Part shown: positions 1 through 56,037 of the stretch, piece after piece
Layout of the letters: each line of letters starts with the position of its first letter
How positions within the stretch are numbered: position 1 is the stretch's first letter
DNA from: Spirochaetales bacterium
GTDB lineage: Bacteria; Spirochaetota; Spirochaetia; JAFGDJ01
DNA length: 56,037 nt
Assembly: GCA_016932135.1 (NCBI GenBank)
Contig: JAFGDJ010000123.1
Span: forward strand, 1-56,037
Direction of reading: 5' to 3'
Translations under genes and position numbers: made by a program
Notes under the pieces: model-generated
What the model was told of the DNA's origin: nothing
The model's database searches: none
Seen by the model: the letters and a program-made list of their open reading frames with translations, nothing else

Positions 1-342
1 GTTCTGGAACAGGTGAGAAAACAGCTGCAGAAACTTGTCCATGTGATCAAGGTCTGGGATATCAGCCGTGATAACGCCGTGGAACGGGAACACGCCTTGA
101 TTAAACTGCAAAACAACGAGAAACAGAGGGGAGAACTGTTGCAGGTGATTACCTCCGTCCAAGCCAGAATAGTGGATTCCACCGACAGCCTCTGGACCCT
201 GGAAGTTACCGGTGATACCGGTACAGTGGACAATGCCTTCAATCTGTTCAGAAACTACGGGATCGTTGAATCCATCAGAACAGGGAAAATATCCCTGGAA
301 AGGGGAAGTCCAAGAAGAAAAACCAGTGTCGCCGGGTCCTGA
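1..342 (+). CDS. ilvN: Acetolactate synthase small (regulatory) subunit, 5'-truncated by window edge
   Basis: The reading frame is open to base 1, so this is the C-terminal part (about 113 residues) of a longer protein; the GTG at 13 is internal. The sequence LVHVIKVWDI and the following EREHALIKL block match the second half of IlvN/IlvH, the ACT-domain subunit that binds valine and activates the catalytic subunit IlvB in branched-chain amino acid synthesis. The late stretch ending in YGIVESIRTGKISLERG is typical of the family's C-terminal domain. The catalytic gene and the ACT domain should lie upstream, outside the window. Assignment is from remembered family motifs. Confidence 0.88.
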   Translation, partial: VLEQVRKQLQKLVHVIKVWDISRDNAVEREHALIKLQNNEKQRGELLQVITSVQARIVDSTDSLWTLEVTGDTGTVDNAFNLFRNYGIVESIRTGKISLERGSPRRKTSVAGS

Positions 343-417
343 CGGATGAAGAGCTTCAAAAAGAATTTCCATGCCTTTTTGTTTTGGCTTCTCTTTCATT
401 GTTAGTATCTTTAAGGT

Positions 418-1302
418 ATGAATATACCCCTGTATCCCCAATTTGAGCCCCTCAGTTTTGCCATGAAAGCGGATCTTCACCCCCGGCTGCCCATGAACAC
501 CGACGGGGTCAGCGAGTTCACCTTTGCCGGGTTGTATCTCTTCAGGAACACCTACGAATACAAATTGTCCCGTTCGCCGGGGAGCTGTGAACATCTCCTG
601 GTATCCGGAGAAAAAGACGGAAAGCGTTTTTTCATGGCCCCTTGCGGACTCCCGGAAGACGATACGGTTCTGAAGGAGCTTTTCCAGAGCCACGATTTCC
701 TGAAAGCCTTGAGCGAGTCGAATACCGAGAAGGAACGGATCCGTTTGGAAAAGCTGGGCTTCCTTGTCGAAGAGGACCGGGATAATTTTGATTATCTCTA
801 CGAAAAAAAGGAACTGGCGGAACTGCCGGGTAAGAAATTTCACAAGAAACGGAACCTGGTTCAAGGTTTTTTAAATAATTACAATTTTTCGGAATGTCCC
901 CTGACTCCGGATAATATAAACGATGCAAAAATAATTCTGGACACCTGGGCGGCAGACCGGGAAGATAAGGGAGACTACCACGCCTCCGCCGAGGCCCTGG
1001 AGAGGATGGCCGACCTGGAACTCTTCGGCTACCTGGTATCGGTTGACGGAAAGCCGGCGGCTTATACCCTGGGGGAATCCCTGGCCAAAGGGAAACACTT
1101 TGTCATTCACTTCGAGAAAGCTCTCTCAGGCTACAAGGGAATCTACCAGTTTATCAATAAAGCCTTTGCCCAGGTGCTGCCTCGTCACTATAAGTACATC
1201 AACCGAGAACAGGACCTGGGAGACCCGGGCCTTCGCCAGGCGAAGATGACCTATCGGCCCGCCGCCTTCGTAAAAAAATACCGGGTGTACCCTCACCCCT
1301 GA
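418..1302 (+). CDS. DUF2156 / GNAT-fold acyl-transferase-like protein
   Basis: This 294-residue soluble protein opens with the EFTFAGLYLFRNTYEYKLSR block characteristic of DUF2156, a double GNAT-fold family related to the C-terminal domain of phosphatidylglycerol lysyltransferases. The second half carries the usual GYLVSVDGKPAAYTLGE and KGIYQFINKAFAQ segments, and YINREQDLGDPGLRQAK near the end is a hallmark of the family. The exact acyl or aminoacyl substrate is unknown. It stands 75 nt after ilvN and ends 12 nt before the convergent ABC exporter gene. The ribosome-binding signal before the ATG at 418 is poor (AAGG one base before the start), so the start is moderately certain. Confidence 0.75.
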   Translation: MNIPLYPQFEPLSFAMKADLHPRLPMNTDGVSEFTFAGLYLFRNTYEYKLSRSPGSCEHLLVSGEKDGKRFFMAPCGLPEDDTVLKELFQSHDFLKALSESNTEKERIRLEKLGFLVEEDRDNFDYLYEKKELAELPGKKFHKKRNLVQGFLNNYNFSECPLTPDNINDAKIILDTWAADREDKGDYHASAEALERMADLELFGYLVSVDGKPAAYTLGESLAKGKHFVIHFEKALSGYKGIYQFINKAFAQVLPRHYKYINREQDLGDPGLRQAKMTYRPAAFVKKYRVYPHP

Positions 1303-1314
1303 TTGCTTTTCCCG

Positions 1315-3381
1315 TCACCCTCTGTCTGCAAAGCGGTACTGCAGGCGGTACAGGTTGTAGTAGACTCCCTTTTTTTCCATAAGTTCGCCATGGCTTCCCT
1401 GTTCAGCCAAGGTGCCGCCGGAGAGTACATAGATTCGATCGGCATCCCGAATGGTGGAGAGCCGGTGGGCTATAACAATGGACGTACGATTTTGCAGGAC
1501 CCTTTTCATGGCTGCCTGCACCAGGGCCTCGGTGTGGGTGTCGATACTGGCCGTGGCTTCATCAAGAATGATTATCCGCGGATTGTGGGCTACAACCCGT
1601 GCAAAGGAGAGCAGCTGTCTCTGCCCGGTGGACAGGTTTGTCCCCCCTTCGCTCAACGGTGTGTCATAACCCTTCGGCAGGGAAACAATGTAGTCGTGGA
1701 GAAAAACCGCCTCCGCTGCCGATTGGACCTCTTCATCGGACAGTTCTTTTCCTAAGGAGATATTGTCCCTGATGGTCCCCTGGAACAGAAAGACATCCTG
1801 ATCCACCGGTAATACCGCTTCTCTCAGGGAAGAAAGGGTGAAATTCCTGATATTCCTGCCGTCCAGGCTGATAGTGCCTTCATCAATCTCCCACAGACGG
1901 GTTAAAAGATTAGCCACGGTGGTTTTACCTGCCCCGGTATACCCCACCAGCGCCACCGTTTCTCCCGGTGACACGTGAAAGGATATGTCTTTCAGCACCG
2001 GTTCTCCGGGATTGTAAGCGAAGGAAACATGGTCCAGAACAACTTCTCCTTGAAGAGGCAGCGGTTCCAGGAACTCTTCTCCCGGGGGTATTTTCTCATC
2101 CTCATCCAGGGTCTGGAAGACCCTTTCCCCCCCGGCCAGGGCGGACTGCATGATGGAAAACTGCTCGGAAATATCCTTCAGAGGCTGATAGAATTTTTCC
2201 ACCAGGTTGATGAAGGCGATCAACACACCCAGGGAAAGGGATGCTTTTAAGAACATGGAGCTACCCCAGTACAGAACCACGCCGATGGATACCGACGCCA
2301 GGAGGTCCACCAGAGGTCTGAAGGCGGCGAAAACGTACATCTCCGACAAGTTCGCCTTCAGGAGATCCTTGTTACTTTCGGAAAAATCGTTATAACAGTC
2401 ATCTTCCACGGCAAACATCTGCACTACTTCCATCCCCGCCAGATGTTCGGATAAAAAGGTGTTCAGGGCGGAAACCTTTTTCCGGACCCGACGGTAGGCT
2501 TCCCGGGCTTTCACTCTGAAAATCAAGGTAAAGAGAATCACCGGTGGAAGGCTCAAGCAGGTAATGAAAGCCAGTCGCCGGTTCAGGAGGAACAACGCCG
2601 ACAGGACACCCACCATAACGGTCAGGTCCTTCAGGAGGGAAGTGGCCACCTGAGCAAACAGATCGTTCACCGTTTCCACATCGTTGGTTGCCCGGGTCAC
2701 CAGGCTTCCCACGGGTTTCTTTGTCAGGAATCCCAGTGACTGGCCCAGCAGGTGGGCAAACAACCCCATTCTCATGTCTATCATCACGCTTTGGCCGGTG
2801 AAGGCCATGAGATAAACCTGGTAGAAGGATGCCAGGAGTCCTGCAAACAGGACCAGAAAAAAGAACCAGGCCAAACGTTTTAAGTCACGCCGGTCGCTTT
2901 CCTTAAGCAGGCTCAGGTCCTCTTCGGAGAGGGTTTGTAACTCCGAGGTTCTCACGACACCGTAGGATCCGTCCAAAGTGAGGCGAAGACCTTTCTCCGA
3001 AAGCCTGGAAATTATCTGTTGGTCGGACGGAAAGACATACCAGGTATCCGGGTCCAGCTTTTTTTCTTTCATAAGCCGGCTAATCTCGTCCGACGGAATC
3101 ACGGATAAGGCATCCCGATGAATATAACGGCTTTGCTCCAGGGGTATTCCCTCATCCTCCTTAAGCAAGGTCTGCACCGCCGGGTCATCCTCCGTCGGAA
3201 GATCTATCCTCCGGTACTCTCTCAAGATTGTTCTGTCTACAGCACGTTGAAGAATAAACGGCAAAGCGAGTTCCGCGGCGGTAGCAATGATCAAAGCTGC
3301 CAGCGCAGGAATTACGGCGGCTTTGTAGGGTTTCAAGTAAGCGATGATTCTGCGAAATACGCTGGAAGAATGGTTTCCCAT
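1315..3381 (-). CDS. ABC exporter half-transporter, catalytically competent partner with large TM1-TM2 insertion
   Basis: Type-1 exporter of about 688 residues: six-helix membrane domain then an ATPase domain with Walker A GYTGAGKT, signature STGQRQ and Walker B IIILDEA with the catalytic Glu present. Between the first and second membrane helices is an insertion of roughly 110 mostly charged residues, recalling the extracellular domain in BmrD-type partners. The start chosen is the ATG at 3381, four bases after the upstream stop and preceded by GAGGG; an ATG at 3414 would overlap the upstream gene. It forms an operon with the exporter gene before it, and together they probably make a heterodimeric drug or lipid exporter. 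Substrate unknown. Confidence 0.85.
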   Translation of the reverse strand: MGNHSSSVFRRIIAYLKPYKAAVIPALAALIIATAAELALPFILQRAVDRTILREYRRIDLPTEDDPAVQTLLKEDEGIPLEQSRYIHRDALSVIPSDEISRLMKEKKLDPDTWYVFPSDQQIISRLSEKGLRLTLDGSYGVVRTSELQTLSEEDLSLLKESDRRDLKRLAWFFFLVLFAGLLASFYQVYLMAFTGQSVMIDMRMGLFAHLLGQSLGFLTKKPVGSLVTRATNDVETVNDLFAQVATSLLKDLTVMVGVLSALFLLNRRLAFITCLSLPPVILFTLIFRVKAREAYRRVRKKVSALNTFLSEHLAGMEVVQMFAVEDDCYNDFSESNKDLLKANLSEMYVFAAFRPLVDLLASVSIGVVLYWGSSMFLKASLSLGVLIAFINLVEKFYQPLKDISEQFSIMQSALAGGERVFQTLDEDEKIPPGEEFLEPLPLQGEVVLDHVSFAYNPGEPVLKDISFHVSPGETVALVGYTGAGKTTVANLLTRLWEIDEGTISLDGRNIRNFTLSSLREAVLPVDQDVFLFQGTIRDNISLGKELSDEEVQSAAEAVFLHDYIVSLPKGYDTPLSEGGTNLSTGQRQLLSFARVVAHNPRIIILDEATASIDTHTEALVQAAMKRVLQNRTSIVIAHRLSTIRDADRIYVLSGGTLAEQGSHGELMEKKGVYYNLYRLQYRFADRG

Positions 3382-3385
3382 TTTT

Positions 3386-5149
3386 TCACTTACCCTCACG
3401 GCTGCCACCCCCATTTCCCTTGGGTGTCGACCCTTGAAGGCGGTAAATATCCCTGTAGAAACCTTCCCGGGCGATAAGTTCAAGATGGGTACCTTGCTGA
3501 ACAATGTGACCGTCATCCAGAACGATAATGTGATCCGCCTCGCGCAAGGTGGAGACTCGGTTTGAAACGATAATCATGGTGCGGCCTTTTCTCGATTCAA
3601 GAAAAGAACGGATAATCTGTTCCTCCGTTTCCGCGTCCACCGCCGAAAGGGCGTCATCGAAGATAAAGATATCCGGCTGTACGGCCAGGGCTCTGGATAT
3701 GGCCAACCTTTGTTTCTGCCCACCCGAAAGACTCACTCCCTTTTCCCCAACCTGGGTATTCCATCCTTCGGGGAAACGGCTGAAATCTCGGGAAATAGTC
3801 GACCTGTCGGCATAACGCTTCAGTTCATCGTCCTGGGCATGCCTGCGACCGTAAGCCAGGTTATCCCGGATGGAAACGGAGAAGAGGAAACTCCTTTGAG
3901 GCACGATGCCGAAAACCGAGCGAAGGGTTTTCAAATCATACTGCCTGATATCCCGCCCGTCAATTTCCAGCTTTCCTTCCTGCAGTTCCAGAAGCCGTGG
4001 GAGCAGCCTGATAAAGGTTGATTTCCCCGACCCTACTTTCCCGATGATTCCGAAGACCGCTCCGGCTTCAAGATTGAAGCTTACATCCTTCAGGGCGGGA
4101 CGGTTTGCCCCCGGATAGGTGAAGGTGATGTTTTCGCCCCGAAGGCCGCCTTTCGGTTTGCGTTTCAACGGTTCCTCGATGTTCTTGATTTCCGGCTCTT
4201 CCCGTAAGATCCCGTTTATCCTCCCCAAAGACGCCGCGCCGCGCTGAAGAAAATTGACGGTAAAGCCCGCCCCCAGCATCGGCCAGATCAACATCTGCAG
4301 GTAACTCAGCATGGCGGTAAAATCACCAACCGTGAGACTTCCCTTCATAACACCCATTCCCCCGATGTATAAAAGCAGCAGGGTTGAAAGCCCGGAGAGA
4401 AAGGTTACCATCGGGAACAGGAGCCCCCATATTTTTATGAGATTCATATTTCGACGGCGGTACTCCTGGTTTAACTTGCGAAACCGGTCGCCGCTCCAGG
4501 ATTCCCTAGCGAAGGATTTGATCACCCGAATTCCCGACAATGATTCCTGCACCCATTCGCTCAAGGAGGAAAAACCTTCCTGAACCTTTTTAAACCGATC
4601 CCCCAGCAGTTTTCCGGCACCGATTACCAGGAAGGTCACCACCGGCAACGGTAGGATCACCATCCAGGCGATCCGGGGATACCGGGAGAAGAGAATAACC
4701 AGCACTGCCAGGGTGATAAAGATACCGTCCACAAAAGCCACCACCGCCATGCCCACAGCCATCCTGATGGCCTGCATGTCGTTGGTGAACCGGGCCATCA
4801 GGTCTCCGATCCGATAGTCGCCGTAAAATTTCGATGAAAGGGTCATCACATGGCGAAAGATCCTGTCTCTGAGGCGGTATTCGATTCTTCTGGAAGCACC
4901 GTGAATAAACAATCGCCAGCCGACTCTTCCCAAGGCGATAGCCACGGCGATGAGCAGCATTACGAGAATCTCGCGGCTTATCTCCTGCAGGGATCCCCTG
5001 CCGGCGCTCAGACTATCCACCACCGAACGGATGATCAGTGGTATGACCAACTGCCCGGCATCGGTGAGCAACAGACAGAGAAGCCCTCCGGCATACCACC
5101 ATCGGTACTTCGCCGCCAGCGGGAGTATAGTTCGATATTCTTTCAACAT
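3386..5149 (-). CDS. ABC exporter half-transporter with degenerate Walker B
   Basis: Type-1 exporter half of about 587 residues with N-terminal membrane domain (RFTNDMQAIRMAVG coupling-helix region) and C-terminal ATPase domain: Walker A GKVGSGKST, signature SLSGGQKQR, Walker B IFIFDDALS. The residue after the Walker B aspartate is Asp instead of the catalytic Glu, as in the degenerate site of heterodimeric exporters such as BmrC/LmrC. The ATG at 5149 overlaps the upstream stop (5143) by 7 nt; a long in-frame extension further upstream is a shadow of the preceding gene and was not used. The partner follows 4 nt downstream. Confidence 0.88.
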   Translation of the reverse strand: MLKEYRTILPLAAKYRWWYAGGLLCLLLTDAGQLVIPLIIRSVVDSLSAGRGSLQEISREILVMLLIAVAIALGRVGWRLFIHGASRRIEYRLRDRIFRHVMTLSSKFYGDYRIGDLMARFTNDMQAIRMAVGMAVVAFVDGIFITLAVLVILFSRYPRIAWMVILPLPVVTFLVIGAGKLLGDRFKKVQEGFSSLSEWVQESLSGIRVIKSFARESWSGDRFRKLNQEYRRRNMNLIKIWGLLFPMVTFLSGLSTLLLLYIGGMGVMKGSLTVGDFTAMLSYLQMLIWPMLGAGFTVNFLQRGAASLGRINGILREEPEIKNIEEPLKRKPKGGLRGENITFTYPGANRPALKDVSFNLEAGAVFGIIGKVGSGKSTFIRLLPRLLELQEGKLEIDGRDIRQYDLKTLRSVFGIVPQRSFLFSVSIRDNLAYGRRHAQDDELKRYADRSTISRDFSRFPEGWNTQVGEKGVSLSGGQKQRLAISRALAVQPDIFIFDDALSAVDAETEEQIIRSFLESRKGRTMIIVSNRVSTLREADHIIVLDDGHIVQQGTHLELIAREGFYRDIYRLQGSTPKGNGGGSREGK

Positions 5150-6459
5150 AAGGCGCCCGGTAATGTGCCGACCCGTATTCTTAGAAATATCGACTCGATC
5201 AGCAGGGATAGGGAAAGAGCCCCAGCGGCGATGAGGGCACCGGAATAGGGAAGCCAGGCGACTCCGGCAAAAATAAAGAAAGCCAGGGAAAGGCTGTTGA
5301 TAATGACCGCACCGGCGATTGTACCGGTATTGCCCCGGTGGACCAGAATACCCCGGTACAGGGCGACAGGTCCTGAGAGAACAGGAACCGGCAAGGCCAG
5401 GAGAAAAGGGATCAAAGCCATAGGGAGAAGTTCGCTGTCCAGTCCCGCTACATGCTGAAACCATATCCTGGAAAGAGGTGTTCCGGCGGTGATCAGGTAG
5501 AGAAGCCCTACTCCTCCGGCTAAGAATATTGCAAACCGACGCAAAAGACCGGCCATGGACTTTCGGTTCATCAAGGCCACCACCACTTCCTGGTAACTCA
5601 TAGAAAGGGACCGGAATACAAAAACGAATCCTTCAATGACCGGCCATACCGCCAGGGATTCCAAGGGCAGGGTGCCCCGGGATATCCCCGCAGCCAGAAT
5701 AGGCCGGGAAGCCATAAGGATCAGGGATGTAAGCAGCAGGGGAATATAAAACCTCAGGAGGTCCTTCAACCTTAGGACTGATACCCCCCTCTCATCCTCG
5801 GGCAGTCTTTTCACTATCGGCAGGGTAAAGAAACCCGCCGAACAAGCTCCCATTAACACTCCGGCGGAAAGGGACAAGGCTCCCAACAGAGCGGCGTTCA
5901 GATGTGTAAATAAAAATCCCGCTAAAAGTATCGCCACTGTACTGATGAACCGGATGATCATGATGTAGGTTACTTCCCGGGTTTTTCCATACCGAATCAA
6001 CACACCCTGCCAGAGCCGTCGGTACCCCACCGCGGCGTGAAAGGGGGCCAGAAAGAGAAAGGGAATTCTGCTGAGTTCCATGATATCTTCGGGTATCCCC
6101 ATGACCCGACTTACGGCGAATCGGTAGACTGAAGGCATCGCCAGAACCAGGTGGAGAGCAGTGAGAATCAATGCCATGACATGCATGAACCGGATCAACT
6201 GCCGGTACCTCTTCCTGTCTGCCGCCAGGGCTGTTCCGGTGGTAAGCATCTGAATAATCGGGCTTTCAATCAGCACGGTGATGGAAAAGGTGACACCGTA
6301 AGCGGCGAGATTCTCCTTTGCCATGGGCATCCGGGCGATGCAGGCGTTGATGATAGGTGTTTCCAGTCCCATAAAGAGCCACATTGCCGCCAGGGGTAGC
6401 CAGAAAAGAAAAATGTAGCGTAAGGGAGACGGATTCTCCTTTAATTCAGGGACCGGCAT
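5143..6459 (-). CDS. MOP-superfamily membrane transporter (MATE/ANKH-like)
   Basis: A protein of about 438 residues with ten to twelve hydrophobic segments and few charges. The pattern ENLAAYGVTFSITVLIESP followed by RKRY, and later ASRPILAAGISRG and a PVPVLSGPVALYRGIL block, recall the ANKH (progressive ankylosis) branch of the MOP flippase superfamily more than classical MATE drug pumps; this is from memory and moderately secure. Start taken as ATG 6459; an in-frame TTG at 6498 is less likely. It is the first gene of a three-gene operon with the two ABC exporter halves, so a role in export of an amphipathic or anionic compound is plausible but not shown. Confidence 0.65.
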   Translation of the reverse strand: MPVPELKENPSPLRYIFLFWLPLAAMWLFMGLETPIINACIARMPMAKENLAAYGVTFSITVLIESPIIQMLTTGTALAADRKRYRQLIRFMHVMALILTALHLVLAMPSVYRFAVSRVMGIPEDIMELSRIPFLFLAPFHAAVGYRRLWQGVLIRYGKTREVTYIMIIRFISTVAILLAGFLFTHLNAALLGALSLSAGVLMGACSAGFFTLPIVKRLPEDERGVSVLRLKDLLRFYIPLLLTSLILMASRPILAAGISRGTLPLESLAVWPVIEGFVFVFRSLSMSYQEVVVALMNRKSMAGLLRRFAIFLAGGVGLLYLITAGTPLSRIWFQHVAGLDSELLPMALIPFLLALPVPVLSGPVALYRGILVHRGNTGTIAGAVIINSLSLAFFIFAGVAWLPYSGALIAAGALSLSLLIESIFLRIRVGTLPGALC

Positions 6460-6561
6460 ACTGTTAAGTAACCTACACTCTAAAAACCATTGAGACAACT
6501 AGTGACGATGGTATAAGTGCCGTGCAGCGTTTATGAGGGCATGAATTACCGTTGAAATGAG

Positions 6562-6590
6562 TTGCATACTACTATTAGTTCTGTTATCAT
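6562..6590 (+). promoter_or_regulatory. Sigma-70-type promoter for the Dpp-type operon
   Basis: TTGCAT at 6562-6567, a 17-nt spacer and TATCAT at 6585-6590 lie 31 nt before the substrate-binding protein start, which has a strong AAAGGAGG site near 6610. Transcription would begin around 6597. Confidence 0.55.
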
Positions 6591-6620
6591 AAATTATCAC
6601 AATACCATAAAGGAGGTATC

Positions 6621-8240
6621 ATGAAGCGAACATTGTTCCTCATGTTACTGGTGCTTCTCTCTTTCTCCCTCATTCTGTCATGCGGCAAGAAGGAAGAAGC
6701 TGCTGAAGGCGCCCCGGAGGAAGCGGTTGCCGCTTCCGGCATTAAGACCGGCGGCGTTCTGGTTTTCGCCCGCTCGGGTGACTCGGTGGGTCTTGACCCA
6801 GGCAGGGAAACCGACGGCGAAAGTTTTTACGGCAGCACCCAAATCTTTGACAACCTGGTAGAATTTAAGCCCGGCACTACGGAGGTGCAACCTGCCCTGG
6901 CCGAGCGGTGGGATGTCAGTGACGACGGACTGCTCTTTACTTTCTACCTTCGAAAAGGTGTGAAGTTTCACGACGGCACGGACTGTAACGCCGAAGCTGT
7001 AAAATTCAGTTTCGACAGGCAGTTTGTGGAGTCCCATCCCTACTATCAGTATGGCCCCTGGAAATACTGGGGATACATGGATATGAGCAACATTGTGGAC
7101 CGTCTCGAAGTGGTGGATGACTACACCGTAAGCTTTTACCTGAAGAAAGTAGAGGCTCCCTTCCTGGCCAACCTGGCCATGGATTTTGCGGCTATTGTCA
7201 GCCCGACGGCCGTGGAAAAGTACGGTGCTGAATTCGCCAGCAATCCCGTAGGAACCGGTCCTTTCAAATTCGTCAGCTGGACCAAGGACGACAGTATTGT
7301 ACTGGACGCCAATAAGGATTACTGGGGAGAAGGCCCCTATCTGGACCGGGTGATCATCCGGGTTATCCCCGATGCCACCGCTCGTTACCTGGCTTTGAAA
7401 AACGGCGAGGTTGATGTCATCGATTTCCCCTCCGCCGAAGATCTTGAACTGATGGCGGCCGATTCGAACATCGAACTGATCCAGCAGGCCGGCCTGAACG
7501 TCGGATACCTGGCCATGAACTGCCAGAAAAAACCCTTTGATAACAAACTGGTACGGCAGGCGCTGAATTACGCTGTGGACCGCCAGGCCATTATCGACGC
7601 GGTTTACGGAAGCGCCGGACAGGTAGCCAAGAACCCTATACCTCCCACCATGTGGAGCTATAACGACGACATCGATCCGTATCCCTACGATCCTGCCAAG
7701 GCAAAGGAACTGTTAACTCAGGCCGGTTATCCGAACGGTTTTTCCACCGATCTATGGGCCATGCCTGTAGCCCGGCCCTACAACCCCAACGCCCGAAGAA
7801 TCGCGGAGATCCTGCAGGCTAATTTCAAGGAAATCGGCGTGGAAACCCAAATCGTCAGTTACGACTGGGGTACCTACCTGGACAAGACCGATATGGGTGA
7901 ACATACCATGGCTATGCTGGGTTGGACCGGTGACAATGGAGATCCTGACAACTTCCTGTTCGTATTATTGAGCATTCCCGCGGCCACTCCTCCTGCTGGA
8001 AACATTGCCTACTGGAAGAATGAAGAATTCACAGACCTCATTACACAAGCTAAGGAAACCTTCGACCAGGACGTAAGAACCCGGCTCTACCGGCAGGCTC
8101 AGGAAGTCTTCCATGAAGAAGCCCCATGGGTCACCATTGCTCATTCCGTGGTTACGGTTCCCGTGCGTTCCCATGTCCGGGATTTCGTGATCTATCCCAC
8201 CGGAAAGCGAGTTTTCCAGCGCGTCTGGCTGGACGACTGA
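6621..8240 (+). CDS. Family 5 extracellular solute-binding lipoprotein (Dpp/Opp type)
   Basis: 539-residue precursor with a lipoprotein signal peptide ending in LILSC, so the mature protein is anchored through Cys 21. The GTGPFKFVSW and VRQALNYAVDRQAI motifs are signatures of SBP family 5 proteins, which capture peptides, nickel chelates, opines or sugars for ABC import. It heads a complete importer operon, with two permeases and two ATPases following. A GC-rich hairpin sits between it and the first permease gene, which would favour higher levels of the binding protein. The ligand cannot be told from sequence. Confidence 0.92.
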   Translation: MKRTLFLMLLVLLSFSLILSCGKKEEAAEGAPEEAVAASGIKTGGVLVFARSGDSVGLDPGRETDGESFYGSTQIFDNLVEFKPGTTEVQPALAERWDVSDDGLLFTFYLRKGVKFHDGTDCNAEAVKFSFDRQFVESHPYYQYGPWKYWGYMDMSNIVDRLEVVDDYTVSFYLKKVEAPFLANLAMDFAAIVSPTAVEKYGAEFASNPVGTGPFKFVSWTKDDSIVLDANKDYWGEGPYLDRVIIRVIPDATARYLALKNGEVDVIDFPSAEDLELMAADSNIELIQQAGLNVGYLAMNCQKKPFDNKLVRQALNYAVDRQAIIDAVYGSAGQVAKNPIPPTMWSYNDDIDPYPYDPAKAKELLTQAGYPNGFSTDLWAMPVARPYNPNARRIAEILQANFKEIGVETQIVSYDWGTYLDKTDMGEHTMAMLGWTGDNGDPDNFLFVLLSIPAATPPAGNIAYWKNEEFTDLITQAKETFDQDVRTRLYRQAQEVFHEEAPWVTIAHSVVTVPVRSHVRDFVIYPTGKRVFQRVWLDD

Positions 8241-8264
8241 TAAACAGTTCTCAGGAACAACAAC

Positions 8265-8289
8265 GGCGGCCCGGTTCATCCGGGCCGCC
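8265..8289 (+). other. Perfect GC hairpin after binding-protein gene
   Basis: GGCGGCCCGG (8265-8274), a 5-nt loop and the exact complement (8280-8289) form a 10-bp stem. No U-tract follows, so it is more likely an mRNA 3'-end stabiliser or partial attenuator than a full terminator. Confidence 0.75.
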
Positions 8290-8308
8290 CGATTGATACG
8301 GACATACT

Positions 8309-9325
8309 ATGGCACGATACATTCTACAGCGCCTGCTGCTTTTAATCCCCACCCTTCTGGGGGTTCTTACCATTGTTTTCTTCATGACCGCCTTGAGTCC
8401 CGGAGACCCCGCCAGGGTCATGCTAGGCGAACGGGCCAACGCCCAACAGCTGGAACAATTGCGGGAAGACCTGGGGTTAAACAAGCCCCTGGGCGAACAG
8501 TACCTCATTTATTTGAAACGGACCCTCAGGCTTGATTTCGGTCGGTCCATCCGCACCGGCCGTTCGGTGATGGAAGAGATCAGAGAACACTTCCCCGCTA
8601 CCATTGAGTTGGCCCTGGTGTCCATGTTCCTGGCTACGTTCTTCGGCATCGTTATCGGTGTTCTCTCGGCGGTTAAACAAAACACCTGGCTGGATTATTC
8701 CGCCATGATCGGAGCATTAACCGGGGTAAGTATGCCGGTTTTCTGGCTGGGGCTCGTGCTGATCATGATATTCTCCGTAGGTCTCGGGTGGTTTCCCACG
8801 GGAGGCCGCATGGAGGTTCGTCTTTTTTTTGAGCCCATAACCCGTTTCTATCTGCTGGATAGCCTGATCATTTTAATTAGAGATGGGGACCCTGCTTATT
8901 TAAAGAGTTCTCTTCAGCATATCATTCTTCCTGCTGTCGCTCTGGGGACTATTCCCATTGCCATCATTGCCCGGACTACCCGGAGTTCCATGCTGGAAAC
9001 CCTGCGGCAGGATTATGTCAAAACAGCCCGGGCCGCAGGAATTCACGAAAGACGGGTTATCTTCCGCTATGCCTTGAAAAACGCCCTGCTGCCGGTGGTA
9101 ACGGTCATCGGCCTGCAATTCGGCCTTCTTCTGGCCGGGGCCATCCTGACGGAAACCATTTTCGCCTGGCCCGGTATCGGCCGTTGGATCTATTCCGCTA
9201 TTACAGCCCGGGATTATCCGGCCGTGCAGGCAGGGGTTATCATTGTGTCCGCTTTTTTCGTAGGTATCAACGTGGTGGTGGATATCCTCTATTCCGTTAT
9301 TAACCCGAAAATACGACTTCGATAG
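8309..9325 (+). CDS. Dpp/Opp-type ABC permease (DppB-like)
   Basis: 338-residue inner-membrane permease. The opening ARYILQRLLLLIPTLLGV and the GDPARVMLGERAN segment are typical of DppB/OppB proteins, and the cytoplasmic coupling loop RTTRSSMLETLRQDYVKTAR with the ARAAGIHERRV motif contacts the ATPase subunits. About six membrane helices are visible. It starts 20 nt after the intergenic hairpin and ends 8 nt before the second permease gene. It should form the membrane channel with DppC for the solute bound by the lipoprotein upstream. Confidence 0.93.
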   Translation: MARYILQRLLLLIPTLLGVLTIVFFMTALSPGDPARVMLGERANAQQLEQLREDLGLNKPLGEQYLIYLKRTLRLDFGRSIRTGRSVMEEIREHFPATIELALVSMFLATFFGIVIGVLSAVKQNTWLDYSAMIGALTGVSMPVFWLGLVLIMIFSVGLGWFPTGGRMEVRLFFEPITRFYLLDSLIILIRDGDPAYLKSSLQHIILPAVALGTIPIAIIARTTRSSMLETLRQDYVKTARAAGIHERRVIFRYALKNALLPVVTVIGLQFGLLLAGAILTETIFAWPGIGRWIYSAITARDYPAVQAGVIIVSAFFVGINVVVDILYSVINPKIRLR

Positions 9326-9333
9326 GTGTTCAA

Positions 9334-10227
9334 ATGACAGCAGATTCTTCCGAACGACAAAACAATAACGAGACGATACAAGAGCCCAGCCCCTTAAGGG
9401 AGACCTGGCTGCGGCTGCTGAAAAACAAGGCCGCCGTGGCAGGACTGATCATTATTACCCTGTTTCTCCTCCTGGCAATTTTCGCGCCCCTGGTTTCACC
9501 CCATGATCCCATAGCTCAGGATATTGAATTTCGAAAATCTCCCCCTTTTACGAGAGGGTATATTCTCGGTACCGACGAACTTGGCAGGGATATCTTAAGC
9601 CGTCTGATCTATGGGGCCCGCCTCAGCATGACCATCGGAGTGATATCCGTCGGCATCGCCATGATTGGTGGTGTGGCCGTCGGAACGATCTCCGGTTATT
9701 ACGGCGGCTGGTTCGATAAAATAGTCATGCGCATTATTGATATCATGCTTGCCTTTCCCTACGTATTGCTCACCATCGTCATCGTAGCGGTCCTGGGGCC
9801 GAACCTCACCAACGCGATGATAGCCATAGGAATCAGTCAGATGCCCCGATACGTCCGACTGGTGAGAGCCTCTGTTCTGGCGGAAAAGGAAAGCGATTAT
9901 ATTTTAGCGGAGCGCAGCATCGGAACGGGAGACTTCGAACTGATGTTCGGTTCAATCCTTCCCAACAGCCTGGCACCCATTATTGTCCAGTCGACCCTGG
10001 GGGTCGGTGAAGCCATTCTCAGTTCCGCCGCTTTAAGTTTCCTCGGTCTGGGAGCCCAGCCTCCTATCCCTGAATGGGGTCTAATGATAGCCTCCAGCAG
10101 GGAATTTGTCACCAATGCCTGGTGGATAGTAACTTTTCCGGGCCTCGCGACGCTGCTGGCGGTATTAGGATTCAATCTTTTCGGGGACGGTTTAAGAGAC
10201 GTGCTGGACCCCCGGTTGAAGGAATAA
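9334..10227 (+). CDS. Dpp/Opp-type ABC permease (DppC-like)
   Basis: 297-residue partner permease with a soluble N-terminus of about 35 residues, then the family block LLKNKAAVAGLIIITLFLLLA, the HDPIAQD motif and LGTDELGRDILSRLIYGAR, which is a hallmark of DppC/OppC. The coupling segment around VRASVLAEKESDYILAERS contacts the ATPases. It ends 2 nt before the DppD-like gene. Together with the DppB-like protein it makes the pore of the importer. Confidence 0.93.
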   Translation: MTADSSERQNNNETIQEPSPLRETWLRLLKNKAAVAGLIIITLFLLLAIFAPLVSPHDPIAQDIEFRKSPPFTRGYILGTDELGRDILSRLIYGARLSMTIGVISVGIAMIGGVAVGTISGYYGGWFDKIVMRIIDIMLAFPYVLLTIVIVAVLGPNLTNAMIAIGISQMPRYVRLVRASVLAEKESDYILAERSIGTGDFELMFGSILPNSLAPIIVQSTLGVGEAILSSAALSFLGLGAQPPIPEWGLMIASSREFVTNAWWIVTFPGLATLLAVLGFNLFGDGLRDVLDPRLKE

Positions 10228-10229
10228 TC

Positions 10230-11240
10230 ATGAACGAGAATGTACTACTTTCCATTGAAAACCTGCATGTCAGTTTCTATACTCTTCGGGGGGTTGTTCG
10301 TGCCGTTAGAGGTCTGAATCTTCAGATCCGAACCGGCGAAACCGTCGCTCTGGTCGGCGAATCGGGTTGCGGAAAATCGGTATCCGCTCACGCTGTTACC
10401 GGCCTTCTTCCGGTTCCTCCTGCAAAAATTGAAGAAGGCAAAATTTTTTTTGACGGCCAGGATGTTCTTCAGTTTAATGAAAAACAGATGCGCGGACTTC
10501 GAGGTGTGCGGGTCGGTATGATTTTCCAGGAACCCATGACCAGCCTGAATCCGGTATTCAAAATCGGCGATCAGATAGCCGATGTGTTCCGGGTACACCA
10601 TAGAATTGGGAAACAGAAAGCCTTCCAGATGGCTGTGGACTTATTGGACAAGGTGAAAATTCCGGAACCGGAACGCCGGGCCCGGGAATATCCTTTCCAG
10701 CTCTCCGGGGGTATGCGCCAGAGAGCCATGATAGCCATGGCCTTGGCAAGTCCGAAGCCCGGGCTCATTATCGCCGATGAACCGACCACCGCCCTGGATG
10801 TGACCATTCAAGCTCAGATTCTCCATCTGTTAAAGGAACTGCAGAAAGACATCGGGGTCGCCGTGTTATTAATAACCCACGACATGGGGGTGGTTGCCCA
10901 GGTAGCAGATCGCGCCACGGTGATGTATGCCGGCCGGGCGGTCGAGCAAGGTACCGTGGAAGAGGTCTTCTCCGATTACCGGCACCCTTACACTCACGGG
11001 CTGCTTCACAGCCTTCCGGGGAATCCGGAATATCGTGGGGCTAAACGTTTGATCGCTATTCCTGGAACGGTGCCCGATTTACGCAGCCTGGGGAATGAAT
11101 GCCCCTTCGCCAACCGATGTTCTCATGTGAAGGATCGTTGCTGGCATGAATTCCCTGAAGAGACTACCTTAACGGCGGAACATCGGTTCTGGTGTTGGTA
11201 CCCGACAAACCTGAAAGCTGAGGACGCTCATGAACGATAA
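10230..11240 (+). CDS. Dpp/Opp-type ABC ATPase (DppD-like)
   Basis: 336-residue ATPase with Walker A GESGCGKS, signature QLSGGMRQR, Walker B LIIADEP and the C-terminal oligopeptide/dipeptide domain with the NECPFANRCSHVKDRCW cysteine motif, which in some family members holds an Fe-S cluster. The start is ATG 10230, 2 nt after the DppC-like stop; a longer in-frame extension overlaps the permease and is a shadow. Energises import with the DppF-like subunit, whose start lies inside the last 11 nt of this gene. Confidence 0.93.
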   Translation: MNENVLLSIENLHVSFYTLRGVVRAVRGLNLQIRTGETVALVGESGCGKSVSAHAVTGLLPVPPAKIEEGKIFFDGQDVLQFNEKQMRGLRGVRVGMIFQEPMTSLNPVFKIGDQIADVFRVHHRIGKQKAFQMAVDLLDKVKIPEPERRAREYPFQLSGGMRQRAMIAMALASPKPGLIIADEPTTALDVTIQAQILHLLKELQKDIGVAVLLITHDMGVVAQVADRATVMYAGRAVEQGTVEEVFSDYRHPYTHGLLHSLPGNPEYRGAKRLIAIPGTVPDLRSLGNECPFANRCSHVKDRCWHEFPEETTLTAEHRFWCWYPTNLKAEDAHER

Positions 11241-12207
11241 CAGCAACCATGTATTGATGGAAGTGCAGGACTTGAAGACCTGGTTTACCGTAAACGGTGA
11301 AAAGGTTCTTGCCTTGGACGGTGTCAGTTTTCAGCTCCGGGAAGGAGAAATACTCGGGGTGGTCGGTGAATCGGGCTGCGGCAAATCGACCTTAGGGCGA
11401 ACCATTCTGCGACTGGAACAGAAAACCGGAGGATCGGTTCTCTATCGAGGAAAAGATCCCTTCTCCCTGGCGAAGGATGACCTGAAAAGTTTTCGCCGTC
11501 AAACCTCCATGGTTTTTCAAGACCCTTCTTCCAGCCTCAATCCCCGAAAACGGGTAGACCAGATTCTTCGGCAACCTTTGAGGGTACACAGTTTGGGAGA
11601 GCCTGCCGAGTGGAATGATAGAATTAACTCGATTCTGCAGGAAACCGGCATAGCTCCTCAATACCGCAACCGCTACCCCCACCAATTTTCCGGCGGCCAG
11701 AAACAAAGAATCGGTGTGGCTCGTTCCCTCATGCTGGACCCCGATTTTATCGTGATGGACGAAGCCGTCAGCGCCCTGGATGTCAGTATCCAGGCTCAGA
11801 TACTGAATCTGCTTTTAGATCTGAAAGACAAACGGAACCTGACCTATCTCTTTATCAGCCACGATCTGGGAGTGGTGGAGTTCGTCAGCGACCGGATTCT
11901 GGTCATGTATCTTGGAAGGATCGTTGAAGAAGCCCCCACCGTTATTCTTACGGGGAAACCCAGTCACCCCTATACCCAGGCTCTTCTGAAAGCCTTTCCT
12001 ACCACGGATCTTGCCACCCGGGGAAGCAGTATCAGCCCCCTGGAGGGTGATGTGCCCTCACCGATCCATCCGCCTTCAGGATGTCATTTTTCACCCCGTT
12101 GTCCCCAGGTTATGGATCGGTGCAGGGAGGAATATCCTCCCCTTCGAGAAATTGAGAACGGTCATCGGGTGGCTTGCTGGCTTTACCAAGGAAAAACTTC
12201 CCATTGA
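11230..12207 (+). CDS. Dpp/Opp-type ABC ATPase (DppF-like)
   Basis: 325-residue second ATPase: Walker [10 protein letters not shown], the [19 protein letters not shown] block, signature QFSGGQKQR, Walker B FIVMDEA, and a C-terminal oligopeptide-binding domain with [15 protein letters not shown]. It overlaps the DppD-like gene by 11 nt, and its TGA shares a base with the ATG of the following MFS gene, so all six genes from 6621 to 13436 look co-transcribed. Confidence 0.93.
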
Positions 12208-13436
12208 TGAACACCCAGGAAAAGCGGATTCTCATTTTCGCATCCCTTGCTCATTTCTTTACCCATTTTTATATCCTCGTGTTTCCTGCTCTGGTTATGC
12301 CGATGAGCAGATCCTTGAATCTGCCCCTTTCCGAGGTGTTGGGATACAGTTTCTGGATGGCCCTGCTTTTCGGACTGCTCGCTGTTCCCTGGGGAATCGC
12401 CGGGGATAAATGGAACGCCAAATACGTTATGTCCTCCGGCATTATTCTTGCGGGCCTGGGGATGGTTTTCGCCGGGTTAGCCGGCGGCCGGGGGGCGTTG
12501 ATTTTTTCCTTTGCCCTGGTAGGGGTGGGCTGCGGGGCCTTTCACCCCGCCGGCACCGCGCTGGTATCTCAGGGAATTCGGGAACGGGGCAAAGCCCTGG
12601 GGATAAACGGAGTCTGGGGTACCGCCGGTATGGCCGCCGCCCCATTCATCATGGGTTTCTTACAGTATGTTTTCCATTGGCAGCGAAGCCTACTGTACAT
12701 CGGCATCGCAGGTCTCTTCTTCGGCGTGTTATCCCTGGTGGTTCCTTTTTCCTATGAAAAAGGGGTGGATGTAAAGAAAACCAATGCTTTGAAAAGCGGT
12801 TCCGCTGTAAAGCTTTTTGTTCTTTTTATCCTGATTATGATCGCCGCCGGTTTTCAGTTCCAGAGTTTTTCCCTGATCCTTCCTTCTTTCTTGGAATTCA
12901 AAATAGGTGCCGAATTTTCCGGGGTGGGAGAATTCTTCACCCGCCTTATCCCGGGCTTCGGTAGCGACGAATCTTTACAAACCCTCACGGCTGGGATTGT
13001 TACCACCGGGGTGTATCTTTTCGGCATTTTTGGCCAGTACGTCGGCGGTAAGGCGGCCGACAGGTACAGCCTGAAGTGGAGTTATTTCGTATTTTTCTGT
13101 TCAGCCCTGCCCTTCGTGCCTCTGATGTACTTGCTCAAGGCGCCCCTTGTTATTCCTGCCGCAGGAATGTTTCTTTTTTTCACCCTGGGAATGCAGCCCA
13201 TTGAAAACAGCCTTATCGCTTATCTCACCCCCTCGGGGCTCCGGTCGGTGAGTTACGGAATAAAATTCACCCTCACCTTCGGCATCGGCTCCCTGGCCGT
13301 CAAAATGACCAGTTTCACCGAAGGGCGCTGGGGTATCCCCGGGGTTATCGTTATGGTGGGTATTTTTCTGCTGCTGGTTATCGGAGGGATTATGGTTTTC
13401 CTCGTAGCGGCCCGGCATGAACCGCTGAGACATTAA
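12207..13436 (+). CDS. MFS permease
   Basis: About 409 residues with twelve hydrophobic segments. The GIAGDKWNAKYVM loop between helices 2 and 3 is the standard MFS motif A region, and GGKAADRYSLKW is its second-half counterpart. The sequence HFFTHFYILVFPALVMPMSR resembles Fsr-type (fosmidomycin resistance-like) MFS proteins. The chosen ATG at 12207 overlaps the DppF stop by one base (TGATG), which indicates translational coupling with the importer operon. Its stop converges with the next gene on the other strand, the two overlapping by 4 nt. Substrate unknown; export of a product made from the imported solute is possible. Confidence 0.85.
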   Translation: MNTQEKRILIFASLAHFFTHFYILVFPALVMPMSRSLNLPLSEVLGYSFWMALLFGLLAVPWGIAGDKWNAKYVMSSGIILAGLGMVFAGLAGGRGALIFSFALVGVGCGAFHPAGTALVSQGIRERGKALGINGVWGTAGMAAAPFIMGFLQYVFHWQRSLLYIGIAGLFFGVLSLVVPFSYEKGVDVKKTNALKSGSAVKLFVLFILIMIAAGFQFQSFSLILPSFLEFKIGAEFSGVGEFFTRLIPGFGSDESLQTLTAGIVTTGVYLFGIFGQYVGGKAADRYSLKWSYFVFFCSALPFVPLMYLLKAPLVIPAAGMFLFFTLGMQPIENSLIAYLTPSGLRSVSYGIKFTLTFGIGSLAVKMTSFTEGRWGIPGVIVMVGIFLLLVIGGIMVFLVAARHEPLRH

Positions 13437-14071
13437 CCGCCTGGGATGAGACTTTCGCTCTGCACGCAGGTTTCGATAAAGGCTTCCATATTCAGCATGA
13501 CCCGGACAATTCTCCACTCAATCGTTTTCTTGTAAGCGGGCAAATTGAAAAGAAGATTCAAAAAAAAGGAAAAATGTATCAAGGCCGTGGTTTCGATTCT
13601 GCATCCCTGGTTTTCCGGAAACACCGTTACGTCTAAAGATGCGCTTTTCAGCGCCGCCGAGGTATTGGTCATATCGAGATTGAAGGTAAGGCTGTTACTG
13701 CTCCGGTCCAGAATGGTGATATCGAAAAGTGCGCTGTTCCCCAGGCTTCCTAAAGGCCATGGAAGCCGGACATCATATATCAGTTCCAGGACCTCTCTTT
13801 CCCTGTGGTAGACGGTTTCTTTCATCAATCCGATAAAATCCTCCGTTCCCGGGTCTTTTCCGTCCAGTCCCCGTAACACCCAGCGGTTATAGGATTCAAA
13901 GTCGGTTAATACCCGGGAAACGGTGTTGTATTCAGCGGCGGTCGAGAAGATACCCACCGTTCGGTAATCCTTGCTTTCGGTGAAGTCCGTTTTGATATCC
14001 AGACAAAACAGATCGGGGGACAGAAAGATGAGAAAACATGCTGCCAATCGAAAAAATATGGTTCTTTTCAC
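13433..14071 (-). CDS. Secreted SRPBCC (START/polyketide-cyclase)-like protein
   Basis: Protein of about 212 residues with an N-terminal signal peptide (KRTIFFRLAACFLIFLSPD) and a body with the alternation typical of the START-like fold: VSRVLTDFESYNRWVLRG at the front, DVRLPWPLGSLGNSALFDI in the middle and an amphipathic C-terminal helix. Such exported SRPBCC proteins bind hydrophobic ligands; nothing more specific can be said. The start is a GTG at 14071 behind a GGGGG stretch. It follows the small secreted protein gene by 34 nt, probably as one transcript, and its stop overlaps that of the MFS gene. Confidence 0.6.
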   Translation of the reverse strand: MKRTIFFRLAACFLIFLSPDLFCLDIKTDFTESKDYRTVGIFSTAAEYNTVSRVLTDFESYNRWVLRGLDGKDPGTEDFIGLMKETVYHREREVLELIYDVRLPWPLGSLGNSALFDITILDRSSNSLTFNLDMTNTSAALKSASLDVTVFPENQGCRIETTALIHFSFFLNLLFNLPAYKKTIEWRIVRVMLNMEAFIETCVQSESLIPGG

Positions 14072-14105
14072 GTATCCCCCGACTCTTTGTCTGATCACAT
14101 TATGA

Positions 14106-14588
14106 TCAGTCTTGAATTTGTCCCTGTTCGAATCCGTCCATGAAACCTCGACGGTAGGCATCCGAGAAAGCGTCTTTATAACCGGTGGTATAGCCTTCCT
14201 GGTATCCCTCGTCGTAACTGCCCGTACTGTAATCTTCGTCGTAGTTACCGCCGTCGTAATTATCCATGGTAATTTCCACTTTTGAACCGGTACATAAATC
14301 CACTTCAAAAACGGTGTAGGAATCATCATCCAAGTCTACGGCTTTAATATCAAAAATGCATTCATCTCCATATTCAGCGCTCAGGGTAAACTGCCTTTCT
14401 TCCCCATCATACAGATATTCCCCCTCCAGCAGGTCGGATTCCCAGTTATCCCAGTTACTGGGGGAAACGTAGAGATAATAAAACTCATACCCGGTGCTGT
14501 TTTTTACCGTGACGGTTCGGCCGGTCTCGGCAAAAAGCATGCCTAAGCCCAACAGTAGAAAAAGCAGAATCATGCCAGTCTTTTTCAT
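14106..14588 (-). CDS. Small secreted protein with C-terminal GxxxG-type repeats
   Basis: 160 residues with a clear signal peptide (MKKTGMILLFLLLGLGMLFA, then AETGR). The middle part (VTVKNSTGYEFYYLYVSPS, later DWD/E-rich) looks like a small beta-sandwich with many acidic residues. The last 35 residues have Gly or Ala every fourth position, reading SYDEGYQEGYTTGYKDAF and onward, similar to the deca-GX3 pattern of Yae1-like proteins. No function is known to me. A strong AAGGAG lies before the ATG at 14588. It is divergent from the tRNA-Sec operon. Confidence 0.7.
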   Translation of the reverse strand: MKKTGMILLFLLLGLGMLFAETGRTVTVKNSTGYEFYYLYVSPSNWDNWESDLLEGEYLYDGEERQFTLSAEYGDECIFDIKAVDLDDDSYTVFEVDLCTGSKVEITMDNYDGGNYDEDYSTGSYDEGYQEGYTTGYKDAFSDAYRRGFMDGFEQGQIQD

Positions 14589-14675
14589 GGTTTACTCCTT
14601 TTGTTCTTTAAACGGATCAATGATTTTCCGTTGACTATAGTTATGCTAAATTCTCGGGATAAAATCAACATTTCA

Positions 14676-14704
14676 TTGACAAGGATTCCCTACGAACCTA
14701 TACT
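14676..14704 (+). promoter_or_regulatory. Near-consensus promoter of tRNA-Sec/selA/selB
   Basis: TTGACA at 14676-14681, exactly 17 nt of spacer, and TATACT at 14699-14704. Predicted start of transcription about 14711, four bases before the tRNA 5' end. Confidence 0.8.
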
Positions 14705-14714
14705 CATTTTGCGT

Positions 14715-14803
14715 GGAAGCTGATGGGATCTGGTGGTCTCCGCGGTCTTCAAAACCGTTGGCCGCATTTTTTGCGGCGGCAGGTTCGATTCCTGCCTCTT
14801 CCG
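14715..14803 (+). tRNA. selC: Selenocysteine tRNA (anticodon UCA)
   Basis: The 89-nt sequence folds as a bacterial tRNA-Sec: acceptor start GGAAG pairing with CTTCC before the discriminator G; a six-pair D stem (GGGATC with GGTCTC, two G-U pairs); anticodon stem CGGT/ACCG with loop CTTCAAA carrying UCA; a long variable arm GCCGCA-TTTT-TGCGGC; and T arm GCAGG-TTCGATT-CCTGC. CCA is not encoded. At the inner end of the acceptor stem one or two pairs do not match in my alignment, which is slightly odd. It lies 25 nt before selA and serves the UGA codons of grdA and grdB about 25 kb away. Confidence 0.93.
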
Positions 14804-14828
14804 ATAGGGTAACCGAAGCGGAACATTA

Positions 14829-16169
14829 ATGAAGACACCGGATTTTAAAAAAATACCCTCCAAAGAAATACTCCTGGAATCGGACACCTGTCGTCGCTGG
14901 TCCGCTCTTTTAGGTCGCCTCCATGTATCCAGGATAATCGATAACGTTCTATCCCGGCTTAAATCCGAAGCCTCGAAAGAAGGTATTCCCGAGGAAAAAG
15001 ACCTTCTTCAGGGTATTGATGATGAATGCCGCGAAATCTACCGTATTCGGGTAATCCGGGTTATCAACGCCACAGGCATTGTGCTGCATACTAATATGGG
15101 CAGAAGTCCCATTTCTCCCGAGGTATGGGATGCCTGCAAAGGGGTCAACACCGGATATTCAAACCTGGAATTCAACCTCAAGACCGGCAAACGGGGAAAA
15201 AGGAACGGTATACTTCCTATCCTTGTATCTCTTCTCACCGGTTCGGAAGCCTCTATGGTGGTGAACAACAATGCCGCTGCGGTGTTTTTGGTGCTTCAGG
15301 CTCTGGCGAAGGGAAAAGAGGTGGTGGTTTCCCGGGGTGAACAGGTTCAGATCGGCGGGGGTTTTCGTATTCCGGAAATTCTCTCTCTTTCCGGAGCCCG
15401 GTTGGTAGAGGTGGGTACAACGAATATCACAACCCTGGAGGATTATAAAAAAGCTTTTTCCGAAAGCACCGCCTGTGTTCTTTCGGTCCACCGTTCGAAT
15501 TTTGCCCTTCGGGGTTTCACCTCCCAGCCGACCTTAAGTGAATTGAAATCAATTCTTCCCCCGGGAGTCTTTCTCTATATGGATCAAGGTTCCGGGGTTT
15601 TAAGGGGATCCATGAAAGGAGAAATACCCGTGGAATCGATTCTCAAACAGGGCGCCGATCTGGTTTCCTTTTCCTGTGACAAGGTCCTGGGAGGACCTCA
15701 AGGTGGCATTATCGCTGGGAAAGCCAATCTCATCCGGAAGTTGGAAACCCACCAGCTCTATCGGGTCTTCCGTCCGGGGAAAACGATCTATTCCCTGCTG
15801 GAAGAAATGCTCCTGTGGCGTGTAAACGGCACCTTTAGCCCCGCCGAAGGGATGCCGGCCGATGTTCCGACCCTGATGGATCGGGCGCATGCTGTAGCCG
15901 CTGCAGTCAATTCTCCCCTTTTGGAAGTAGTCTCCACGGAATGCTCCACCGGCGGCGGCTCAGGACCCGATGAAACCTATCCGTCCGCCGGTCTGCGCAT
16001 CGCCGTGAAAAATGCGGATTCCTTTTTGACGAACCTGAGGAATGAACCGGTTCCGGTGGTGGGGTACATCATCAACGGTTCGGTGTATCTTGACCTGGTT
16101 GCCGTTGATCCTCACGACGACGCCCTGCTGGCTGAAACGGTAAAACGCTGTCTTGGAGCCTTCTCATGA
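14829..16169 (+). CDS. selA: L-seryl-tRNA(Sec) selenium transferase
   Basis: 446-residue PLP enzyme that converts seryl-tRNA(Sec) to selenocysteinyl-tRNA(Sec) with selenophosphate. The family blocks are clear: RVINATGIVLHTNMGRSP near residue 80, NNNAAAVFLVL, SRGEQVQIGGGFRIPEI, and the PLP-lysine motif SFSCDKVLGGPQGG. Length is close to the usual 460. It begins right after tRNA-Sec and overlaps selB by 4 nt (ATGA), so the three form one selenocysteine-insertion operon. The selenophosphate synthetase gene selD is not in the window. Confidence 0.97.
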   Translation: MKTPDFKKIPSKEILLESDTCRRWSALLGRLHVSRIIDNVLSRLKSEASKEGIPEEKDLLQGIDDECREIYRIRVIRVINATGIVLHTNMGRSPISPEVWDACKGVNTGYSNLEFNLKTGKRGKRNGILPILVSLLTGSEASMVVNNNAAAVFLVLQALAKGKEVVVSRGEQVQIGGGFRIPEILSLSGARLVEVGTTNITTLEDYKKAFSESTACVLSVHRSNFALRGFTSQPTLSELKSILPPGVFLYMDQGSGVLRGSMKGEIPVESILKQGADLVSFSCDKVLGGPQGGIIAGKANLIRKLETHQLYRVFRPGKTIYSLLEEMLLWRVNGTFSPAEGMPADVPTLMDRAHAVAAAVNSPLLEVVSTECSTGGGSGPDETYPSAGLRIAVKNADSFLTNLRNEPVPVVGYIINGSVYLDLVAVDPHDDALLAETVKRCLGAFS

Positions 16170-17977
16170 TGCATGTGGTGGGCACTTCGGGGCATGTGGA
16201 TCACGGGAAAACTGCCTTGATCAAGGCTTTAACGGGCATCGATACCGACCGGTTGCCGGAAGAAAAAACCCGTGGCCTGACCATCGACCTCGGGTTCGCC
16301 CATTTTGAAGGTCCCGATGGTTCGGTTGGTGTTATCGACGTACCTGGGCATGAAAGGTTTATCCGCAATATGGTAGCCGGGGCCTGGTCATTAAGCTGTG
16401 CCTTGCTGGTAGTGGCTGCGGATGACGGCTGGATGCAGCAATCCGCCGATCATCTCAAGGTTCTCCATGCCCTGGGAGTGAATAGTATTATCGGAGTGAT
16501 AAATAAAATCGACAAGGTCCCGGAGAGCCGTTTGAAAGAAGTTGAAGAGGATGCGGCTCTTCATATCCTGGAGATCACCGGGTCTGCAGTGCCGATACGT
16601 GCGGTTTCCGCTCTGGACGGATCGGGTATCGAGGAACTGAAACAATTGATTCTCGATACGCTTTCAACCCTGCCGGCTAAGCCGACCGGAGATGGGTATC
16701 TCTATATTGACCGGGTTTTCAGTATTCAGGGCTCCGGAGTCGTGGTCACCGGGTCCCTGGCGGAAGGACCTCTTAAGAGCGGCGATTTTTGTACCCTGCT
16801 GCCGGCAGGGAAAAAGGTGAAGATCCGGGGTCTGCAATCCTACCATGCCGGGGTAGACACCGCTTTTCCTGTGTCCCGGCTGGCCTGCAACCTGCAAAAT
16901 CTGACGAAGGAAGAGGTATATCGGGGTTGCTGCCTGGCAATGGAACCGAAGAATTTTTTTGTTTCCCGGGATTTTCTCGTGGCTCTGCCGCATCTGGAAG
17001 CTCTATTTACCTCCGGAGCGTTGAAAAATCACGGTGAATGCGAAGTATCCGGCGCAACCTTTCACAGCCGCTGTTCCGTCCATTTTCGAAAAAACGACGG
17101 TCTTGTCCGTATAAAAACCGTTGAAAGCCTGGCTGTTCGCTGGAAGGAGCCCTTTGTCCTTATCCGCCAGGGGGGCAGCCGCATTTTAGCCGGAGGTTGT
17201 TTTCTTTGGACCTGGTCGGGAGCCAAACCTGAACGATTTGCCGCGGCTCTAAAAAAACTCAACACCTTTCCCGAAGGCCGGCATCCCGATGCCTTCAGGC
17301 TTTTATTGCAGGGCTATCTTCCCAGGACCGACAGGAAAGAGGATTTCTCTTTCCTGAAAGATGAAGTTGAAGAAGCGGGAGAATTTTTGTTCCTTTCTTC
17401 CTGGTCGACGGAGCTGCGCAAGGTCATCGCTGCCGCCGCGTCACAGCCGGGGGGAGTCAGTCTGAAGGAACTGGAGAGCAGACTGCAGTTGGATAAAGGT
17501 CTCTTAGAGGAGCTTACCTCTCCCCTGTTAAAACAGAACAAACTGGCCAGCCGCGGCCAGATTCTTTTTCAGAACCTGGAAACAGGGCTCTCTCCTTTCT
17601 CGAAGAATCTCCTGGAAAGAATCCGTCAAGGGGGAACCGAGGGATTTGACCCTTCCAAAGAGCTTATCCAGGGCGCCCAGAAGGAGCTGCGAAACCTCAC
17701 CAGGGCCGGGTTAACCGTCGCTTTGGAAAACGGAATTTTCTACAGCCCCGAGGTCTACCGGGAGCTTGTTCACGCGATTTTAGCAGGCAGAAAATCGGGG
17801 GATACCTTCTCCATCCCCCAGGTGAAGGAGCGAACCGGTCTCAGCAGAAAATTCAGCATTCCTGTGCTCAACCGGATGGAACAGGACGGGTACGTAAAAC
17901 GATCGGATGACTTACGGGTCGTTCTCAGGCTTCCTCAAGATGATGCAGCCTCTTCTTCCATAGGGACAGGGCAATAA
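16166..17977 (+). CDS. selB: Selenocysteine-specific elongation factor
   Basis: 603 residues. The GTPase domain has G1 GHVDHGKT (residues 9-16), DVPGHERF and NKID; the EF-Tu-like domains 2 and 3 follow, and the C-terminal 200 residues are winged-helix-like (RKFSIPVLNRMEQDGYVKR) and should bind the SECIS hairpin behind UGA codons. SelB delivers Sec-tRNA to the ribosome. Start at ATG 16166 overlapping selA; the next codon is also ATG. The 3' end overlaps the convergent MFS gene by about 53 nt, so no terminator is visible between them. Confidence 0.97.
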   Translation: MMHVVGTSGHVDHGKTALIKALTGIDTDRLPEEKTRGLTIDLGFAHFEGPDGSVGVIDVPGHERFIRNMVAGAWSLSCALLVVAADDGWMQQSADHLKVLHALGVNSIIGVINKIDKVPESRLKEVEEDAALHILEITGSAVPIRAVSALDGSGIEELKQLILDTLSTLPAKPTGDGYLYIDRVFSIQGSGVVVTGSLAEGPLKSGDFCTLLPAGKKVKIRGLQSYHAGVDTAFPVSRLACNLQNLTKEEVYRGCCLAMEPKNFFVSRDFLVALPHLEALFTSGALKNHGECEVSGATFHSRCSVHFRKNDGLVRIKTVESLAVRWKEPFVLIRQGGSRILAGGCFLWTWSGAKPERFAAALKKLNTFPEGRHPDAFRLLLQGYLPRTDRKEDFSFLKDEVEEAGEFLFLSSWSTELRKVIAAAASQPGGVSLKELESRLQLDKGLLEELTSPLLKQNKLASRGQILFQNLETGLSPFSKNLLERIRQGGTEGFDPSKELIQGAQKELRNLTRAGLTVALENGIFYSPEVYRELVHAILAGRKSGDTFSIPQVKERTGLSRKFSIPVLNRMEQDGYVKRSDDLRVVLRLPQDDAASSSIGTGQ

Positions 17978-19067
17978 GGATCATCACGAACAGAAAGGCC
18001 AGCACAATGTAGGTTGTCCGTATGCTGGAATGTTGGGCGATGGTTCCGAAGAGGAAGGGGAAAATCATACCGCCCACGGACATGAAGGAAAAAATAATCC
18101 CTGAAACCGAACCGGATTGACCTGAATAATCCTCTGTTCCCAGGGTAATCATCAGGGGAAAGAAGGGACCCACTCCCAGGCCGTAAAAATAGACCAGCGC
18201 CATTTTCACGGGAATTACCGGAACAAAAAGATAGAACAACAGGATAACCAATGAAAAAGAGAGGCTTATCTGCAGAATTCGTAAAGGTCCGGCATAACGA
18301 AGAAACAAGGGCGTTGAAAGCCGGGCTGTAATAATGCCGGCCAGGTAGATGCTCACCGATGCGCTGGCCGTTTTCAGGGGAAGACCGAGGCTTCCGGCGA
18401 AATATTCCGCCAGCCAATAGGAGAAACCGATATCCACCGATACCGACAATAAAGTGAAGATTGAAGCGGTGATGACCTTTTTATCGGAGAAAATTTGTTT
18501 CACCGGAATTCTATTCTTTATATCCCCGCCGGTAACGGGGTAACGCGCCGTTAAGGCCAGGGACAACAGAGCAAAAGAAAGAAAACTGGTCTCAAAAAAA
18601 GACCACCGCCAGGTAAGGCCGGCAATCACGTTCAAAGCGACCAGCAGGGGCGCCATAAGGTTCCCCAGGGCGGCGAAAAAGGTTTGCAGGGGGATATAGC
18701 GGGATCTTTTTTCAGGGAACATATCCAGCATGATGGTCTGGCCGATCACCCCTACCGGGCTCCCGCCGAGACTCATGAAAAACATAAAGACGATCAGGGA
18801 GCTATATCCTAAAGACCGACCGAAGAGGATCAAACCGAGACCAAGGGTGAAGGCACAGAAAGAAAAAAGAAAGCGTCGGTTTATTCTGTCGGACACGAGG
18901 CCCCCAAAAAGGGTCCCGAAAAGGGACCCCATGGATAGTGCGGTGAAGAGAAAACCGGCCCTGGAATAGCTGATCCCCAGATCCTGTACGATGGCTGGAA
19001 TTGATGGTCCGATCAATCCCAGCACCATCACCCAGATGAAATTGGCGTAAAAAGCTACCCAGGGCAT
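17925..19067 (-). CDS. MFS permease, likely of the polyol/sugar operon
   Basis: 380 residues with about twelve membrane segments. The first-half motif GGLVSDRINRRFLF is the MFS motif A loop. The N-terminus lacks a signal peptide, as expected. It starts 44 nt after the aldolase gene with a GGGAGA site, and therefore probably belongs to the MerR/dehydrogenase/kinase/aldolase operon as its sugar or polyol importer. Its last codons overlap the end of selB on the other strand. Substrate is inferred only from neighbours. Confidence 0.82.
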   Translation of the reverse strand: MPWVAFYANFIWVMVLGLIGPSIPAIVQDLGISYSRAGFLFTALSMGSLFGTLFGGLVSDRINRRFLFSFCAFTLGLGLILFGRSLGYSSLIVFMFFMSLGGSPVGVIGQTIMLDMFPEKRSRYIPLQTFFAALGNLMAPLLVALNVIAGLTWRWSFFETSFLSFALLSLALTARYPVTGGDIKNRIPVKQIFSDKKVITASIFTLLSVSVDIGFSYWLAEYFAGSLGLPLKTASASVSIYLAGIITARLSTPLFLRYAGPLRILQISLSFSLVILLFYLFVPVIPVKMALVYFYGLGVGPFFPLMITLGTEDYSGQSGSVSGIIFSFMSVGGMIFPFLFGTIAQHSSIRTTYIVLAFLFVMILIALSLWKKRLHHLEEA

Positions 19068-19111
19068 ATTCTCTCCCGAAAAGGTAAAAGCTATGGGCCT
19101 TACGTCCCGGA

Positions 19112-19906
19112 TTATCCGCCGATATGATGGAGGGCTTGATCGACGGTCCAGTTTTCGTGGACCAGACCAGCCATGGCTTCTATCATCGCCCGGGTATTTT
19201 CATGCTGCCAGATATTTCTGCCGATGGCAATTCCGGCAGCCCCGGCCTGGATGGCATAGTACACATCGCTGAAAACGTCCTTGATACTGTCGGTTTTCTC
19301 CCCTCCCAAAATCACAATGGGTACAGGACAGCCTTCCACCACGCCGGCGAAGCTCTCAGGACTGCCGGTGTAATAGGTCTTTACGATGTCCGCGCCGATC
19401 TCCGCCGCCGCCCGGGAAGCCAGAGCTACCCCTTTCGGATCGGTGGATTTCAGATCCTTTCCCTTGGCCATGGCTTCCACCATCAGGGGGAGAGACCAGC
19501 GTTCACAGAGATCGGCCGCCAGGCTGGCGTTTCTGGTGAACTCCCCTTCCCTTTCGTGGCCGAACTTTACCGTCACCGCCGCTCCGCTGGAGCCGTAGGC
19601 CAGGGCAGTTTCGGGGCTGCTGATCATTTCTTCTTCAAATTTTCCCCCTAGAACGGTAAAACCTCCGGTAAGCCGTAGGATCAAAGAAGTCTCCCTGCCC
19701 CAGGCGTCTCCCGCCGCCCGGGCGAACCCCCGGGTAGTCAGCACGGCGTCCGCGCCTCCGACAACACAATCTTCAATGAGTTCCGCCGGCTTGTTTATCC
19801 CCTTCATCGGACCGGCGATTCCACCGTGATCAATGGCGACGATCACCGACCTGCCGGTGTCTTTTCTGAAGATCCTGTTCATTCTTATAATTTTTCCAGT
19901 AGTCAT
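19112..19906 (-). CDS. Class I (DhnA/LsrF-type) aldolase family protein
   Basis: 264-residue TIM-barrel protein of the DeoC/FbaB/LsrF group. Visible motifs: VIVAIDHGGIAGPMKGI at the start, the Schiff-base lysine in ADIVKTYYTGSP, PIVILGGEKT, and the phosphate-binding end GAAGIAIGRNIWQ. Members cleave phosphorylated sugars (fructose 1,6-bisphosphate, or phosphorylated autoinducer-2 in LsrF). Here it overlaps a sugar kinase gene by 4 nt and follows a dehydrogenase, so it probably cleaves a ketose phosphate made by those enzymes. A role in AI-2 processing is an alternative but no lsrB or lsrR-like genes are present. Confidence 0.82.
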   Translation of the reverse strand: MTTGKIIRMNRIFRKDTGRSVIVAIDHGGIAGPMKGINKPAELIEDCVVGGADAVLTTRGFARAAGDAWGRETSLILRLTGGFTVLGGKFEEEMISSPETALAYGSSGAAVTVKFGHEREGEFTRNASLAADLCERWSLPLMVEAMAKGKDLKSTDPKGVALASRAAAEIGADIVKTYYTGSPESFAGVVEGCPVPIVILGGEKTDSIKDVFSDVYYAIQAGAAGIAIGRNIWQHENTRAMIEAMAGLVHENWTVDQALHHIGG

Positions 19907-21354
19907 GATTCCTCCGTCATCTGTAAATGTGACAATGTATGGGCTAATTCCTTCGTCTGCTCACAGAATTCCCTGTAATGTTGGAATAACTGCGTGTAAA
20001 AATCACCGGCCTGTTCATCCGGCTCGATTCTCTCTTTAAAATGAACAATTTTTTCTGCGGCTTCCTGTAAATTCCCGTAACGGCCGATGCCCGTCAAGGC
20101 TACACAGGCGTTGCCCAGGAGTTCCGACTCCGGCATCTCGGGTACCAGGATCGGTTTCCCGGTAATATCGGCTTTCACCCGGTTCCAGAAATCGCTCCGG
20201 GAGGGGTTCCCCGTAATTCTCATGTCCTCCACGGTTATACCGTTTTCTTCGATCACCTCCAGGACATCGCGCATGGCGAATCCGACGGACTCAAGGACCG
20301 ATCGCAGAAGTTCGCCGGGGCCGTGAGCCAGGGTTAATCCGAAGAACCCCGCTCGTAAGGAAGGGTCCCAATGGGGTGCCCTCTCCCCCGTCAGGTAGGG
20401 CAGAAACAGCAGCCCCCGGGAACCCCTGGGGCTTTTCGCCGCCAGGGCAAACAGTTCATCATAGGTCTTTCCGGCCATTCCCAGGGTTCCCAGGGTCCAT
20501 TCCAAAGCCTTTCCGCTGGTGGAGATGATACCGGAAACATTGTACAACCCCTTAACCACGTGGCCGTATCCCATGAGCCTTTCGTCCCTGATCAACGTGG
20601 CCGTGCAGAGATTGATCCCCTCCGAGGTGCCCGCCCGGTCGCAGGCCCTGCCGGGAAATACCGTACCGGTGCCGACCAGGGACATGACAAAATCGGGACC
20701 GCCGGTAAAAACGGGGATTCCTTCCGGAAGGCCCAGCTCTCTCGCCGGCCCTGGAAGGATATTCCCCACAGTGGTCCCCGGATGAACAAACTCAGGGAAA
20801 AGCTCTTTTTGCAGCCCCAGGGCTTCCAGAAGCTCATCGGTCCAGAAATAGCGTAAAAAATTATCCCCCGGCAGAACGGTTACAGCCCGTCCGGTCAGGT
20901 AAAGGCTCACATACTCCGGGCAGGCGAGAAAGCTCGCGACCCTGGAAAAAAGAGCAGGTTCGTTATTCCTCATCCACAGGGCCTTGGGGAGATAAAACGT
21001 GGGGTCTACATAATACCCGGCTTCTTTGCGAATTGTTTCCGCTTCAACCGTTCCCCGCCGGTCCATCCAGGACATGGCGTTTCGCAGAGGATTGCCCTCC
21101 CGATCTACCGCTACCAGCGTAGGACCGTTGCCGCAGGCTACTACTGCCTTTAAGGGGAGTTTTTCACCGCCGGACAAGCCGGCATAGGCTGTTTTCAATC
21201 CCTGGATCCATCTCCTCGGCTCTACCTCTCGATACTGCCGATGGGCAACCTCTTCAAACCCCAGGGGGACGGAGGTTGTCCCGATTATCCTGCCGTCCTG
21301 ATGAAATAATGCGGCTTTCAGGGATGTGGTACCCAGGTCGAAAACGAAAATCAT
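19903..21354 (-). CDS. FGGY-family carbohydrate kinase (xylulokinase-like)
   Basis: 483 residues. ATP-binding start VFDLGTTSLKAALFHQDG, the GTSEGINLC loop, LPYLTGERAPHWDPSLRAG (FGGY signature-type region), and the C-terminal RITGNPSRSDFWNRVKAD block identify an actin-fold sugar kinase closest in pattern to xylulokinases and LsrK. It phosphorylates a ketose or polyol and feeds the aldolase that overlaps it by 4 nt. It starts directly at the stop of the dehydrogenase gene. The exact sugar is not determined. Confidence 0.88.
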   Translation of the reverse strand: MIFVFDLGTTSLKAALFHQDGRIIGTTSVPLGFEEVAHRQYREVEPRRWIQGLKTAYAGLSGGEKLPLKAVVACGNGPTLVAVDREGNPLRNAMSWMDRRGTVEAETIRKEAGYYVDPTFYLPKALWMRNNEPALFSRVASFLACPEYVSLYLTGRAVTVLPGDNFLRYFWTDELLEALGLQKELFPEFVHPGTTVGNILPGPARELGLPEGIPVFTGGPDFVMSLVGTGTVFPGRACDRAGTSEGINLCTATLIRDERLMGYGHVVKGLYNVSGIISTSGKALEWTLGTLGMAGKTYDELFALAAKSPRGSRGLLFLPYLTGERAPHWDPSLRAGFFGLTLAHGPGELLRSVLESVGFAMRDVLEVIEENGITVEDMRITGNPSRSDFWNRVKADITGKPILVPEMPESELLGNACVALTGIGRYGNLQEAAEKIVHFKERIEPDEQAGDFYTQLFQHYREFCEQTKELAHTLSHLQMTEES

Positions 21355-22379
21355 TACTCCTGTCCGTGAGCGAGAAGCACCCTGAAGGTTTCTTCCGACA
21401 TGGCGGCCTGAATTCCTTCCTCGGCTTTCTCCATGGAAACCGTTTTGCTGACCAGGGAATCCACCTTGACTATACCGAAAGACAGTAATCGAACGGCTTT
21501 ATGGAAATCTTCCGCTGTCCGACCTTCTGTTCCGGTAACCAGGTATTCGTTTCGGTGCAGGGTATTGGCGTCCATGGGAAGTTCCGGCGCGTCCCCGTAG
21601 GATGTGTAGATGTTTATCCGTCCCCCCTTTCTCACCGAATCAAAGGCGTCCTTCAGGGCGCTGTGGGCGGCCGTGGTGACAACACAGGCATCTGCGCCCC
21701 GGCCTTCGGTTCGCTCCTTGACGACTTCGGCGAGCTTTTCCTTCGCGGGATTGACCGTTCCGAAGGCTCCCAGAGCCAGGGCGTCTTGCAGCCTTTTTTC
21801 GTTCACGTCGGCCACCAATACCCGGGCGCCCATGGCCAGGGCCACCTGAAGATGCATTAAGCCCATGGGGCCGGCTCCGATGATCAGCAGGTCTTCTGCC
21901 AGGGTCAGGCGAAGACGCTGCAGTGAACGAATACAACAGGCCACCGGTTCCGCGAAGGCGGCGATCTTCAGATCCAAGGATTCCGGTACCGGGAATACCT
22001 GGGTGGCCTTGACGGCAATATATTCGGCAAAACCGCCAAGCACTTTCTGCCCCTTCTTGAAGCGGTTTTCGCAGAGGTTTGAATTACCGGTGCGGCAGAA
22101 ATAACATTCATTACACCGGGTCACCAGGTCCAGGGCCACCTTCGTGCCCGGCTGCAGGGATGACAATACCCGGGAACCGACTTCTTCTACCCTTCCCGAA
22201 GCTTCATGGCCCAGCACCAAGGGATAAAAAATTTTCATAGCGCCTGTATAAAGACGCTGTTCCAGGGTGCAGATGCCGCAATAGGACAGTTTTACCAGGA
22301 CTTCATCATCACGGATGGACGGTTTTTCAATGTCCTGAAGTTCCAGGGTCTGCGGGGCTGTTAATACGGGTGCCTTCAT
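21354..22379 (-). CDS. Zinc-dependent polyol/alcohol dehydrogenase (MDR family)
   Basis: 341 residues. Catalytic zinc ligands in CGIC and GHEASGRVEEVGS, structural zinc cysteines in RCNECYFCRTGNSNLC, and a Rossmann fold with GAGPMGLMHLQVALAMGA for NAD. The layout matches sorbitol/threonine dehydrogenase-like enzymes. In the operon it would oxidise a polyol to a ketose for the FGGY kinase. It begins 24 nt after the MerR regulator gene, with AGGAGG just before the ATG. Confidence 0.9.
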   Translation of the reverse strand: MKAPVLTAPQTLELQDIEKPSIRDDEVLVKLSYCGICTLEQRLYTGAMKIFYPLVLGHEASGRVEEVGSRVLSSLQPGTKVALDLVTRCNECYFCRTGNSNLCENRFKKGQKVLGGFAEYIAVKATQVFPVPESLDLKIAAFAEPVACCIRSLQRLRLTLAEDLLIIGAGPMGLMHLQVALAMGARVLVADVNEKRLQDALALGAFGTVNPAKEKLAEVVKERTEGRGADACVVTTAAHSALKDAFDSVRKGGRINIYTSYGDAPELPMDANTLHRNEYLVTGTEGRTAEDFHKAVRLLSFGIVKVDSLVSKTVSMEKAEEGIQAAMSEETFRVLLAHGQE

Positions 22380-22403
22380 GGATCCTCCTCATTAAGGCCG
22401 GAA

Positions 22404-22886
22404 TTAAGGAATACTGTTCTCGGCAAAGGAACAGATCCCCCTGAATTTACAGGTCTCACATTCCTTTCCGGGACAGGATTGAAAGTTTTTTACCTCTTTC
22501 AGCTGTTCGATATGCCAGCGTAATTCCTGGATATACTTTTGCAAATTTTCCATTTTAGCCGTTGTTTCGTTCAATTTATCCTGGTACCGATCCAAAAGGA
22601 TCAAGCGACGTTTGTCTCCTGTAGGGTCTTTTTGAGTCAACTTGGCGATATCACGAATATCCTTTAACGAAAGACCGAAGTCCTGAAGTTCCTTAATTCG
22701 GCGAAGGGCTACCACGTCCCGATGGGTATACCGCCGATGCCCTGATTCTTTCCTCATCTGCGGCTTTAAGAGTCCCAGTTCCTCATAATAGCGCACCGTC
22801 CTGATCGTTACACCGGCCAGGTCAGCCACCTCGCCGATTCTGTAATTCCCTGTGTCCTTACAGACGGTTACTTTTGTATCTTTCAT
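22404..22886 (-). CDS. MerR-family regulator with C-terminal cysteine cluster
   Basis: 160 residues: MerR winged-helix domain (YRIGEVADLAGVTIRTVRYYEELGLLKP), dimerisation coiled coil around residues 80-125, and a short tail CPGKECETCKFRGIC with four cysteines that could bind metal or sense redox state. It heads the dehydrogenase-kinase-aldolase-MFS operon and is divergent from the phosphatase gene, so it probably regulates its own operon. An inverted repeat upstream is a candidate operator. The ligand is unknown. Confidence 0.88.
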   Translation of the reverse strand: MKDTKVTVCKDTGNYRIGEVADLAGVTIRTVRYYEELGLLKPQMRKESGHRRYTHRDVVALRRIKELQDFGLSLKDIRDIAKLTQKDPTGDKRRLILLDRYQDKLNETTAKMENLQKYIQELRWHIEQLKEVKNFQSCPGKECETCKFRGICSFAENSIP

Positions 22887-22903
22887 TGTTACCTCATATT
22901 TTA

Positions 22904-22927
22904 TAACGTAAGATTAATAATACGTAA
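22904..22927. promoter_or_regulatory. Imperfect dyad, candidate MerR operator
   Basis: TAACGTA and TACGTAA are separated by 10 nt; the arms match in six of seven positions as an inverted repeat. It sits between the MerR start (22886) and a TTGACA on the minus strand at 22939-22944, i.e. over the -10 region of the MerR operon, as expected for a MerR-type site. Confidence 0.45.
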
Positions 22928-22948
22928 TATTTTGAGGATGTCAAGACT

Positions 22949-22978
22949 TTGACACCCCTATCTTCAAGCTGGTATACT
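22949..22978 (+). promoter_or_regulatory. Promoter of the phosphatase gene, probably giving a leaderless mRNA
   Basis: TTGACA (22949-22954), 18-nt spacer, TATACT (22973-22978). The ATG at 22988 is only 9 nt after the -10 box and has no Shine-Dalgarno sequence. Confidence 0.6.
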
Positions 22979-22987
22979 TATAAAACG

Positions 22988-23539
22988 ATGACACGCTTTT
23001 ATCTGATACGCCACGGCGAACCGGACTGGAACCTGACCCTGGAAAAAAACCTGCACCCCTGCAGGCATGATTTTGTTCCCCTGACAGCCCGGGGAATAAC
23101 TCAAGCGGAAGAAATCTGCTCACGTTACACTTTTCCGGAGGCCGACATCATTGTCGCATCACCCTATACCAGGGCACTGCAAACCGCGGCGATACTGGCT
23201 AAAAAGCTATCCCTGCCGTTATCGGTGGAATACGATTTGCATGAACGCCTGCCCGACACAACCTTTGCCGTGAACACCCGGGAAGAATTATTTCGTCTCT
23301 GCGGACAGTGGGAAGCCTCGGCCGGAACCCGGGATGAAACCTCCGGCCCCTGGGAATCCCTGGACCTGATTCGAAAAAGAATCCTCATCGTCTTTCGCCG
23401 ATATCTCAGCCACCGGGGGGTTATCGTGGTGTTCCATGAACTGGCCATGCGATCCCTCCTGGGGATCGATGAGCGAATTTCCTACTGCGAGGTGCGCATG
23501 CTCCCGGATGAGGATCTTTTTTCTCAGGAAAGGCTTTAA
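22988..23539 (+). CDS. Histidine phosphatase superfamily (phosphoglycerate-mutase-like)
   Basis: 183 residues. The catalytic start is RFYLIRHGEPDWN (RHG motif, His phosphorylated), SPYTRALQTAAILAKKL is the second family block, and VFHELAMRSLLG carries the second histidine, with E in place of the usual G. Members dephosphorylate sugar phosphates, nucleotides or cobalamin intermediates (CobC); no specific substrate can be given. The start at 22988 gives a protein that begins right before the motif, which agrees with a leaderless transcript. Its end overlaps the convergent permease gene by 4 nt. Confidence 0.85.
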   Translation: MTRFYLIRHGEPDWNLTLEKNLHPCRHDFVPLTARGITQAEEICSRYTFPEADIIVASPYTRALQTAAILAKKLSLPLSVEYDLHERLPDTTFAVNTREELFRLCGQWEASAGTRDETSGPWESLDLIRKRILIVFRRYLSHRGVIVVFHELAMRSLLGIDERISYCEVRMLPDEDLFSQERL

Positions 23540-24441
23540 ACCACGCTCTTCCTATGCTGCCAGATGGAAAAAAGTATCATCGCCGCCACGGTAATCAGAT
23601 ACGGAAAAGCCAGAATAAAGTCTGCCGGCACATTTATGGCCCCTTGCGCATAATTTGAAACGCTTTCCGCCAATCCGAAAACAAACGAGGCAATGAGAAT
23701 TCCCAAGGGCTTTTTGTTTCCCAGATAAATGGCTACCAGGGCTATCCATCCGCGGCCGGCGGAAATGTTCGGGACAAAGGCGCCCAGTTGCAGGGTAAGC
23801 AATGCGCCGGCCAGGCCGCAGGTGAATCCGGAAATCAGAATTCCCGCTATCTGGTATCTTTGAGGATTCAGCCCCAGGGCTCTGATGGCTTTTTGATCAA
23901 TCCCCGTACCCCTGAGCCGATAGCCGAAGGGAGTCCGGTAGATAACCACATAGGCCAGGAGAACGGCAACCCAGCTCAAATACACAAAAACACTATGGCC
24001 TAAAAAGATATCCCCTAGAAGGGGAACTCTCTGCAAGGCCGCAATGGTGAATTTCGGAAGCTTCGGCAGATCCTGGAAGAGGATGACCCCCTTGTTTCCG
24101 AAAAACTGAAACGCCAGAACCACGGTTAACCCTGAGGCCAGTAAATTGGTGGCCAGGCCGGATATAAAAACATTGGCCTTCAGATAGATGGAAATAGCTC
24201 CGAAAATCCAGGCTATTATCATCGTAACCGCGATGCCCAGCAGAACACCTAAAAATAGACTACCGGTAAAAGCGGCAAAGACCACACTGAAAAAAGCACC
24301 GATGAGGATGAGCCCCTCCAGGGCTATGTTCAGCATCCCGCCAAGCTCGGTAAAAAGTCCGCCCAAGGCAGCCAGCAGAAAGGGAGTCATGATGCCGATG
24401 GTGTTATGAAGCAGAGGAAAGGCAAACTGGGCGGAATTCAT
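23536..24441 (-). CDS. Nucleoside-type ABC importer permease (NupC/YufQ-like)
   Basis: 301 residues, about eight to ten membrane helices. LGGLFTELGGMLNIALEGLILIGAF is the branched-chain/BMP-type permease signature, with RGTGIDQKAIRALGLNPQRY as the cytoplasmic coupling loop. This family pairs with BMP lipoproteins to import nucleosides, purines or, in some cases, riboflavin. It is the last gene of the long minus-strand run and overlaps the preceding permease by 4 nt. Confidence 0.9.
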   Translation of the reverse strand: MNSAQFAFPLLHNTIGIMTPFLLAALGGLFTELGGMLNIALEGLILIGAFFSVVFAAFTGSLFLGVLLGIAVTMIIAWIFGAISIYLKANVFISGLATNLLASGLTVVLAFQFFGNKGVILFQDLPKLPKFTIAALQRVPLLGDIFLGHSVFVYLSWVAVLLAYVVIYRTPFGYRLRGTGIDQKAIRALGLNPQRYQIAGILISGFTCGLAGALLTLQLGAFVPNISAGRGWIALVAIYLGNKKPLGILIASFVFGLAESVSNYAQGAINVPADFILAFPYLITVAAMILFSIWQHRKSVV

Positions 24442-25490
24442 ACCTGGACCTCCTTTTTTCTGAACCGGATAAAATCGTGGATAGCCCGCGCCGTAACCAG
24501 AAAAAAGATTACCGATTGAACGATGGCGGCAATTTCAAAGGTGACGTCCGAATGAAGCATGGCGGCTTTCGCTCCGGCGTCTAAATAGGCGAAAAAGACC
24601 GCCGCCGGTATGATCGCCAGAGGATTGTTCTTGGCGATAAGAGCCACGGCAATGCCGTTCCACCCTATACCTCCGGAGAATCCTTTCAGGCATTGATGAT
24701 AGGTCCCCATAACCGCCACCGAGCCGGCGATACCGTGCAGACCACCGCTTAGAAGCATAGGCATGACCATGTAACGGGAAACGTTGATTCCTCCGTAACG
24801 GGAAAATTCCCTGTTCAGGCCGCACATCCGCATTTCATACCCCCACTTGGTATAAAAGAGGAAAAAATACACCCCCACCGCCGTCAGCACGGCAAACAGG
24901 ATGCTGATATCCAGGTTTGACGGAAGAAAGATCTTGAGGAACCAGAATCGTTCGTTCACCGGAGGCGTGGTCAGCAAATTTGTATTGGGGTCATTGAGGA
25001 TTCCGGTGATGAAATAATTGACGATCAACACCACGGCGCTGGAAAGGAGAAAGGAGGAAATAAGTTCGTCGGTGTTCCATTTCATGCGGAAAAACCCCGA
25101 CATGCCGGCTAAAAGGGCTCCCAGCAGGGCGGAAGAAATCAGGGCGACGAGAATTCCCAGAACCGCCGGTCCAGACTCGTTGATAATCAAAAGAAAGAAG
25201 GTGGCCACAAGGCCGCCGGCATACACCTGTCCCTCTCCACCGAGGTTGAACATGGACGATCTGAAAGCCAAGGCGATTCCCAGACCGGTAAAAATCAGGG
25301 GTATCGACGCGTTCAGCATATTCCCGAAATAGTACTTATTTGTAAAAGGTCCGAGGAAAAAGTAATACATGGTTTTTAACGGGGTTTCGCTCATCAGCAG
25401 GATCATAAGAATAACAATCAGGAAGGATATTCCGATGGTTATTCCAAGGCTGAGGGTATTAACAAAAAACTCGGTTCTGCGGTGTTTCAT
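24438..25490 (-). CDS. Nucleoside-type ABC importer permease (NupB/YufP-like)
   Basis: 350 residues with about ten membrane segments; ALAFRSSMFNLGGEGQVYAGGL is the typical motif of the first BMP-system permease, and MRMCGLNREFSRYGGINVSR the coupling loop. It overlaps the ATPase gene (ATGA) and the second permease, so the three are translationally coupled. It forms the membrane pore with the second permease for the BMP lipoprotein ligand. Confidence 0.9.
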   Translation of the reverse strand: MKHRRTEFFVNTLSLGITIGISFLIVILMILLMSETPLKTMYYFFLGPFTNKYYFGNMLNASIPLIFTGLGIALAFRSSMFNLGGEGQVYAGGLVATFFLLIINESGPAVLGILVALISSALLGALLAGMSGFFRMKWNTDELISSFLLSSAVVLIVNYFITGILNDPNTNLLTTPPVNERFWFLKIFLPSNLDISILFAVLTAVGVYFFLFYTKWGYEMRMCGLNREFSRYGGINVSRYMVMPMLLSGGLHGIAGSVAVMGTYHQCLKGFSGGIGWNGIAVALIAKNNPLAIIPAAVFFAYLDAGAKAAMLHSDVTFEIAAIVQSVIFFLVTARAIHDFIRFRKKEVQV

Positions 25491-27025
25491 GATGCGTCCG
25501 CCTTTTTCTTTGGAAAATCATCTTTCAAGCCCAGCATGTATTCCCCGATGGTTTCTTTCGAGACTCCCCGGTTTCGCAGATTCGCCACCATCTTTCCCCG
25601 ATAAAGAACGACGAGTCTGTCGGCCAGGCCGAGAATCTCATCCAGATTTGAGGAAATAAGCATCACCGCAGAGCCGGCATCTCGTATTTCAAGAATTTTC
25701 TTATAGATGAATTCCGACCCGGCCACGTCAAGACCCCAGGTTGGTTCTGAAAAAACAATAAAATCGGTCTTATTCGCCAGTTCCCTGGCCAAAATAACCT
25801 TCTGGATATTTCCCCCGGAAAGCATTCCCATGGGAATATCCGGGTTTCCGTCGATGGAAAACTGCTTCGCTAAATCTTCCGCGAAGACTTGAATCTTTTT
25901 TTGATCGAATACCCCGGCACGCAGGAATCTACGGGGGTTTGTCACGATCATGTTTTCACGGATCGTTGATTGAACACTGGAACCCCGGAAAAGACGATCC
26001 GCAGGCACATAGGCCAGGCCGTTTTCTCTCATGGCAATAGGACCGATATTGGTTATATCTTTTTGATCATGGTAAACAGCGCCGCTTTGGATATGCCTCA
26101 AACCGGTTATCACGTCTTCCAGTTCCCCTAATCCGTTTCCCCCGACTCCTGCCACACCGACGATCTCGCCGGCATGGAGCTCCAAAGACAGATGATCCAG
26201 CAGAGGCCGTTCCTGCCCTTTTTTCAGTAAGGTCACATCCCGCAGTTCAACGACAGTTTTTCCGGTATCCTGCTCCTTCTTCTCAAAATCGAAGAGCACA
26301 CTCTTTCCCACCATGAGGCGGGAAAGTTCCCGACAATCCACATCCCTGGTATACCGTACCGCCTCTACCCGGCCTTTTCTCATCACCGTAACCCGATGCG
26401 AAATTTGCATCACTTCATCGAGCTTGTGGGTGATCAAAACACAGGTCTTTCCGGCTTTCACCAGTCTCTGCAGATTCTCGAAAAGTTTCACGATTTCCTG
26501 CTCGGTAAGCACCGACGTAGGTTCATCGAGAATGAGAAGGTCCACATCCCGGTAGAGCATTTTAATGATTTCTACCTGCTGCATCTGTCCCACCGTTAAG
26601 GAAGACACCCGAGTCCTGGGATTTATATGGAAATTGTGTTCCTCGATAACCCGGCCGACCTCTTTCACGGCACTTTCGCGGTCGAAAAATACCCCTTTTG
26701 TCCTTGGTTCGATACCCAGCACGATGTTTTCAGCCACGGTAAAAGAGGGTATCAGGGTGAAGTGTTGATGGACCATGCCGATGCCCAGCTTGTTTGCCGC
26801 CAGGGGATTCGGAATAATGACTTCTTTCCCCCTCAGAAAAATGTTCCCATCATCGGGGGGTTCCAGACCATAAAGAACTTTCATGAGGGTCGTTTTGCCT
26901 GCACCGTTTTCACCGATGATAGCGTGAATTTCTCTCTCTTCCACGGAGAGAGACACGTCTTCGTTGGCGTGTAATCCGGTTTCACGATATATTTTCGTAA
27001 TTCCCCGCATGTCAAGATAACTCAC
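25487..27025 (-). CDS. Nucleoside-type ABC importer ATPase, duplicated NBDs (NupA/YufO-like)
   Basis: About 512 residues with two ATPase domains in tandem, as in sugar/nucleoside (RbsA-like) importers. First domain: Walker A GENGAGKTT, LTVGQMQQVEI in place of a full signature, LILDEPTSVLTEQE. Second domain: GVGGNGLGELEDVI in the Walker A position (degenerate), signature MLSGGNIQKV, FSEPTWGLD. I chose GTG 27025 (GGGAAGG just upstream), which gives the family's SYLDMRGITKIY opening; the ATG at 27010 is also possible and the upstream ATG 27127 overlaps the hairpin. It powers the permeases downstream. Confidence 0.9.
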   Translation of the reverse strand: MSYLDMRGITKIYRETGLHANEDVSLSVEEREIHAIIGENGAGKTTLMKVLYGLEPPDDGNIFLRGKEVIIPNPLAANKLGIGMVHQHFTLIPSFTVAENIVLGIEPRTKGVFFDRESAVKEVGRVIEEHNFHINPRTRVSSLTVGQMQQVEIIKMLYRDVDLLILDEPTSVLTEQEIVKLFENLQRLVKAGKTCVLITHKLDEVMQISHRVTVMRKGRVEAVRYTRDVDCRELSRLMVGKSVLFDFEKKEQDTGKTVVELRDVTLLKKGQERPLLDHLSLELHAGEIVGVAGVGGNGLGELEDVITGLRHIQSGAVYHDQKDITNIGPIAMRENGLAYVPADRLFRGSSVQSTIRENMIVTNPRRFLRAGVFDQKKIQVFAEDLAKQFSIDGNPDIPMGMLSGGNIQKVILARELANKTDFIVFSEPTWGLDVAGSEFIYKKILEIRDAGSAVMLISSNLDEILGLADRLVVLYRGKMVANLRNRGVSKETIGEYMLGLKDDFPKKKADAS

Positions 27026-27052
27026 CGCGACCTTCCCATTAAACAGAATATC

Positions 27053-27082
27053 CGAAAGAGGCAGGTTAACCTGCCTCTTTCG
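27053..27082 (-). other. 30-nt perfect palindrome between BMP and ATPase genes
   Basis: Two exact 15-nt arms (CGAAAGAGGCAGGTT and its complement) lie between the BMP stop (27096) and the ATPase start. No U-tract follows on the minus strand. As with the Dpp-type operon, this should protect or attenuate the transcript so that more binding protein than ATPase is made. Confidence 0.8.
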
Positions 27083-27095
27083 TGAATGATGTGAT

Positions 27096-28145
27096 TTATA
27101 ATTCCGGAACTTCCAGAATAAGTTCACCTTTCCGAATGCTGTCTACAACCTTTTTCTGGGCTGCCTGGATGTCCGCGGGAACATTATCGGTGTACAGAGG
27201 ATCGGAGTCGATAAAGTCCACATAACCGTCCCGGGCATGGTAAATGGTACCCTTGCCGTATTCCACATTGCCCAGAATGGCTTCTCGAATAACCTCGGAA
27301 ACCAGTTTTGTCTGTTCAAGCACACCGCATCCCAAAATTGTTCCGGGAGCCTGGTGATATTCATTGCTGTCCATGAAGTAGACGTATTTGCCCCTTTCCT
27401 TGGCGGCATTGATGACACCCTGGTTTGCTCCACCGCAGATGGTGATAATGCCGTCCACACCGATATCGAACATGGCGTTAGCCAGATCGGCGGCCTTATT
27501 GGCATCGTACCAGTTACCGATAACCCGGAAATCCACGGTGATACCGGGATCCACGGCCTTGGCTCCCTTTTCAAAGCCCGGACGCATCATTTTATCCAGG
27601 GCCGGATACTGCTGGGCCACGATCATGCCGAGTTTCAGATCGGGGTTCGCACCGGCCATCTTGCTCTTGGTAACCAGACCGGCCAGATAACCGAGAAAAT
27701 AGGACTGTTCCACCTGGTTGTACAGATGGGTGGAAAACTGAGGATGTCCATCCAGGTATGCGTCGAAGAAGATGAACTTCTGATCGGGGAAAGCCTTGGC
27801 CACATTCATGGAAACAAAGGGCATGGAGGGGTTGGATGAAATAATGACATCGTATTCCCCGCCGGCGGCTAAAGCGGTCATTTTTTCTTCCCACTCTGCC
27901 TGGTTGAATCCACCTTCCACCACTTTCAAGGTGGCGTTGTCGAATTCCGCTACGGCAATTTCAGCGCCTTCCACCAGCTGTTCGTACAACGGACTGCCGG
28001 CCACAACACCGGGAACAAAAGCCGCAATGTTAAAGGGTTCAGCCGCAGCCGTTTCACTTTCCTTTTCGCCGCCCGCGTATGCTCCGATAAGAACGACGGA
28101 CAACAACAGGACCATTACAAAGAGCTTTTTCATTCTCCTTTTCAT
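27096..28145 (-). CDS. BMP-family (PnrA/BmpA-like) substrate-binding protein
   Basis: 349 residues with an N-terminal signal peptide (KKLFVMVLLLSVVLIGAYAG); there is no lipobox cysteine, so it may be periplasmic. Family blocks: NIAAFVPGVVAGSPLYEQL, ISSNPSMPFVSMNVAKAFPDQKF, SYFLGYLAGLV and DGIITICGGANQGV. BMP proteins bind purine nucleosides (PnrA in Treponema) or related ligands. Start ATG 28145 behind AAAGGAG. It is followed by a palindrome and the Nup-type ATPase and permeases. In this operon full of purine- and ureide-type enzymes a nucleobase or nucleoside ligand is a sensible inference. Confidence 0.92.
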   Translation of the reverse strand: MKRRMKKLFVMVLLLSVVLIGAYAGGEKESETAAAEPFNIAAFVPGVVAGSPLYEQLVEGAEIAVAEFDNATLKVVEGGFNQAEWEEKMTALAAGGEYDVIISSNPSMPFVSMNVAKAFPDQKFIFFDAYLDGHPQFSTHLYNQVEQSYFLGYLAGLVTKSKMAGANPDLKLGMIVAQQYPALDKMMRPGFEKGAKAVDPGITVDFRVIGNWYDANKAADLANAMFDIGVDGIITICGGANQGVINAAKERGKYVYFMDSNEYHQAPGTILGCGVLEQTKLVSEVIREAILGNVEYGKGTIYHARDGYVDFIDSDPLYTDNVPADIQAAQKKVVDSIRKGELILEVPEL

Positions 28146-28172
28146 TCCTTGTCTCCTTTCTCAATTTTTTAT

Positions 28173-28189
28173 GGTTTCACAATGAAACC
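28173..28189. other. Small hairpin in the BMP leader
   Basis: GGTTTCA, a 3-nt loop and TGAAACC form a 7-bp stem within the 64-nt gap between the PreA-like and BMP genes. There is no U-run on the minus strand, so it is not a standard terminator; a role in RNA processing is a guess. Confidence 0.4.
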
Positions 28190-28209
28190 TTGATCACAAC
28201 AAATCCTTT

Positions 28210-29391
28210 TTAAGGATAATACACCTGGGACAAAGCCCTTTCAGGACAAGAGGCAACGCAGAGACCACAGCCTATACAGCGGTCATTGTCCATCACCGCT
28301 TTTTTATTCACCACCTTCACCGCATCGTAGGCACAAACCCTTTCACAGATGCCGCAGCCGGTGCATGTGTCAAAAAATACTTCCGGTACAATTTTCTCCG
28401 TTACCGCCTGTCGATGAGCTTCTTCCCTCATCTTTATCCGCTGAAGCGTCTTTCCCCGCAGTTCCGAGGGTGAAAACACTCCCAACTCCTTAAGAAGTTG
28501 CTCTAGATCGTATAATATTTTGCTATATCTCTTGGGACCTTTCAAATGCCCGGCGGTACACACTCCCACCAGGGTCGCTCCTGCCATGAAATACTGCACC
28601 ATATCGGCGGCCGACTGAACGCCGCCTACCCCGATGATCGGCAGATCCGTTTCCATGGCGGCTTCCAGCACCATTCTCAAGGTAATAGGCATGATAGCCG
28701 GACCGGTGAGTCCTCCTACCCCTCGAGGACCTCCCAGGACGGGTTCACCGGAGTAAATGTCGATAGAAAGGGCCGGGCCTAAAGCGTCGGAACAGGCGAT
28801 ACCGTCGGCACCCGCTTCCTTCACACCCCGGGCCCAGGTTTTAACGATATGAAGAAAGGTTCCCGACAATTTCACCACCACGGGTATCTTCACTTTATTC
28901 TTTATCCGAGCCACCGATTGTTTCATCGGCTCCAGATCGGTGAGTTTCGGTTCCGCATTGGGCATGCCGGGAAACATGGCTGCCAGGATTTCCCCCATGT
29001 GAGGACAATGGGTCGGCAGCATAATCATGTCGGCGCCGGCTTTTTCCGCTTTTTCCGCCAGATCGCCCGCTTCTTCCGGGGTGAATCCCGCCAGGTTGGC
29101 GATCACCAGGGATTCCCCTTCCTTGGCTTCGGCTATTCCACGGTTAAACCAGTATTCAGCGGTTTTATCCGAACCGAAAACTGAATTGACCATACCGGCG
29201 GATACCGGGGAAAAACAAGGCAGCACGTCCGGCGCGCTCTGCGATACGATGGTCTTGGTACATATGGCCGCCGGACCATAGGTGGAAATCTCCCGGATCA
29301 CCTCACCGCTCCGGCCGTGAACCCCCGCCGGAACGATCATGGGGTTCTTGAATTCCAGGCCGCAGAAGGTCGTTTTCAGATCCACCGCCAT
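28210..29391 (-). CDS. PreA-like flavin/Fe-S oxidoreductase (dihydropyrimidine/dihydroorotate dehydrogenase family)
   Basis: 393 residues: FMN TIM barrel of the dihydroorotate/dihydropyrimidine dehydrogenase group (FCGLEFKNPMIVPAGV at the start, IGVGGVQSAADMVQYFMAGA for phosphate binding) and two 4Fe-4S clusters at the C-terminus (CTGCGICERVC and CIGCGLCVASCP). PreA with PreT reduces uracil or thymine with NADH; here no PreT is adjacent. The loop after THCPHMGE, where DPD carries its catalytic Cys, reads without an obvious Cys, so the substrate may differ from pyrimidines. The ATG at 29391 is 2 nt after the SsnA-type gene stop. Confidence 0.78.
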   Translation of the reverse strand: MAVDLKTTFCGLEFKNPMIVPAGVHGRSGEVIREISTYGPAAICTKTIVSQSAPDVLPCFSPVSAGMVNSVFGSDKTAEYWFNRGIAEAKEGESLVIANLAGFTPEEAGDLAEKAEKAGADMIMLPTHCPHMGEILAAMFPGMPNAEPKLTDLEPMKQSVARIKNKVKIPVVVKLSGTFLHIVKTWARGVKEAGADGIACSDALGPALSIDIYSGEPVLGGPRGVGGLTGPAIMPITLRMVLEAAMETDLPIIGVGGVQSAADMVQYFMAGATLVGVCTAGHLKGPKRYSKILYDLEQLLKELGVFSPSELRGKTLQRIKMREEAHRQAVTEKIVPEVFFDTCTGCGICERVCAYDAVKVVNKKAVMDNDRCIGCGLCVASCPERALSQVYYP

Positions 29392-29393
29392 GG

Positions 29394-30773
29394 TTACACC
29401 TCGATTCCGTTTCGCCGCCACAGGTCGGCAGCCTGGCGCACACATTCCCGGCGTAGCTCATCCTCATCGAGAAGGGTGGAAGTTCTCCCCTGAATGACCA
29501 CCCGGCCGTCCACCAGCACGGTTTCCACATGGCTCCCCTGAAAGGTCATGGTGAAATAGGACATCAATGACGCGGGAGTGGTGGGTGAAGGACTGTCGGG
29601 ATTAATGATCAGGATATCGGCTTTTTTTCCCTTCTTGAGACTGCCGATTTCCTGTTCTCTCCCCAAAGCCCGGGCTGCGTTCCCCAGCACCATATCCAGA
29701 GCCTGGAACGGGGGAATCAAGGCGGGATTGGCATTGTGGATTTTATGCACCAGATAGTTATACCGGATATATTCGGCCGTATCCAGGGTAAAAAAGCAGT
29801 CATGCCCTAGACTGACGTTCATTCCCCGGTCAAGCATTTCAGGAATTCTTGCCACTCCGTTTCCCCCCAGGGAGTTGGTCATGGGGGTATGGACTACGTT
29901 GACCTTATTCCGCTGCAGGATATTCATATCCTCATCGTCCAGATCAATACAGTGAGCCGCCACCACGTCAGGCCCCAAGAGGCCGCATTCCTCCAGCACC
30001 GCCGGCGCGGATTTCCCGTATTTTTCCACCAGGAAAGCCCGGGGTATTTCTGCAATATGAATCTGAATGCCGCAACCATGGGCATCTGCCAAGCGCCGGG
30101 CTTCTTTCAGGGTTTCAAAGGAATTGGTGTAGGCGGTGTGCACCCCCAGGCGTCCGGAGATCCTTCCGCCTGCGGCGGAGTATTTCTCCAAGAAGGCGAG
30201 GTTTTCTTCAAAACCCTTGGCCGCCATGGCAGGATCGAGTTTTTCCAGAATGGAAACCCCGGGAATCCGCTCCGTTACCTCATACCCCACCTGGGCGCGG
30301 ATTCCCGCTTCTTCCAGGGCTTTAGCTGAATAGGTCAGGGGTCCCGGCAGGGCCGCGGGGGCTTCCACCAGGTCGCAGACCGTGGTGGTGCCGCTCTTCA
30401 TCATCTTCACAGCGGCGTACCGGGTGGCGGCGTAGATTCCTTCACCGGTCATCAGGTCTTCCAGCCACTCCCAACCCATCTTCTGCAGCATGTCCCAGAA
30501 ACTTCGCAGCTGAGACACATCCACCGGCTGATTATGCCCCAGCACGTAGGGCATATGGGTATGGGTGATGATAAACCCCGGCATTACCACTCGTCCATCG
30601 GCGTCGATTACTTTCCCGGCTCCGGGATTTCTTTTCAGCACCTCCTCCGTAGGCCCGATATCGGTGATGGTGTTTCCCGTCACCGCCAGGGCGCCGCCGG
30701 GATAGACAGCACCGGTTAGCACATCGGGTTCGCAGGTCATAATGAGTCCATTCTTGATAATCACATCAGCCAT
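29394..30773 (-). CDS. ssnA: SsnA-type metal-dependent amidohydrolase / deaminase
   Basis: About 459 residues of the Atz/Trz/SsnA amidohydrolase class. Metal site H71-T-H73, the block QPVDVSQLRSFWDMLQKM typical of SsnA, HIAE, AHCIDLDDED and GHDCFF. SsnA is encoded with xdhD, ygfK and ygfM in the purine/uric-acid cluster of E. coli and is thought to hydrolyse a purine breakdown intermediate; deamination of guanine-like or creatinine-like rings is also known in the class. Start chosen is ATG 30773 behind GGAGGTGA; the ATG at 30788 lies in that ribosome site. The gene overlaps the Mo-hydroxylase gene by 8 nt. Confidence 0.8.
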   Translation of the reverse strand: MADVIIKNGLIMTCEPDVLTGAVYPGGALAVTGNTITDIGPTEEVLKRNPGAGKVIDADGRVVMPGFIITHTHMPYVLGHNQPVDVSQLRSFWDMLQKMGWEWLEDLMTGEGIYAATRYAAVKMMKSGTTTVCDLVEAPAALPGPLTYSAKALEEAGIRAQVGYEVTERIPGVSILEKLDPAMAAKGFEENLAFLEKYSAAGGRISGRLGVHTAYTNSFETLKEARRLADAHGCGIQIHIAEIPRAFLVEKYGKSAPAVLEECGLLGPDVVAAHCIDLDDEDMNILQRNKVNVVHTPMTNSLGGNGVARIPEMLDRGMNVSLGHDCFFTLDTAEYIRYNYLVHKIHNANPALIPPFQALDMVLGNAARALGREQEIGSLKKGKKADILIINPDSPSPTTPASLMSYFTMTFQGSHVETVLVDGRVVIQGRTSTLLDEDELRRECVRQAADLWRRNGIEV

Positions 30774-33066
30774 TTTTATCACCTCCATGGGTTGCTGCCC
30801 CGGACTGCAAAGCCCGGAGGATATCCTGCCGGGTGACCGGAAGCCTGGTAAATCGAACGCCCAGAGCGTCGCTTACCGCGTTGGCGAAACAGGCCGCTGT
30901 GGCGGCCACCGGCGGTTCTCCCACGCCCTTGGCGCCATAGGGTCCGGTGGGATTGGCCTCTTCCACCACCAGGGTCCTAGTGGGAATTCGGTCCTTGATA
31001 CTCGGGACGGCGTAATCGGCGAAATTGGCGTTTCGTATGATCCCCCGGGATTCCTCGATCTTTTCCATGTGGGCGTAGCCGTACCCGATCAAAGAGCCGC
31101 CTTCCACCTGCCCTTCCAGCCCCACCGGGTTGATAACCTTGCCCACGTCGTGGGCCGCCAGATGTTCCAGGACCCGCACCTCACCGGTCCAACGATCGAT
31201 CCGGATACTCATCCGATGGGCTCCGAAATTATAGGCGATATAGATTGAACCCTGGTGGGTATCGTGGTCGTACTTCGCCTCCGGGGCTTTTGAAAAGGCA
31301 AGGTGCATCAGCGGATGCCCTGTCCAGTAGGCTGCCGTAGCCACCTCCCGCAAGGGAATCCGCGCGTCCGGATTTTTCGAGAGGATGGCAAACCCGTCCT
31401 GGAAGTAAATCTCCTTCTTGTCCGTTTGCAGCATCAGAGCCGCCATATCCAGAAGAGACTCCTTTACTTCCCGGGCGGCCTTCAACACCGCCATGCCGCC
31501 CACCGTGGTGCTTCTGGATGCCACCGTGGGGCCGCTGTCATGGACCGAATCGGTATCCACCTGCCGTACCGTTACCGTCTCCAGGGGAATACCCAGCTCT
31601 TCCGCTGCGATCTGGGCGTACACCGTTCTGGAACCCTGCCCCAGTTCGGTCAGCCCTAGCCCCACCAGGGCGCTGCCGTCCTGGCTTACCTGCACGGTAG
31701 CCCCCACCACATCGACACCTTCCGCTCCGTTGGAGATTCCCTGGAGCATGCAGCTATGCCCCGTACCGTAAAGGTACCTGTCCGAAGGATCTTCCGGCTT
31801 TTCCGGCAGGCGCTCCTTTTCCAGGATTTCTATAGCCTGCAGGAGGCCCACGGACTGTTTGAAAACCTGACCTGTAGCCGTGGCATCCCCGGGGCGCAGG
31901 GCGTTGATTTTTCGTAAGGTGAGAGGGTTCATTCCCAGTTTTGCCGCCAGTTCATCCATCTGGGATTCCGAGGCAAAGGTCACCTGGGGAACCCCGAAGC
32001 CCCGGAAGGCACCGGCGTAGGTTTTATTGGTGTATACCGCCGTGGACTCCACAAAGACATGGGGAATGAGATAAGGGCCGGCGGCGTGTATCAAGGCTTT
32101 CATAACCACAAAGGGACTCTCGGAGGCATAGGCACCGCCGTCTAAGATAATCTTTATCTTTCGCGCGACAATCTTCCCCTCTTTTGTCGCCCCGGTGGTT
32201 ATGGTGATTCTGGAAGCATGCCGAAGATTGGAGCCCACCATAGATTCACCCCTCTCGTGGGCTACCAGCACCGGCCGTCCCGTTCGCAAGGCCGCTGCCG
32301 CCGCGAGAATCCCTATCTCCACCGCCACGTCGTCTTTTCCTCCGAAGGAACCGCCGGTGTTGGACTGAACAACCTTTACCCGCCCGGCCGGGACGCTCAG
32401 GTTGGCGGCGATCAAGCCCCGAAGGTGAAAGGGAGACTGGCAGGAGGCGTAGACGGTGATCCGACCGTCCCCTCCGGGGACCGCCAGGTCGGTTTCCGGT
32501 TCCAGGTACGCATGGTCCTGAAAGGAGGTTTCATAGGTGTTTTCCACCACCACCGGGGCTTCCGCCAGGGCCTTGTCGGCGTCGCCTTTGATGAGCTTCC
32601 GGCTGAAGGTGATATTGCCGTTTTCGTGGATCTTTCGTGCGCCGTCGCCTAAAGCTTCATCCACTGTGAGAATCGGCGGCACTTCCGTAATCCGTACATC
32701 CAATGCGGCGGCGCCCCTTTTCGCGGCTTCCCGGGTTTCCGCCACCACGAAGGCTACCGATTCCCCGGCGTAGCGGATATCCCCGGTCGCCAGCACCGGC
32801 TGATCAAAGGGAGGCAGCACTCCGATGAGGTTTGGTCCCGGCAGATCCTCCGCCGTCAGTACGTCCACCACGCCGGGAATTTTCAGCGCTTCGTCTTTCT
32901 TAACCCCTTCGAGTTTCCCCGCCGGCTGCCCTGCTCTTCGGGCAAAACCGTAGAGCATACCGGGTAGTTTCATATCGGCGGTAAATTTCGCCTGGCCGGT
33001 GACCAGTTCAATTCCATCGACCTTTCTTACCCGGCGGCCGACGATGCGAAGTTCTTTACCCGTCAT
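30766..33066 (-). CDS. Molybdenum hydroxylase, Mo-binding large subunit (xanthine dehydrogenase family)
   Basis: About 766 residues. Typical blocks: GGSFGGKDDVAVEIGILAA, YAGAFRGFGVPQVTFASESQ (substrate Arg loop), GLTELGQGSRTVYAQIAAEEL, and the catalytic Glu in GAKGVGEPPVAATAAC. It binds the molybdopterin-cytosine dinucleotide cofactor and hydroxylates an N-heterocycle such as xanthine, hypoxanthine or nicotinate. ATG 33066 starts inside the end of the Fe-S subunit gene (GAGGAG upstream). As this cluster sits with Sec genes, a selenium-dependent Mo-hydroxylase with labile Se is possible, but that is not encoded in the sequence and no yqeB/yqeC genes are in view. Confidence 0.92.
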   Translation of the reverse strand: MTGKELRIVGRRVRKVDGIELVTGQAKFTADMKLPGMLYGFARRAGQPAGKLEGVKKDEALKIPGVVDVLTAEDLPGPNLIGVLPPFDQPVLATGDIRYAGESVAFVVAETREAAKRGAAALDVRITEVPPILTVDEALGDGARKIHENGNITFSRKLIKGDADKALAEAPVVVENTYETSFQDHAYLEPETDLAVPGGDGRITVYASCQSPFHLRGLIAANLSVPAGRVKVVQSNTGGSFGGKDDVAVEIGILAAAAALRTGRPVLVAHERGESMVGSNLRHASRITITTGATKEGKIVARKIKIILDGGAYASESPFVVMKALIHAAGPYLIPHVFVESTAVYTNKTYAGAFRGFGVPQVTFASESQMDELAAKLGMNPLTLRKINALRPGDATATGQVFKQSVGLLQAIEILEKERLPEKPEDPSDRYLYGTGHSCMLQGISNGAEGVDVVGATVQVSQDGSALVGLGLTELGQGSRTVYAQIAAEELGIPLETVTVRQVDTDSVHDSGPTVASRSTTVGGMAVLKAAREVKESLLDMAALMLQTDKKEIYFQDGFAILSKNPDARIPLREVATAAYWTGHPLMHLAFSKAPEAKYDHDTHQGSIYIAYNFGAHRMSIRIDRWTGEVRVLEHLAAHDVGKVINPVGLEGQVEGGSLIGYGYAHMEKIEESRGIIRNANFADYAVPSIKDRIPTRTLVVEEANPTGPYGAKGVGEPPVAATAACFANAVSDALGVRFTRLPVTRQDILRALQSGAATHGGDKNG

Positions 33067-33538
33067 GCCGGCCCTCCTCACTTTTCTCCGCCGCTCTCAT
33101 TACCGCCTGAACGATTTTTCCGTAGCCGGTGCACCGGCAGATATTGCCGCTCAAGGCTTCCTCAATGTCTTCCACCTGCGGGCGGGGGGTTTCATCCAGC
33201 AAGGCCTTGGCGCTCATGATCATCCCCGGAGTGCAGAAACCGCACTGCACCGCTCCTTCGTCAAGAAAGGCCTGCTGCAGAGGATGGAGTGATCCGTCGG
33301 GCTTCCGGAGCCCCTCGATGGTAAGAACCTCTGTGCCCTCCAGTTTAGCCGCAGGAAGGAGACAGGAAGACACGGGAAGACCGTCCACTAAAACGGTACA
33401 GGCTCCGCATTCTCCCTTTCCGCAGCCTTCCTTCACCCCGGTCAACCCCAGGGTATCCCGCAGGACATCCAGCGCCCGGGTTTCCGGGGATATTTCCAGC
33501 TGCATCGGCTTTCCGTTGCACCGAAAGGATATCTTCAT
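33056..33538 (-). CDS. Molybdenum hydroxylase, 2x[2Fe-2S] small subunit
   Basis: 160 residues. Plant-type ferredoxin cluster CGKGECGACTVLVDG with a fourth Cys in SSCLLPAA, then the helical domain with CGFCTPGMIM and CRCTGYGKIV. This subunit takes electrons from the Mo site to FAD. It overlaps the FAD subunit gene by 4 nt and the Mo subunit gene by 11 nt. Order here is FAD, Fe-S, Mo as in many CoxMSL-type operons. Confidence 0.95.
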   Translation of the reverse strand: MKISFRCNGKPMQLEISPETRALDVLRDTLGLTGVKEGCGKGECGACTVLVDGLPVSSCLLPAAKLEGTEVLTIEGLRKPDGSLHPLQQAFLDEGAVQCGFCTPGMIMSAKALLDETPRPQVEDIEEALSGNICRCTGYGKIVQAVMRAAEKSEEGRHDG

Positions 33539-34401
33539 TTGTTTCCTCCCTTCCAGCGACCGGAGGCTTCCAGGGCCGACCGCAGAGCATCGACGATCAA
33601 GGAACCCATGACAGCCCTCCGGTACTCTTCCGTGGCCCGCACATCGGTAATGGGGGCGATCAATTCACCGGCTACCTGACGGACACCTTCAATTGTCTCA
33701 TCATCCAGGACTTTTCCCAGCAGCTTCTCTTCCAGGGCCGTGAGTTCCAGGGGCACGGGAGCCACGGAACCGGCAGCAATACGAAGATCCGAAAGAACTC
33801 CGGACTCCTTTTCCAGGGTACACCATACCGCGGCGTTGACCTGGCTGATCACCTGTCCCCGGCGCTGGCCGATCTTTGCGAAGCCGGAAGATCCTGTCAG
33901 TTTTATCAGAGGGAATCTCACTTCCACGAGGATTTCACCCGTTCGCAGCGCAGTTTTTTTCGGACTAAGAAAGAAATCCTTCGCCTTTACCCGTCGTTCT
34001 TCCTTGAGGCTCTTCAAGAGAAACTCCGCGTCCAGGACCAGCAACCCCGGCAGGGTGTCTCCGCAGGGTGAAGCGTTACAGATGTTCCCCCCCAACGTAG
34101 CTACACTGCGTATCTGCGGAGAACCAACCTGGGATGCTCCCATACGCAGGCAGAGGGGTATATCCTCATGGCGGGCAAGTTGCCGCATGGTGACGGCTGA
34201 ACCAAGGATGAGAAATTTCTCGTCTTTTCGAATTGCTCGTAAGTCCTCTATTCTGGAAAGGTCGATAAGACCATCGGGTTTCTTGAGCCCTTCGGAGATA
34301 AGAATCATCAGGTCTGTGCCGCCGGCTATAAAGGCTCCGGCCGGGTGTTCTGCGACTGTCTGCAAAGCTTCATTGACTGTCCGGGGAATACAATAGTACA
34401 T
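33535..34401 (-). CDS. Molybdenum hydroxylase, FAD-binding subunit
   Basis: 288 residues. FAD pyrophosphate loop AFIAGGTDLMILIS, RSVATLGGNICNASPCGDTLPGLLVL (flavin site) and the CO_deh_flav C-terminal domain ending around GSLIVDALRSALEA. It passes electrons from the 2Fe-2S clusters to NAD or a ferredoxin. It is 6 nt downstream of the MoaD-like gene and overlaps the Fe-S subunit. The set of FAD/Fe-S/Mo subunits plus SsnA resembles the ygfM-xdhD-ssnA group of E. coli. Confidence 0.93.
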   Translation of the reverse strand: MYYCIPRTVNEALQTVAEHPAGAFIAGGTDLMILISEGLKKPDGLIDLSRIEDLRAIRKDEKFLILGSAVTMRQLARHEDIPLCLRMGASQVGSPQIRSVATLGGNICNASPCGDTLPGLLVLDAEFLLKSLKEERRVKAKDFFLSPKKTALRTGEILVEVRFPLIKLTGSSGFAKIGQRRGQVISQVNAAVWCTLEKESGVLSDLRIAAGSVAPVPLELTALEEKLLGKVLDDETIEGVRQVAGELIAPITDVRATEEYRRAVMGSLIVDALRSALEASGRWKGGNK

Positions 34402-34407
34402 CCTCCC

Positions 34408-34698
34408 TTAACCTCCTTCCATGAGATTGGAGAGTATAATGACGGGAGCCTCACCGGTTATTTCATCCTCAGGATCGAGGCGGGTAGTTTTCCCGCCCTC
34501 ACTCCGCTGGAAAACAAGAATTCCCGTTTTCAGTTCGCCGTCCTTTATCATGCTGAATCCCTTTTTCCTAAAGTCTTCATCCAGCAAGTGAAGGGCCTCT
34601 GATAATCGTATTCCGGAGATCTTCGGTAATTCCAGGACCTTGTTTCTCTCTCCGGCCATGGCTCTGAAATATCCGAACAACTCGAACTGTACAATCAC
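34408..34698 (-). CDS. MoaD/ThiS-like sulfur carrier
   Basis: About 96 residues with a ubiquitin-like pattern, FELFGYFRAMAG at the start and the required C-terminal Gly-Gly (LMEGG). MoaD carries the thiocarboxylate sulfur for the dithiolene of molybdopterin. AOR-type genes are often accompanied by such a protein. The start chosen is GTG 34698 behind a run of G (AAGGGGGGG); a TTG at 34716 is in frame but less likely. It lies between the tungsten-type AOR and the Mo-hydroxylase, both pterin enzymes. Confidence 0.82.
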   Translation of the reverse strand: MIVQFELFGYFRAMAGERNKVLELPKISGIRLSEALHLLDEDFRKKGFSMIKDGELKTGILVFQRSEGGKTTRLDPEDEITGEAPVIILSNLMEGG

Positions 34699-34722
34699 CG
34701 CCCCCCCCTTATGCAAGCTCTG

Positions 34723-36534
34723 CTAAGCGATTCCCAGGCGGTCCAGGGTTTCCTGACTGGGAACACCCTCGCTATTCCAACCCCTCACCCGGTAATACTC
34801 ATCCAGCATAACGTCATACTTTTCCCGATGAAGGACCGCTCCTTCCGACGCTTCTCCCATGATGGGCTCGTAGCACCTTTCCGGCAGATAGTCATCCTTC
34901 CTGGAGAAACCTGCCTGAAGATTAAAAAGTTTTTCCAGGTTCCAGATCCTCTCGCCGAGGAGATAAAATTCCTCCAAAGACAGTCTCTGACCGGTGGCTG
35001 CCTCGATATAGCGGGGATAAAAATCATGAGGTGTAATGAACTCGTGAAAGCGGCAGCTCACCAGGGTGAAGATTGCGTTCACCGTATCCTGAATCTGCTT
35101 AACTAAAGGAGCTTTTCCTTCATAGCTGTCCATATCGATCTGACCGATGATTTCCGCCCCGATGGGAGCTCGCTTGTGACAGGCTCCCCGGTTGGACGTG
35201 GCAAAAGCCAGGGCCACTCCTTTCATCCTTCGGGGCATCCAGGCGGCGAATCCGGAGTTCTTCACCTGCATGGCCGAGCCGACGTACTGGGGGCCCACTT
35301 CTTCCGCCGCCCGTTTCGGTCCCTTGGCCAGGAGTTCACCGATTCCTTCACACTCCCCGATCTTCACCAGTAAATCCAGAATGGAATTTGGATCCCCGAA
35401 CTTCAGATCCAGGCCGGGATCGGTGAGCAAAAGCCCCTGTTCCGCCATTTCAATGGCCCAGGCCATGGTGACTCCGGTAGTAAGGGAGTCCATACCGTAG
35501 AGTTCCGTCAGCCGGTTGGCCTCCGCCAGCACATCGGGGTCCCCATTCATCAGATCCGACCCCAGGGAAAACATGGTTTCATATTCAGGACCCCGGGCCC
35601 AGAGTTCCCGGCCTCCCCGGCCGGTGAACTTATGCACCCGGCCGCAGTGGACCGGGCAGCCGTAACAGGCCACGCCATGGGTATAGAAGTTCTTTTCATA
35701 GGCAAATCCGTCGATTTTATCGGCGTCTTCGAAGGTTCCGTAGGAGTGATTCCTGGTAGCCAGGCCTCCCCTGGACTGGACCAGCCCCATCCCTGCACCG
35801 GTGCCGAAGCGGGAAAACATCCCCACCAGGTTGTATTCCTCGGCGCAGGACTTCTTGATCCCCTCCATATTTTCCTGCACCAGGGAGCGAAAAGCCGCCC
35901 GGTCGGCCACATCCACCCCCTTGGTGCCCCGGAAACCGATGGCTTTGATATTCTTTGAACCGAGAGCGGCTCCCGCGCCGCCCCGGCCGAAGGTCCGGGT
36001 CTCGGAAAACACCGAAGCCATGGCCACGCCGTTTTCCCCGGCCTTGCCGATGGAAAGGGTTACCAGATCCCTGCCGTGTTTTTCCTTCAGGTATTTTTCC
36101 GCGTCCTCGGTGCTTCTACCGATAATCGCTCCGGCACCGTGGAAGGTTACCTTATCGTCTTCTATGATCAGGTACATCCATCTATCGCAGGCTCCCTCCA
36201 GAATGATACCGTCGATACCGCAAAATTTTATTTCCGCTCCCAGGAACCCTCCGGCGTAACAGTTGAGGATCGTTCCGCTTAAAGGAGATTTTGTAACAAT
36301 ACATGCCTGGGGATGCATGGGGGCGTCAGTTCCCGTCAGAGGTCCCACGGTCAGGACAATCTTATTTTCCGGGGACAGGGGATCCACGGAAGGATTCACT
36401 TCATCGACGACAATTTTCGTGCCATAGCCGATACCTCCCACATAGTCCCGTACCTCCTGGGGCACATTCCACACGGAAGAGGATTGACCTCCGCAGTCTA
36501 TGCGCAGCATCCTGTCATTCATGCTTCCTGACAT
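34723..36534 (-). CDS. Tungsten-type aldehyde:ferredoxin oxidoreductase family protein
   Basis: 603 residues with the three AOR domains. N-terminal YVGGIGYGTKIVVDEV, pterin-binding GFLGAEIKFCGIDGIILEG and FGRGGAGAALGSKNIKAI; Fe-S ligands in C290-YG-C293-PVH-C297 and a fourth Cys near residue 500 (LVSCRFHEF). The family oxidises aldehydes or, in reverse, reduces acids using ferredoxin and a tungsto-bispyranopterin; some members act on aromatic or other substrates. Start ATG 36534 behind AAGGAGG, overlapping the ferredoxin gene by 16 nt. With the ferredoxin upstream and MoaD downstream it forms a small redox module inside the operon. Substrate unknown. Confidence 0.92.
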   Translation of the reverse strand: MSGSMNDRMLRIDCGGQSSSVWNVPQEVRDYVGGIGYGTKIVVDEVNPSVDPLSPENKIVLTVGPLTGTDAPMHPQACIVTKSPLSGTILNCYAGGFLGAEIKFCGIDGIILEGACDRWMYLIIEDDKVTFHGAGAIIGRSTEDAEKYLKEKHGRDLVTLSIGKAGENGVAMASVFSETRTFGRGGAGAALGSKNIKAIGFRGTKGVDVADRAAFRSLVQENMEGIKKSCAEEYNLVGMFSRFGTGAGMGLVQSRGGLATRNHSYGTFEDADKIDGFAYEKNFYTHGVACYGCPVHCGRVHKFTGRGGRELWARGPEYETMFSLGSDLMNGDPDVLAEANRLTELYGMDSLTTGVTMAWAIEMAEQGLLLTDPGLDLKFGDPNSILDLLVKIGECEGIGELLAKGPKRAAEEVGPQYVGSAMQVKNSGFAAWMPRRMKGVALAFATSNRGACHKRAPIGAEIIGQIDMDSYEGKAPLVKQIQDTVNAIFTLVSCRFHEFITPHDFYPRYIEAATGQRLSLEEFYLLGERIWNLEKLFNLQAGFSRKDDYLPERCYEPIMGEASEGAVLHREKYDVMLDEYYRVRGWNSEGVPSQETLDRLGIA

Positions 36535-36944
36535 GAGTCATCCTCCTTTAAACTGATAGCCGCGGTAACACATTCTTTCACGCAGGCGGGGTCGCCTCCG
36601 CAGAAATCACAATTTATCGCGACAGTGGTTTTATCGTTCATGAATATGGCGCCGTAGGGGCAGGCAGACACACAGGCCCCGCAGCTGATACAGGTATCCT
36701 CGTCGATGAAGACATAGCCGTTCTGAAGATGAATCGCTTCGACGGGACACACGGCTATACAGGGTTTATCATCACAATCGTCAAAACGACAGACACGGAT
36801 AACCGGTGCTTCCGGCCATCTTTTATCTATCCCGATTCTTGAAATCAGGGGCTGTATATACCCGCCTTTTGCCAGGGCACAGGCAGCCACACAGCGTTTA
36901 CATTCCGTGCAGTTCTCCGGAACAATCTTGAATCCCACACCCAT
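36519..36944 (-). CDS. Polyferredoxin, 4x[4Fe-4S], electron-transfer partner of AOR
   Basis: About 141 residues with cysteine groups CTECKRCVAAC, CRFDDCDDKPCIAVCP, CISCGACVSACP and CDFCGGDPACVKEC, the pattern of HycB/CooF/DmsB-like four-cluster proteins. It would carry low-potential electrons for the AOR-type enzyme encoded directly after it. Start is ATG 36944 (second of two nearby ATGs), which has AAGGAGG at proper spacing. It begins 11 nt after the GrdCD stop. Confidence 0.92.
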   Translation of the reverse strand: MGVGFKIVPENCTECKRCVAACALAKGGYIQPLISRIGIDKRWPEAPVIRVCRFDDCDDKPCIAVCPVEAIHLQNGYVFIDEDTCISCGACVSACPYGAIFMNDKTTVAINCDFCGGDPACVKECVTAAISLKEDDSCQEA

Positions 36945-36955
36945 GGGCATCCTCC

Positions 36956-39487
36956 TTACAGGAACGAACGGTCTTGCAGTATCCGTTCCGCCCTTTTTAT
37001 ATTTTCCCGTGAAACCATCACCACCGGTCCGGTGCACCCCATGCCGGATTCGCAGTAGATCCCTTCGTGCAGAAGGCTATCCACCGCTTCCTGGATCACT
37101 AAAACATCCACCCCTTCAATTTCAGCGTCTACCGGTACTTTCAGAGGCTTTTTCTCCTTCTCCGTCCGGAGGCCCTGCGTTTCCGCCGCCGGTGCTTTTT
37201 TGGCCTGGATAACCTCCGAGAGGCCTGCTTTCTCCGCCGCTTGCGTTTCTTCCCGCAGTCTTTCCGTCCAGGAACCGCGGATCATCCGTTCAAGATACTC
37301 CAGGGCGGCTGAAAGAACCTTCGCCCCCGTGGCCCGGGAGATGATTCCCACCGGTTTTCCATGGGAAAGACCGCAGCCGTATCCCGAGCCGGTGGTTTCC
37401 TGTTCGCCGCCGGTCTCATAGGCAGACAAAAGCTTCATCAGCGCGTTCCCGGTGAGGGAATCACAGACGACCACGTCGCAGGTTCCTTTCAGGATATCGT
37501 TCCCCCGCAGAAGACCGTCCCCCTGCCTCGACGAGCCGGCCAAACGGAGGGGGTACCCCTTTTCCATGAGCTGCCGTATCTTTTTCAGAGCCAAAGCCGC
37601 TCCTTCCAGGTTGAGGAACCCCACCGAAGGGTTCGCCAACCCCCAGGCACGCCCTGCCGCTTTTCCCTTCAGGGCGTTGAGAACCAGGGCTTCCACCCGA
37701 TCGTCGGAGGCTGCCCCGGTGGTAGTGGCGATAAAAAGCTTTTTCCCGGTGTGAGGCAACTCTGCCAACCCCACCGTGGCTTCTCCCAGGGGAAAGGAAT
37801 AATGAAAGGTCAGGGCTCCGTCTACCACCCCGTTTTCCAGGTCCCGTTCCATGGCCCGGCGGTTCTCCCCGGGGTCGGCTTTCCCGTAGAGGGTCACCCT
37901 TCTTGAAGGATCCTTTTCCCTAAAAGCCTCGACACCTTCCCGCAGTACCTCCGGGGGGCTCTCAGCGCCGGTAACGGTACAGCCGAGCCGGACAGATCCT
38001 TCCTCTTCTTTCTCCACCCGTACATCAGGAGATTCAGAAAAATCTTCCCGATTTTCCGCCTCTACCAGGAGGGAAACGCCGTCGAAAAGGTTGGTCATTC
38101 TTCCCAAAAAGAGGCTCCCCTTGCCGATGACCAGGCCCCGGTGAAACGAACCTTCCTCGGCCCACCGGAGAAACCAACCCAGGGCCGGAACCCCGGAGGG
38201 TATGTGCCCCTGGGTAGGAGCCCATCCTGAAACCCCATGCTTCGCGATAAAGCCGTCCATCTCCTCCCGGGTTATTTCCTTTCGCATCACCGCCATGGCG
38301 GCGATCATTTTCAAATTCTGCAGGGTTACATTCCCAGCGCCGGAAAGGCTCGTAATCTCCGGGTTGTGCATCTCCGGCGCGTACACATCCACGTCGGAAA
38401 AAGACAAGGCTGCCTTCTCCAGAGGATCGGCTACCAGGTTGCCCACCACCGCCTGGGGCGCCGAGCCGGCGCCTATCTTATGAAATCCCACGGCATCGAG
38501 GCGCACGTTGAGACCCGGTCCCGGTCCGCCTTCTACCAGGAGAGCGAAGGATCCCATTACATCTTCCAGCACTGGAAGGCTTTTTTCCAGGTGTTTTTTA
38601 GCGTTCATGGCGAGCTTCGCCGTGGTGCCTCCGGCTACCACCACCACCTTCTCAAAGGTTCCCGCGGCTACTAAAGAAGCGGCCTGCATAAGACCATGCA
38701 CCGGTCCGGCACAGAAGGAACGGGTATCGCTGCCGGTAGCCGCTTTAAGGGCGGCCAGTTCTCCCACGGCCTTGGCGAAATTTCCGCCGCCCCGCTGGTT
38801 CATGTCGCCGCAGGCCTCTTCCGAAGTCTCGATAATATACCCAATTTTATCGGCCAGGCCATCTCTTTCGTGGAGAAGCTGCCTCAAAGCGTAGACCGCC
38901 GTGGCTTTGGAAGCCAGGTTTTCCGTCATGGTATGGGCGGAAAGGTTTATGTCCGAGGGGTGAGCCGCTTTCACGCAACCGGACAGGATTCCTTCCCGGT
39001 AGAGCGGCACGGCTCCTACAGAGACGGCTTTGTCGATTTCCTCCGCCGATACACCCTTTTCCAGGGATGAAAGGTCCGCCATCGTCATGGCGGGCAGGGC
39101 TGCCAGGGTATCCCGGGCATTACGCGAAAACTGTTCCTCCAGCAAGACCAGATCGAAAACATCCGAGTATTTCATCAGACCGTAAAGAGCCGTCTCGTCC
39201 AGAATATCCCCGAAGGGACCTTCAGGGCTCCCCCCTTCCTGCCGGGTATACCAGGGCTGTTCAGGAAGGACGCGAGGGTCCAGGTTGCCGATAAACACCT
39301 GGTTCGGCGGGTAGGCAACGACCGCCGGAAAAGACCGCATGGAAGCTTCCAGGGTTTTGAGGAAGGGGCTCTCGGGGTTGGATTCCCTTTCCGCCGCCGG
39401 TGTGGTGCCCAGGGTTTTGGAAAACCAGGGAGCGTGAAACAGGTTAAAGGAACACCCGCTGATCCGACTCCGAAGCCCTTCAGGCAT
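36956..39487 (-). CDS. grdCD: Glycine/sarcosine/betaine reductase component C, GrdC-GrdD fusion
   Basis: 843 residues in which two normally separate proteins are joined. Residues 1-475 match GrdC (beta subunit, thiolase/KAS-like): ERESNPESPFLKTL, RSFPAVVAYPPNQVFIGNLDP, SFCAGPVHG with Cys 259. Residues about 497-843 match GrdD (phosphate-acyltransferase-like): GLANPSVGFLNLEGA, CDSLTGNALMKL and a C-terminal GIYCESGMGCTGPVV with two Cys close to where the acetyl-thioester Cys of GrdD is reported. Component C takes the carboxymethyl group from selenoprotein A and phosphate, and releases acetyl phosphate. The linker at about 476-496 is rich in charged residues. Start ATG 39487 behind CCAGGAGG; overlaps thioredoxin by 8 nt. 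Confidence 0.93.
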   Translation of the reverse strand: MPEGLRSRISGCSFNLFHAPWFSKTLGTTPAAERESNPESPFLKTLEASMRSFPAVVAYPPNQVFIGNLDPRVLPEQPWYTRQEGGSPEGPFGDILDETALYGLMKYSDVFDLVLLEEQFSRNARDTLAALPAMTMADLSSLEKGVSAEEIDKAVSVGAVPLYREGILSGCVKAAHPSDINLSAHTMTENLASKATAVYALRQLLHERDGLADKIGYIIETSEEACGDMNQRGGGNFAKAVGELAALKAATGSDTRSFCAGPVHGLMQAASLVAAGTFEKVVVVAGGTTAKLAMNAKKHLEKSLPVLEDVMGSFALLVEGGPGPGLNVRLDAVGFHKIGAGSAPQAVVGNLVADPLEKAALSFSDVDVYAPEMHNPEITSLSGAGNVTLQNLKMIAAMAVMRKEITREEMDGFIAKHGVSGWAPTQGHIPSGVPALGWFLRWAEEGSFHRGLVIGKGSLFLGRMTNLFDGVSLLVEAENREDFSESPDVRVEKEEEGSVRLGCTVTGAESPPEVLREGVEAFREKDPSRRVTLYGKADPGENRRAMERDLENGVVDGALTFHYSFPLGEATVGLAELPHTGKKLFIATTTGAASDDRVEALVLNALKGKAAGRAWGLANPSVGFLNLEGAALALKKIRQLMEKGYPLRLAGSSRQGDGLLRGNDILKGTCDVVVCDSLTGNALMKLLSAYETGGEQETTGSGYGCGLSHGKPVGIISRATGAKVLSAALEYLERMIRGSWTERLREETQAAEKAGLSEVIQAKKAPAAETQGLRTEKEKKPLKVPVDAEIEGVDVLVIQEAVDSLLHEGIYCESGMGCTGPVVMVSRENIKRAERILQDRSFL

Positions 39488-39803
39488 CAAGAACCTCCTG
39501 GAGCTTTGTCTTCACATCGTCGGCGGTAAAGGATCCGCCGGTAAGAAAGGCTTTTCGTTCGCCGTCTTTGAAAATAAGGACGGAGGGAAGACTCATCACC
39601 TGTTCCCGCATGGCGAGCCTGCGGTTTCCCTGGATATTCACCTTGGCAAAGAGCGCCTTCCTGCTGAATTCCTCTTCCAGGGCCTCTAGTCCCGGCATAA
39701 TCTGCATACACCGAACACAGGTTTCACCCCAGAAATCCACCACGGTGACGCCCTTGCCATTTATAACATGACTGTCATAGGTATCCTTGTTCAGTTCCGT
39801 CAT
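39480..39803 (-). CDS. trxA: Thioredoxin of the reductase operon
   Basis: 107 residues with the thioredoxin fold: VVDFWGETC, active site C29-V-R-C32 (unusual compared with CGPC), and cis-Pro in LPSVLIFKDGE. In Grd systems a dedicated thioredoxin and thioredoxin reductase re-reduce selenoprotein A after each turnover. No thioredoxin reductase gene is in the window. It lies 28 nt after grdA and overlaps the GrdCD start. Confidence 0.92.
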   Translation of the reverse strand: MTELNKDTYDSHVINGKGVTVVDFWGETCVRCMQIMPGLEALEEEFSRKALFAKVNIQGNRRLAMREQVMSLPSVLIFKDGERKAFLTGGSFTADDVKTKLQEVLDA

Positions 39804-39831
39804 GGTGTTCGTCTCCCCTCCTGAAACGTGC

Positions 39832-40290
39832 TTATGAGCACTGTTTTCGTATCGTCGTTACTTCCCCGATAATGGCAGCCACATCCAGCACCATTTCCAT
39901 CATGCCGATGTTTTCGTCATACAATCCGGGATCGATTTCACTTTTTATCTCCGGTTCAACTATGTGATACGCCGGGAGTCCCAACTGGACCCCTGTCAAT
40001 GGACCCGCGTAGGCCGGATCACCCGCCATAACGGTTTCAACCACCAGGCCGCTGGCCTCGGCATCCCCGCCCCCCAGCAGCACCAGGACATTGTCCTTGC
40101 CGTGCTGCTCGGTCAGGTCAAGCACCCGTTTCTGGTTTTCCAGGTCCATTGCTCCAGCCGACGTTCAGACATAGCATTCCGTGGCGGAATAGACTATTTC
40201 AACATTCTTGCCGGCCAGGCAGTTCGCCATGGCCGGGGCGGGGATTCCGTCCCTGTCGCCGAGAATGATGATCTTTTTCCCCTCGAGCAT
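39832..40290 (-). CDS. grdA: Glycine/sarcosine/betaine reductase selenoprotein A (contains Sec)
   Basis: One gene of 153 codons read through an in-frame UGA (codon 42). Translation from ATG 40290 (AGAGGAGG upstream) gives [15 protein letters not shown], then the hallmark [13 protein letters not shown] with U = Sec, and ends at 39832; the usual GrdA length is about 150-158 and the Sec lies near residue 44. Translated naively, only a 105-residue C-terminal piece starting at MDLENQ would be called. GrdA carries the carboxymethyl group on Sec between protein B and protein C. Placed between grdE and trxA. Confidence 0.96.
40165..40167 (-). other. UGA selenocysteine codon of grdA
   Basis: The TGA is preceded by TGC TAT GTC and followed by ACG TCG GCT GGA GCA ATG GAC, giving CYVUTSAGAMD, the GrdA Sec motif. 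It lies exactly 41 codons after ATG 40290, in frame with the downstream piece. Confidence 0.95.
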
Positions 40291-40334
40291 GCTTTATCAC
40301 CTCCTCTTTTATAGAATAGTATCCACTCTTTCGC

Positions 40335-41645
40335 CTAATAAGGGACCCCGGCCAGTCTGCCGATGCCGCTTTGGTTGGCGCCGCAGTAAAACGCGGTAAT
40401 AACATCAAAGGTTCTTTCAATGTCCGCCGGTTCCGGGTCTCCGCCCATTTCCATGTTGAGCCGAAGCCGGTCTCCTCCGGCTACCCGCTGAACCCTGGGG
40501 ATGGTAGTGGGCTTTTCGATGGACCCGGTGGAAACCACATACTTCGCCTCCGGAACATCGTCCACCAGGAGGATTCCCTCGGTGCCGTCGGGTCCGCCGA
40601 ACTCAAAGGTAAAAGGAACCGCCTTGATGCCCCATTTCTCACAGGTCTGCAGGGTCAGCATGGCATCGGTGGCGGCGTTCCCTCCCCCTTCCCAGGAAAT
40701 GATCACCCCGTCGGCGCCCAGCATTCTCACCTGGTTGGCCGCGATATTGGCCACCCGCTGTTTTTCGAAATGGGAATTGTTGTGTCCCCGGTCGAAGATC
40801 ACCCCGACAAAGTTGCAGGTCTTTCCGTGCATCCGGGATAATTCCATCACCACCGGCAGATTGTTTTGAATGTAGGTGGGAATCTTGAAACAGGGCCACA
40901 CGTAATTGCCGCTGACGATACAGCCGTCCATCACTTCGGTAGGAGACAGGTGCACCGGAACGATATTGTGGACATCCCAGCCGTAGAGATAGGTGTTGGC
41001 ATAGGTTCCCTGATTCTGACACTGGGTGACATAGGCAATTTTTGGCAGGCTTGCGTCCACCGGAGTGTCGAAATCAAAGACCTCGGTCTCTTCAGGTGAG
41101 AGGTTTCTGATCGCTTCACCCAGGTACCTCACCGCCCGTACGCCCGCGTTCCGCACGGCGTTGTCGTATTCCACATCCGATGCGCCGGTGTTCATCTCCA
41201 TTCTCAACAGGAGGTTGAAGGTCTCGCTGAAGGGAGAATAGCCCGCCGCCGGCCCGGTCATGTCCACGATGGCTTCCCGGGGATACAGCAAGGCGGATTT
41301 GCCCGCCCAGGGAAGCTCGGCGCATTCCATCACCGCCAGGTTCTTGATCAGGTGGGTTTTGCCGTTTCCCACGGTGGTTGGCTCGCTGAAGAAACCGGGA
41401 AGGAATTCCCCCTCCCCTTGAGTTTTCACCCCCACCTGCAGAGTATCCAAGAGATGAACAATGCGGGTATTTTCTCCCGGCTTCACGATTTCCAGCTCTA
41501 AAGAGGCGATATGGTCGTTCTCATCCCCCTGCAGGATAAGCTCGATGAGTTCTTTTTTATCTACCTTGAGGGTCCCGCCCGTAAGCTCCGTTTTATCGGA
41601 GAATTCCAGGTTTTGTAACGTAAAGTATCCTCTTTCCAGTTTCAT
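40335..41645 (-). CDS. grdE: Substrate-specific reductase component B, proprotein (GrdE/GrdG/GrdI type)
   Basis: 436 residues. The family site for self-cleavage, VTQCQNQGTYANTYLYGWDV, is present with Cys 209 as the likely position that becomes the N-terminal pyruvoyl group of the large fragment. Other blocks: FFSEPTTVGNGKTHLIKNLAVM and VIISWEGGGNAATDAMLT. With the GrdB-type selenoprotein it forms component B, which activates the amine of glycine, sarcosine or betaine through the pyruvoyl carbonyl. Start ATG 41645 behind GGAAGGGG, 13 nt after the GrdB-type stop. The exact amine is not decided. Confidence 0.93.
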   Translation of the reverse strand: MKLERGYFTLQNLEFSDKTELTGGTLKVDKKELIELILQGDENDHIASLELEIVKPGENTRIVHLLDTLQVGVKTQGEGEFLPGFFSEPTTVGNGKTHLIKNLAVMECAELPWAGKSALLYPREAIVDMTGPAAGYSPFSETFNLLLRMEMNTGASDVEYDNAVRNAGVRAVRYLGEAIRNLSPEETEVFDFDTPVDASLPKIAYVTQCQNQGTYANTYLYGWDVHNIVPVHLSPTEVMDGCIVSGNYVWPCFKIPTYIQNNLPVVMELSRMHGKTCNFVGVIFDRGHNNSHFEKQRVANIAANQVRMLGADGVIISWEGGGNAATDAMLTLQTCEKWGIKAVPFTFEFGGPDGTEGILLVDDVPEAKYVVSTGSIEKPTTIPRVQRVAGGDRLRLNMEMGGDPEPADIERTFDVITAFYCGANQSGIGRLAGVPY

Positions 41646-41658
41646 CTTCGACCCCTTC

Positions 41659-42996
41659 CTAGGCAATTGTCACGTTGAAGACCGTCGGCCCTTCAACCCC
41701 GGTAGTCACGGCTTCCAAGGCCTTTTCCACCAGGCGCTGCCGGAATTCCACTTCCCTGTCCGCCGGCAGTTCCGGATCTCCCGCGGGATAGGGAATGCCT
41801 CCCCCGGTGATGATCCGGCTCACACCCACCGATTTTGCCACCGAAGGGATCGCCGTTATGAGAGCCGCCGGAATACCGGCACGCTCGGCCTCTTTCTGCA
41901 TCGTTGACACGCAACGAGTACAGGTGCCTCATGTGGAGGTGTATATCGCCGCGGATACACCCTTCCTTTTCAGTTCTTCCGCCAGTTCGGCACCGAGCTT
42001 CTTGCTCATGGCCACGTTGGTGCCGATGCCGCAGAGGGCGAAGTATTCCTGGTGCAGATGTGCGAAAACTCCTTTCTGCTCCAGTTTTCGCAGGGCATCC
42101 AGGGGAACCACCCGGTCGGGATCTTCATCCACCCAGGTGGAGTCGTATCCGCCGTGAATTCCCTTGAATTCCGCCGCCGGCAGTTCTTCCAGTCCTTGGA
42201 TGGAATAGACCCCGTAGCGGTCGGCGAAGGCCTGCTTCAGCTTGTCCGGGTTTCCCCGGGGCACCATGCCGCCGCCGGTGATCACAGCGATGACCGCCTG
42301 TTTAAGGTCATCCACGGGGGCTGCCGGGGGAACCTGTTCAAACCCCCTTAAAGGAGCTTCCGTCATGGGATCTTCCCCGGATAAGCGTTTCATCAGCATG
42401 TCGACAGCCCGTAAGGCCGCCGGTCTCTCTACAAATTCGTTCCACCGGTATCCGCTCTGGATATAGCCGTCTTCCAGGGCTGATCCAAGGGAGCCGTTTT
42501 TTCCCAGCTTCACTACCACCGGTGCCAGGGCCGGGAGAGCCTGCCTCATAGCGGCGGCCTTTTCGCCCACGGGGTAGATATAGCAGTACTGCTTGTAGAT
42601 ATCCACCGCCGGGTTTTCCGGGTACATGGCCACCAGCGAGGGAATGCCCAGCTTTTCCTTGGCCATCCGTCCCACCAGGCCGCAGGCCAGGCCATATCGA
42701 CCGGCATTGAACGCCGGTCCGGCCAGAACTACATCGGGTTTGACTTCCTCGATGAGACGTCGTATTTCTTCCAGAACCTCATCGGTTTCCTGGTTGATCC
42801 GGTTGTCTCCGCACCAGATTGTTCGAACGATACGGCCTTCACCCTTCAGAAGACCGGTGAGGCCGGTCCCCGGCCCCTTCGGTCCGTCTTCAAACCCTAC
42901 CGGCACGCCGCCGGCTTCTTCTCCGCCGATGCCGGCGAAGAACTGATTGATGTAGTGGACTATTTTTACCTCTCTGCTCTTATCTGTGTCGGTCAC
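41659..42996 (-). CDS. grdB: Substrate-specific reductase component B selenoprotein (GrdB/GrdF/GrdH type, contains Sec)
   Basis: One gene of 446 codons with an in-frame UGA at codon 356. Opening KIVHYINQFFAGIGGEEAGG and PDVVLAGPAFNAGRYGLACG are typical of GrdB. Around the UGA the translation is AAIYTST-U-GTCTRCVSTM, matching the family's UxxCxxC Sec motif; the piece after it (VGVSRIITGGGIPYPAGDPEL) is the standard C-terminus. Start is GTG 42996, one base after the carbamoyltransferase stop, with GGGAGG upstream. GrdB (glycine), GrdF (sarcosine) and GrdH (betaine) cannot be told apart safely here. Confidence 0.95.
41929..41931 (-). other. UGA selenocysteine codon of grdB-type gene
   Basis: TGA preceded by TAC ACC TCC ACA and followed by GGC ACC TGT ACT CGT TGC. 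Directly after it GGCAC and GUGUC (bases 4-8 and 22-26 counted from U of UGA) can pair, a possible short SECIS stem. Confidence 0.93.
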
Positions 42997-42997
42997 G

Positions 42998-44002
42998 TTA
43001 TCGATAGCCTCCCATCAGCAGGGCCAGGAGCCCTTTCTCCGTGTGAAGCCTGTTTTCCGCTTCATCGAAAATGATGGACTGCGGGCTGTTCAGCACTTCG
43101 TCGGTCACTTCGTTGTTCCTGGAAATCGGCATGCAGTGCATCACCAGGGCGTCTTTCCTGGCCATTTCCACAACCTTCTTTGTCACGCACCAGGAGCCGT
43201 CACCGAGCTTGTCTTTCTGCGCCTGGAACTCCGGGTCGCCCTGGAAATGGGTCTCCAGCCCCTTGGCAAAGACCTCGGGGGAAACCCAGGAATAGACGTT
43301 GATGAAATCGGCGTTTTTAGCCGCTTCCTCGTAGCTACGGACGATCTTCACGCTGCCCCCCGATTCTTTCGCCGCCTTGTCGGCCAGGGCTTTCAGGTTC
43401 ATGTCGGGTTCAAAACCCTCGGGGCAGGCAATTTCCAGGTCAAATCCAAGTTTGCCCGCCATGAGCATGGTAGAGTTTGTCAGACCCGCCGGGGGATTAG
43501 CGCTGCGGTATCCCCAGAGAAGGGCAACCTTGGCGCCCTTTACCGGGCCTTTCTTTTCCATCATGGTCATGACGTCGGCGAAGGCCTGGCAGGGGTGCTC
43601 CACCGGGCAGGAAGCGTTCAGCAGGGGAATACTGGCGTATTCGGCAGCGGCTTCCAGGCGGTCTCTTCTGATGGCCCGGTAGGCGATACCGTCCAGATAA
43701 CGGTCAATGGTAAGGATCGTGTCCCGCCAGTCTTCTTCGGCGGCTTCCCCGACCCAGAGCCTGCTCTGATCCAGCCAGAGCATGTGACCCCCCAGCTGCA
43801 TCATGGCGGTTTCAAAGGAAATACTCGTTCTGGTGGAGGGGGATTCAAAAATACCTCCCAGACTCTTGCCCTCCAGGAGCTTATGGGGCATGCCCATCTT
43901 GAGCATCCTCTTCAGCTCCCGGGAAACCTCGATGGTAAACTCGATTTCTTCCTTGTCGAAATCGGCGATCCCCTTGATATCTCTTCCTTTCAAGTCTCTC
44001 AT
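42998..44002 (-). CDS. Knotted carbamoyltransferase (YgeW-like)
   Basis: 334 residues of the aspartate/ornithine carbamoyltransferase superfamily. Carbamoyl-phosphate motif SPSTRTSISFET (STRT at 56-59), HPCQ at 136-139 and HCMP at 289-292. The ANPPAGLTNSTMLMA loop after residue 168 and the long TKKVVEMARKDALVMHCMP stretch suggest the knotted subgroup (AOTC/SOTC/YgeW) and not anabolic ArgF. YgeW sits in the purine/ureide cluster of E. coli. Here it is between hydantoinases and reductase genes, so splitting an N-carbamoyl amino acid with phosphate to carbamoyl phosphate and a free amino acid is the most sensible role (inference). It starts 21 nt after the opine-dehydrogenase stop. Confidence 0.85.
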   Translation of the reverse strand: MRDLKGRDIKGIADFDKEEIEFTIEVSRELKRMLKMGMPHKLLEGKSLGGIFESPSTRTSISFETAMMQLGGHMLWLDQSRLWVGEAAEEDWRDTILTIDRYLDGIAYRAIRRDRLEAAAEYASIPLLNASCPVEHPCQAFADVMTMMEKKGPVKGAKVALLWGYRSANPPAGLTNSTMLMAGKLGFDLEIACPEGFEPDMNLKALADKAAKESGGSVKIVRSYEEAAKNADFINVYSWVSPEVFAKGLETHFQGDPEFQAQKDKLGDGSWCVTKKVVEMARKDALVMHCMPISRNNEVTDEVLNSPQSIIFDEAENRLHTEKGLLALLMGGYR

Positions 44003-44023
44003 CCTTCTTCCTCCCTCTTGGAT

Positions 44024-45160
44024 TTATACTTCACCGTTTTTCAGGTAATTTTTCACTTGTTCTAAGCTCCAGGATGGGTCCAGGCCCATGGATTCCACGG
44101 TTCTTCCGATACCGCGAAAGTCTTTGTCCAACAGCCCTTCCGCCAGAGTGATTATGGCGTCGCTGTAGGGCGTGGGAACCCCGACCAGACGGCCCAGGGA
44201 CGAGAAAGTCACCAGACCATAGGGGATGTCCTCCGTCAGATGCCGGGTGTTCAGGGTATAGGGCCCCTCACAGACCTCCAGATAGGGGGTATGAATGGCG
44301 TCGTACAGGGGCAGGACATAATCTTCCTGGTTCGGGTTCCATTTCACCAGCATGATCTCTTCTTCCAGGGTATGCTGGTCCAGGCCCAATTTTTCCCCGA
44401 TGGCCATGCGTTCCCGGTCGATCCTTTCGATAATCCGCACCACGGCGGGGGTGTTCTCCTTCTTCCCGAAGAGATGGAAATCCTTGTCCCCCCTTTCCAG
44501 CCTGGCGGCGTTGCAGACCATGGGGGGTGTATGGGTGATGGCATTGTAATCCACCAGGATCGAATCAATGGGGTTTTGCCCCGCTCGGATGGTGTATCCG
44601 TGGTCTGGGGGATAAATTCGTTCCGCCACCTGTTTCACGTACTCGATGTCCCTGCCGGGAAAGGTGGCAATAATGAGGTTCTGAGTCCGGTTTTCCAGGC
44701 GAACCTGGTAATCGCCCATCCGGGAAGTGCCGTACGGCAGGGTGTTGGAGTCGGCCAGATACACCTTTTTCTTTATACCCATCTCCCGTAAGACCTTTGC
44801 CCAGGTCAGGGAAGCCCCGCCCTTGCCGAGGTAGATCACCACCTGCCCTTCCTCCAGGTAGGGTGCGGCCAGGCGGGCGCAGTTTTCACAGCCGTAATAG
44901 GGCACGGGATTGAGGATAACCTGAGCCCCATGTAACGCCTCCGCCATATCGGTGGTGGCCAGGGCGACCTTTCCGAACATGCCGGTAGGCTTGGAATCGA
45001 TGTCCAGAACTTCGATGCCTCCCTTTTCCCGGACCCCGCGAATCTCTTCGTCGAATCTTGAATACAGGGCCACCTCGTATCCCATGCCTGCCATATCGGC
45101 GGCGGACATAAAACCGCCGTTTCCCGCCCCGATGACGGCAACCTTGGTGATCTTATCCAT
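44024..45160 (-). CDS. Opine/octopine-dehydrogenase family protein
   Basis: 378 residues. N-terminal Rossmann fold with KVAVIGAGNGGFMSAADMAGMG and DSNTLPYGTSRMGDYQV, a C-terminal helical domain with NAITHTPPMVCNAARLE, containing the His often catalytic in this family, and GVPTPYSDAIITLAEGLL. Enzymes of this group join or split an amino acid and a 2-keto acid via a secondary amine. It overlaps HyuB by 8 nt and thus is a fixed member of the hydantoinase-reductase operon; oxidative cleavage of a glycine-type opine would supply the reductase with glycine. Direction and substrate are unknown. Confidence 0.8.
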   Translation of the reverse strand: MDKITKVAVIGAGNGGFMSAADMAGMGYEVALYSRFDEEIRGVREKGGIEVLDIDSKPTGMFGKVALATTDMAEALHGAQVILNPVPYYGCENCARLAAPYLEEGQVVIYLGKGGASLTWAKVLREMGIKKKVYLADSNTLPYGTSRMGDYQVRLENRTQNLIIATFPGRDIEYVKQVAERIYPPDHGYTIRAGQNPIDSILVDYNAITHTPPMVCNAARLERGDKDFHLFGKKENTPAVVRIIERIDRERMAIGEKLGLDQHTLEEEIMLVKWNPNQEDYVLPLYDAIHTPYLEVCEGPYTLNTRHLTEDIPYGLVTFSSLGRLVGVPTPYSDAIITLAEGLLDKDFRGIGRTVESMGLDPSWSLEQVKNYLKNGEV

Positions 45161-46937
45161 CCGCTTCTCCTTTCAGCCGCTCCCGCAGCTTCGCTGTTTC
45201 CCTCTCATCCACTTCAAGGTAGTCGCCGGAAAGGACCACCCCGTAAACATCCCGGGCCGCCTTCAGGGAAATGATCTCGTTTCTGGCGTCGGTTCTGACC
45301 AATTCCGGATCTCTGTCCAGGGGGTTTCCCCATCCTCCCCCTCCCGAAGGATAGGAAGTGAAGGTCGTGCCGGTTTTCAGTTCCGCCGCTTCTTTTGAAG
45401 CGAGAAGCCGTTCACCCTCAAGACCTTCGTTGATATAGGCCATATTAGGTGTACCAGGTTTTCCTCCAAAAAGTCCATAGGGTGGAAAAACTCTACCGTC
45501 GCCGAACATCACCAGATTCGGCTGTTTATCGTGCAGGGAAATCCTGTACCTGGCGCCGCAGCCGCCGCGAAAGGCTCCATGGCCGCAGGAATCGGTGGTA
45601 AACTCGTTGAATTCGGTAATGTGGGGGTAGTCTGTTTCGTTGGTTTCGATATTCGGAGCGATAAGACCGCCCAAGTCGATGCCGTCGCCGATATAGTGCC
45701 GTCCGTCCATCCCCGACATACCGCCGGCGCCGCCGAAACCGTTGAAGCCGAACATCACGTAGAACTCTTGGCTCCGCGGATCGATGCCGGAGATGAGCGC
45801 GCCGTTCCAGCGGTTCCATCCGGCGGGGACCCGGTGGGGCAGCACATCGCTCAGGGCTATCCAGCAGGCTTCCAGGATTGCACAGGCGGTATCCAGGGTA
45901 CAGGAAGCCACGGGAGCGGGAAACTCGGGGTTCACCACCGACCCCACCGGTGCGGTAATGTGAATCGGCCGGTATACCCCCTGGTTATGGGGGATATCCG
46001 GTGTCGTCACGGTGGTCAGAAAAGCCACATAGACGCAGGTCTCGGTATTGGCGATGGGTGAATTGACGAACCCGGTGACCTGGTCCCCCGACCCGTCGAA
46101 ATCCACCCAGGCTTCGTCCCCCTGGATGGTTATCTTGACCTTGATGCGGATGGGGTCGTCGGAAAACCCGTCGGAATCCAGGTGGGATTCCCCTTCATAC
46201 ACCCCGTCGGGCAGTTTTGCGATTTCCATCCGCATCCGGCGTTCGGCGTATTCATGGATATCCTCGATGGTTTCCCGGGTCTTCTTGACACCGTATTTTT
46301 CCAGGAGCTCGATAATCCTCTTTTCCGACACCCGACAGGAAGCCACCATGGCCTTGATATCCACCCAGAGAGCATCGGGCATCCGGGTGTTCATACGGAT
46401 CATGTCCACCACGTCCATGATGGGTTTATTGTCCCGGTACAGCCTCACCGGAGGAATCCGGATTCCCTCATGAAACAGCTCCGTGGCCTTGGGGGAATAG
46501 GACCCCGCTTCGATGCCCCCCACGTCGCCGTGGTGGGCCCGGTTGATGGCGATAAACTGCAGCTGCCCTTCATAGAACACCGGTTTGATGATGGTGATGT
46601 CGGGCAGGTGGGTTCCCCCGGTATAGGGGTCGTTGAGGATAAACACGTCCCCGTCATGGATGTCCCCGGCAAAATAGCCGGTAACGGCCTTGACCGACTC
46701 CATGGCTGAAGCCGTATGGGAAGGCACACCGTCTATCTGGGCGACGATCCTGTTATCCCAGTCGCAGATGGCGCAGGAGAAGTCGTGGACCTCGGCAAAG
46801 ATGGGGGAGATGGACGTGTTGATCATCGTGATGCCCATCTCCTGGTTGATGGTCAGAAGCCGGTTATAAATAACCGCCATGGTGATGGGATCTTTGGCGC
46901 CCTCGAATTCCTTCTTTCTTTTTTCTTCGACGCTCAT
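45153..46937 (-). CDS. hyuB: ATP-dependent hydantoinase B subunit (HyuB / N-methylhydantoinase B family)
   Basis: About 594 residues with the HyuB opening DPITMAVIYNRLLTINQEMG, INTSISPIFAEVHDFSCAI and FILNDPYTGGTHLPD. Together with HyuA it hydrolyses 5-membered cyclic imides or amides such as hydantoin or N-methylhydantoin (some members 5-oxoproline or acetophenone carboxylation) with ATP. The ATG at 46937 overlaps the HyuA stop (ATGA) and lies behind GGAGG. Its stop is covered by the opine dehydrogenase start. Confidence 0.9.
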   Translation of the reverse strand: MSVEEKRKKEFEGAKDPITMAVIYNRLLTINQEMGITMINTSISPIFAEVHDFSCAICDWDNRIVAQIDGVPSHTASAMESVKAVTGYFAGDIHDGDVFILNDPYTGGTHLPDITIIKPVFYEGQLQFIAINRAHHGDVGGIEAGSYSPKATELFHEGIRIPPVRLYRDNKPIMDVVDMIRMNTRMPDALWVDIKAMVASCRVSEKRIIELLEKYGVKKTRETIEDIHEYAERRMRMEIAKLPDGVYEGESHLDSDGFSDDPIRIKVKITIQGDEAWVDFDGSGDQVTGFVNSPIANTETCVYVAFLTTVTTPDIPHNQGVYRPIHITAPVGSVVNPEFPAPVASCTLDTACAILEACWIALSDVLPHRVPAGWNRWNGALISGIDPRSQEFYVMFGFNGFGGAGGMSGMDGRHYIGDGIDLGGLIAPNIETNETDYPHITEFNEFTTDSCGHGAFRGGCGARYRISLHDKQPNLVMFGDGRVFPPYGLFGGKPGTPNMAYINEGLEGERLLASKEAAELKTGTTFTSYPSGGGGWGNPLDRDPELVRTDARNEIISLKAARDVYGVVLSGDYLEVDERETAKLRERLKGEADG

Positions 46938-49003
46938 TGGGCAGCCTCCATGATGATATTCCCGTAGGTGTCCACCTGCATATTCCACCGGGGATGCACG
47001 ATAACCGTGGTGATTCTTTCTTCGATCACAGCGGGACCTTTCGTCTTCATTCCGGGCAGCAGTTTACTCCGATCGTACACCGGGACCGATAGAAAGCCGC
47101 CCTCCTCTTCGAAGAATACTTCCCGCTCTCCTTTCTTTGCTTCCTCCAGTCTTGAAACACCGGTTATTCCCTCTTCGATCATCGCCTTGTCCACCGACCC
47201 GACGGCGGTGACCCGGAGCCCCATAATTTCCACGGGGTTTTCCGGTGTAGCGTAGGTATAGAGCTTTTCATGGGCCCCATGGAAAGCATCAGCCATGCCG
47301 GATAGGTGTTTTTCTTCGATCTCACAGCCATGGGGGATATCCACCGTCACTTCGTGGTGCTGCCCTAGGTAGCGCATATCCAGGTGCCGCAGCAAGGTAG
47401 CCCTCTCTTTTTCCACCCCTTCTTGTAGAAGTTCCTTCAATGCCCGTTCTTCCACCTCCCGGATCACCCGGTTGAAATCATCCAGGTCGATGCCTGGAAT
47501 GGTGGCATGATAGGTCTTGACGTGATCCAGCTTGATGTCCGATTCCAGCATCCCCAGGGCGCAGAATACCGAGGCCGCCCGGGGGACGATCACCGTGGTC
47601 GATCCGATCTCTTCGGCGATCTTACACGCGTGAATGGAGCAAGCCCCGCCGGCGCTGACCAGGCAGTACTCCCGGGGGTCGTGCCCCCGCTGAACCGAGA
47701 CAACCTTGGCGGCGTCCGCCATGTTTTGATTGATGATCTTAAACACCCCGGCGGCGGCGTCGGTGACCGAAAGCCCTAAAGGTCGGGCAATCTTCTCTTC
47801 GGTGACAGCCTTCGCCTTAGCCTTGTTTACCTTCATTTCACCGCCGAGGAAATAATCTTCGTTCAGGTATCCCAGGAGGAGATTGGCATCGGTTACCGTG
47901 GTAGCTTCTCCGCCCAGGTCGTAGCAGACGGGCCCCGGATCCGACCCCGCCGAGGCGGGACCGACTTTCAGCATACCGCCTTTGTCGATCCAGGCAATGG
48001 ATCCGCCGCCGGCGCCGATGGTATTGATATCGATCATGGGTTTGGCCACCCGGTAGCCGGCAATCTCTCCTTCGGTGCTCAAGGTGAGAGATCCGTTGTT
48101 GATCAGGCTTACGTCGAAGGAGGTTCCCCCCATATCCATGAGGATAAGATTCTTTCGTCCCAGAAGCTCCGCGAAGAATACCGCCCCCACCGCGCCGGCG
48201 GCGGGACCGGAAAGAAGTGTAGCCGAGGCATGGCGGATGGCCGTGTCGGCGGTCATTACCCCTCCGTTGGAAGCGGTAACGTAGAAGGCCCTGGAAAGGC
48301 CGTCATCTTTCAGCTTTTCCTCCAGATTCTGCAGGTATACCGTCAGCTTGGGTCCCACGTAGGCGTTGGCCACGGTGGTGGAGGATCGTTCGTACTCCCG
48401 AATCTGGGGAAGCACTTCCGATGAAATGGAAATAAAGGTGCCGGGAAGTTCTTCTTCAAGAATCTGCCGTATTCTTTTCTCATGATCATCCCTCAGATAG
48501 GAAAACAGGGTGCATACCGCCAGGGCCTTCACATCGTTTTTTCTTAAAATTTCACAGGCTTTGCGCACCGAAGCTTCATCTAAGGGGGTTACCACCTCAC
48601 CCTTATAGTCGACCCGTTCTTTCACTCCCAGACGCAGGTACCGGGGAACCAGGGGTGGGGGAACCGGTAAAAAAAGGTCCCAGATGTTTTCTTTATGCGC
48701 CCGGCGCATTTCCAGGGTGTCCCGGAACCCCTCCGTAACGATTATACCGGTAACGGCTCCGGTTCCGGTAAGCAGCGTGTTGGTGGCGACGGTGGTGCCG
48801 TGAGCGAAAAAATCCATTTCCGCTAAGAAATCCTTCAAAGATTGTCCGAAACTTTCCGCCGCTTTCCTTATAACGTTGTACAACCCGACGGACGGGTCCT
48901 TGGGTGTGGATAGTTCCTTGAAGGTATGTATCTTACCTTGTTCATCGATAACGACACAGTCGGTAAAGGTACCCCCCGTATCGACGCCGACCCTGAATTT
49001 CAT
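46934..49003 (-). CDS. hyuA: ATP-dependent hydantoinase A subunit (HyuA / N-methylhydantoinase A family)
   Basis: 689 residues. ATP site FRVGVDTGGTFTDCVVIDE, FFAHGTTVATNTLLTGTGA, ILMDMGGTSFDVSLI and HDPREYCLVSAGGACSIHACKIAEE are the hallmarks of the hydantoinase/oxoprolinase A family. It phosphorylates or activates the cyclic imide which HyuB then opens. It is preceded by the GntR gene (47-nt gap, GGAGGTAA before ATG). N-methylhydantoinases are ATP-consuming, unlike the separate zinc-type HydA encoded at 51348-52754, so two different ring-opening systems lie side by side. Confidence 0.92.
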   Translation of the reverse strand: MKFRVGVDTGGTFTDCVVIDEQGKIHTFKELSTPKDPSVGLYNVIRKAAESFGQSLKDFLAEMDFFAHGTTVATNTLLTGTGAVTGIIVTEGFRDTLEMRRAHKENIWDLFLPVPPPLVPRYLRLGVKERVDYKGEVVTPLDEASVRKACEILRKNDVKALAVCTLFSYLRDDHEKRIRQILEEELPGTFISISSEVLPQIREYERSSTTVANAYVGPKLTVYLQNLEEKLKDDGLSRAFYVTASNGGVMTADTAIRHASATLLSGPAAGAVGAVFFAELLGRKNLILMDMGGTSFDVSLINNGSLTLSTEGEIAGYRVAKPMIDINTIGAGGGSIAWIDKGGMLKVGPASAGSDPGPVCYDLGGEATTVTDANLLLGYLNEDYFLGGEMKVNKAKAKAVTEEKIARPLGLSVTDAAAGVFKIINQNMADAAKVVSVQRGHDPREYCLVSAGGACSIHACKIAEEIGSTTVIVPRAASVFCALGMLESDIKLDHVKTYHATIPGIDLDDFNRVIREVEERALKELLQEGVEKERATLLRHLDMRYLGQHHEVTVDIPHGCEIEEKHLSGMADAFHGAHEKLYTYATPENPVEIMGLRVTAVGSVDKAMIEEGITGVSRLEEAKKGEREVFFEEEGGFLSVPVYDRSKLLPGMKTKGPAVIEERITTVIVHPRWNMQVDTYGNIIMEAAQ

Positions 49004-49050
49004 AGTTACCTCCGGCTCATGTTCTTGGGCTCATATTTCACGGACTTTCA

Positions 49051-49785
49051 TCAGCCTTCAAACACATCCACTTCCAGGGCATGAATATGTTTGAACATAC
49101 GATTTCTCGCCGCGCTGCTTTTGCCATCTCTGATGGCGGTGTATATCTGATAATGTTCCTTCTCGTAATTCTTCAAACTGCTGAGTTCCAGAACTCCTCT
49201 TCTCTTTACCGTCTTCCAAAGGTCTTCCTTCATCATGTTGTTCACTGCGTAGAAGACCATATGCAAGATGCTGTTATGGGCGCATTTGCCCACGAGAAGA
49301 TGGAATTTTCTGTCCTCTTCCATATACTCCTCCGACCGGTTTACACCCCTTTTCATAGCTTCATAAATACCCGAAAGAACTTCCAGCTGTTTTTTCAGTT
49401 CCTCTTTCTCTTCTTTCGTCGCTCTCTCCGCCGCCAGGGAGGCTATACAGGGTTCTATTTCCAATCGCGCCTCGTATATTTCGAAGGGGCTGTGTTCCTG
49501 CAGCAGGTTCGTCATGACCTCACTGTCGATGGTATCGCCGGCTATTCCTTCCCGGATAAAATTTCCCTGACCGCTGCGACTCTCCACGATTCCAAGAATC
49601 TCCAGGGCGCTTAAGGCTTCCCGTATACTGGCTCTGCTGGTACCGAAGAGATTTGAAAGCTCCCGTTCCGGAGGCAATTGATCCCCCGACTTCAATGTGC
49701 CGTCGGTGATCTGTTTACGCACCTGGTCAATAATCTGCAAATAATACTTCTTGTTCTGCACCTGTTCGAATTCGATTTTTCTCAT
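49051..49785 (-). CDS. FadR-subfamily GntR transcription regulator
   Basis: About 244 residues: winged-helix domain with YLQIIDQVRKQITDGTLKSGDQLPPERELSNLFGTSRASIREALSALEILGIVESRSGQGNFI, here shortened to the key features of residues 10-75, then an all-helical FCD ligand domain (residues 95-235). FCD regulators bind small carboxylic acids and release DNA. Start ATG 49785 behind GGAG. The site GTGGTCTGACCGC lies in its leader and a second one upstream of the divergent aminotransferase, so it is probably the repressor of the whole island and of itself. Confidence 0.93.
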   Translation of the reverse strand: MRKIEFEQVQNKKYYLQIIDQVRKQITDGTLKSGDQLPPERELSNLFGTSRASIREALSALEILGIVESRSGQGNFIREGIAGDTIDSEVMTNLLQEHSPFEIYEARLEIEPCIASLAAERATKEEKEELKKQLEVLSGIYEAMKRGVNRSEEYMEEDRKFHLLVGKCAHNSILHMVFYAVNNMMKEDLWKTVKRRGVLELSSLKNYEKEHYQIYTAIRDGKSSAARNRMFKHIHALEVDVFEG

Positions 49786-49806
49786 GGGTTTTTCTCCGCC
49801 GGTATA

Positions 49807-49819
49807 GTGGTCTGACCGC
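49807..49819. promoter_or_regulatory. GntR operator, leader of regulator operon
   Basis: GTGGTC-T-GACCGC, one base from a perfect palindrome. The TGGTCTGACC core fits FadR-type TGGTnnnACCA operators. It starts about 4 nt after the predicted transcription start of the GntR/hyuA operon and would block RNA polymerase. Confidence 0.8.
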
Positions 49820-49829
49820 AACATACCTC

Positions 49830-49858
49830 ATCATAGCCGTGCTTCCTCAATTTGTCAA
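49830..49858 (-). promoter_or_regulatory. Promoter of GntR-hyuA-...-nup operon
   Basis: On the minus strand TTGACA (49858-49853), 17-nt spacer and TATGAT (49835-49830). Start of transcription expected near 49823. No other clear promoter was seen further down in the 26-kb run. Confidence 0.75.
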
Positions 49859-49883
49859 ATAATTTCTCACCTGCGTTTTTTTC

Positions 49884-49912
49884 TTGACAGGTCAGTCTTC
49901 TCACCCTATGCT
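49884..49912 (+). promoter_or_regulatory. Promoter of the class III aminotransferase gene
   Basis: TTGACA (49884-49889), 17-nt spacer, TATGCT (49907-49912); start expected near 49919, four bases before the palindromic operator. Confidence 0.75.
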
Positions 49913-49922
49913 TAGCTGTAAG

Positions 49923-49935
49923 GTGGTCTGACCAC
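49923..49935. promoter_or_regulatory. GntR operator, leader of aminotransferase gene
   Basis: Perfect palindrome GTGGTC-T-GACCAC, same core as the site at 49807-49819 and placed at the same distance behind the -10 box of its promoter. Confidence 0.82.
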
Positions 49936-49962
49936 AAAAACAATCTTTTGTTGGAGGCTTTT

Positions 49963-51291
49963 ATGAGTTATTCAGGCCCTCGCATAGTGACGGCTCCCCC
50001 GGGACCAAAGGCACAGAAGTATATTGAAATGGACCACGACAGGCTTTCACCTTCTCTTACCAGAACAAGCCCTCTGGTAGCCCTTCGGGCCGAGGGAGTA
50101 TACGTGGAAGACGTGGATGGAAATGTTTTTTTGGATTTTGGTTCCGGTATAGCCGTCACAGCCCTGGGTCACCGGCATCCCGACGTTATCGCCGCTATTA
50201 AAAAACAGCTGGATGAACTCATTTTCGTCAACAGCCTGGATTATTACACCCTCCCGCAGATTGAATATGCCGATATGCTTTTCAAACACATTCCCGGAAA
50301 TTTCAAGAAGAAAATTTTTTACTGCAATTCGGGAAGCGAGGCTGTGGATACGGCCATCAAGCTGGCCAAGGCTCATACTCGACGCTGTTACGGCATCGGA
50401 TACATAAACGGTTTTCACGGCCGAACCATCGGCGCCATCAGCATGACCACCACCAATGTGGCCGGCCGCCGGGGCTTTGGCCCCATGTACCCCATCGCGC
50501 AGTTTGTCCCCTACCCGTACTGCTACCGATGCATGTTCGGCCGGGAATACCCCTCCTGCGGTCTCTACTGCATGAACTACCTGACGGACATCATGTTCAA
50601 AAAGATCGTTCCGCCGGATGAAACCGCTTATATCATCATCGAACCTGTTCAGGGAGCCGGGGGATATATCGTTCCTCCGGTGGAGTTCATGCAAAAACTC
50701 GCCGAGATTACCGCGGAAAAAGGGATTCTGCTCATCGCTGATGAAGTACAATCGGGGTTCGGCAGAACGGGAAAGATGTTCGCGTCATCCCATTTCGGTA
50801 TCGAACCGGATATAATTACCTGCAGCAAGGCCTTCGCCCACGGGCTGCCCGCGGGAGCCGCCGTATCCAAGGCTGAAATTATGGATTGGGAACCCGGTGC
50901 CCACGAAGGCACCTTGAACGGCGGACCGGTGATCCTCGAAGCGGCGAAAATGGTCCTCACCGTCATGGAAAGGGATAAGATCGTTCAGCGGGCCGAAGAA
51001 ACGGGAAAGTACTTCCGGTCCTGTCTTCTGGACATGCAGTCCCGGAACCCCTGTATAGGAGACGTCCGGGGTCTGGGCCTTATGATCGGGGTGGAGTTCA
51101 TTAAAGACACAAAAAAGACTCCCGCCAAGGATCTGCGGGATCGTCTCATCGACGACGCCTTCAATAAGGGGCTCCTGCTCCTGGCCGCCGGTGAATCGTC
51201 CATCCGCCTGGCTCCGCCTTTGATCATCACCCGGGAGCAGTTGGACACCGGCCTTTCCATTATCGAAGACTGCCTGAAACAGTACCGGTAA
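49963..51291 (+). CDS. Class III PLP aminotransferase (4-aminobutyrate/ornithine type)
   Basis: About 442 residues. Typical blocks: DGNVFLDFGSGIAVTALGHRHP, FYCNSGSEAVDTAIKLAKAH, LLIADEVQSGFGRTGKMF (PLP aspartate) and TCSKAFAHGLPAGAAVS (PLP lysine). A cysteine-rich stretch PYCYRCMFGREYPSCGLYC in the middle is found in several archaeal and clostridial members of the class. It transfers an amino group from an omega- or beta-amino acid (4-aminobutyrate, beta-alanine, ornithine) to a keto acid; with HydA next to it, transamination of beta-alanine or a related ureide product is possible. Start ATG 49963 behind TTGGAGG; an upstream in-frame TTG at 49948 is unlikely. Confidence 0.88.
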   Translation: MSYSGPRIVTAPPGPKAQKYIEMDHDRLSPSLTRTSPLVALRAEGVYVEDVDGNVFLDFGSGIAVTALGHRHPDVIAAIKKQLDELIFVNSLDYYTLPQIEYADMLFKHIPGNFKKKIFYCNSGSEAVDTAIKLAKAHTRRCYGIGYINGFHGRTIGAISMTTTNVAGRRGFGPMYPIAQFVPYPYCYRCMFGREYPSCGLYCMNYLTDIMFKKIVPPDETAYIIIEPVQGAGGYIVPPVEFMQKLAEITAEKGILLIADEVQSGFGRTGKMFASSHFGIEPDIITCSKAFAHGLPAGAAVSKAEIMDWEPGAHEGTLNGGPVILEAAKMVLTVMERDKIVQRAEETGKYFRSCLLDMQSRNPCIGDVRGLGLMIGVEFIKDTKKTPAKDLRDRLIDDAFNKGLLLLAAGESSIRLAPPLIITREQLDTGLSIIEDCLKQYR

Positions 51292-51321
51292 AAAAAGGGC
51301 TGCCCTTGGCAAGGCAGCCCT
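51291..51321 (-). terminator. Intrinsic terminator of hydA, overlapping the aminotransferase stop
   Basis: On the minus strand AGGGCTGCC (51321-51313), an 8-nt loop and GGCAGCCCT, followed by TTTTT. On the plus strand the same hairpin lacks a U-tract, so termination of the aminotransferase transcript would be weaker. Confidence 0.88.
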
Positions 51322-51347
51322 CTATCGACTTTCGAAAAAAGGTTATC

Positions 51348-52754
51348 TTACACTACCATTCCCTGGTGCCGATGCATGTATTTTCCCGCGCCCTTTTCCT
51401 GTTTCCATTCACCGTTTACCACGATGCTCTTGCCCCGCAGGATGGTTCTAACCGGCCAGCCGGTGACCTTCATGCCTTCGTAGGCATTGTAATCCACGTT
51501 CATGTGGTGGGTCTTGGCACTGATGGTATGTTCCTTTTTGGGGTCCCACAGGACGATATCCGCGTCGCTGCCGATGGCAACGGTTCCTTTTTCAGGGTAC
51601 ATACCCAGAGCCTTGGCGGCATTGGTGGAGGTGATGGCCACGAATCTGTTGAGGCTGATCCTTCCCAGGTTGACACCGTTGTGGTACATCACCGGAACCC
51701 GGTCTTCGATACCGGGTATCCCGTTGGGGATCATGTGGAACCCTTCTTTTCCCAGTTCCTTCCCCGGTTTCTTTCCGTCCTTTCCCCCTTCATAGTTGAA
51801 AGAGCAGTGATCGGTGGCGACAAATTGCAGAGTGGTGTCGGCCAGGGATTTCCAGAGATAGGCGGCGTCCTTGGGTTTTCTCACCGGCGGGCCGCAGGCC
51901 CACTTGGCCCCTTCGTAGCCGTCCACCTTCATGTCGTCCTCGAACTTGAACATGTACTGGGTGCAGGTCTCACCCATTACCGGCAGTCCGATGCTCCGGC
52001 CGTAGGCCATTTCCATGACCGATTCTTCGCAGCTCATATGAACCACATACAGCTTGCTGCCGGCAACCCCCGCCAGAGCGATGGCCCGGGCGGTGGCTTC
52101 CCGTTCGATCAGGGCGGGATGAGCTTCCAGATGATACCTGGGGTGAAGTTTGCCTTCCGCCACCAGAGCCTTGGTGACCTCATCGGTGACGTCCCCGTTT
52201 TCACAATGGATCATCACCAGCAAGCCGCTCTTCTTCGCCGCTTTCATGGCCCGAAAAAGGGTGGTATCGTCCACCTGGAACAACCCTTTGTACTGCTGAA
52301 ACACTTTGATGCTGGAAACCCCGGATTCCATGATGGTACCGATCTCTTTAACCATGGCATCGCCGGGGTCGGTGACCGCTACATGGAAGCCGTAATCTAT
52401 AACAGCGTTTCCGTTGGCCTTCTCATGCCAGGTGTTTACCGCGTCCTTCAGGGAACTGCCCTTAGTCTGCAGGGCAAAATCCACATGGCAGGTGGTTCCG
52501 CCGAAGGCGGCGGCTCTCTGACCGGTGAAGAAATCATCCGCCGTGGTGGTGCCGCCGAAAGGCATGTCCAGATGGGTGTGTGGATCGATACCGCCGGGCA
52601 TCACATACAGCCCCGTGGCGTCGATCACCTCGTCACAGCCCGCTTCCGGAAGATCACGGCCGATCATGGCGATTTTTTCGTCCACGATAAGCACATCCGC
52701 CGGATAGGTGTCCGAAGCGGTGACCACAGTGCCGTTCTTTATAATTGTTTTCAT
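51348..52754 (-). CDS. hydA: Dihydropyrimidinase / D-hydantoinase
   Basis: About 468 residues of the cyclic amidohydrolase family. Metal ligands H59 and H61 (PHTHLDMPFGG), carbamylated Lys 150 in SSIKVFQQYKG, further ligands in MIHCENGD and VVHMSCEES, and Asp in VATDHCSFNYEGG. Two zinc ions hydrolyse 5- and 6-membered cyclic ureides (hydantoin, dihydrouracil) reversibly to N-carbamoyl amino acids. Start ATG 52754 behind GGAGG. It has its own promoter and a leader hairpin, and ends at a strong terminator. N-carbamoyl products would be the substrate for the YgeW-like carbamoyltransferase. Confidence 0.93.
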   Translation of the reverse strand: MKTIIKNGTVVTASDTYPADVLIVDEKIAMIGRDLPEAGCDEVIDATGLYVMPGGIDPHTHLDMPFGGTTTADDFFTGQRAAAFGGTTCHVDFALQTKGSSLKDAVNTWHEKANGNAVIDYGFHVAVTDPGDAMVKEIGTIMESGVSSIKVFQQYKGLFQVDDTTLFRAMKAAKKSGLLVMIHCENGDVTDEVTKALVAEGKLHPRYHLEAHPALIEREATARAIALAGVAGSKLYVVHMSCEESVMEMAYGRSIGLPVMGETCTQYMFKFEDDMKVDGYEGAKWACGPPVRKPKDAAYLWKSLADTTLQFVATDHCSFNYEGGKDGKKPGKELGKEGFHMIPNGIPGIEDRVPVMYHNGVNLGRISLNRFVAITSTNAAKALGMYPEKGTVAIGSDADIVLWDPKKEHTISAKTHHMNVDYNAYEGMKVTGWPVRTILRGKSIVVNGEWKQEKGAGKYMHRHQGMVV

Positions 52755-52770
52755 GTAAAACCTCCATAGA

Positions 52771-52804
52771 ACCGGTGACACCCCATTTTCAGGGTATGAC
52801 CGGT
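52771..52804 (-). promoter_or_regulatory. Stem-loop in the hydA leader
   Basis: ACCGGT and ATACCC, a short loop, then GGGTGT and ACCGGT form a 12-pair stem with one C-C mismatch and a G-U pair. It ends about 16 nt before the ATG, just before the GGAGG, so it could influence ribosome access or mRNA life. Confidence 0.55.
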
Positions 52805-52823
52805 CTTTGTACTGCTAGTTTTC

Positions 52824-52852
52824 ATGTTACAGCCGCCTTGAGTATAAATCAA
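52824..52852 (-). promoter_or_regulatory. Candidate promoter of hydA
   Basis: On the minus strand TTGATT (52852-52847), 17-nt spacer and TAACAT (52829-52824). The -10 is a moderate match. The GntR operator core was not found here. Confidence 0.45.
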
Positions 52853-52918
52853 GTCTTTTGTGCTATCAGAGCCTTGGTTCCCTGGAAAACCCTTTGAATA
52901 CCGCTAACCGCCGGAGTG

Positions 52919-54919
52919 CTAAAAATTCTGCTTCTCACTTAAAAGCTTGACCATATACAGTTCCAGATAGCGAAGCAGGGGTTCCTTTTTTCTTATCCCC
53001 GATAACGCCTTGTTCTCCACCAGGGTTTTCGCAAGGCCGGTAATCCGTTTCCTGTCCGGTGGTGACACCGCCAGGGTCCTTCGCACGGTTCTGAGATAAT
53101 CCCTCACCAGGCTGTTAACATCTTCCACCAGATTCTTTTTAGCCTTTGGATCCAGCAGGTTGTTCCACTCGTCGATAAGTTCCGACAAACCCTTTTCCAA
53201 GGAAGGATAGGCGGCGGTCATTTCTTCCTTCAATGCGTAGATGGCTTTTCTGAAAGCCACCTGCCTGGCTTGATCCCCTTTCCCAACAACTTTGCCGGTC
53301 GATTTTTCTTCCTCCAGCCTGGTAGGCTCTTTCTCCAGAATAACCGCATCGGTGGTCATGGATGAACGTTTGCCTTTCATACCGGTTCCCGGTACATTTC
53401 TTTTCTTTTCCCTGTTTTGTTTTGAAGAAGACATCCGTTTAAAAAGCAGAAGTATCTGGGCTATAACCGGAATCGAACGCCAGAGAGGCAGGGTTCTCTT
53501 CGCTTCCTTCAGGAGTTCCTGCCGGTATAGCCTCAACGCCTCAGGCAGGGGCACCAGCGATTTGCCGTCCCGGGCAAAAAGCCCGGCCATTTCGCTTTTT
53601 CTCGTCTCGCCCTTTTTCGTCCCCCGGGAAGCCAGGTAGAGGAGTTCATAGGCGTATAAGGCCTGCAGTAAAGGATCTTCAGAACCCACCGCAGCGGCAA
53701 GAAAGGCCGTAAAAGCCCCGTCATCATTCCATTCCGGACGTTTTTCCATATTATTCAATGCTTCCGACCATTGGTCTATAAGAAGCTTTCTATAATAAAA
53801 GGAAGCGTCATCCAGCTTTTTCAGCACCATGGGAACGATCATCTCCCGGTGCATGTAATATTCTTTGTCATCCTTGGTTTTTAAGCGAACAATCTCCGGC
53901 AAAAGTTCCGAGTCATCCTGCACACGAAGGCGGGAAGCAAGAAAATCGGTCAGGTCCTTTCTAGAGTAGCGGCTGTCCAGCAGAGTTCCCTGCTCATCCT
54001 TGAAACCGTAGATATCGGAGATGGTAAAGACATACGGCGGTCCGGTGAGGAGTTCTTCAGCTTTTTTCAAACCCCGGGTCCGATCCTTTTCTTTCTGGGC
54101 GTTCTGCTGATGCAGTTGATTGTAATAACCGAGAAAATAAGCCGCCCGGCAATAGTCATGTTCCCCGGACAGTTTGTTGTCCTTTTCGCGGAATTCCCGC
54201 AGCACCAGGTTGGAAAGATGAGCCCAGAAGCTGTAGGAAAACCCCGTGGGATTCCGAACCGTGGAAAGAGCGATTTCCAGGTTGGTCTGCAGATTCCTGA
54301 TCATCTCTTTGAGGATCTGCTCATTCTTTCCCACCACCGGCTTCAAACGGTTGTAGACGTAATTGGCGTTGCTTCCGTTGTTGATGTAGGTCCTGAGTTT
54401 TTGCAGCGATAAGGCCAGGAGTTTCTGACGAATGATGTGCCCGGTCAGGATGACACTGCGCAGGTCACCGGGAAAGGTGACCCGGATAATCGCGTGGTTT
54501 TCCACCGATTCGAGGAGTTCCATAAAACCCGACTTTATATCCACCGGTGTAACAAGGTTATTCGGCAGGGTGACGGAGAGGGATTGTTCCTCGGGAAAGG
54601 GCTCGGTGGGATTTTCATCCAGTTTTTTATAGGCTTTTTCGATGAGTCCGGTATAATACCCCTGGAAAACCACCGTTTCAATGAGATTCCCCTGGTATCG
54701 AAGCTCCACGCTGCCGCCCTTCTCCAGTTCCAGCAGGGTTGCCGTTGCAATATCCGCGGTATTGGTGGAGAAAATGTCAAAGGACCCGTCTTTGTCGTTG
54801 AGGACACATTTCTCCAGATAACCGGTCAGCTCACCGAACCCTATTTCAGGAGTGCCTTTTTTTGCCGTGAAACTTTTTATCACTGTGAAAAGCAGTTGCG
54901 AAGCCGTCACGGGAAACAT
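52919..54919 (-). CDS. Large protein of unknown function
   Basis: About 666 residues from ATG 54919; an upstream in-frame ATG at 55021 is possible but adds an atypical segment. I do not recognise a family. The sequence is mostly helical and charged, without signal peptide. One weakly hydrophobic stretch lies near LPLWRSIPVIAQILLLFKR (residues about 455-475), followed by a highly basic linker (SSSKQNREKKRNV) and a C-terminal helical domain of about 150 residues (ALKEEMTAAYPSLEKGLSELIDE region). The first third has LYQGN/VELRY beta-rich parts. Similar long cytoplasmic proteins occur in spirochaetes, but I cannot name one. Confidence 0.7.
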   Translation of the reverse strand: MFPVTASQLLFTVIKSFTAKKGTPEIGFGELTGYLEKCVLNDKDGSFDIFSTNTADIATATLLELEKGGSVELRYQGNLIETVVFQGYYTGLIEKAYKKLDENPTEPFPEEQSLSVTLPNNLVTPVDIKSGFMELLESVENHAIIRVTFPGDLRSVILTGHIIRQKLLALSLQKLRTYINNGSNANYVYNRLKPVVGKNEQILKEMIRNLQTNLEIALSTVRNPTGFSYSFWAHLSNLVLREFREKDNKLSGEHDYCRAAYFLGYYNQLHQQNAQKEKDRTRGLKKAEELLTGPPYVFTISDIYGFKDEQGTLLDSRYSRKDLTDFLASRLRVQDDSELLPEIVRLKTKDDKEYYMHREMIVPMVLKKLDDASFYYRKLLIDQWSEALNNMEKRPEWNDDGAFTAFLAAAVGSEDPLLQALYAYELLYLASRGTKKGETRKSEMAGLFARDGKSLVPLPEALRLYRQELLKEAKRTLPLWRSIPVIAQILLLFKRMSSSKQNREKKRNVPGTGMKGKRSSMTTDAVILEKEPTRLEEEKSTGKVVGKGDQARQVAFRKAIYALKEEMTAAYPSLEKGLSELIDEWNNLLDPKAKKNLVEDVNSLVRDYLRTVRRTLAVSPPDRKRITGLAKTLVENKALSGIRKKEPLLRYLELYMVKLLSEKQNF

Positions 54920-55032
54920 CGTACTATCCCGCCTACCCTTTGTCAATGAAAAAGCTTGGGAACAGCGTTTCATAATCCAATCCAGGAGGGTGAGGTTACA
55001 CCGGCTGAATCGGAACAACAATAGTGTCCGGG

Positions 55033-55091
55033 ATCAGTATCTGTATCTGTCCACGACCTGGTTTAAACAGATACCGATACCCGATACTGAT
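55033..55091. repeat. Intergenic GATAC-type repeats forming an inverted repeat
   Basis: ATCAGTATC (55033-55041) and TATCTGT (55044-55050) are matched by ACAGATA (55067-55073) and GATACTGAT (55083-55091), so the 59 nt can fold into a long broken hairpin. The right half is also a run of GATACY units. The rest of the gap between 54920 and 55224 shows a further weak CTGAAAAA/TTTTTCAG inverted repeat near 55172 and no gene. Confidence 0.65.
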
Positions 55092-55224
55092 ACTGTCCTA
55101 CTTCAGTTCCGTTCAGCCCGGGAAAACCTGTTGAAACTTGGATTTTGATAGTTGTTATGGGGCGGAAGGTCTGAAAAAAAATTCCTTGTTTTTCAGTCTG
55201 CACTTCCCTTTTCGTCCGGCCACC

Positions 55225-56037
55225 TTAACAAATTTCCGAGTTATAGAAGGGTATCGTCAGGGGGCCCTGGGGAAGAACGCAGACAGTAAAGTCCTTTTCC
55301 CCGGTGCTCCTTATCAAATGAGCCACATGACCGGCCATGTCCTTTACCGCCGTCATGAAAGCCGATTCAATCTGCCGATCGGTCAGATTCTCCGAGTACA
55401 GATGGATATGGGCTTTCTTACAGATTTGACAGAGAATCATCGCCTGCCAGGCGTCCCGGATCGGCGGATCGGCGGACCTGCATGTATCCAGCAGTTCCTC
55501 CGGGGAATCGGATGATGACAGAAGCCTGCCGAATTCCCCGTGGTCGGGAATACCGTCCCAGCAGTCCGCCGCCGCCAGGATATGCCCCCCGGGCTTAACC
55601 ACCTGCGCCGCGGCGCTTAAGCCCTTCACCGTCTGATACAGATTCAGATCCAGGGGGTACCCGGCGTTACTGGTAATAACCAGGTCGTAAAGCCGGGACA
55701 CCTGTGCCATGGATTCTTCCCGGGCCTGGTGTACTCCCAGCCCGTGAGCCTGCCTCAGATCCCCGGCAAAGACCCCGGTGATCTGTTTGTCCCGGTTCAT
55801 GGTAACGTTGAGCAGAAAGAGAGATCCGGCGGTCTCGGCCGCTTCGGTGACATCCTCCCACACGGGGTTGCCGGTGGTTACGCCCCAGCGGGCATTCTCA
55901 TGGGACAGGTTTTCGTACCCGTGGTTACGCATGATGGTGGACAGGGCTGCCATGCCGGGCATCACCGCCTTGCCGCCTCCTGAAAAACCGGCGAAGAAAT
56001 GGGGTTCGATGAAACCGGTGAGGATCTTCACGTCACA
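55225..56037 (-). CDS. larA: LarA-family (nickel-pincer racemase) protein, 5' part outside window
   Basis: The frame is open to the window edge; 270 residues of the C-terminal two-thirds are visible. GFIEPHFFAGFSGGGKAVMPGMA, HENARWGVTTGNPVWEDVTEAA and SNAGYPLDLNLYQTVKGLSAAA are diagnostic of LarA, lactate racemase and related 2-hydroxyacid or sugar-acid epimerases that use the nickel-pincer nucleotide. The C-terminus ends LPQGPLTIPFY as in other members. The substrate of this paralogue is not known, and the larB/C/E genes are not in view. Confidence 0.88.
   Translation of the reverse strand, partial: CDVKILTGFIEPHFFAGFSGGGKAVMPGMAALSTIMRNHGYENLSHENARWGVTTGNPVWEDVTEAAETAGSLFLLNVTMNRDKQITGVFAGDLRQAHGLGVHQAREESMAQVSRLYDLVITSNAGYPLDLNLYQTVKGLSAAAQVVKPGGHILAAADCWDGIPDHGEFGRLLSSSDSPEELLDTCRSADPPIRDAWQAMILCQICKKAHIHLYSENLTDRQIESAFMTAVKDMAGHVAHLIRSTGEKDFTVCVLPQGPLTIPFYNSEIC

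Follow-up and report, generated by a model that had tools for sequence, protein, structure and literature searches.

A modular selenoenzyme island in Spirochaetia and its possible role in anaerobic flavin catabolism

We describe a 56,037-nucleotide stretch of spirochaetal DNA, referred to here as the window. On its minus strand, 22 colinear genes run from 23536 to 49824 (Table 1), the spacing between neighbors ranging from −82 to +64 bp when the longest ORF starts are used; the ends of GrdA and GrdB were set by hand and later refined, and gaps were still <64 bp. The colinear operon proposed in an earlier note is thus borne out. That note listed the importer, a Mo-hydroxylase, HyuAB, the Grd set and thioredoxin, but missed ODH, AOR, the MoaD-like ORF and the ferredoxin, and overlooked the downstream MerR, ADH, FGGY, DhnA and MFS genes. 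It also placed its hydantoinases in one operon; this holds for HyuAB, but the D-hydantoinase lies beyond the divergent aminotransferase. A relative of the D-hydantoinase in genome G043 (71%) adjoins other XdhABC, SsnA- and PreA-type genes (SsnA 364.5 against a cut-off of 444), with a YgeW over its cut-off ~20 kb away on that contig.

Table 1. Features of the island and its surroundings.
Feature	Position	Strand	Basis or remark
tRNA-Sec, SelA, SelB	14714..17977	+	gene scans
MFS transporter; proposed lumichrome export	17925..19067	-	also G280
DhnA/LacD-type class I aldolase; proposed side-chain cleavage	19112..19906	-	71% in G280, 37-38% in g24 genomes
FGGY carbohydrate kinase	19903..21354	-	domain match
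Zn alcohol dehydrogenase (ADH); proposed ribityl oxidation	21354..22379	-	also L015, L025/L151; distantly L152, L165
MerR regulator	22404..22886	-	domain match
ABC importer permease 2 (BPD_transp_2)	23536..24441	-	Pfam 130.3 bits; order conserved
ABC importer permease 1	24438..25490	-	Pfam 111.4 bits
ABC importer ATPase, two ABC domains	25487..27127	-	Pfam
Bmp-family substrate-binding protein, TpN38(b)/RfuA type	27096..28145	-	269.1 bits to 4iil
PreA/UacX-type DHO_dh flavoprotein, C-terminal ferredoxin domain; proposed ring reductase	28210..29445	-	Pfam; 11/11 ODH-bearing genomes
SsnA-related amidohydrolase	29394..30788	-	TIGR03314 244.8 bits, below cut-off 455.5
XdhA-type Mo hydroxylase large subunit	30766..33081	-	Pfam, NCBIfam
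XdhC-type 2Fe-2S subunit	33056..33538	-	Pfam, NCBIfam
XdhB-type FAD subunit	33535..34401	-	Pfam, NCBIfam
MoaD-like small ORF ending GG	34408..34716	-	like ORFs ending GG in same gap, L015, L016, L064, L062 (by eye)
Aldehyde:ferredoxin oxidoreductase (AOR) family; proposed formylmethylflavin oxidation	34723..36534	-	AFOR_N, AFOR_C
Multi-cluster ferredoxin	36519..37037	-	conserved
GrdC-GrdD fusion (844 aa), makes acyl phosphate	36956..39490	-	622.3 bits (cut-off 450), 361.9 (cut-off 350)
Thioredoxin	39480..39803	-	profile match
GrdA selenoprotein, in-frame UGA at codon 42	39832..40290	-	post-Sec part 156.7 bits (cut-off 130); read-through frame
GrdE-like component B alpha, SGNY replacing SGNC	40335..41666	-	profile, alignment
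GrdB-like component B beta selenoprotein, UGA codon 356 in TST-U-GTCTRC	41665..42996	-	471.1 bits (cut-off 65.45)
OTC-family carbamoyltransferase, knot-type insertion WGYRSANPPAGLTNS	42998..44002	-	profile matches, insertion comparison
Opine/octopine-dehydrogenase-like protein (ODH)	44024..45160	-	Octopine_DH; CENDH 1bg6 E 3.5e-37
HyuB, ATP-dependent hydantoinase/oxoprolinase/caprolactamase family	45153..46988	-	profile matches
HyuA, same family	46934..49003	-	profile matches
GntR/FCD regulator	49051..49824	-	domain match
Two operator-like palindromes, core GGTCTGACC at 49809 and 49925	49808..49934		divergent promoter
Class III aminotransferase	49948..51291	+	divergent; same place in G043, G109
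D-hydantoinase	51348-52781		past divergent aminotransferase

The exact palindrome GGTCWGACC occurs in the window at just the two sites of the divergent promoter (0.52 expected; at least two in 4 of 100 shuffles), and resembling palindromes were seen by eye upstream of GntR in six other genomes. The pattern TGGTCNGACCA, with two mismatches allowed, was found 20 times against a mean of 24.94, i.e., not above chance. The aminotransferase is a possible member of the regulon.

Across 394 Spirochaetia genomes, orthologs of ODH were found in 11 and of the carbamoyltransferase in 10. All 11 ODH-bearing genomes have HyuAB next to ODH, as well as relatives of Xdh, SsnA and PreA; island-type PreA is otherwise present only as two partial copies. 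Gene order is repeated in several genomes, and because the island is conserved in this way its arrangement is not due to chance. The data support the presence, in one operon, of a carbamoyltransferase and a Grd-type selenoenzyme together with N-heterocycle enzymes and hydantoinases of an ATP-dependent family.

The island is modular. Six islands have the Grd module and three resolved islands lack it; ring and Grd modules are both present in six genomes, forming one uninterrupted stretch in four (G000, G035, G043 and G225). Island-type GrdB coincides with ODH in 6 of 7 genomes (hypergeometric count, unweighted). Genome G280 has a Grd-only island (GntR-GrdB-E-TrxB-A-Trx-CD-ABC-ADH-FGGY-DhnA-MFS-Fd-AOR), comprising the side-chain set and importer; island-type ODH, PreA, carbamoyltransferase and HyuA were all not found there (best HyuA match, 88.4 bits). 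This distribution speaks against the single obligatory linear pathway envisaged earlier. Where DNA past the importer is visible, ADH-FGGY-DhnA accompanies Grd (the window, G043 and G280) and is missing next to the islands of G104 and G171, which lack Grd. ADH, FGGY kinase, a class I aldolase and an importer of the riboflavin-binding-protein type accompany the Grd module. In G225, which has Grd, AOR is missing between GrdCD and XdhB. DapA and transketolase genes are present in some islands.

The importer, previously read as nucleoside-specific, has a binding protein whose nearest solved relative is riboflavin-binding TpN38(b) (4iil, RfuA type), at 269.1 bits, whereas the next chain reached 68.4; a Bmp protein of a urate-type cluster, used as a control, scored 53.8. 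The same binding-protein family is common to six islands of all three kinds (50–75% identity). Since ring-only islands share this importer, its ligand may be a related ring in place of riboflavin.

Several ring-module proteins are relatives of named enzymes rather than members. SsnA and PreA relatives are present as the earlier note stated, but both fall under the named models' cut-offs (PreA, 155.3 bits against 335). The carbamoyltransferase scores 86.1 bits with the YgeW model (cut-off 500) and 259.7 with the OTC model (280.85). Its description as a knotted YgeW-type enzyme is half right: by sequence, a Pro-rich insertion sits at the position of the YgeW knot loop, but YgeW identity was rejected, and a true YgeW (628 bits) lies elsewhere in the genome. 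Contig C205 of this genome has YgeW alongside 8-oxoguanine deaminase, XdhBC and M20 genes, and separate true YgeW and SsnA genes are found in 7/11 and 4/11 island genomes, respectively. Next to the G225 island, in divergent orientation, is a carbamate kinase gene (366.9 bits, cut-off 358.25); none was found in the window's own genome (82% complete). Two steps forming phosphate bonds are plausible.

The GrdA/B/E/C/D set with its thioredoxin is complete, as claimed before. The GrdE-like protein more likely starts at MKLERGY (41645), and the tRNA-Sec/SelA/SelB set recurs at another locus (L025), there directly upstream of the Grd genes. In GrdE, the Cys at position 242, which we take to be the pyruvoyl precursor, has given way to Tyr in all seven genomes with island-type Grd, in their island copy, and in both copies from the g24 genomes; betaine-type copies likewise lack this Cys. 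The nitrogen of betaine, like that of carboxymethylflavin, is unable to form a Schiff base. Island GrdB forms a clade apart from sarcosine-type GrdB, with g24 GrdB as its sister (support 100/98). From these sequences, glycine and sarcosine, which the earlier note named, are probably not what this Grd acts on.

A different substrate is suggested by anaerobic flavin breakdown. While converting riboflavin to lumichrome, Clostridium scindens induces finA-K, a neighborhood that includes RibF, a class I aldolase, ADH and ALDH as well as two Grd homologs; F. fissicatena, without Grd homologs, forms hydroxyethylflavin, in which a two-carbon stub is retained (PMC12934955). The accessible portion of that paper gives no mechanism for the fin Grd homologs, and its main text contains "carboxymethyl" and "acetyl phosphate" 0 times each. 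Two g24 genomes have the order ALDH-XRE-GrdB-GrdE-class I aldolase-ADH-permease-RibF, so that the sister clade of island GrdB has RibF, aldolase, ADH and ALDH around it, gene types also present in fin. A second full RibF is present in G185, G197 and G155 and not in G023, G044 and G373, the other three of six g24 genomes; in G155, fused aldolase and ADH remnants lie beside it. Identity of the island aldolase and ADH to the g24 copies is only 34–38%. The number of RibF copies is an unspecific marker: G043 likewise shows two matches, of 221.8 and 91 bits, which lie on other contigs and have no fin-type cluster around them within the DNA fetched. The window's own genome has 0 RibF matches, and we assume that the FGGY kinase stands in for RibF.

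We lean toward reading the island as an anaerobic flavin-catabolism system of uncultured spirochaetes, in which a single riboflavin-type ABC importer would serve two separable modules. On comparative grounds, the polyol dehydrogenase and FGGY kinase would convert the ribityl side chain to a 4'-keto 5'-phosphate, which the aldolase would cut between C2' and C3' to dihydroxyacetone phosphate and formylmethylflavin. AOR (ALDH in relatives), probably with the MoaD-like ORF serving its pterin (this ORF has no NCBIfam match) and the multi-cluster ferredoxin as probable partner, would oxidize formylmethylflavin to 10-carboxymethylflavin. The selenoenzyme would then split the N10-CH2 bond, yielding lumichrome and acetyl phosphate. 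More speculatively, XdhABC, the PreA-type flavoprotein and the SsnA-type hydrolase might attack the uracil-like ring of lumichrome, HyuAB might spend ATP to open the lactam or ureide bond that remains, the carbamoyltransferase might act catabolically, releasing carbamoyl phosphate by phosphorolysis of the ureido group, and the opine-dehydrogenase-like enzyme might handle the cyclic amino acid left. If true, this scheme would explain anaerobic lumichrome formation and energy gain from flavins.

Alternatively, independent pathways may share a regulator and importer, Grd acting on flavin side chains and the ring module on an unrelated heterocycle (pterin, lumazine or modified purine). Each module is indeed found without the other, and the binding-protein family spans all three kinds of island, but the six genomes with both, four of them unbroken, and the GrdB-ODH overlap make this a possible yet doubtful account. 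Creatinine- or ureide-type fermentation would proceed by ring opening to N-carbamoyl-glycine or -sarcosine, phosphorolysis, and glycine or sarcosine reduction. The HyuAB family takes in N-methylhydantoinases, and, of the named models, the sarcosine one fits component B best (470.8). Clostridium FS41, which has a fused subunit C, degrades N-methylhydantoin by way of sarcosine, but its N-methylhydantoinase is ATP-independent and its N-carbamoylsarcosine step hydrolytic (PMC4417704). Moreover, the GrdE Tyr and GrdB clade argue against this route, HyuA of the island kind is missing from the Grd-only G280 and from G185 and G197 (no match), and XdhABC and PreA would be left idle; we consider it unlikely.

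A variant of the reductive uric acid pathway (XdhD-YgfK/UacX-SsnA-HyuA-YgeW) would match in enzyme kinds, namely Mo hydroxylase, DHO_dh reductase, SsnA relative, hydantoinase and carbamoyltransferase, as far as the accessible text goes (PMC12507026). It is quite unlikely given SsnA and YgeW scores far under cut-off, the separate true YgeW and SsnA genes, the C205 cluster, and the lack of PALP- and M20-family genes (YgeX and YgeY kinds) among 20 Pfam-scanned ORFs at 23536-55021. Catabolism of glycation products or N-(carboxymethyl) amino acids, cleaved oxidatively by the opine dehydrogenase and reductively by Grd, would suit the closeness of ODH to the opine dehydrogenase CENDH and the OTC relationship of the carbamoyltransferase. 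These secondary amines, however, suit a pyruvoyl Schiff base, for which the island enzyme lacks the precursor Cys, and the importer, aldolase, kinase and RibF links would go unexplained, making this highly improbable.

The island overlaps with several known systems. With glycine, sarcosine and betaine reductases it shares GrdA, GrdC/D, a selenoprotein B with UxxCxxC, and thioredoxin, but its Grd forms its own clade, has Tyr at the pyruvoyl Cys, and is linked to aldolase and ADH. Like YgeW and other knotted carbamoyltransferases, its carbamoyltransferase has the Pro-rich insertion and SW motif and no DxxSMG aspartate; unlike YgeW, its C-terminal half is OTC-like (HCMPxSRNxEVTDE). As far as the accessible text describes the reductive uric acid pathway of E. 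coli and C. difficile, ring-module enzyme kinds are shared, including the PF01180 reductase as UacX, whereas the island has HyuAB for HyuA, an OTC-type enzyme for YgeW, and ODH/AOR/Grd for YgeY/YgeX (PMC12507026). The spirochaetal riboflavin importer RfuABCD, from the portion of its description available, has a binding protein of the same type (PMC4418817); the island importer instead sits in a catabolic operon, and neither the window nor 16 fetched loci showed an FMN riboswitch. The fin neighborhood of C. scindens, an anaerobic lumichrome producer, shares with the island a Grd-homolog pair beside class I aldolase, ADH and an aldehyde-oxidizing enzyme, a likeness of gene types rather than alignment in the available text (PMC12934955). 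Compared with fin, the island has FGGY for RibF and AOR for ALDH, and adds GrdA and GrdCD of its own, the ring module and an ABC importer of the RfuA type.

The island (a minus-strand unit with a Grd, or side-chain, module and a ring module) was described in the earlier note as a colinear operon, and its arrangement bears this out: 22 minus-strand genes follow one another between 49824 and 23536, separated by −82 to +64 bp. The window corresponds to contig C136 in a 3.26 Mb Spirochaetia assembly that is 82% complete. Both the Hydantoinase_A and Hydantoinase_B domains are present in HyuAB, and the opine-dehydrogenase-like protein (ODH) has an Octopine_DH domain and full-length similarity to CENDH. 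The divergent promoter contains the only two exact GGTCWGACC palindromes in the window (0.52 expected; two or more in 4/100 shuffles). By eye, palindrome-like sites lie 5′ of GntR in six other genomes, i.e., in 7/7 inspected when the window is counted. A looser 11-base operator pattern, with two mismatches allowed, did not exceed chance in the window.

Features of the window, of contig C205 of the same genome, and of fetched loci (L numbers) from other Spirochaetia genomes (G numbers)
Feature	Location	Strand	Remarks
Island, first half	island 23536-49824	−	GntR, HyuA, HyuB, ODH, carbamoyltransferase, GrdB, GrdE, GrdA, thioredoxin, fused GrdC-D
Island, second half		−	Ferredoxin, AOR, MoaD-like ORF, XdhB, XdhC, XdhA, SsnA relative, PreA relative, Bmp-type ABC importer
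ODH	44024-45160	−
Carbamoyltransferase	42998-44002	−
Class III aminotransferase			Divergent; promoter common with island
Genes below island			MerR, ADH, FGGY kinase, DhnA-type aldolase, MFS
SelB, SelA, tRNA-Sec	14714-17977	opposite to island	Beyond MFS
D-hydantoinase	51348-52781
700-aa protein	52919-55021	−	No Pfam/NCBIfam match
LarA (lactate racemase) family gene	55225-56031	−	Near contig end, apparently incomplete
Purine set	C205 (L116)		XdhC, XdhB, 8-oxoguanine deaminase, 488-aa protein, YgeW, M20 amidohydrolase
tRNA-Sec, SelA, SelB in G280	L025:316-3642		Near Grd genes, as in window
DapA-family aldolase or transketolase genes	L022:1-900, L064:1048-1974, L060:8894-10918		Aldolase before HyuA in some islands, transketolase after carbamoyltransferase in others
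Third carbamoyltransferase kind	L122:1930-2910, L115
Homolog of 700-aa protein in G043	L120:2025-3953		34%; adjoins a D-hydantoinase

Among 394 Spirochaetia genomes, 11 encode an ODH ortholog, with best scores of at least 610 bits and the next match at 212; G057 has an additional partial copy (353.5 bits). HyuB adjoins an ODH copy in all 11, and the carbamoyltransferase comes next in 10; in G213 the contig ends there. XdhA and the relatives of SsnA and PreA are found in 11/11, some on separate contigs, and partial PreA copies occur in two genomes without an ODH ortholog (G219 and G087). Unweighted hypergeometric p-values, which ignore kinship, are 1e-19 for ODH-PreA, 5e-19 for ODH and the carbamoyltransferase, and 6e-10 for ODH-GrdB. 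These 11 assemblies are for the most part incomplete, and genes beyond contig ends were not scored as absent. The carbamoyltransferase is followed by Grd genes in six genomes (the window's own genome, G000, and G035, G043, G057, G109, and G225; in G109 they adjoin a fragment where the contig ends) and by ferredoxin-AOR without Grd in three (G171, G009, and, after a transketolase, G104). This tally covers nine of the 11 islands, all but those of G201 and G213. The co-occurrence of Grd with HyuAB considered in the earlier note is seen in these six islands, and the gene order is not confined to one genome. GrdB of any kind occurs in 16/394 genomes, and none was found in G104, G171, G009, G201, or G213 (completeness 81–96%). 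Because the 11 island genomes fall into eight families, their distribution suggests that the island spread by transfer. Close GrdE relatives among the named genomes scanned amount to six loci, all from Spirochaetes (the same records as G035, G043, G057, G109, G225, and G280).

Some islands carry additional genes: DapA-like genes in G225, G009, and G201, and a transketolase in G225 and G104. In G225 (L022, L056, L057), the genes for HyuA, HyuB, PreA, thioredoxin reductase, and transketolase are each broken across reading frames, in some cases close to masked or undetermined bases; these breaks are possibly assembly errors.

We infer selenocysteine in GrdA and GrdB from in-frame UGA codons, both in expected contexts, together with tRNA-Sec, SelA, and SelB. 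Folding of the 56 nt after each UGA is weak (z −0.85 and −1.43), and a scan of the window and 16 loci matched Rfam SECIS_4 only in GrdB genes of g24, a further group of genomes. The GrdB selenocysteine and CxxC, the GrdA selenocysteine, and GrdC/D are all present, as in glycine/sarcosine reductase. Component B passed none of the named NCBIfam models (score/cut-off: GrdF, 470.8/800; glycine, 434.9/602.2; GrdH, 414.2/775), although these cut-offs are strict: the copy in L129 passes the glycine model (638.9/602.2) yet misses 800, and that in L127, nearest betaine, falls 5 bits short of 775.

The proposal that this enzyme reduces glycine or sarcosine becomes unlikely on inspection of GrdE. In an alignment of GrdE/GrdG proteins, annotated P. 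acidaminophilum GrdG reads SGNC, and its Cys at index 242 is the pyruvoyl precursor. This Cys is Tyr (SGNY) in the island GrdE of all seven genomes having one, and in both g24 copies. GrdG-nearest copies retain SGNC and betaine-like copies have SGSF; the pattern was unmatched in L001, L128, L142, L148, and L176. Lacking a pyruvoyl group, the enzyme would not be expected to form a Schiff base with either glycine or sarcosine, and a creatinine/sarcosine reading of the island is weakened by the same missing Cys. In the GrdB tree, the seven island rows form one clade (100/99), sister to two g24 rows (100/98) and apart from sarcosine- and betaine-type rows; the latter lie on the other side of the tree, so the island copies do not group with betaine reductase (GrdH/GrdI). 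For this tree, the L128 row was re-extracted by pattern, G109 was taken from L150, and L130, L132, L141, and L147 were omitted as near-copies or pieces. A very divergent GrdB-like selenoprotein in G231 (L148; 414 bits), found in another context with GrdA, GrdC, thioredoxin, and a weak GrdE, sits on a long branch of unsure place. An Amadori/fructosyl-glycine substrate was also considered and dropped; a literature search turned up nothing relevant. Within the literature collection searched, we found no paper joining hydantoinase, carbamoyltransferase, and glycine reductase; five papers paired two of opine dehydrogenase, hydantoinase, and carbamoyltransferase, but judging by their titles and the opening of their abstracts none deals with an island of this type.

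A uricolytic reading of the island was rejected because its genome has a YgeW set at another site. The carbamoyltransferase had been called "YgeW-type," a label that its scores contradict (score/cut-off: TIGR03316, 86.1/500 bits; PRK07200, 91.9/453). Where YgeW has its knot, all nine aligned island carbamoyltransferases have a Pro-rich insertion; unlike ornithine carbamoyltransferase, they lack the aspartate of the ornithine-binding DxxSMG motif, and the island enzyme reads YSWVSP there. The sequence thus has the loop insertion of a candidate knot; the AlphaFold model (pLDDT 53.4) is too poor to judge the fold. A plasmid search with this protein retrieved only relatives of <60% identity. The third carbamoyltransferase kind, neither YgeW nor island type, combines a knot-type loop with a KSWGP motif and an OTC-like C-terminus. 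A true YgeW (628 bits) is encoded elsewhere in the island's own genome, in the purine set on C205, where the 8-oxoguanine deaminase scores 577.1 bits (cut-off 532) and the 488-aa protein, with no NCBIfam match, is PLP-lyase-like by eye. Above-cut-off YgeW is present in 7/11 island genomes and above-cut-off SsnA in 4/11; by these profile cut-offs the island copies are neither true SsnA nor true YgeW and are not placed in the reductive uric acid pathway. This makes the island a second system, parallel to the true-YgeW set. The D-hydantoinase, which the earlier note had included, is left out, since its 71% relative in G043 lies beside a different XdhABC-SsnA-PreA-type set (its SsnA relative below cut-off), with YgeW ~20 kb away on the same contig. 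Because the 700-aa protein and a D-hydantoinase are paired in both the window and G043, the two may be functionally linked. Carbamate kinase scored above cut-off in 10/12 genomes searched, with only pieces below cut-off in G104, and was not found in the island's own assembly (82% complete); in G225 it is divergent and adjoins the island.

The Grd and ring modules are separable. In G280 (L025, L151), the Grd genes are accompanied by an importer of this kind and by ADH, FGGY, DhnA, MFS, ferredoxin, and AOR; ring-module genes are absent from the 36 kb read there, and the genome has no island-type ODH, PreA, or carbamoyltransferase (best HyuA match, 88.4 bits). The importer binding proteins of six islands, among them full, ring-only, and Grd-only ones, share 50–75% identity. 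The ADH-FGGY-DhnA set appears to belong with Grd, since it comes after the importer in the window, G043, and G280, all of which bear Grd, and is missing in Grd-less G104 and G171; for other genomes, the contig ends before this position or that side was not fetched. The island binding protein is nearest TpN38(b), presumably RfuA (269.1 bits; next, 68.4; control Bmp protein, 53.8), and the importer thus has a predicted RfuA-type binding protein. RfuA binds riboflavin, according to the accessible part of PMC4418817.

Flavins are also suggested by gene neighborhoods in g24. In two g24 genomes, probably Treponema, genes for ALDH, a regulator, GrdB, GrdE, a class I aldolase, ADH, a permease, and RibF lie side by side. 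Of six g24 genomes, G185, G197, and G155 have a second full RibF and G023, G044, and G373 do not; two RibF matches also occur in G043, outside g24, so RibF copy number alone proves nothing. G155 (L173) keeps an intact RibF next to what is left of the class I aldolase and ADH, now fused to each other, as if a relative of the g24 cluster had decayed and the unit been lost together. The island's own genome has no RibF match. The Grd pair, class I aldolase, and ADH occur together in the window, G043, G280, and the g24 genomes.

We tentatively propose, as possible rather than probable, that this one operon dismantles flavins completely without oxygen: import, an aldolase cut of the ribityl chain, pyruvoyl-free N10-dealkylation, and reductive/ATP-assisted opening of the uracil ring with recovery of carbamoyl phosphate. 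We infer all substrates throughout. Oxidation at C4′ and a retro-aldol cut at C2′-C3′ would give formylmethylflavin, with a two-carbon aldehyde on N10, and dihydroxyacetone (phosphate). Formylmethylflavin could be reduced to hydroxyethylflavin or oxidized to 10-carboxymethylflavin. In formal terms the latter is an N,N-disubstituted glycine, and its nitrogen would be unable to form a Schiff base. The Grd-type enzyme would then reductively cleave 10-carboxymethylflavin to lumichrome and, via GrdC/D, acetyl phosphate. Such a route would account for the Tyr, the aldolase, ADH, the aldehyde oxidizer, the importer, and both products seen in two bacteria: as the accessible part of a preprint (PMC12934955) reports, Clostridium scindens converts riboflavin to lumichrome without oxygen, and F. 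fissicatena, which has no Grd homologs, makes hydroxyethylflavin. Neither "carboxymethyl" nor "acetyl phosphate" occurs in the main text of that preprint (PMC12934955). By analogy with the reductive uric acid pathway, the ring module may act on lumichrome at its uracil-like ring and release carbamoyl phosphate; this half of the proposal is weaker, because ring-only islands lack side-chain genes where visible and ODH, the DapA-like genes, and transketolase are unaccounted for.

If the complete-dismantling proposal is true, vitamin B2 would feed two substrate-level phosphorylations, flavins, common electron shuttles, would serve as an oxygen-free carbon and energy source, and the glycine reductase family would reach aromatic N-dealkylation. 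Unexplained glycine reductase homologs (FinH/FinI) sit in the flavin-induced (fin) neighborhood described for riboflavin conversion to lumichrome in the accessible part of PMC12934955. Together with its reduced forms and the absence of the pyruvoyl Cys, the island offers these homologs a chemically sensible substrate, 10-carboxymethylflavin; the same reading predicts intermediates and products (acetyl phosphate, lumichrome, and dihydroxyacetone phosphate) and why Faecalicatena, without Grd homologs, halts at hydroxyethylflavin.

An FMN riboswitch has been reported for one spirochaete rfu operon (RfuABCD); the island importer differs in this respect, with no FMN riboswitch at gathering threshold in the window and 16 fetched loci. 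The ring module has enzyme kinds like those of the reductive uric acid pathway, as far as the accessible parts of PMC12507026 and a commentary (PMC12990295) describe it. Compared with C. scindens fin, as given in the accessible part of PMC12934955, the island lacks RibF and is alike in its Grd pair, class I aldolase, and ADH, and the g24 clusters have the same parts list, a likeness by gene types, not sequence alignment.
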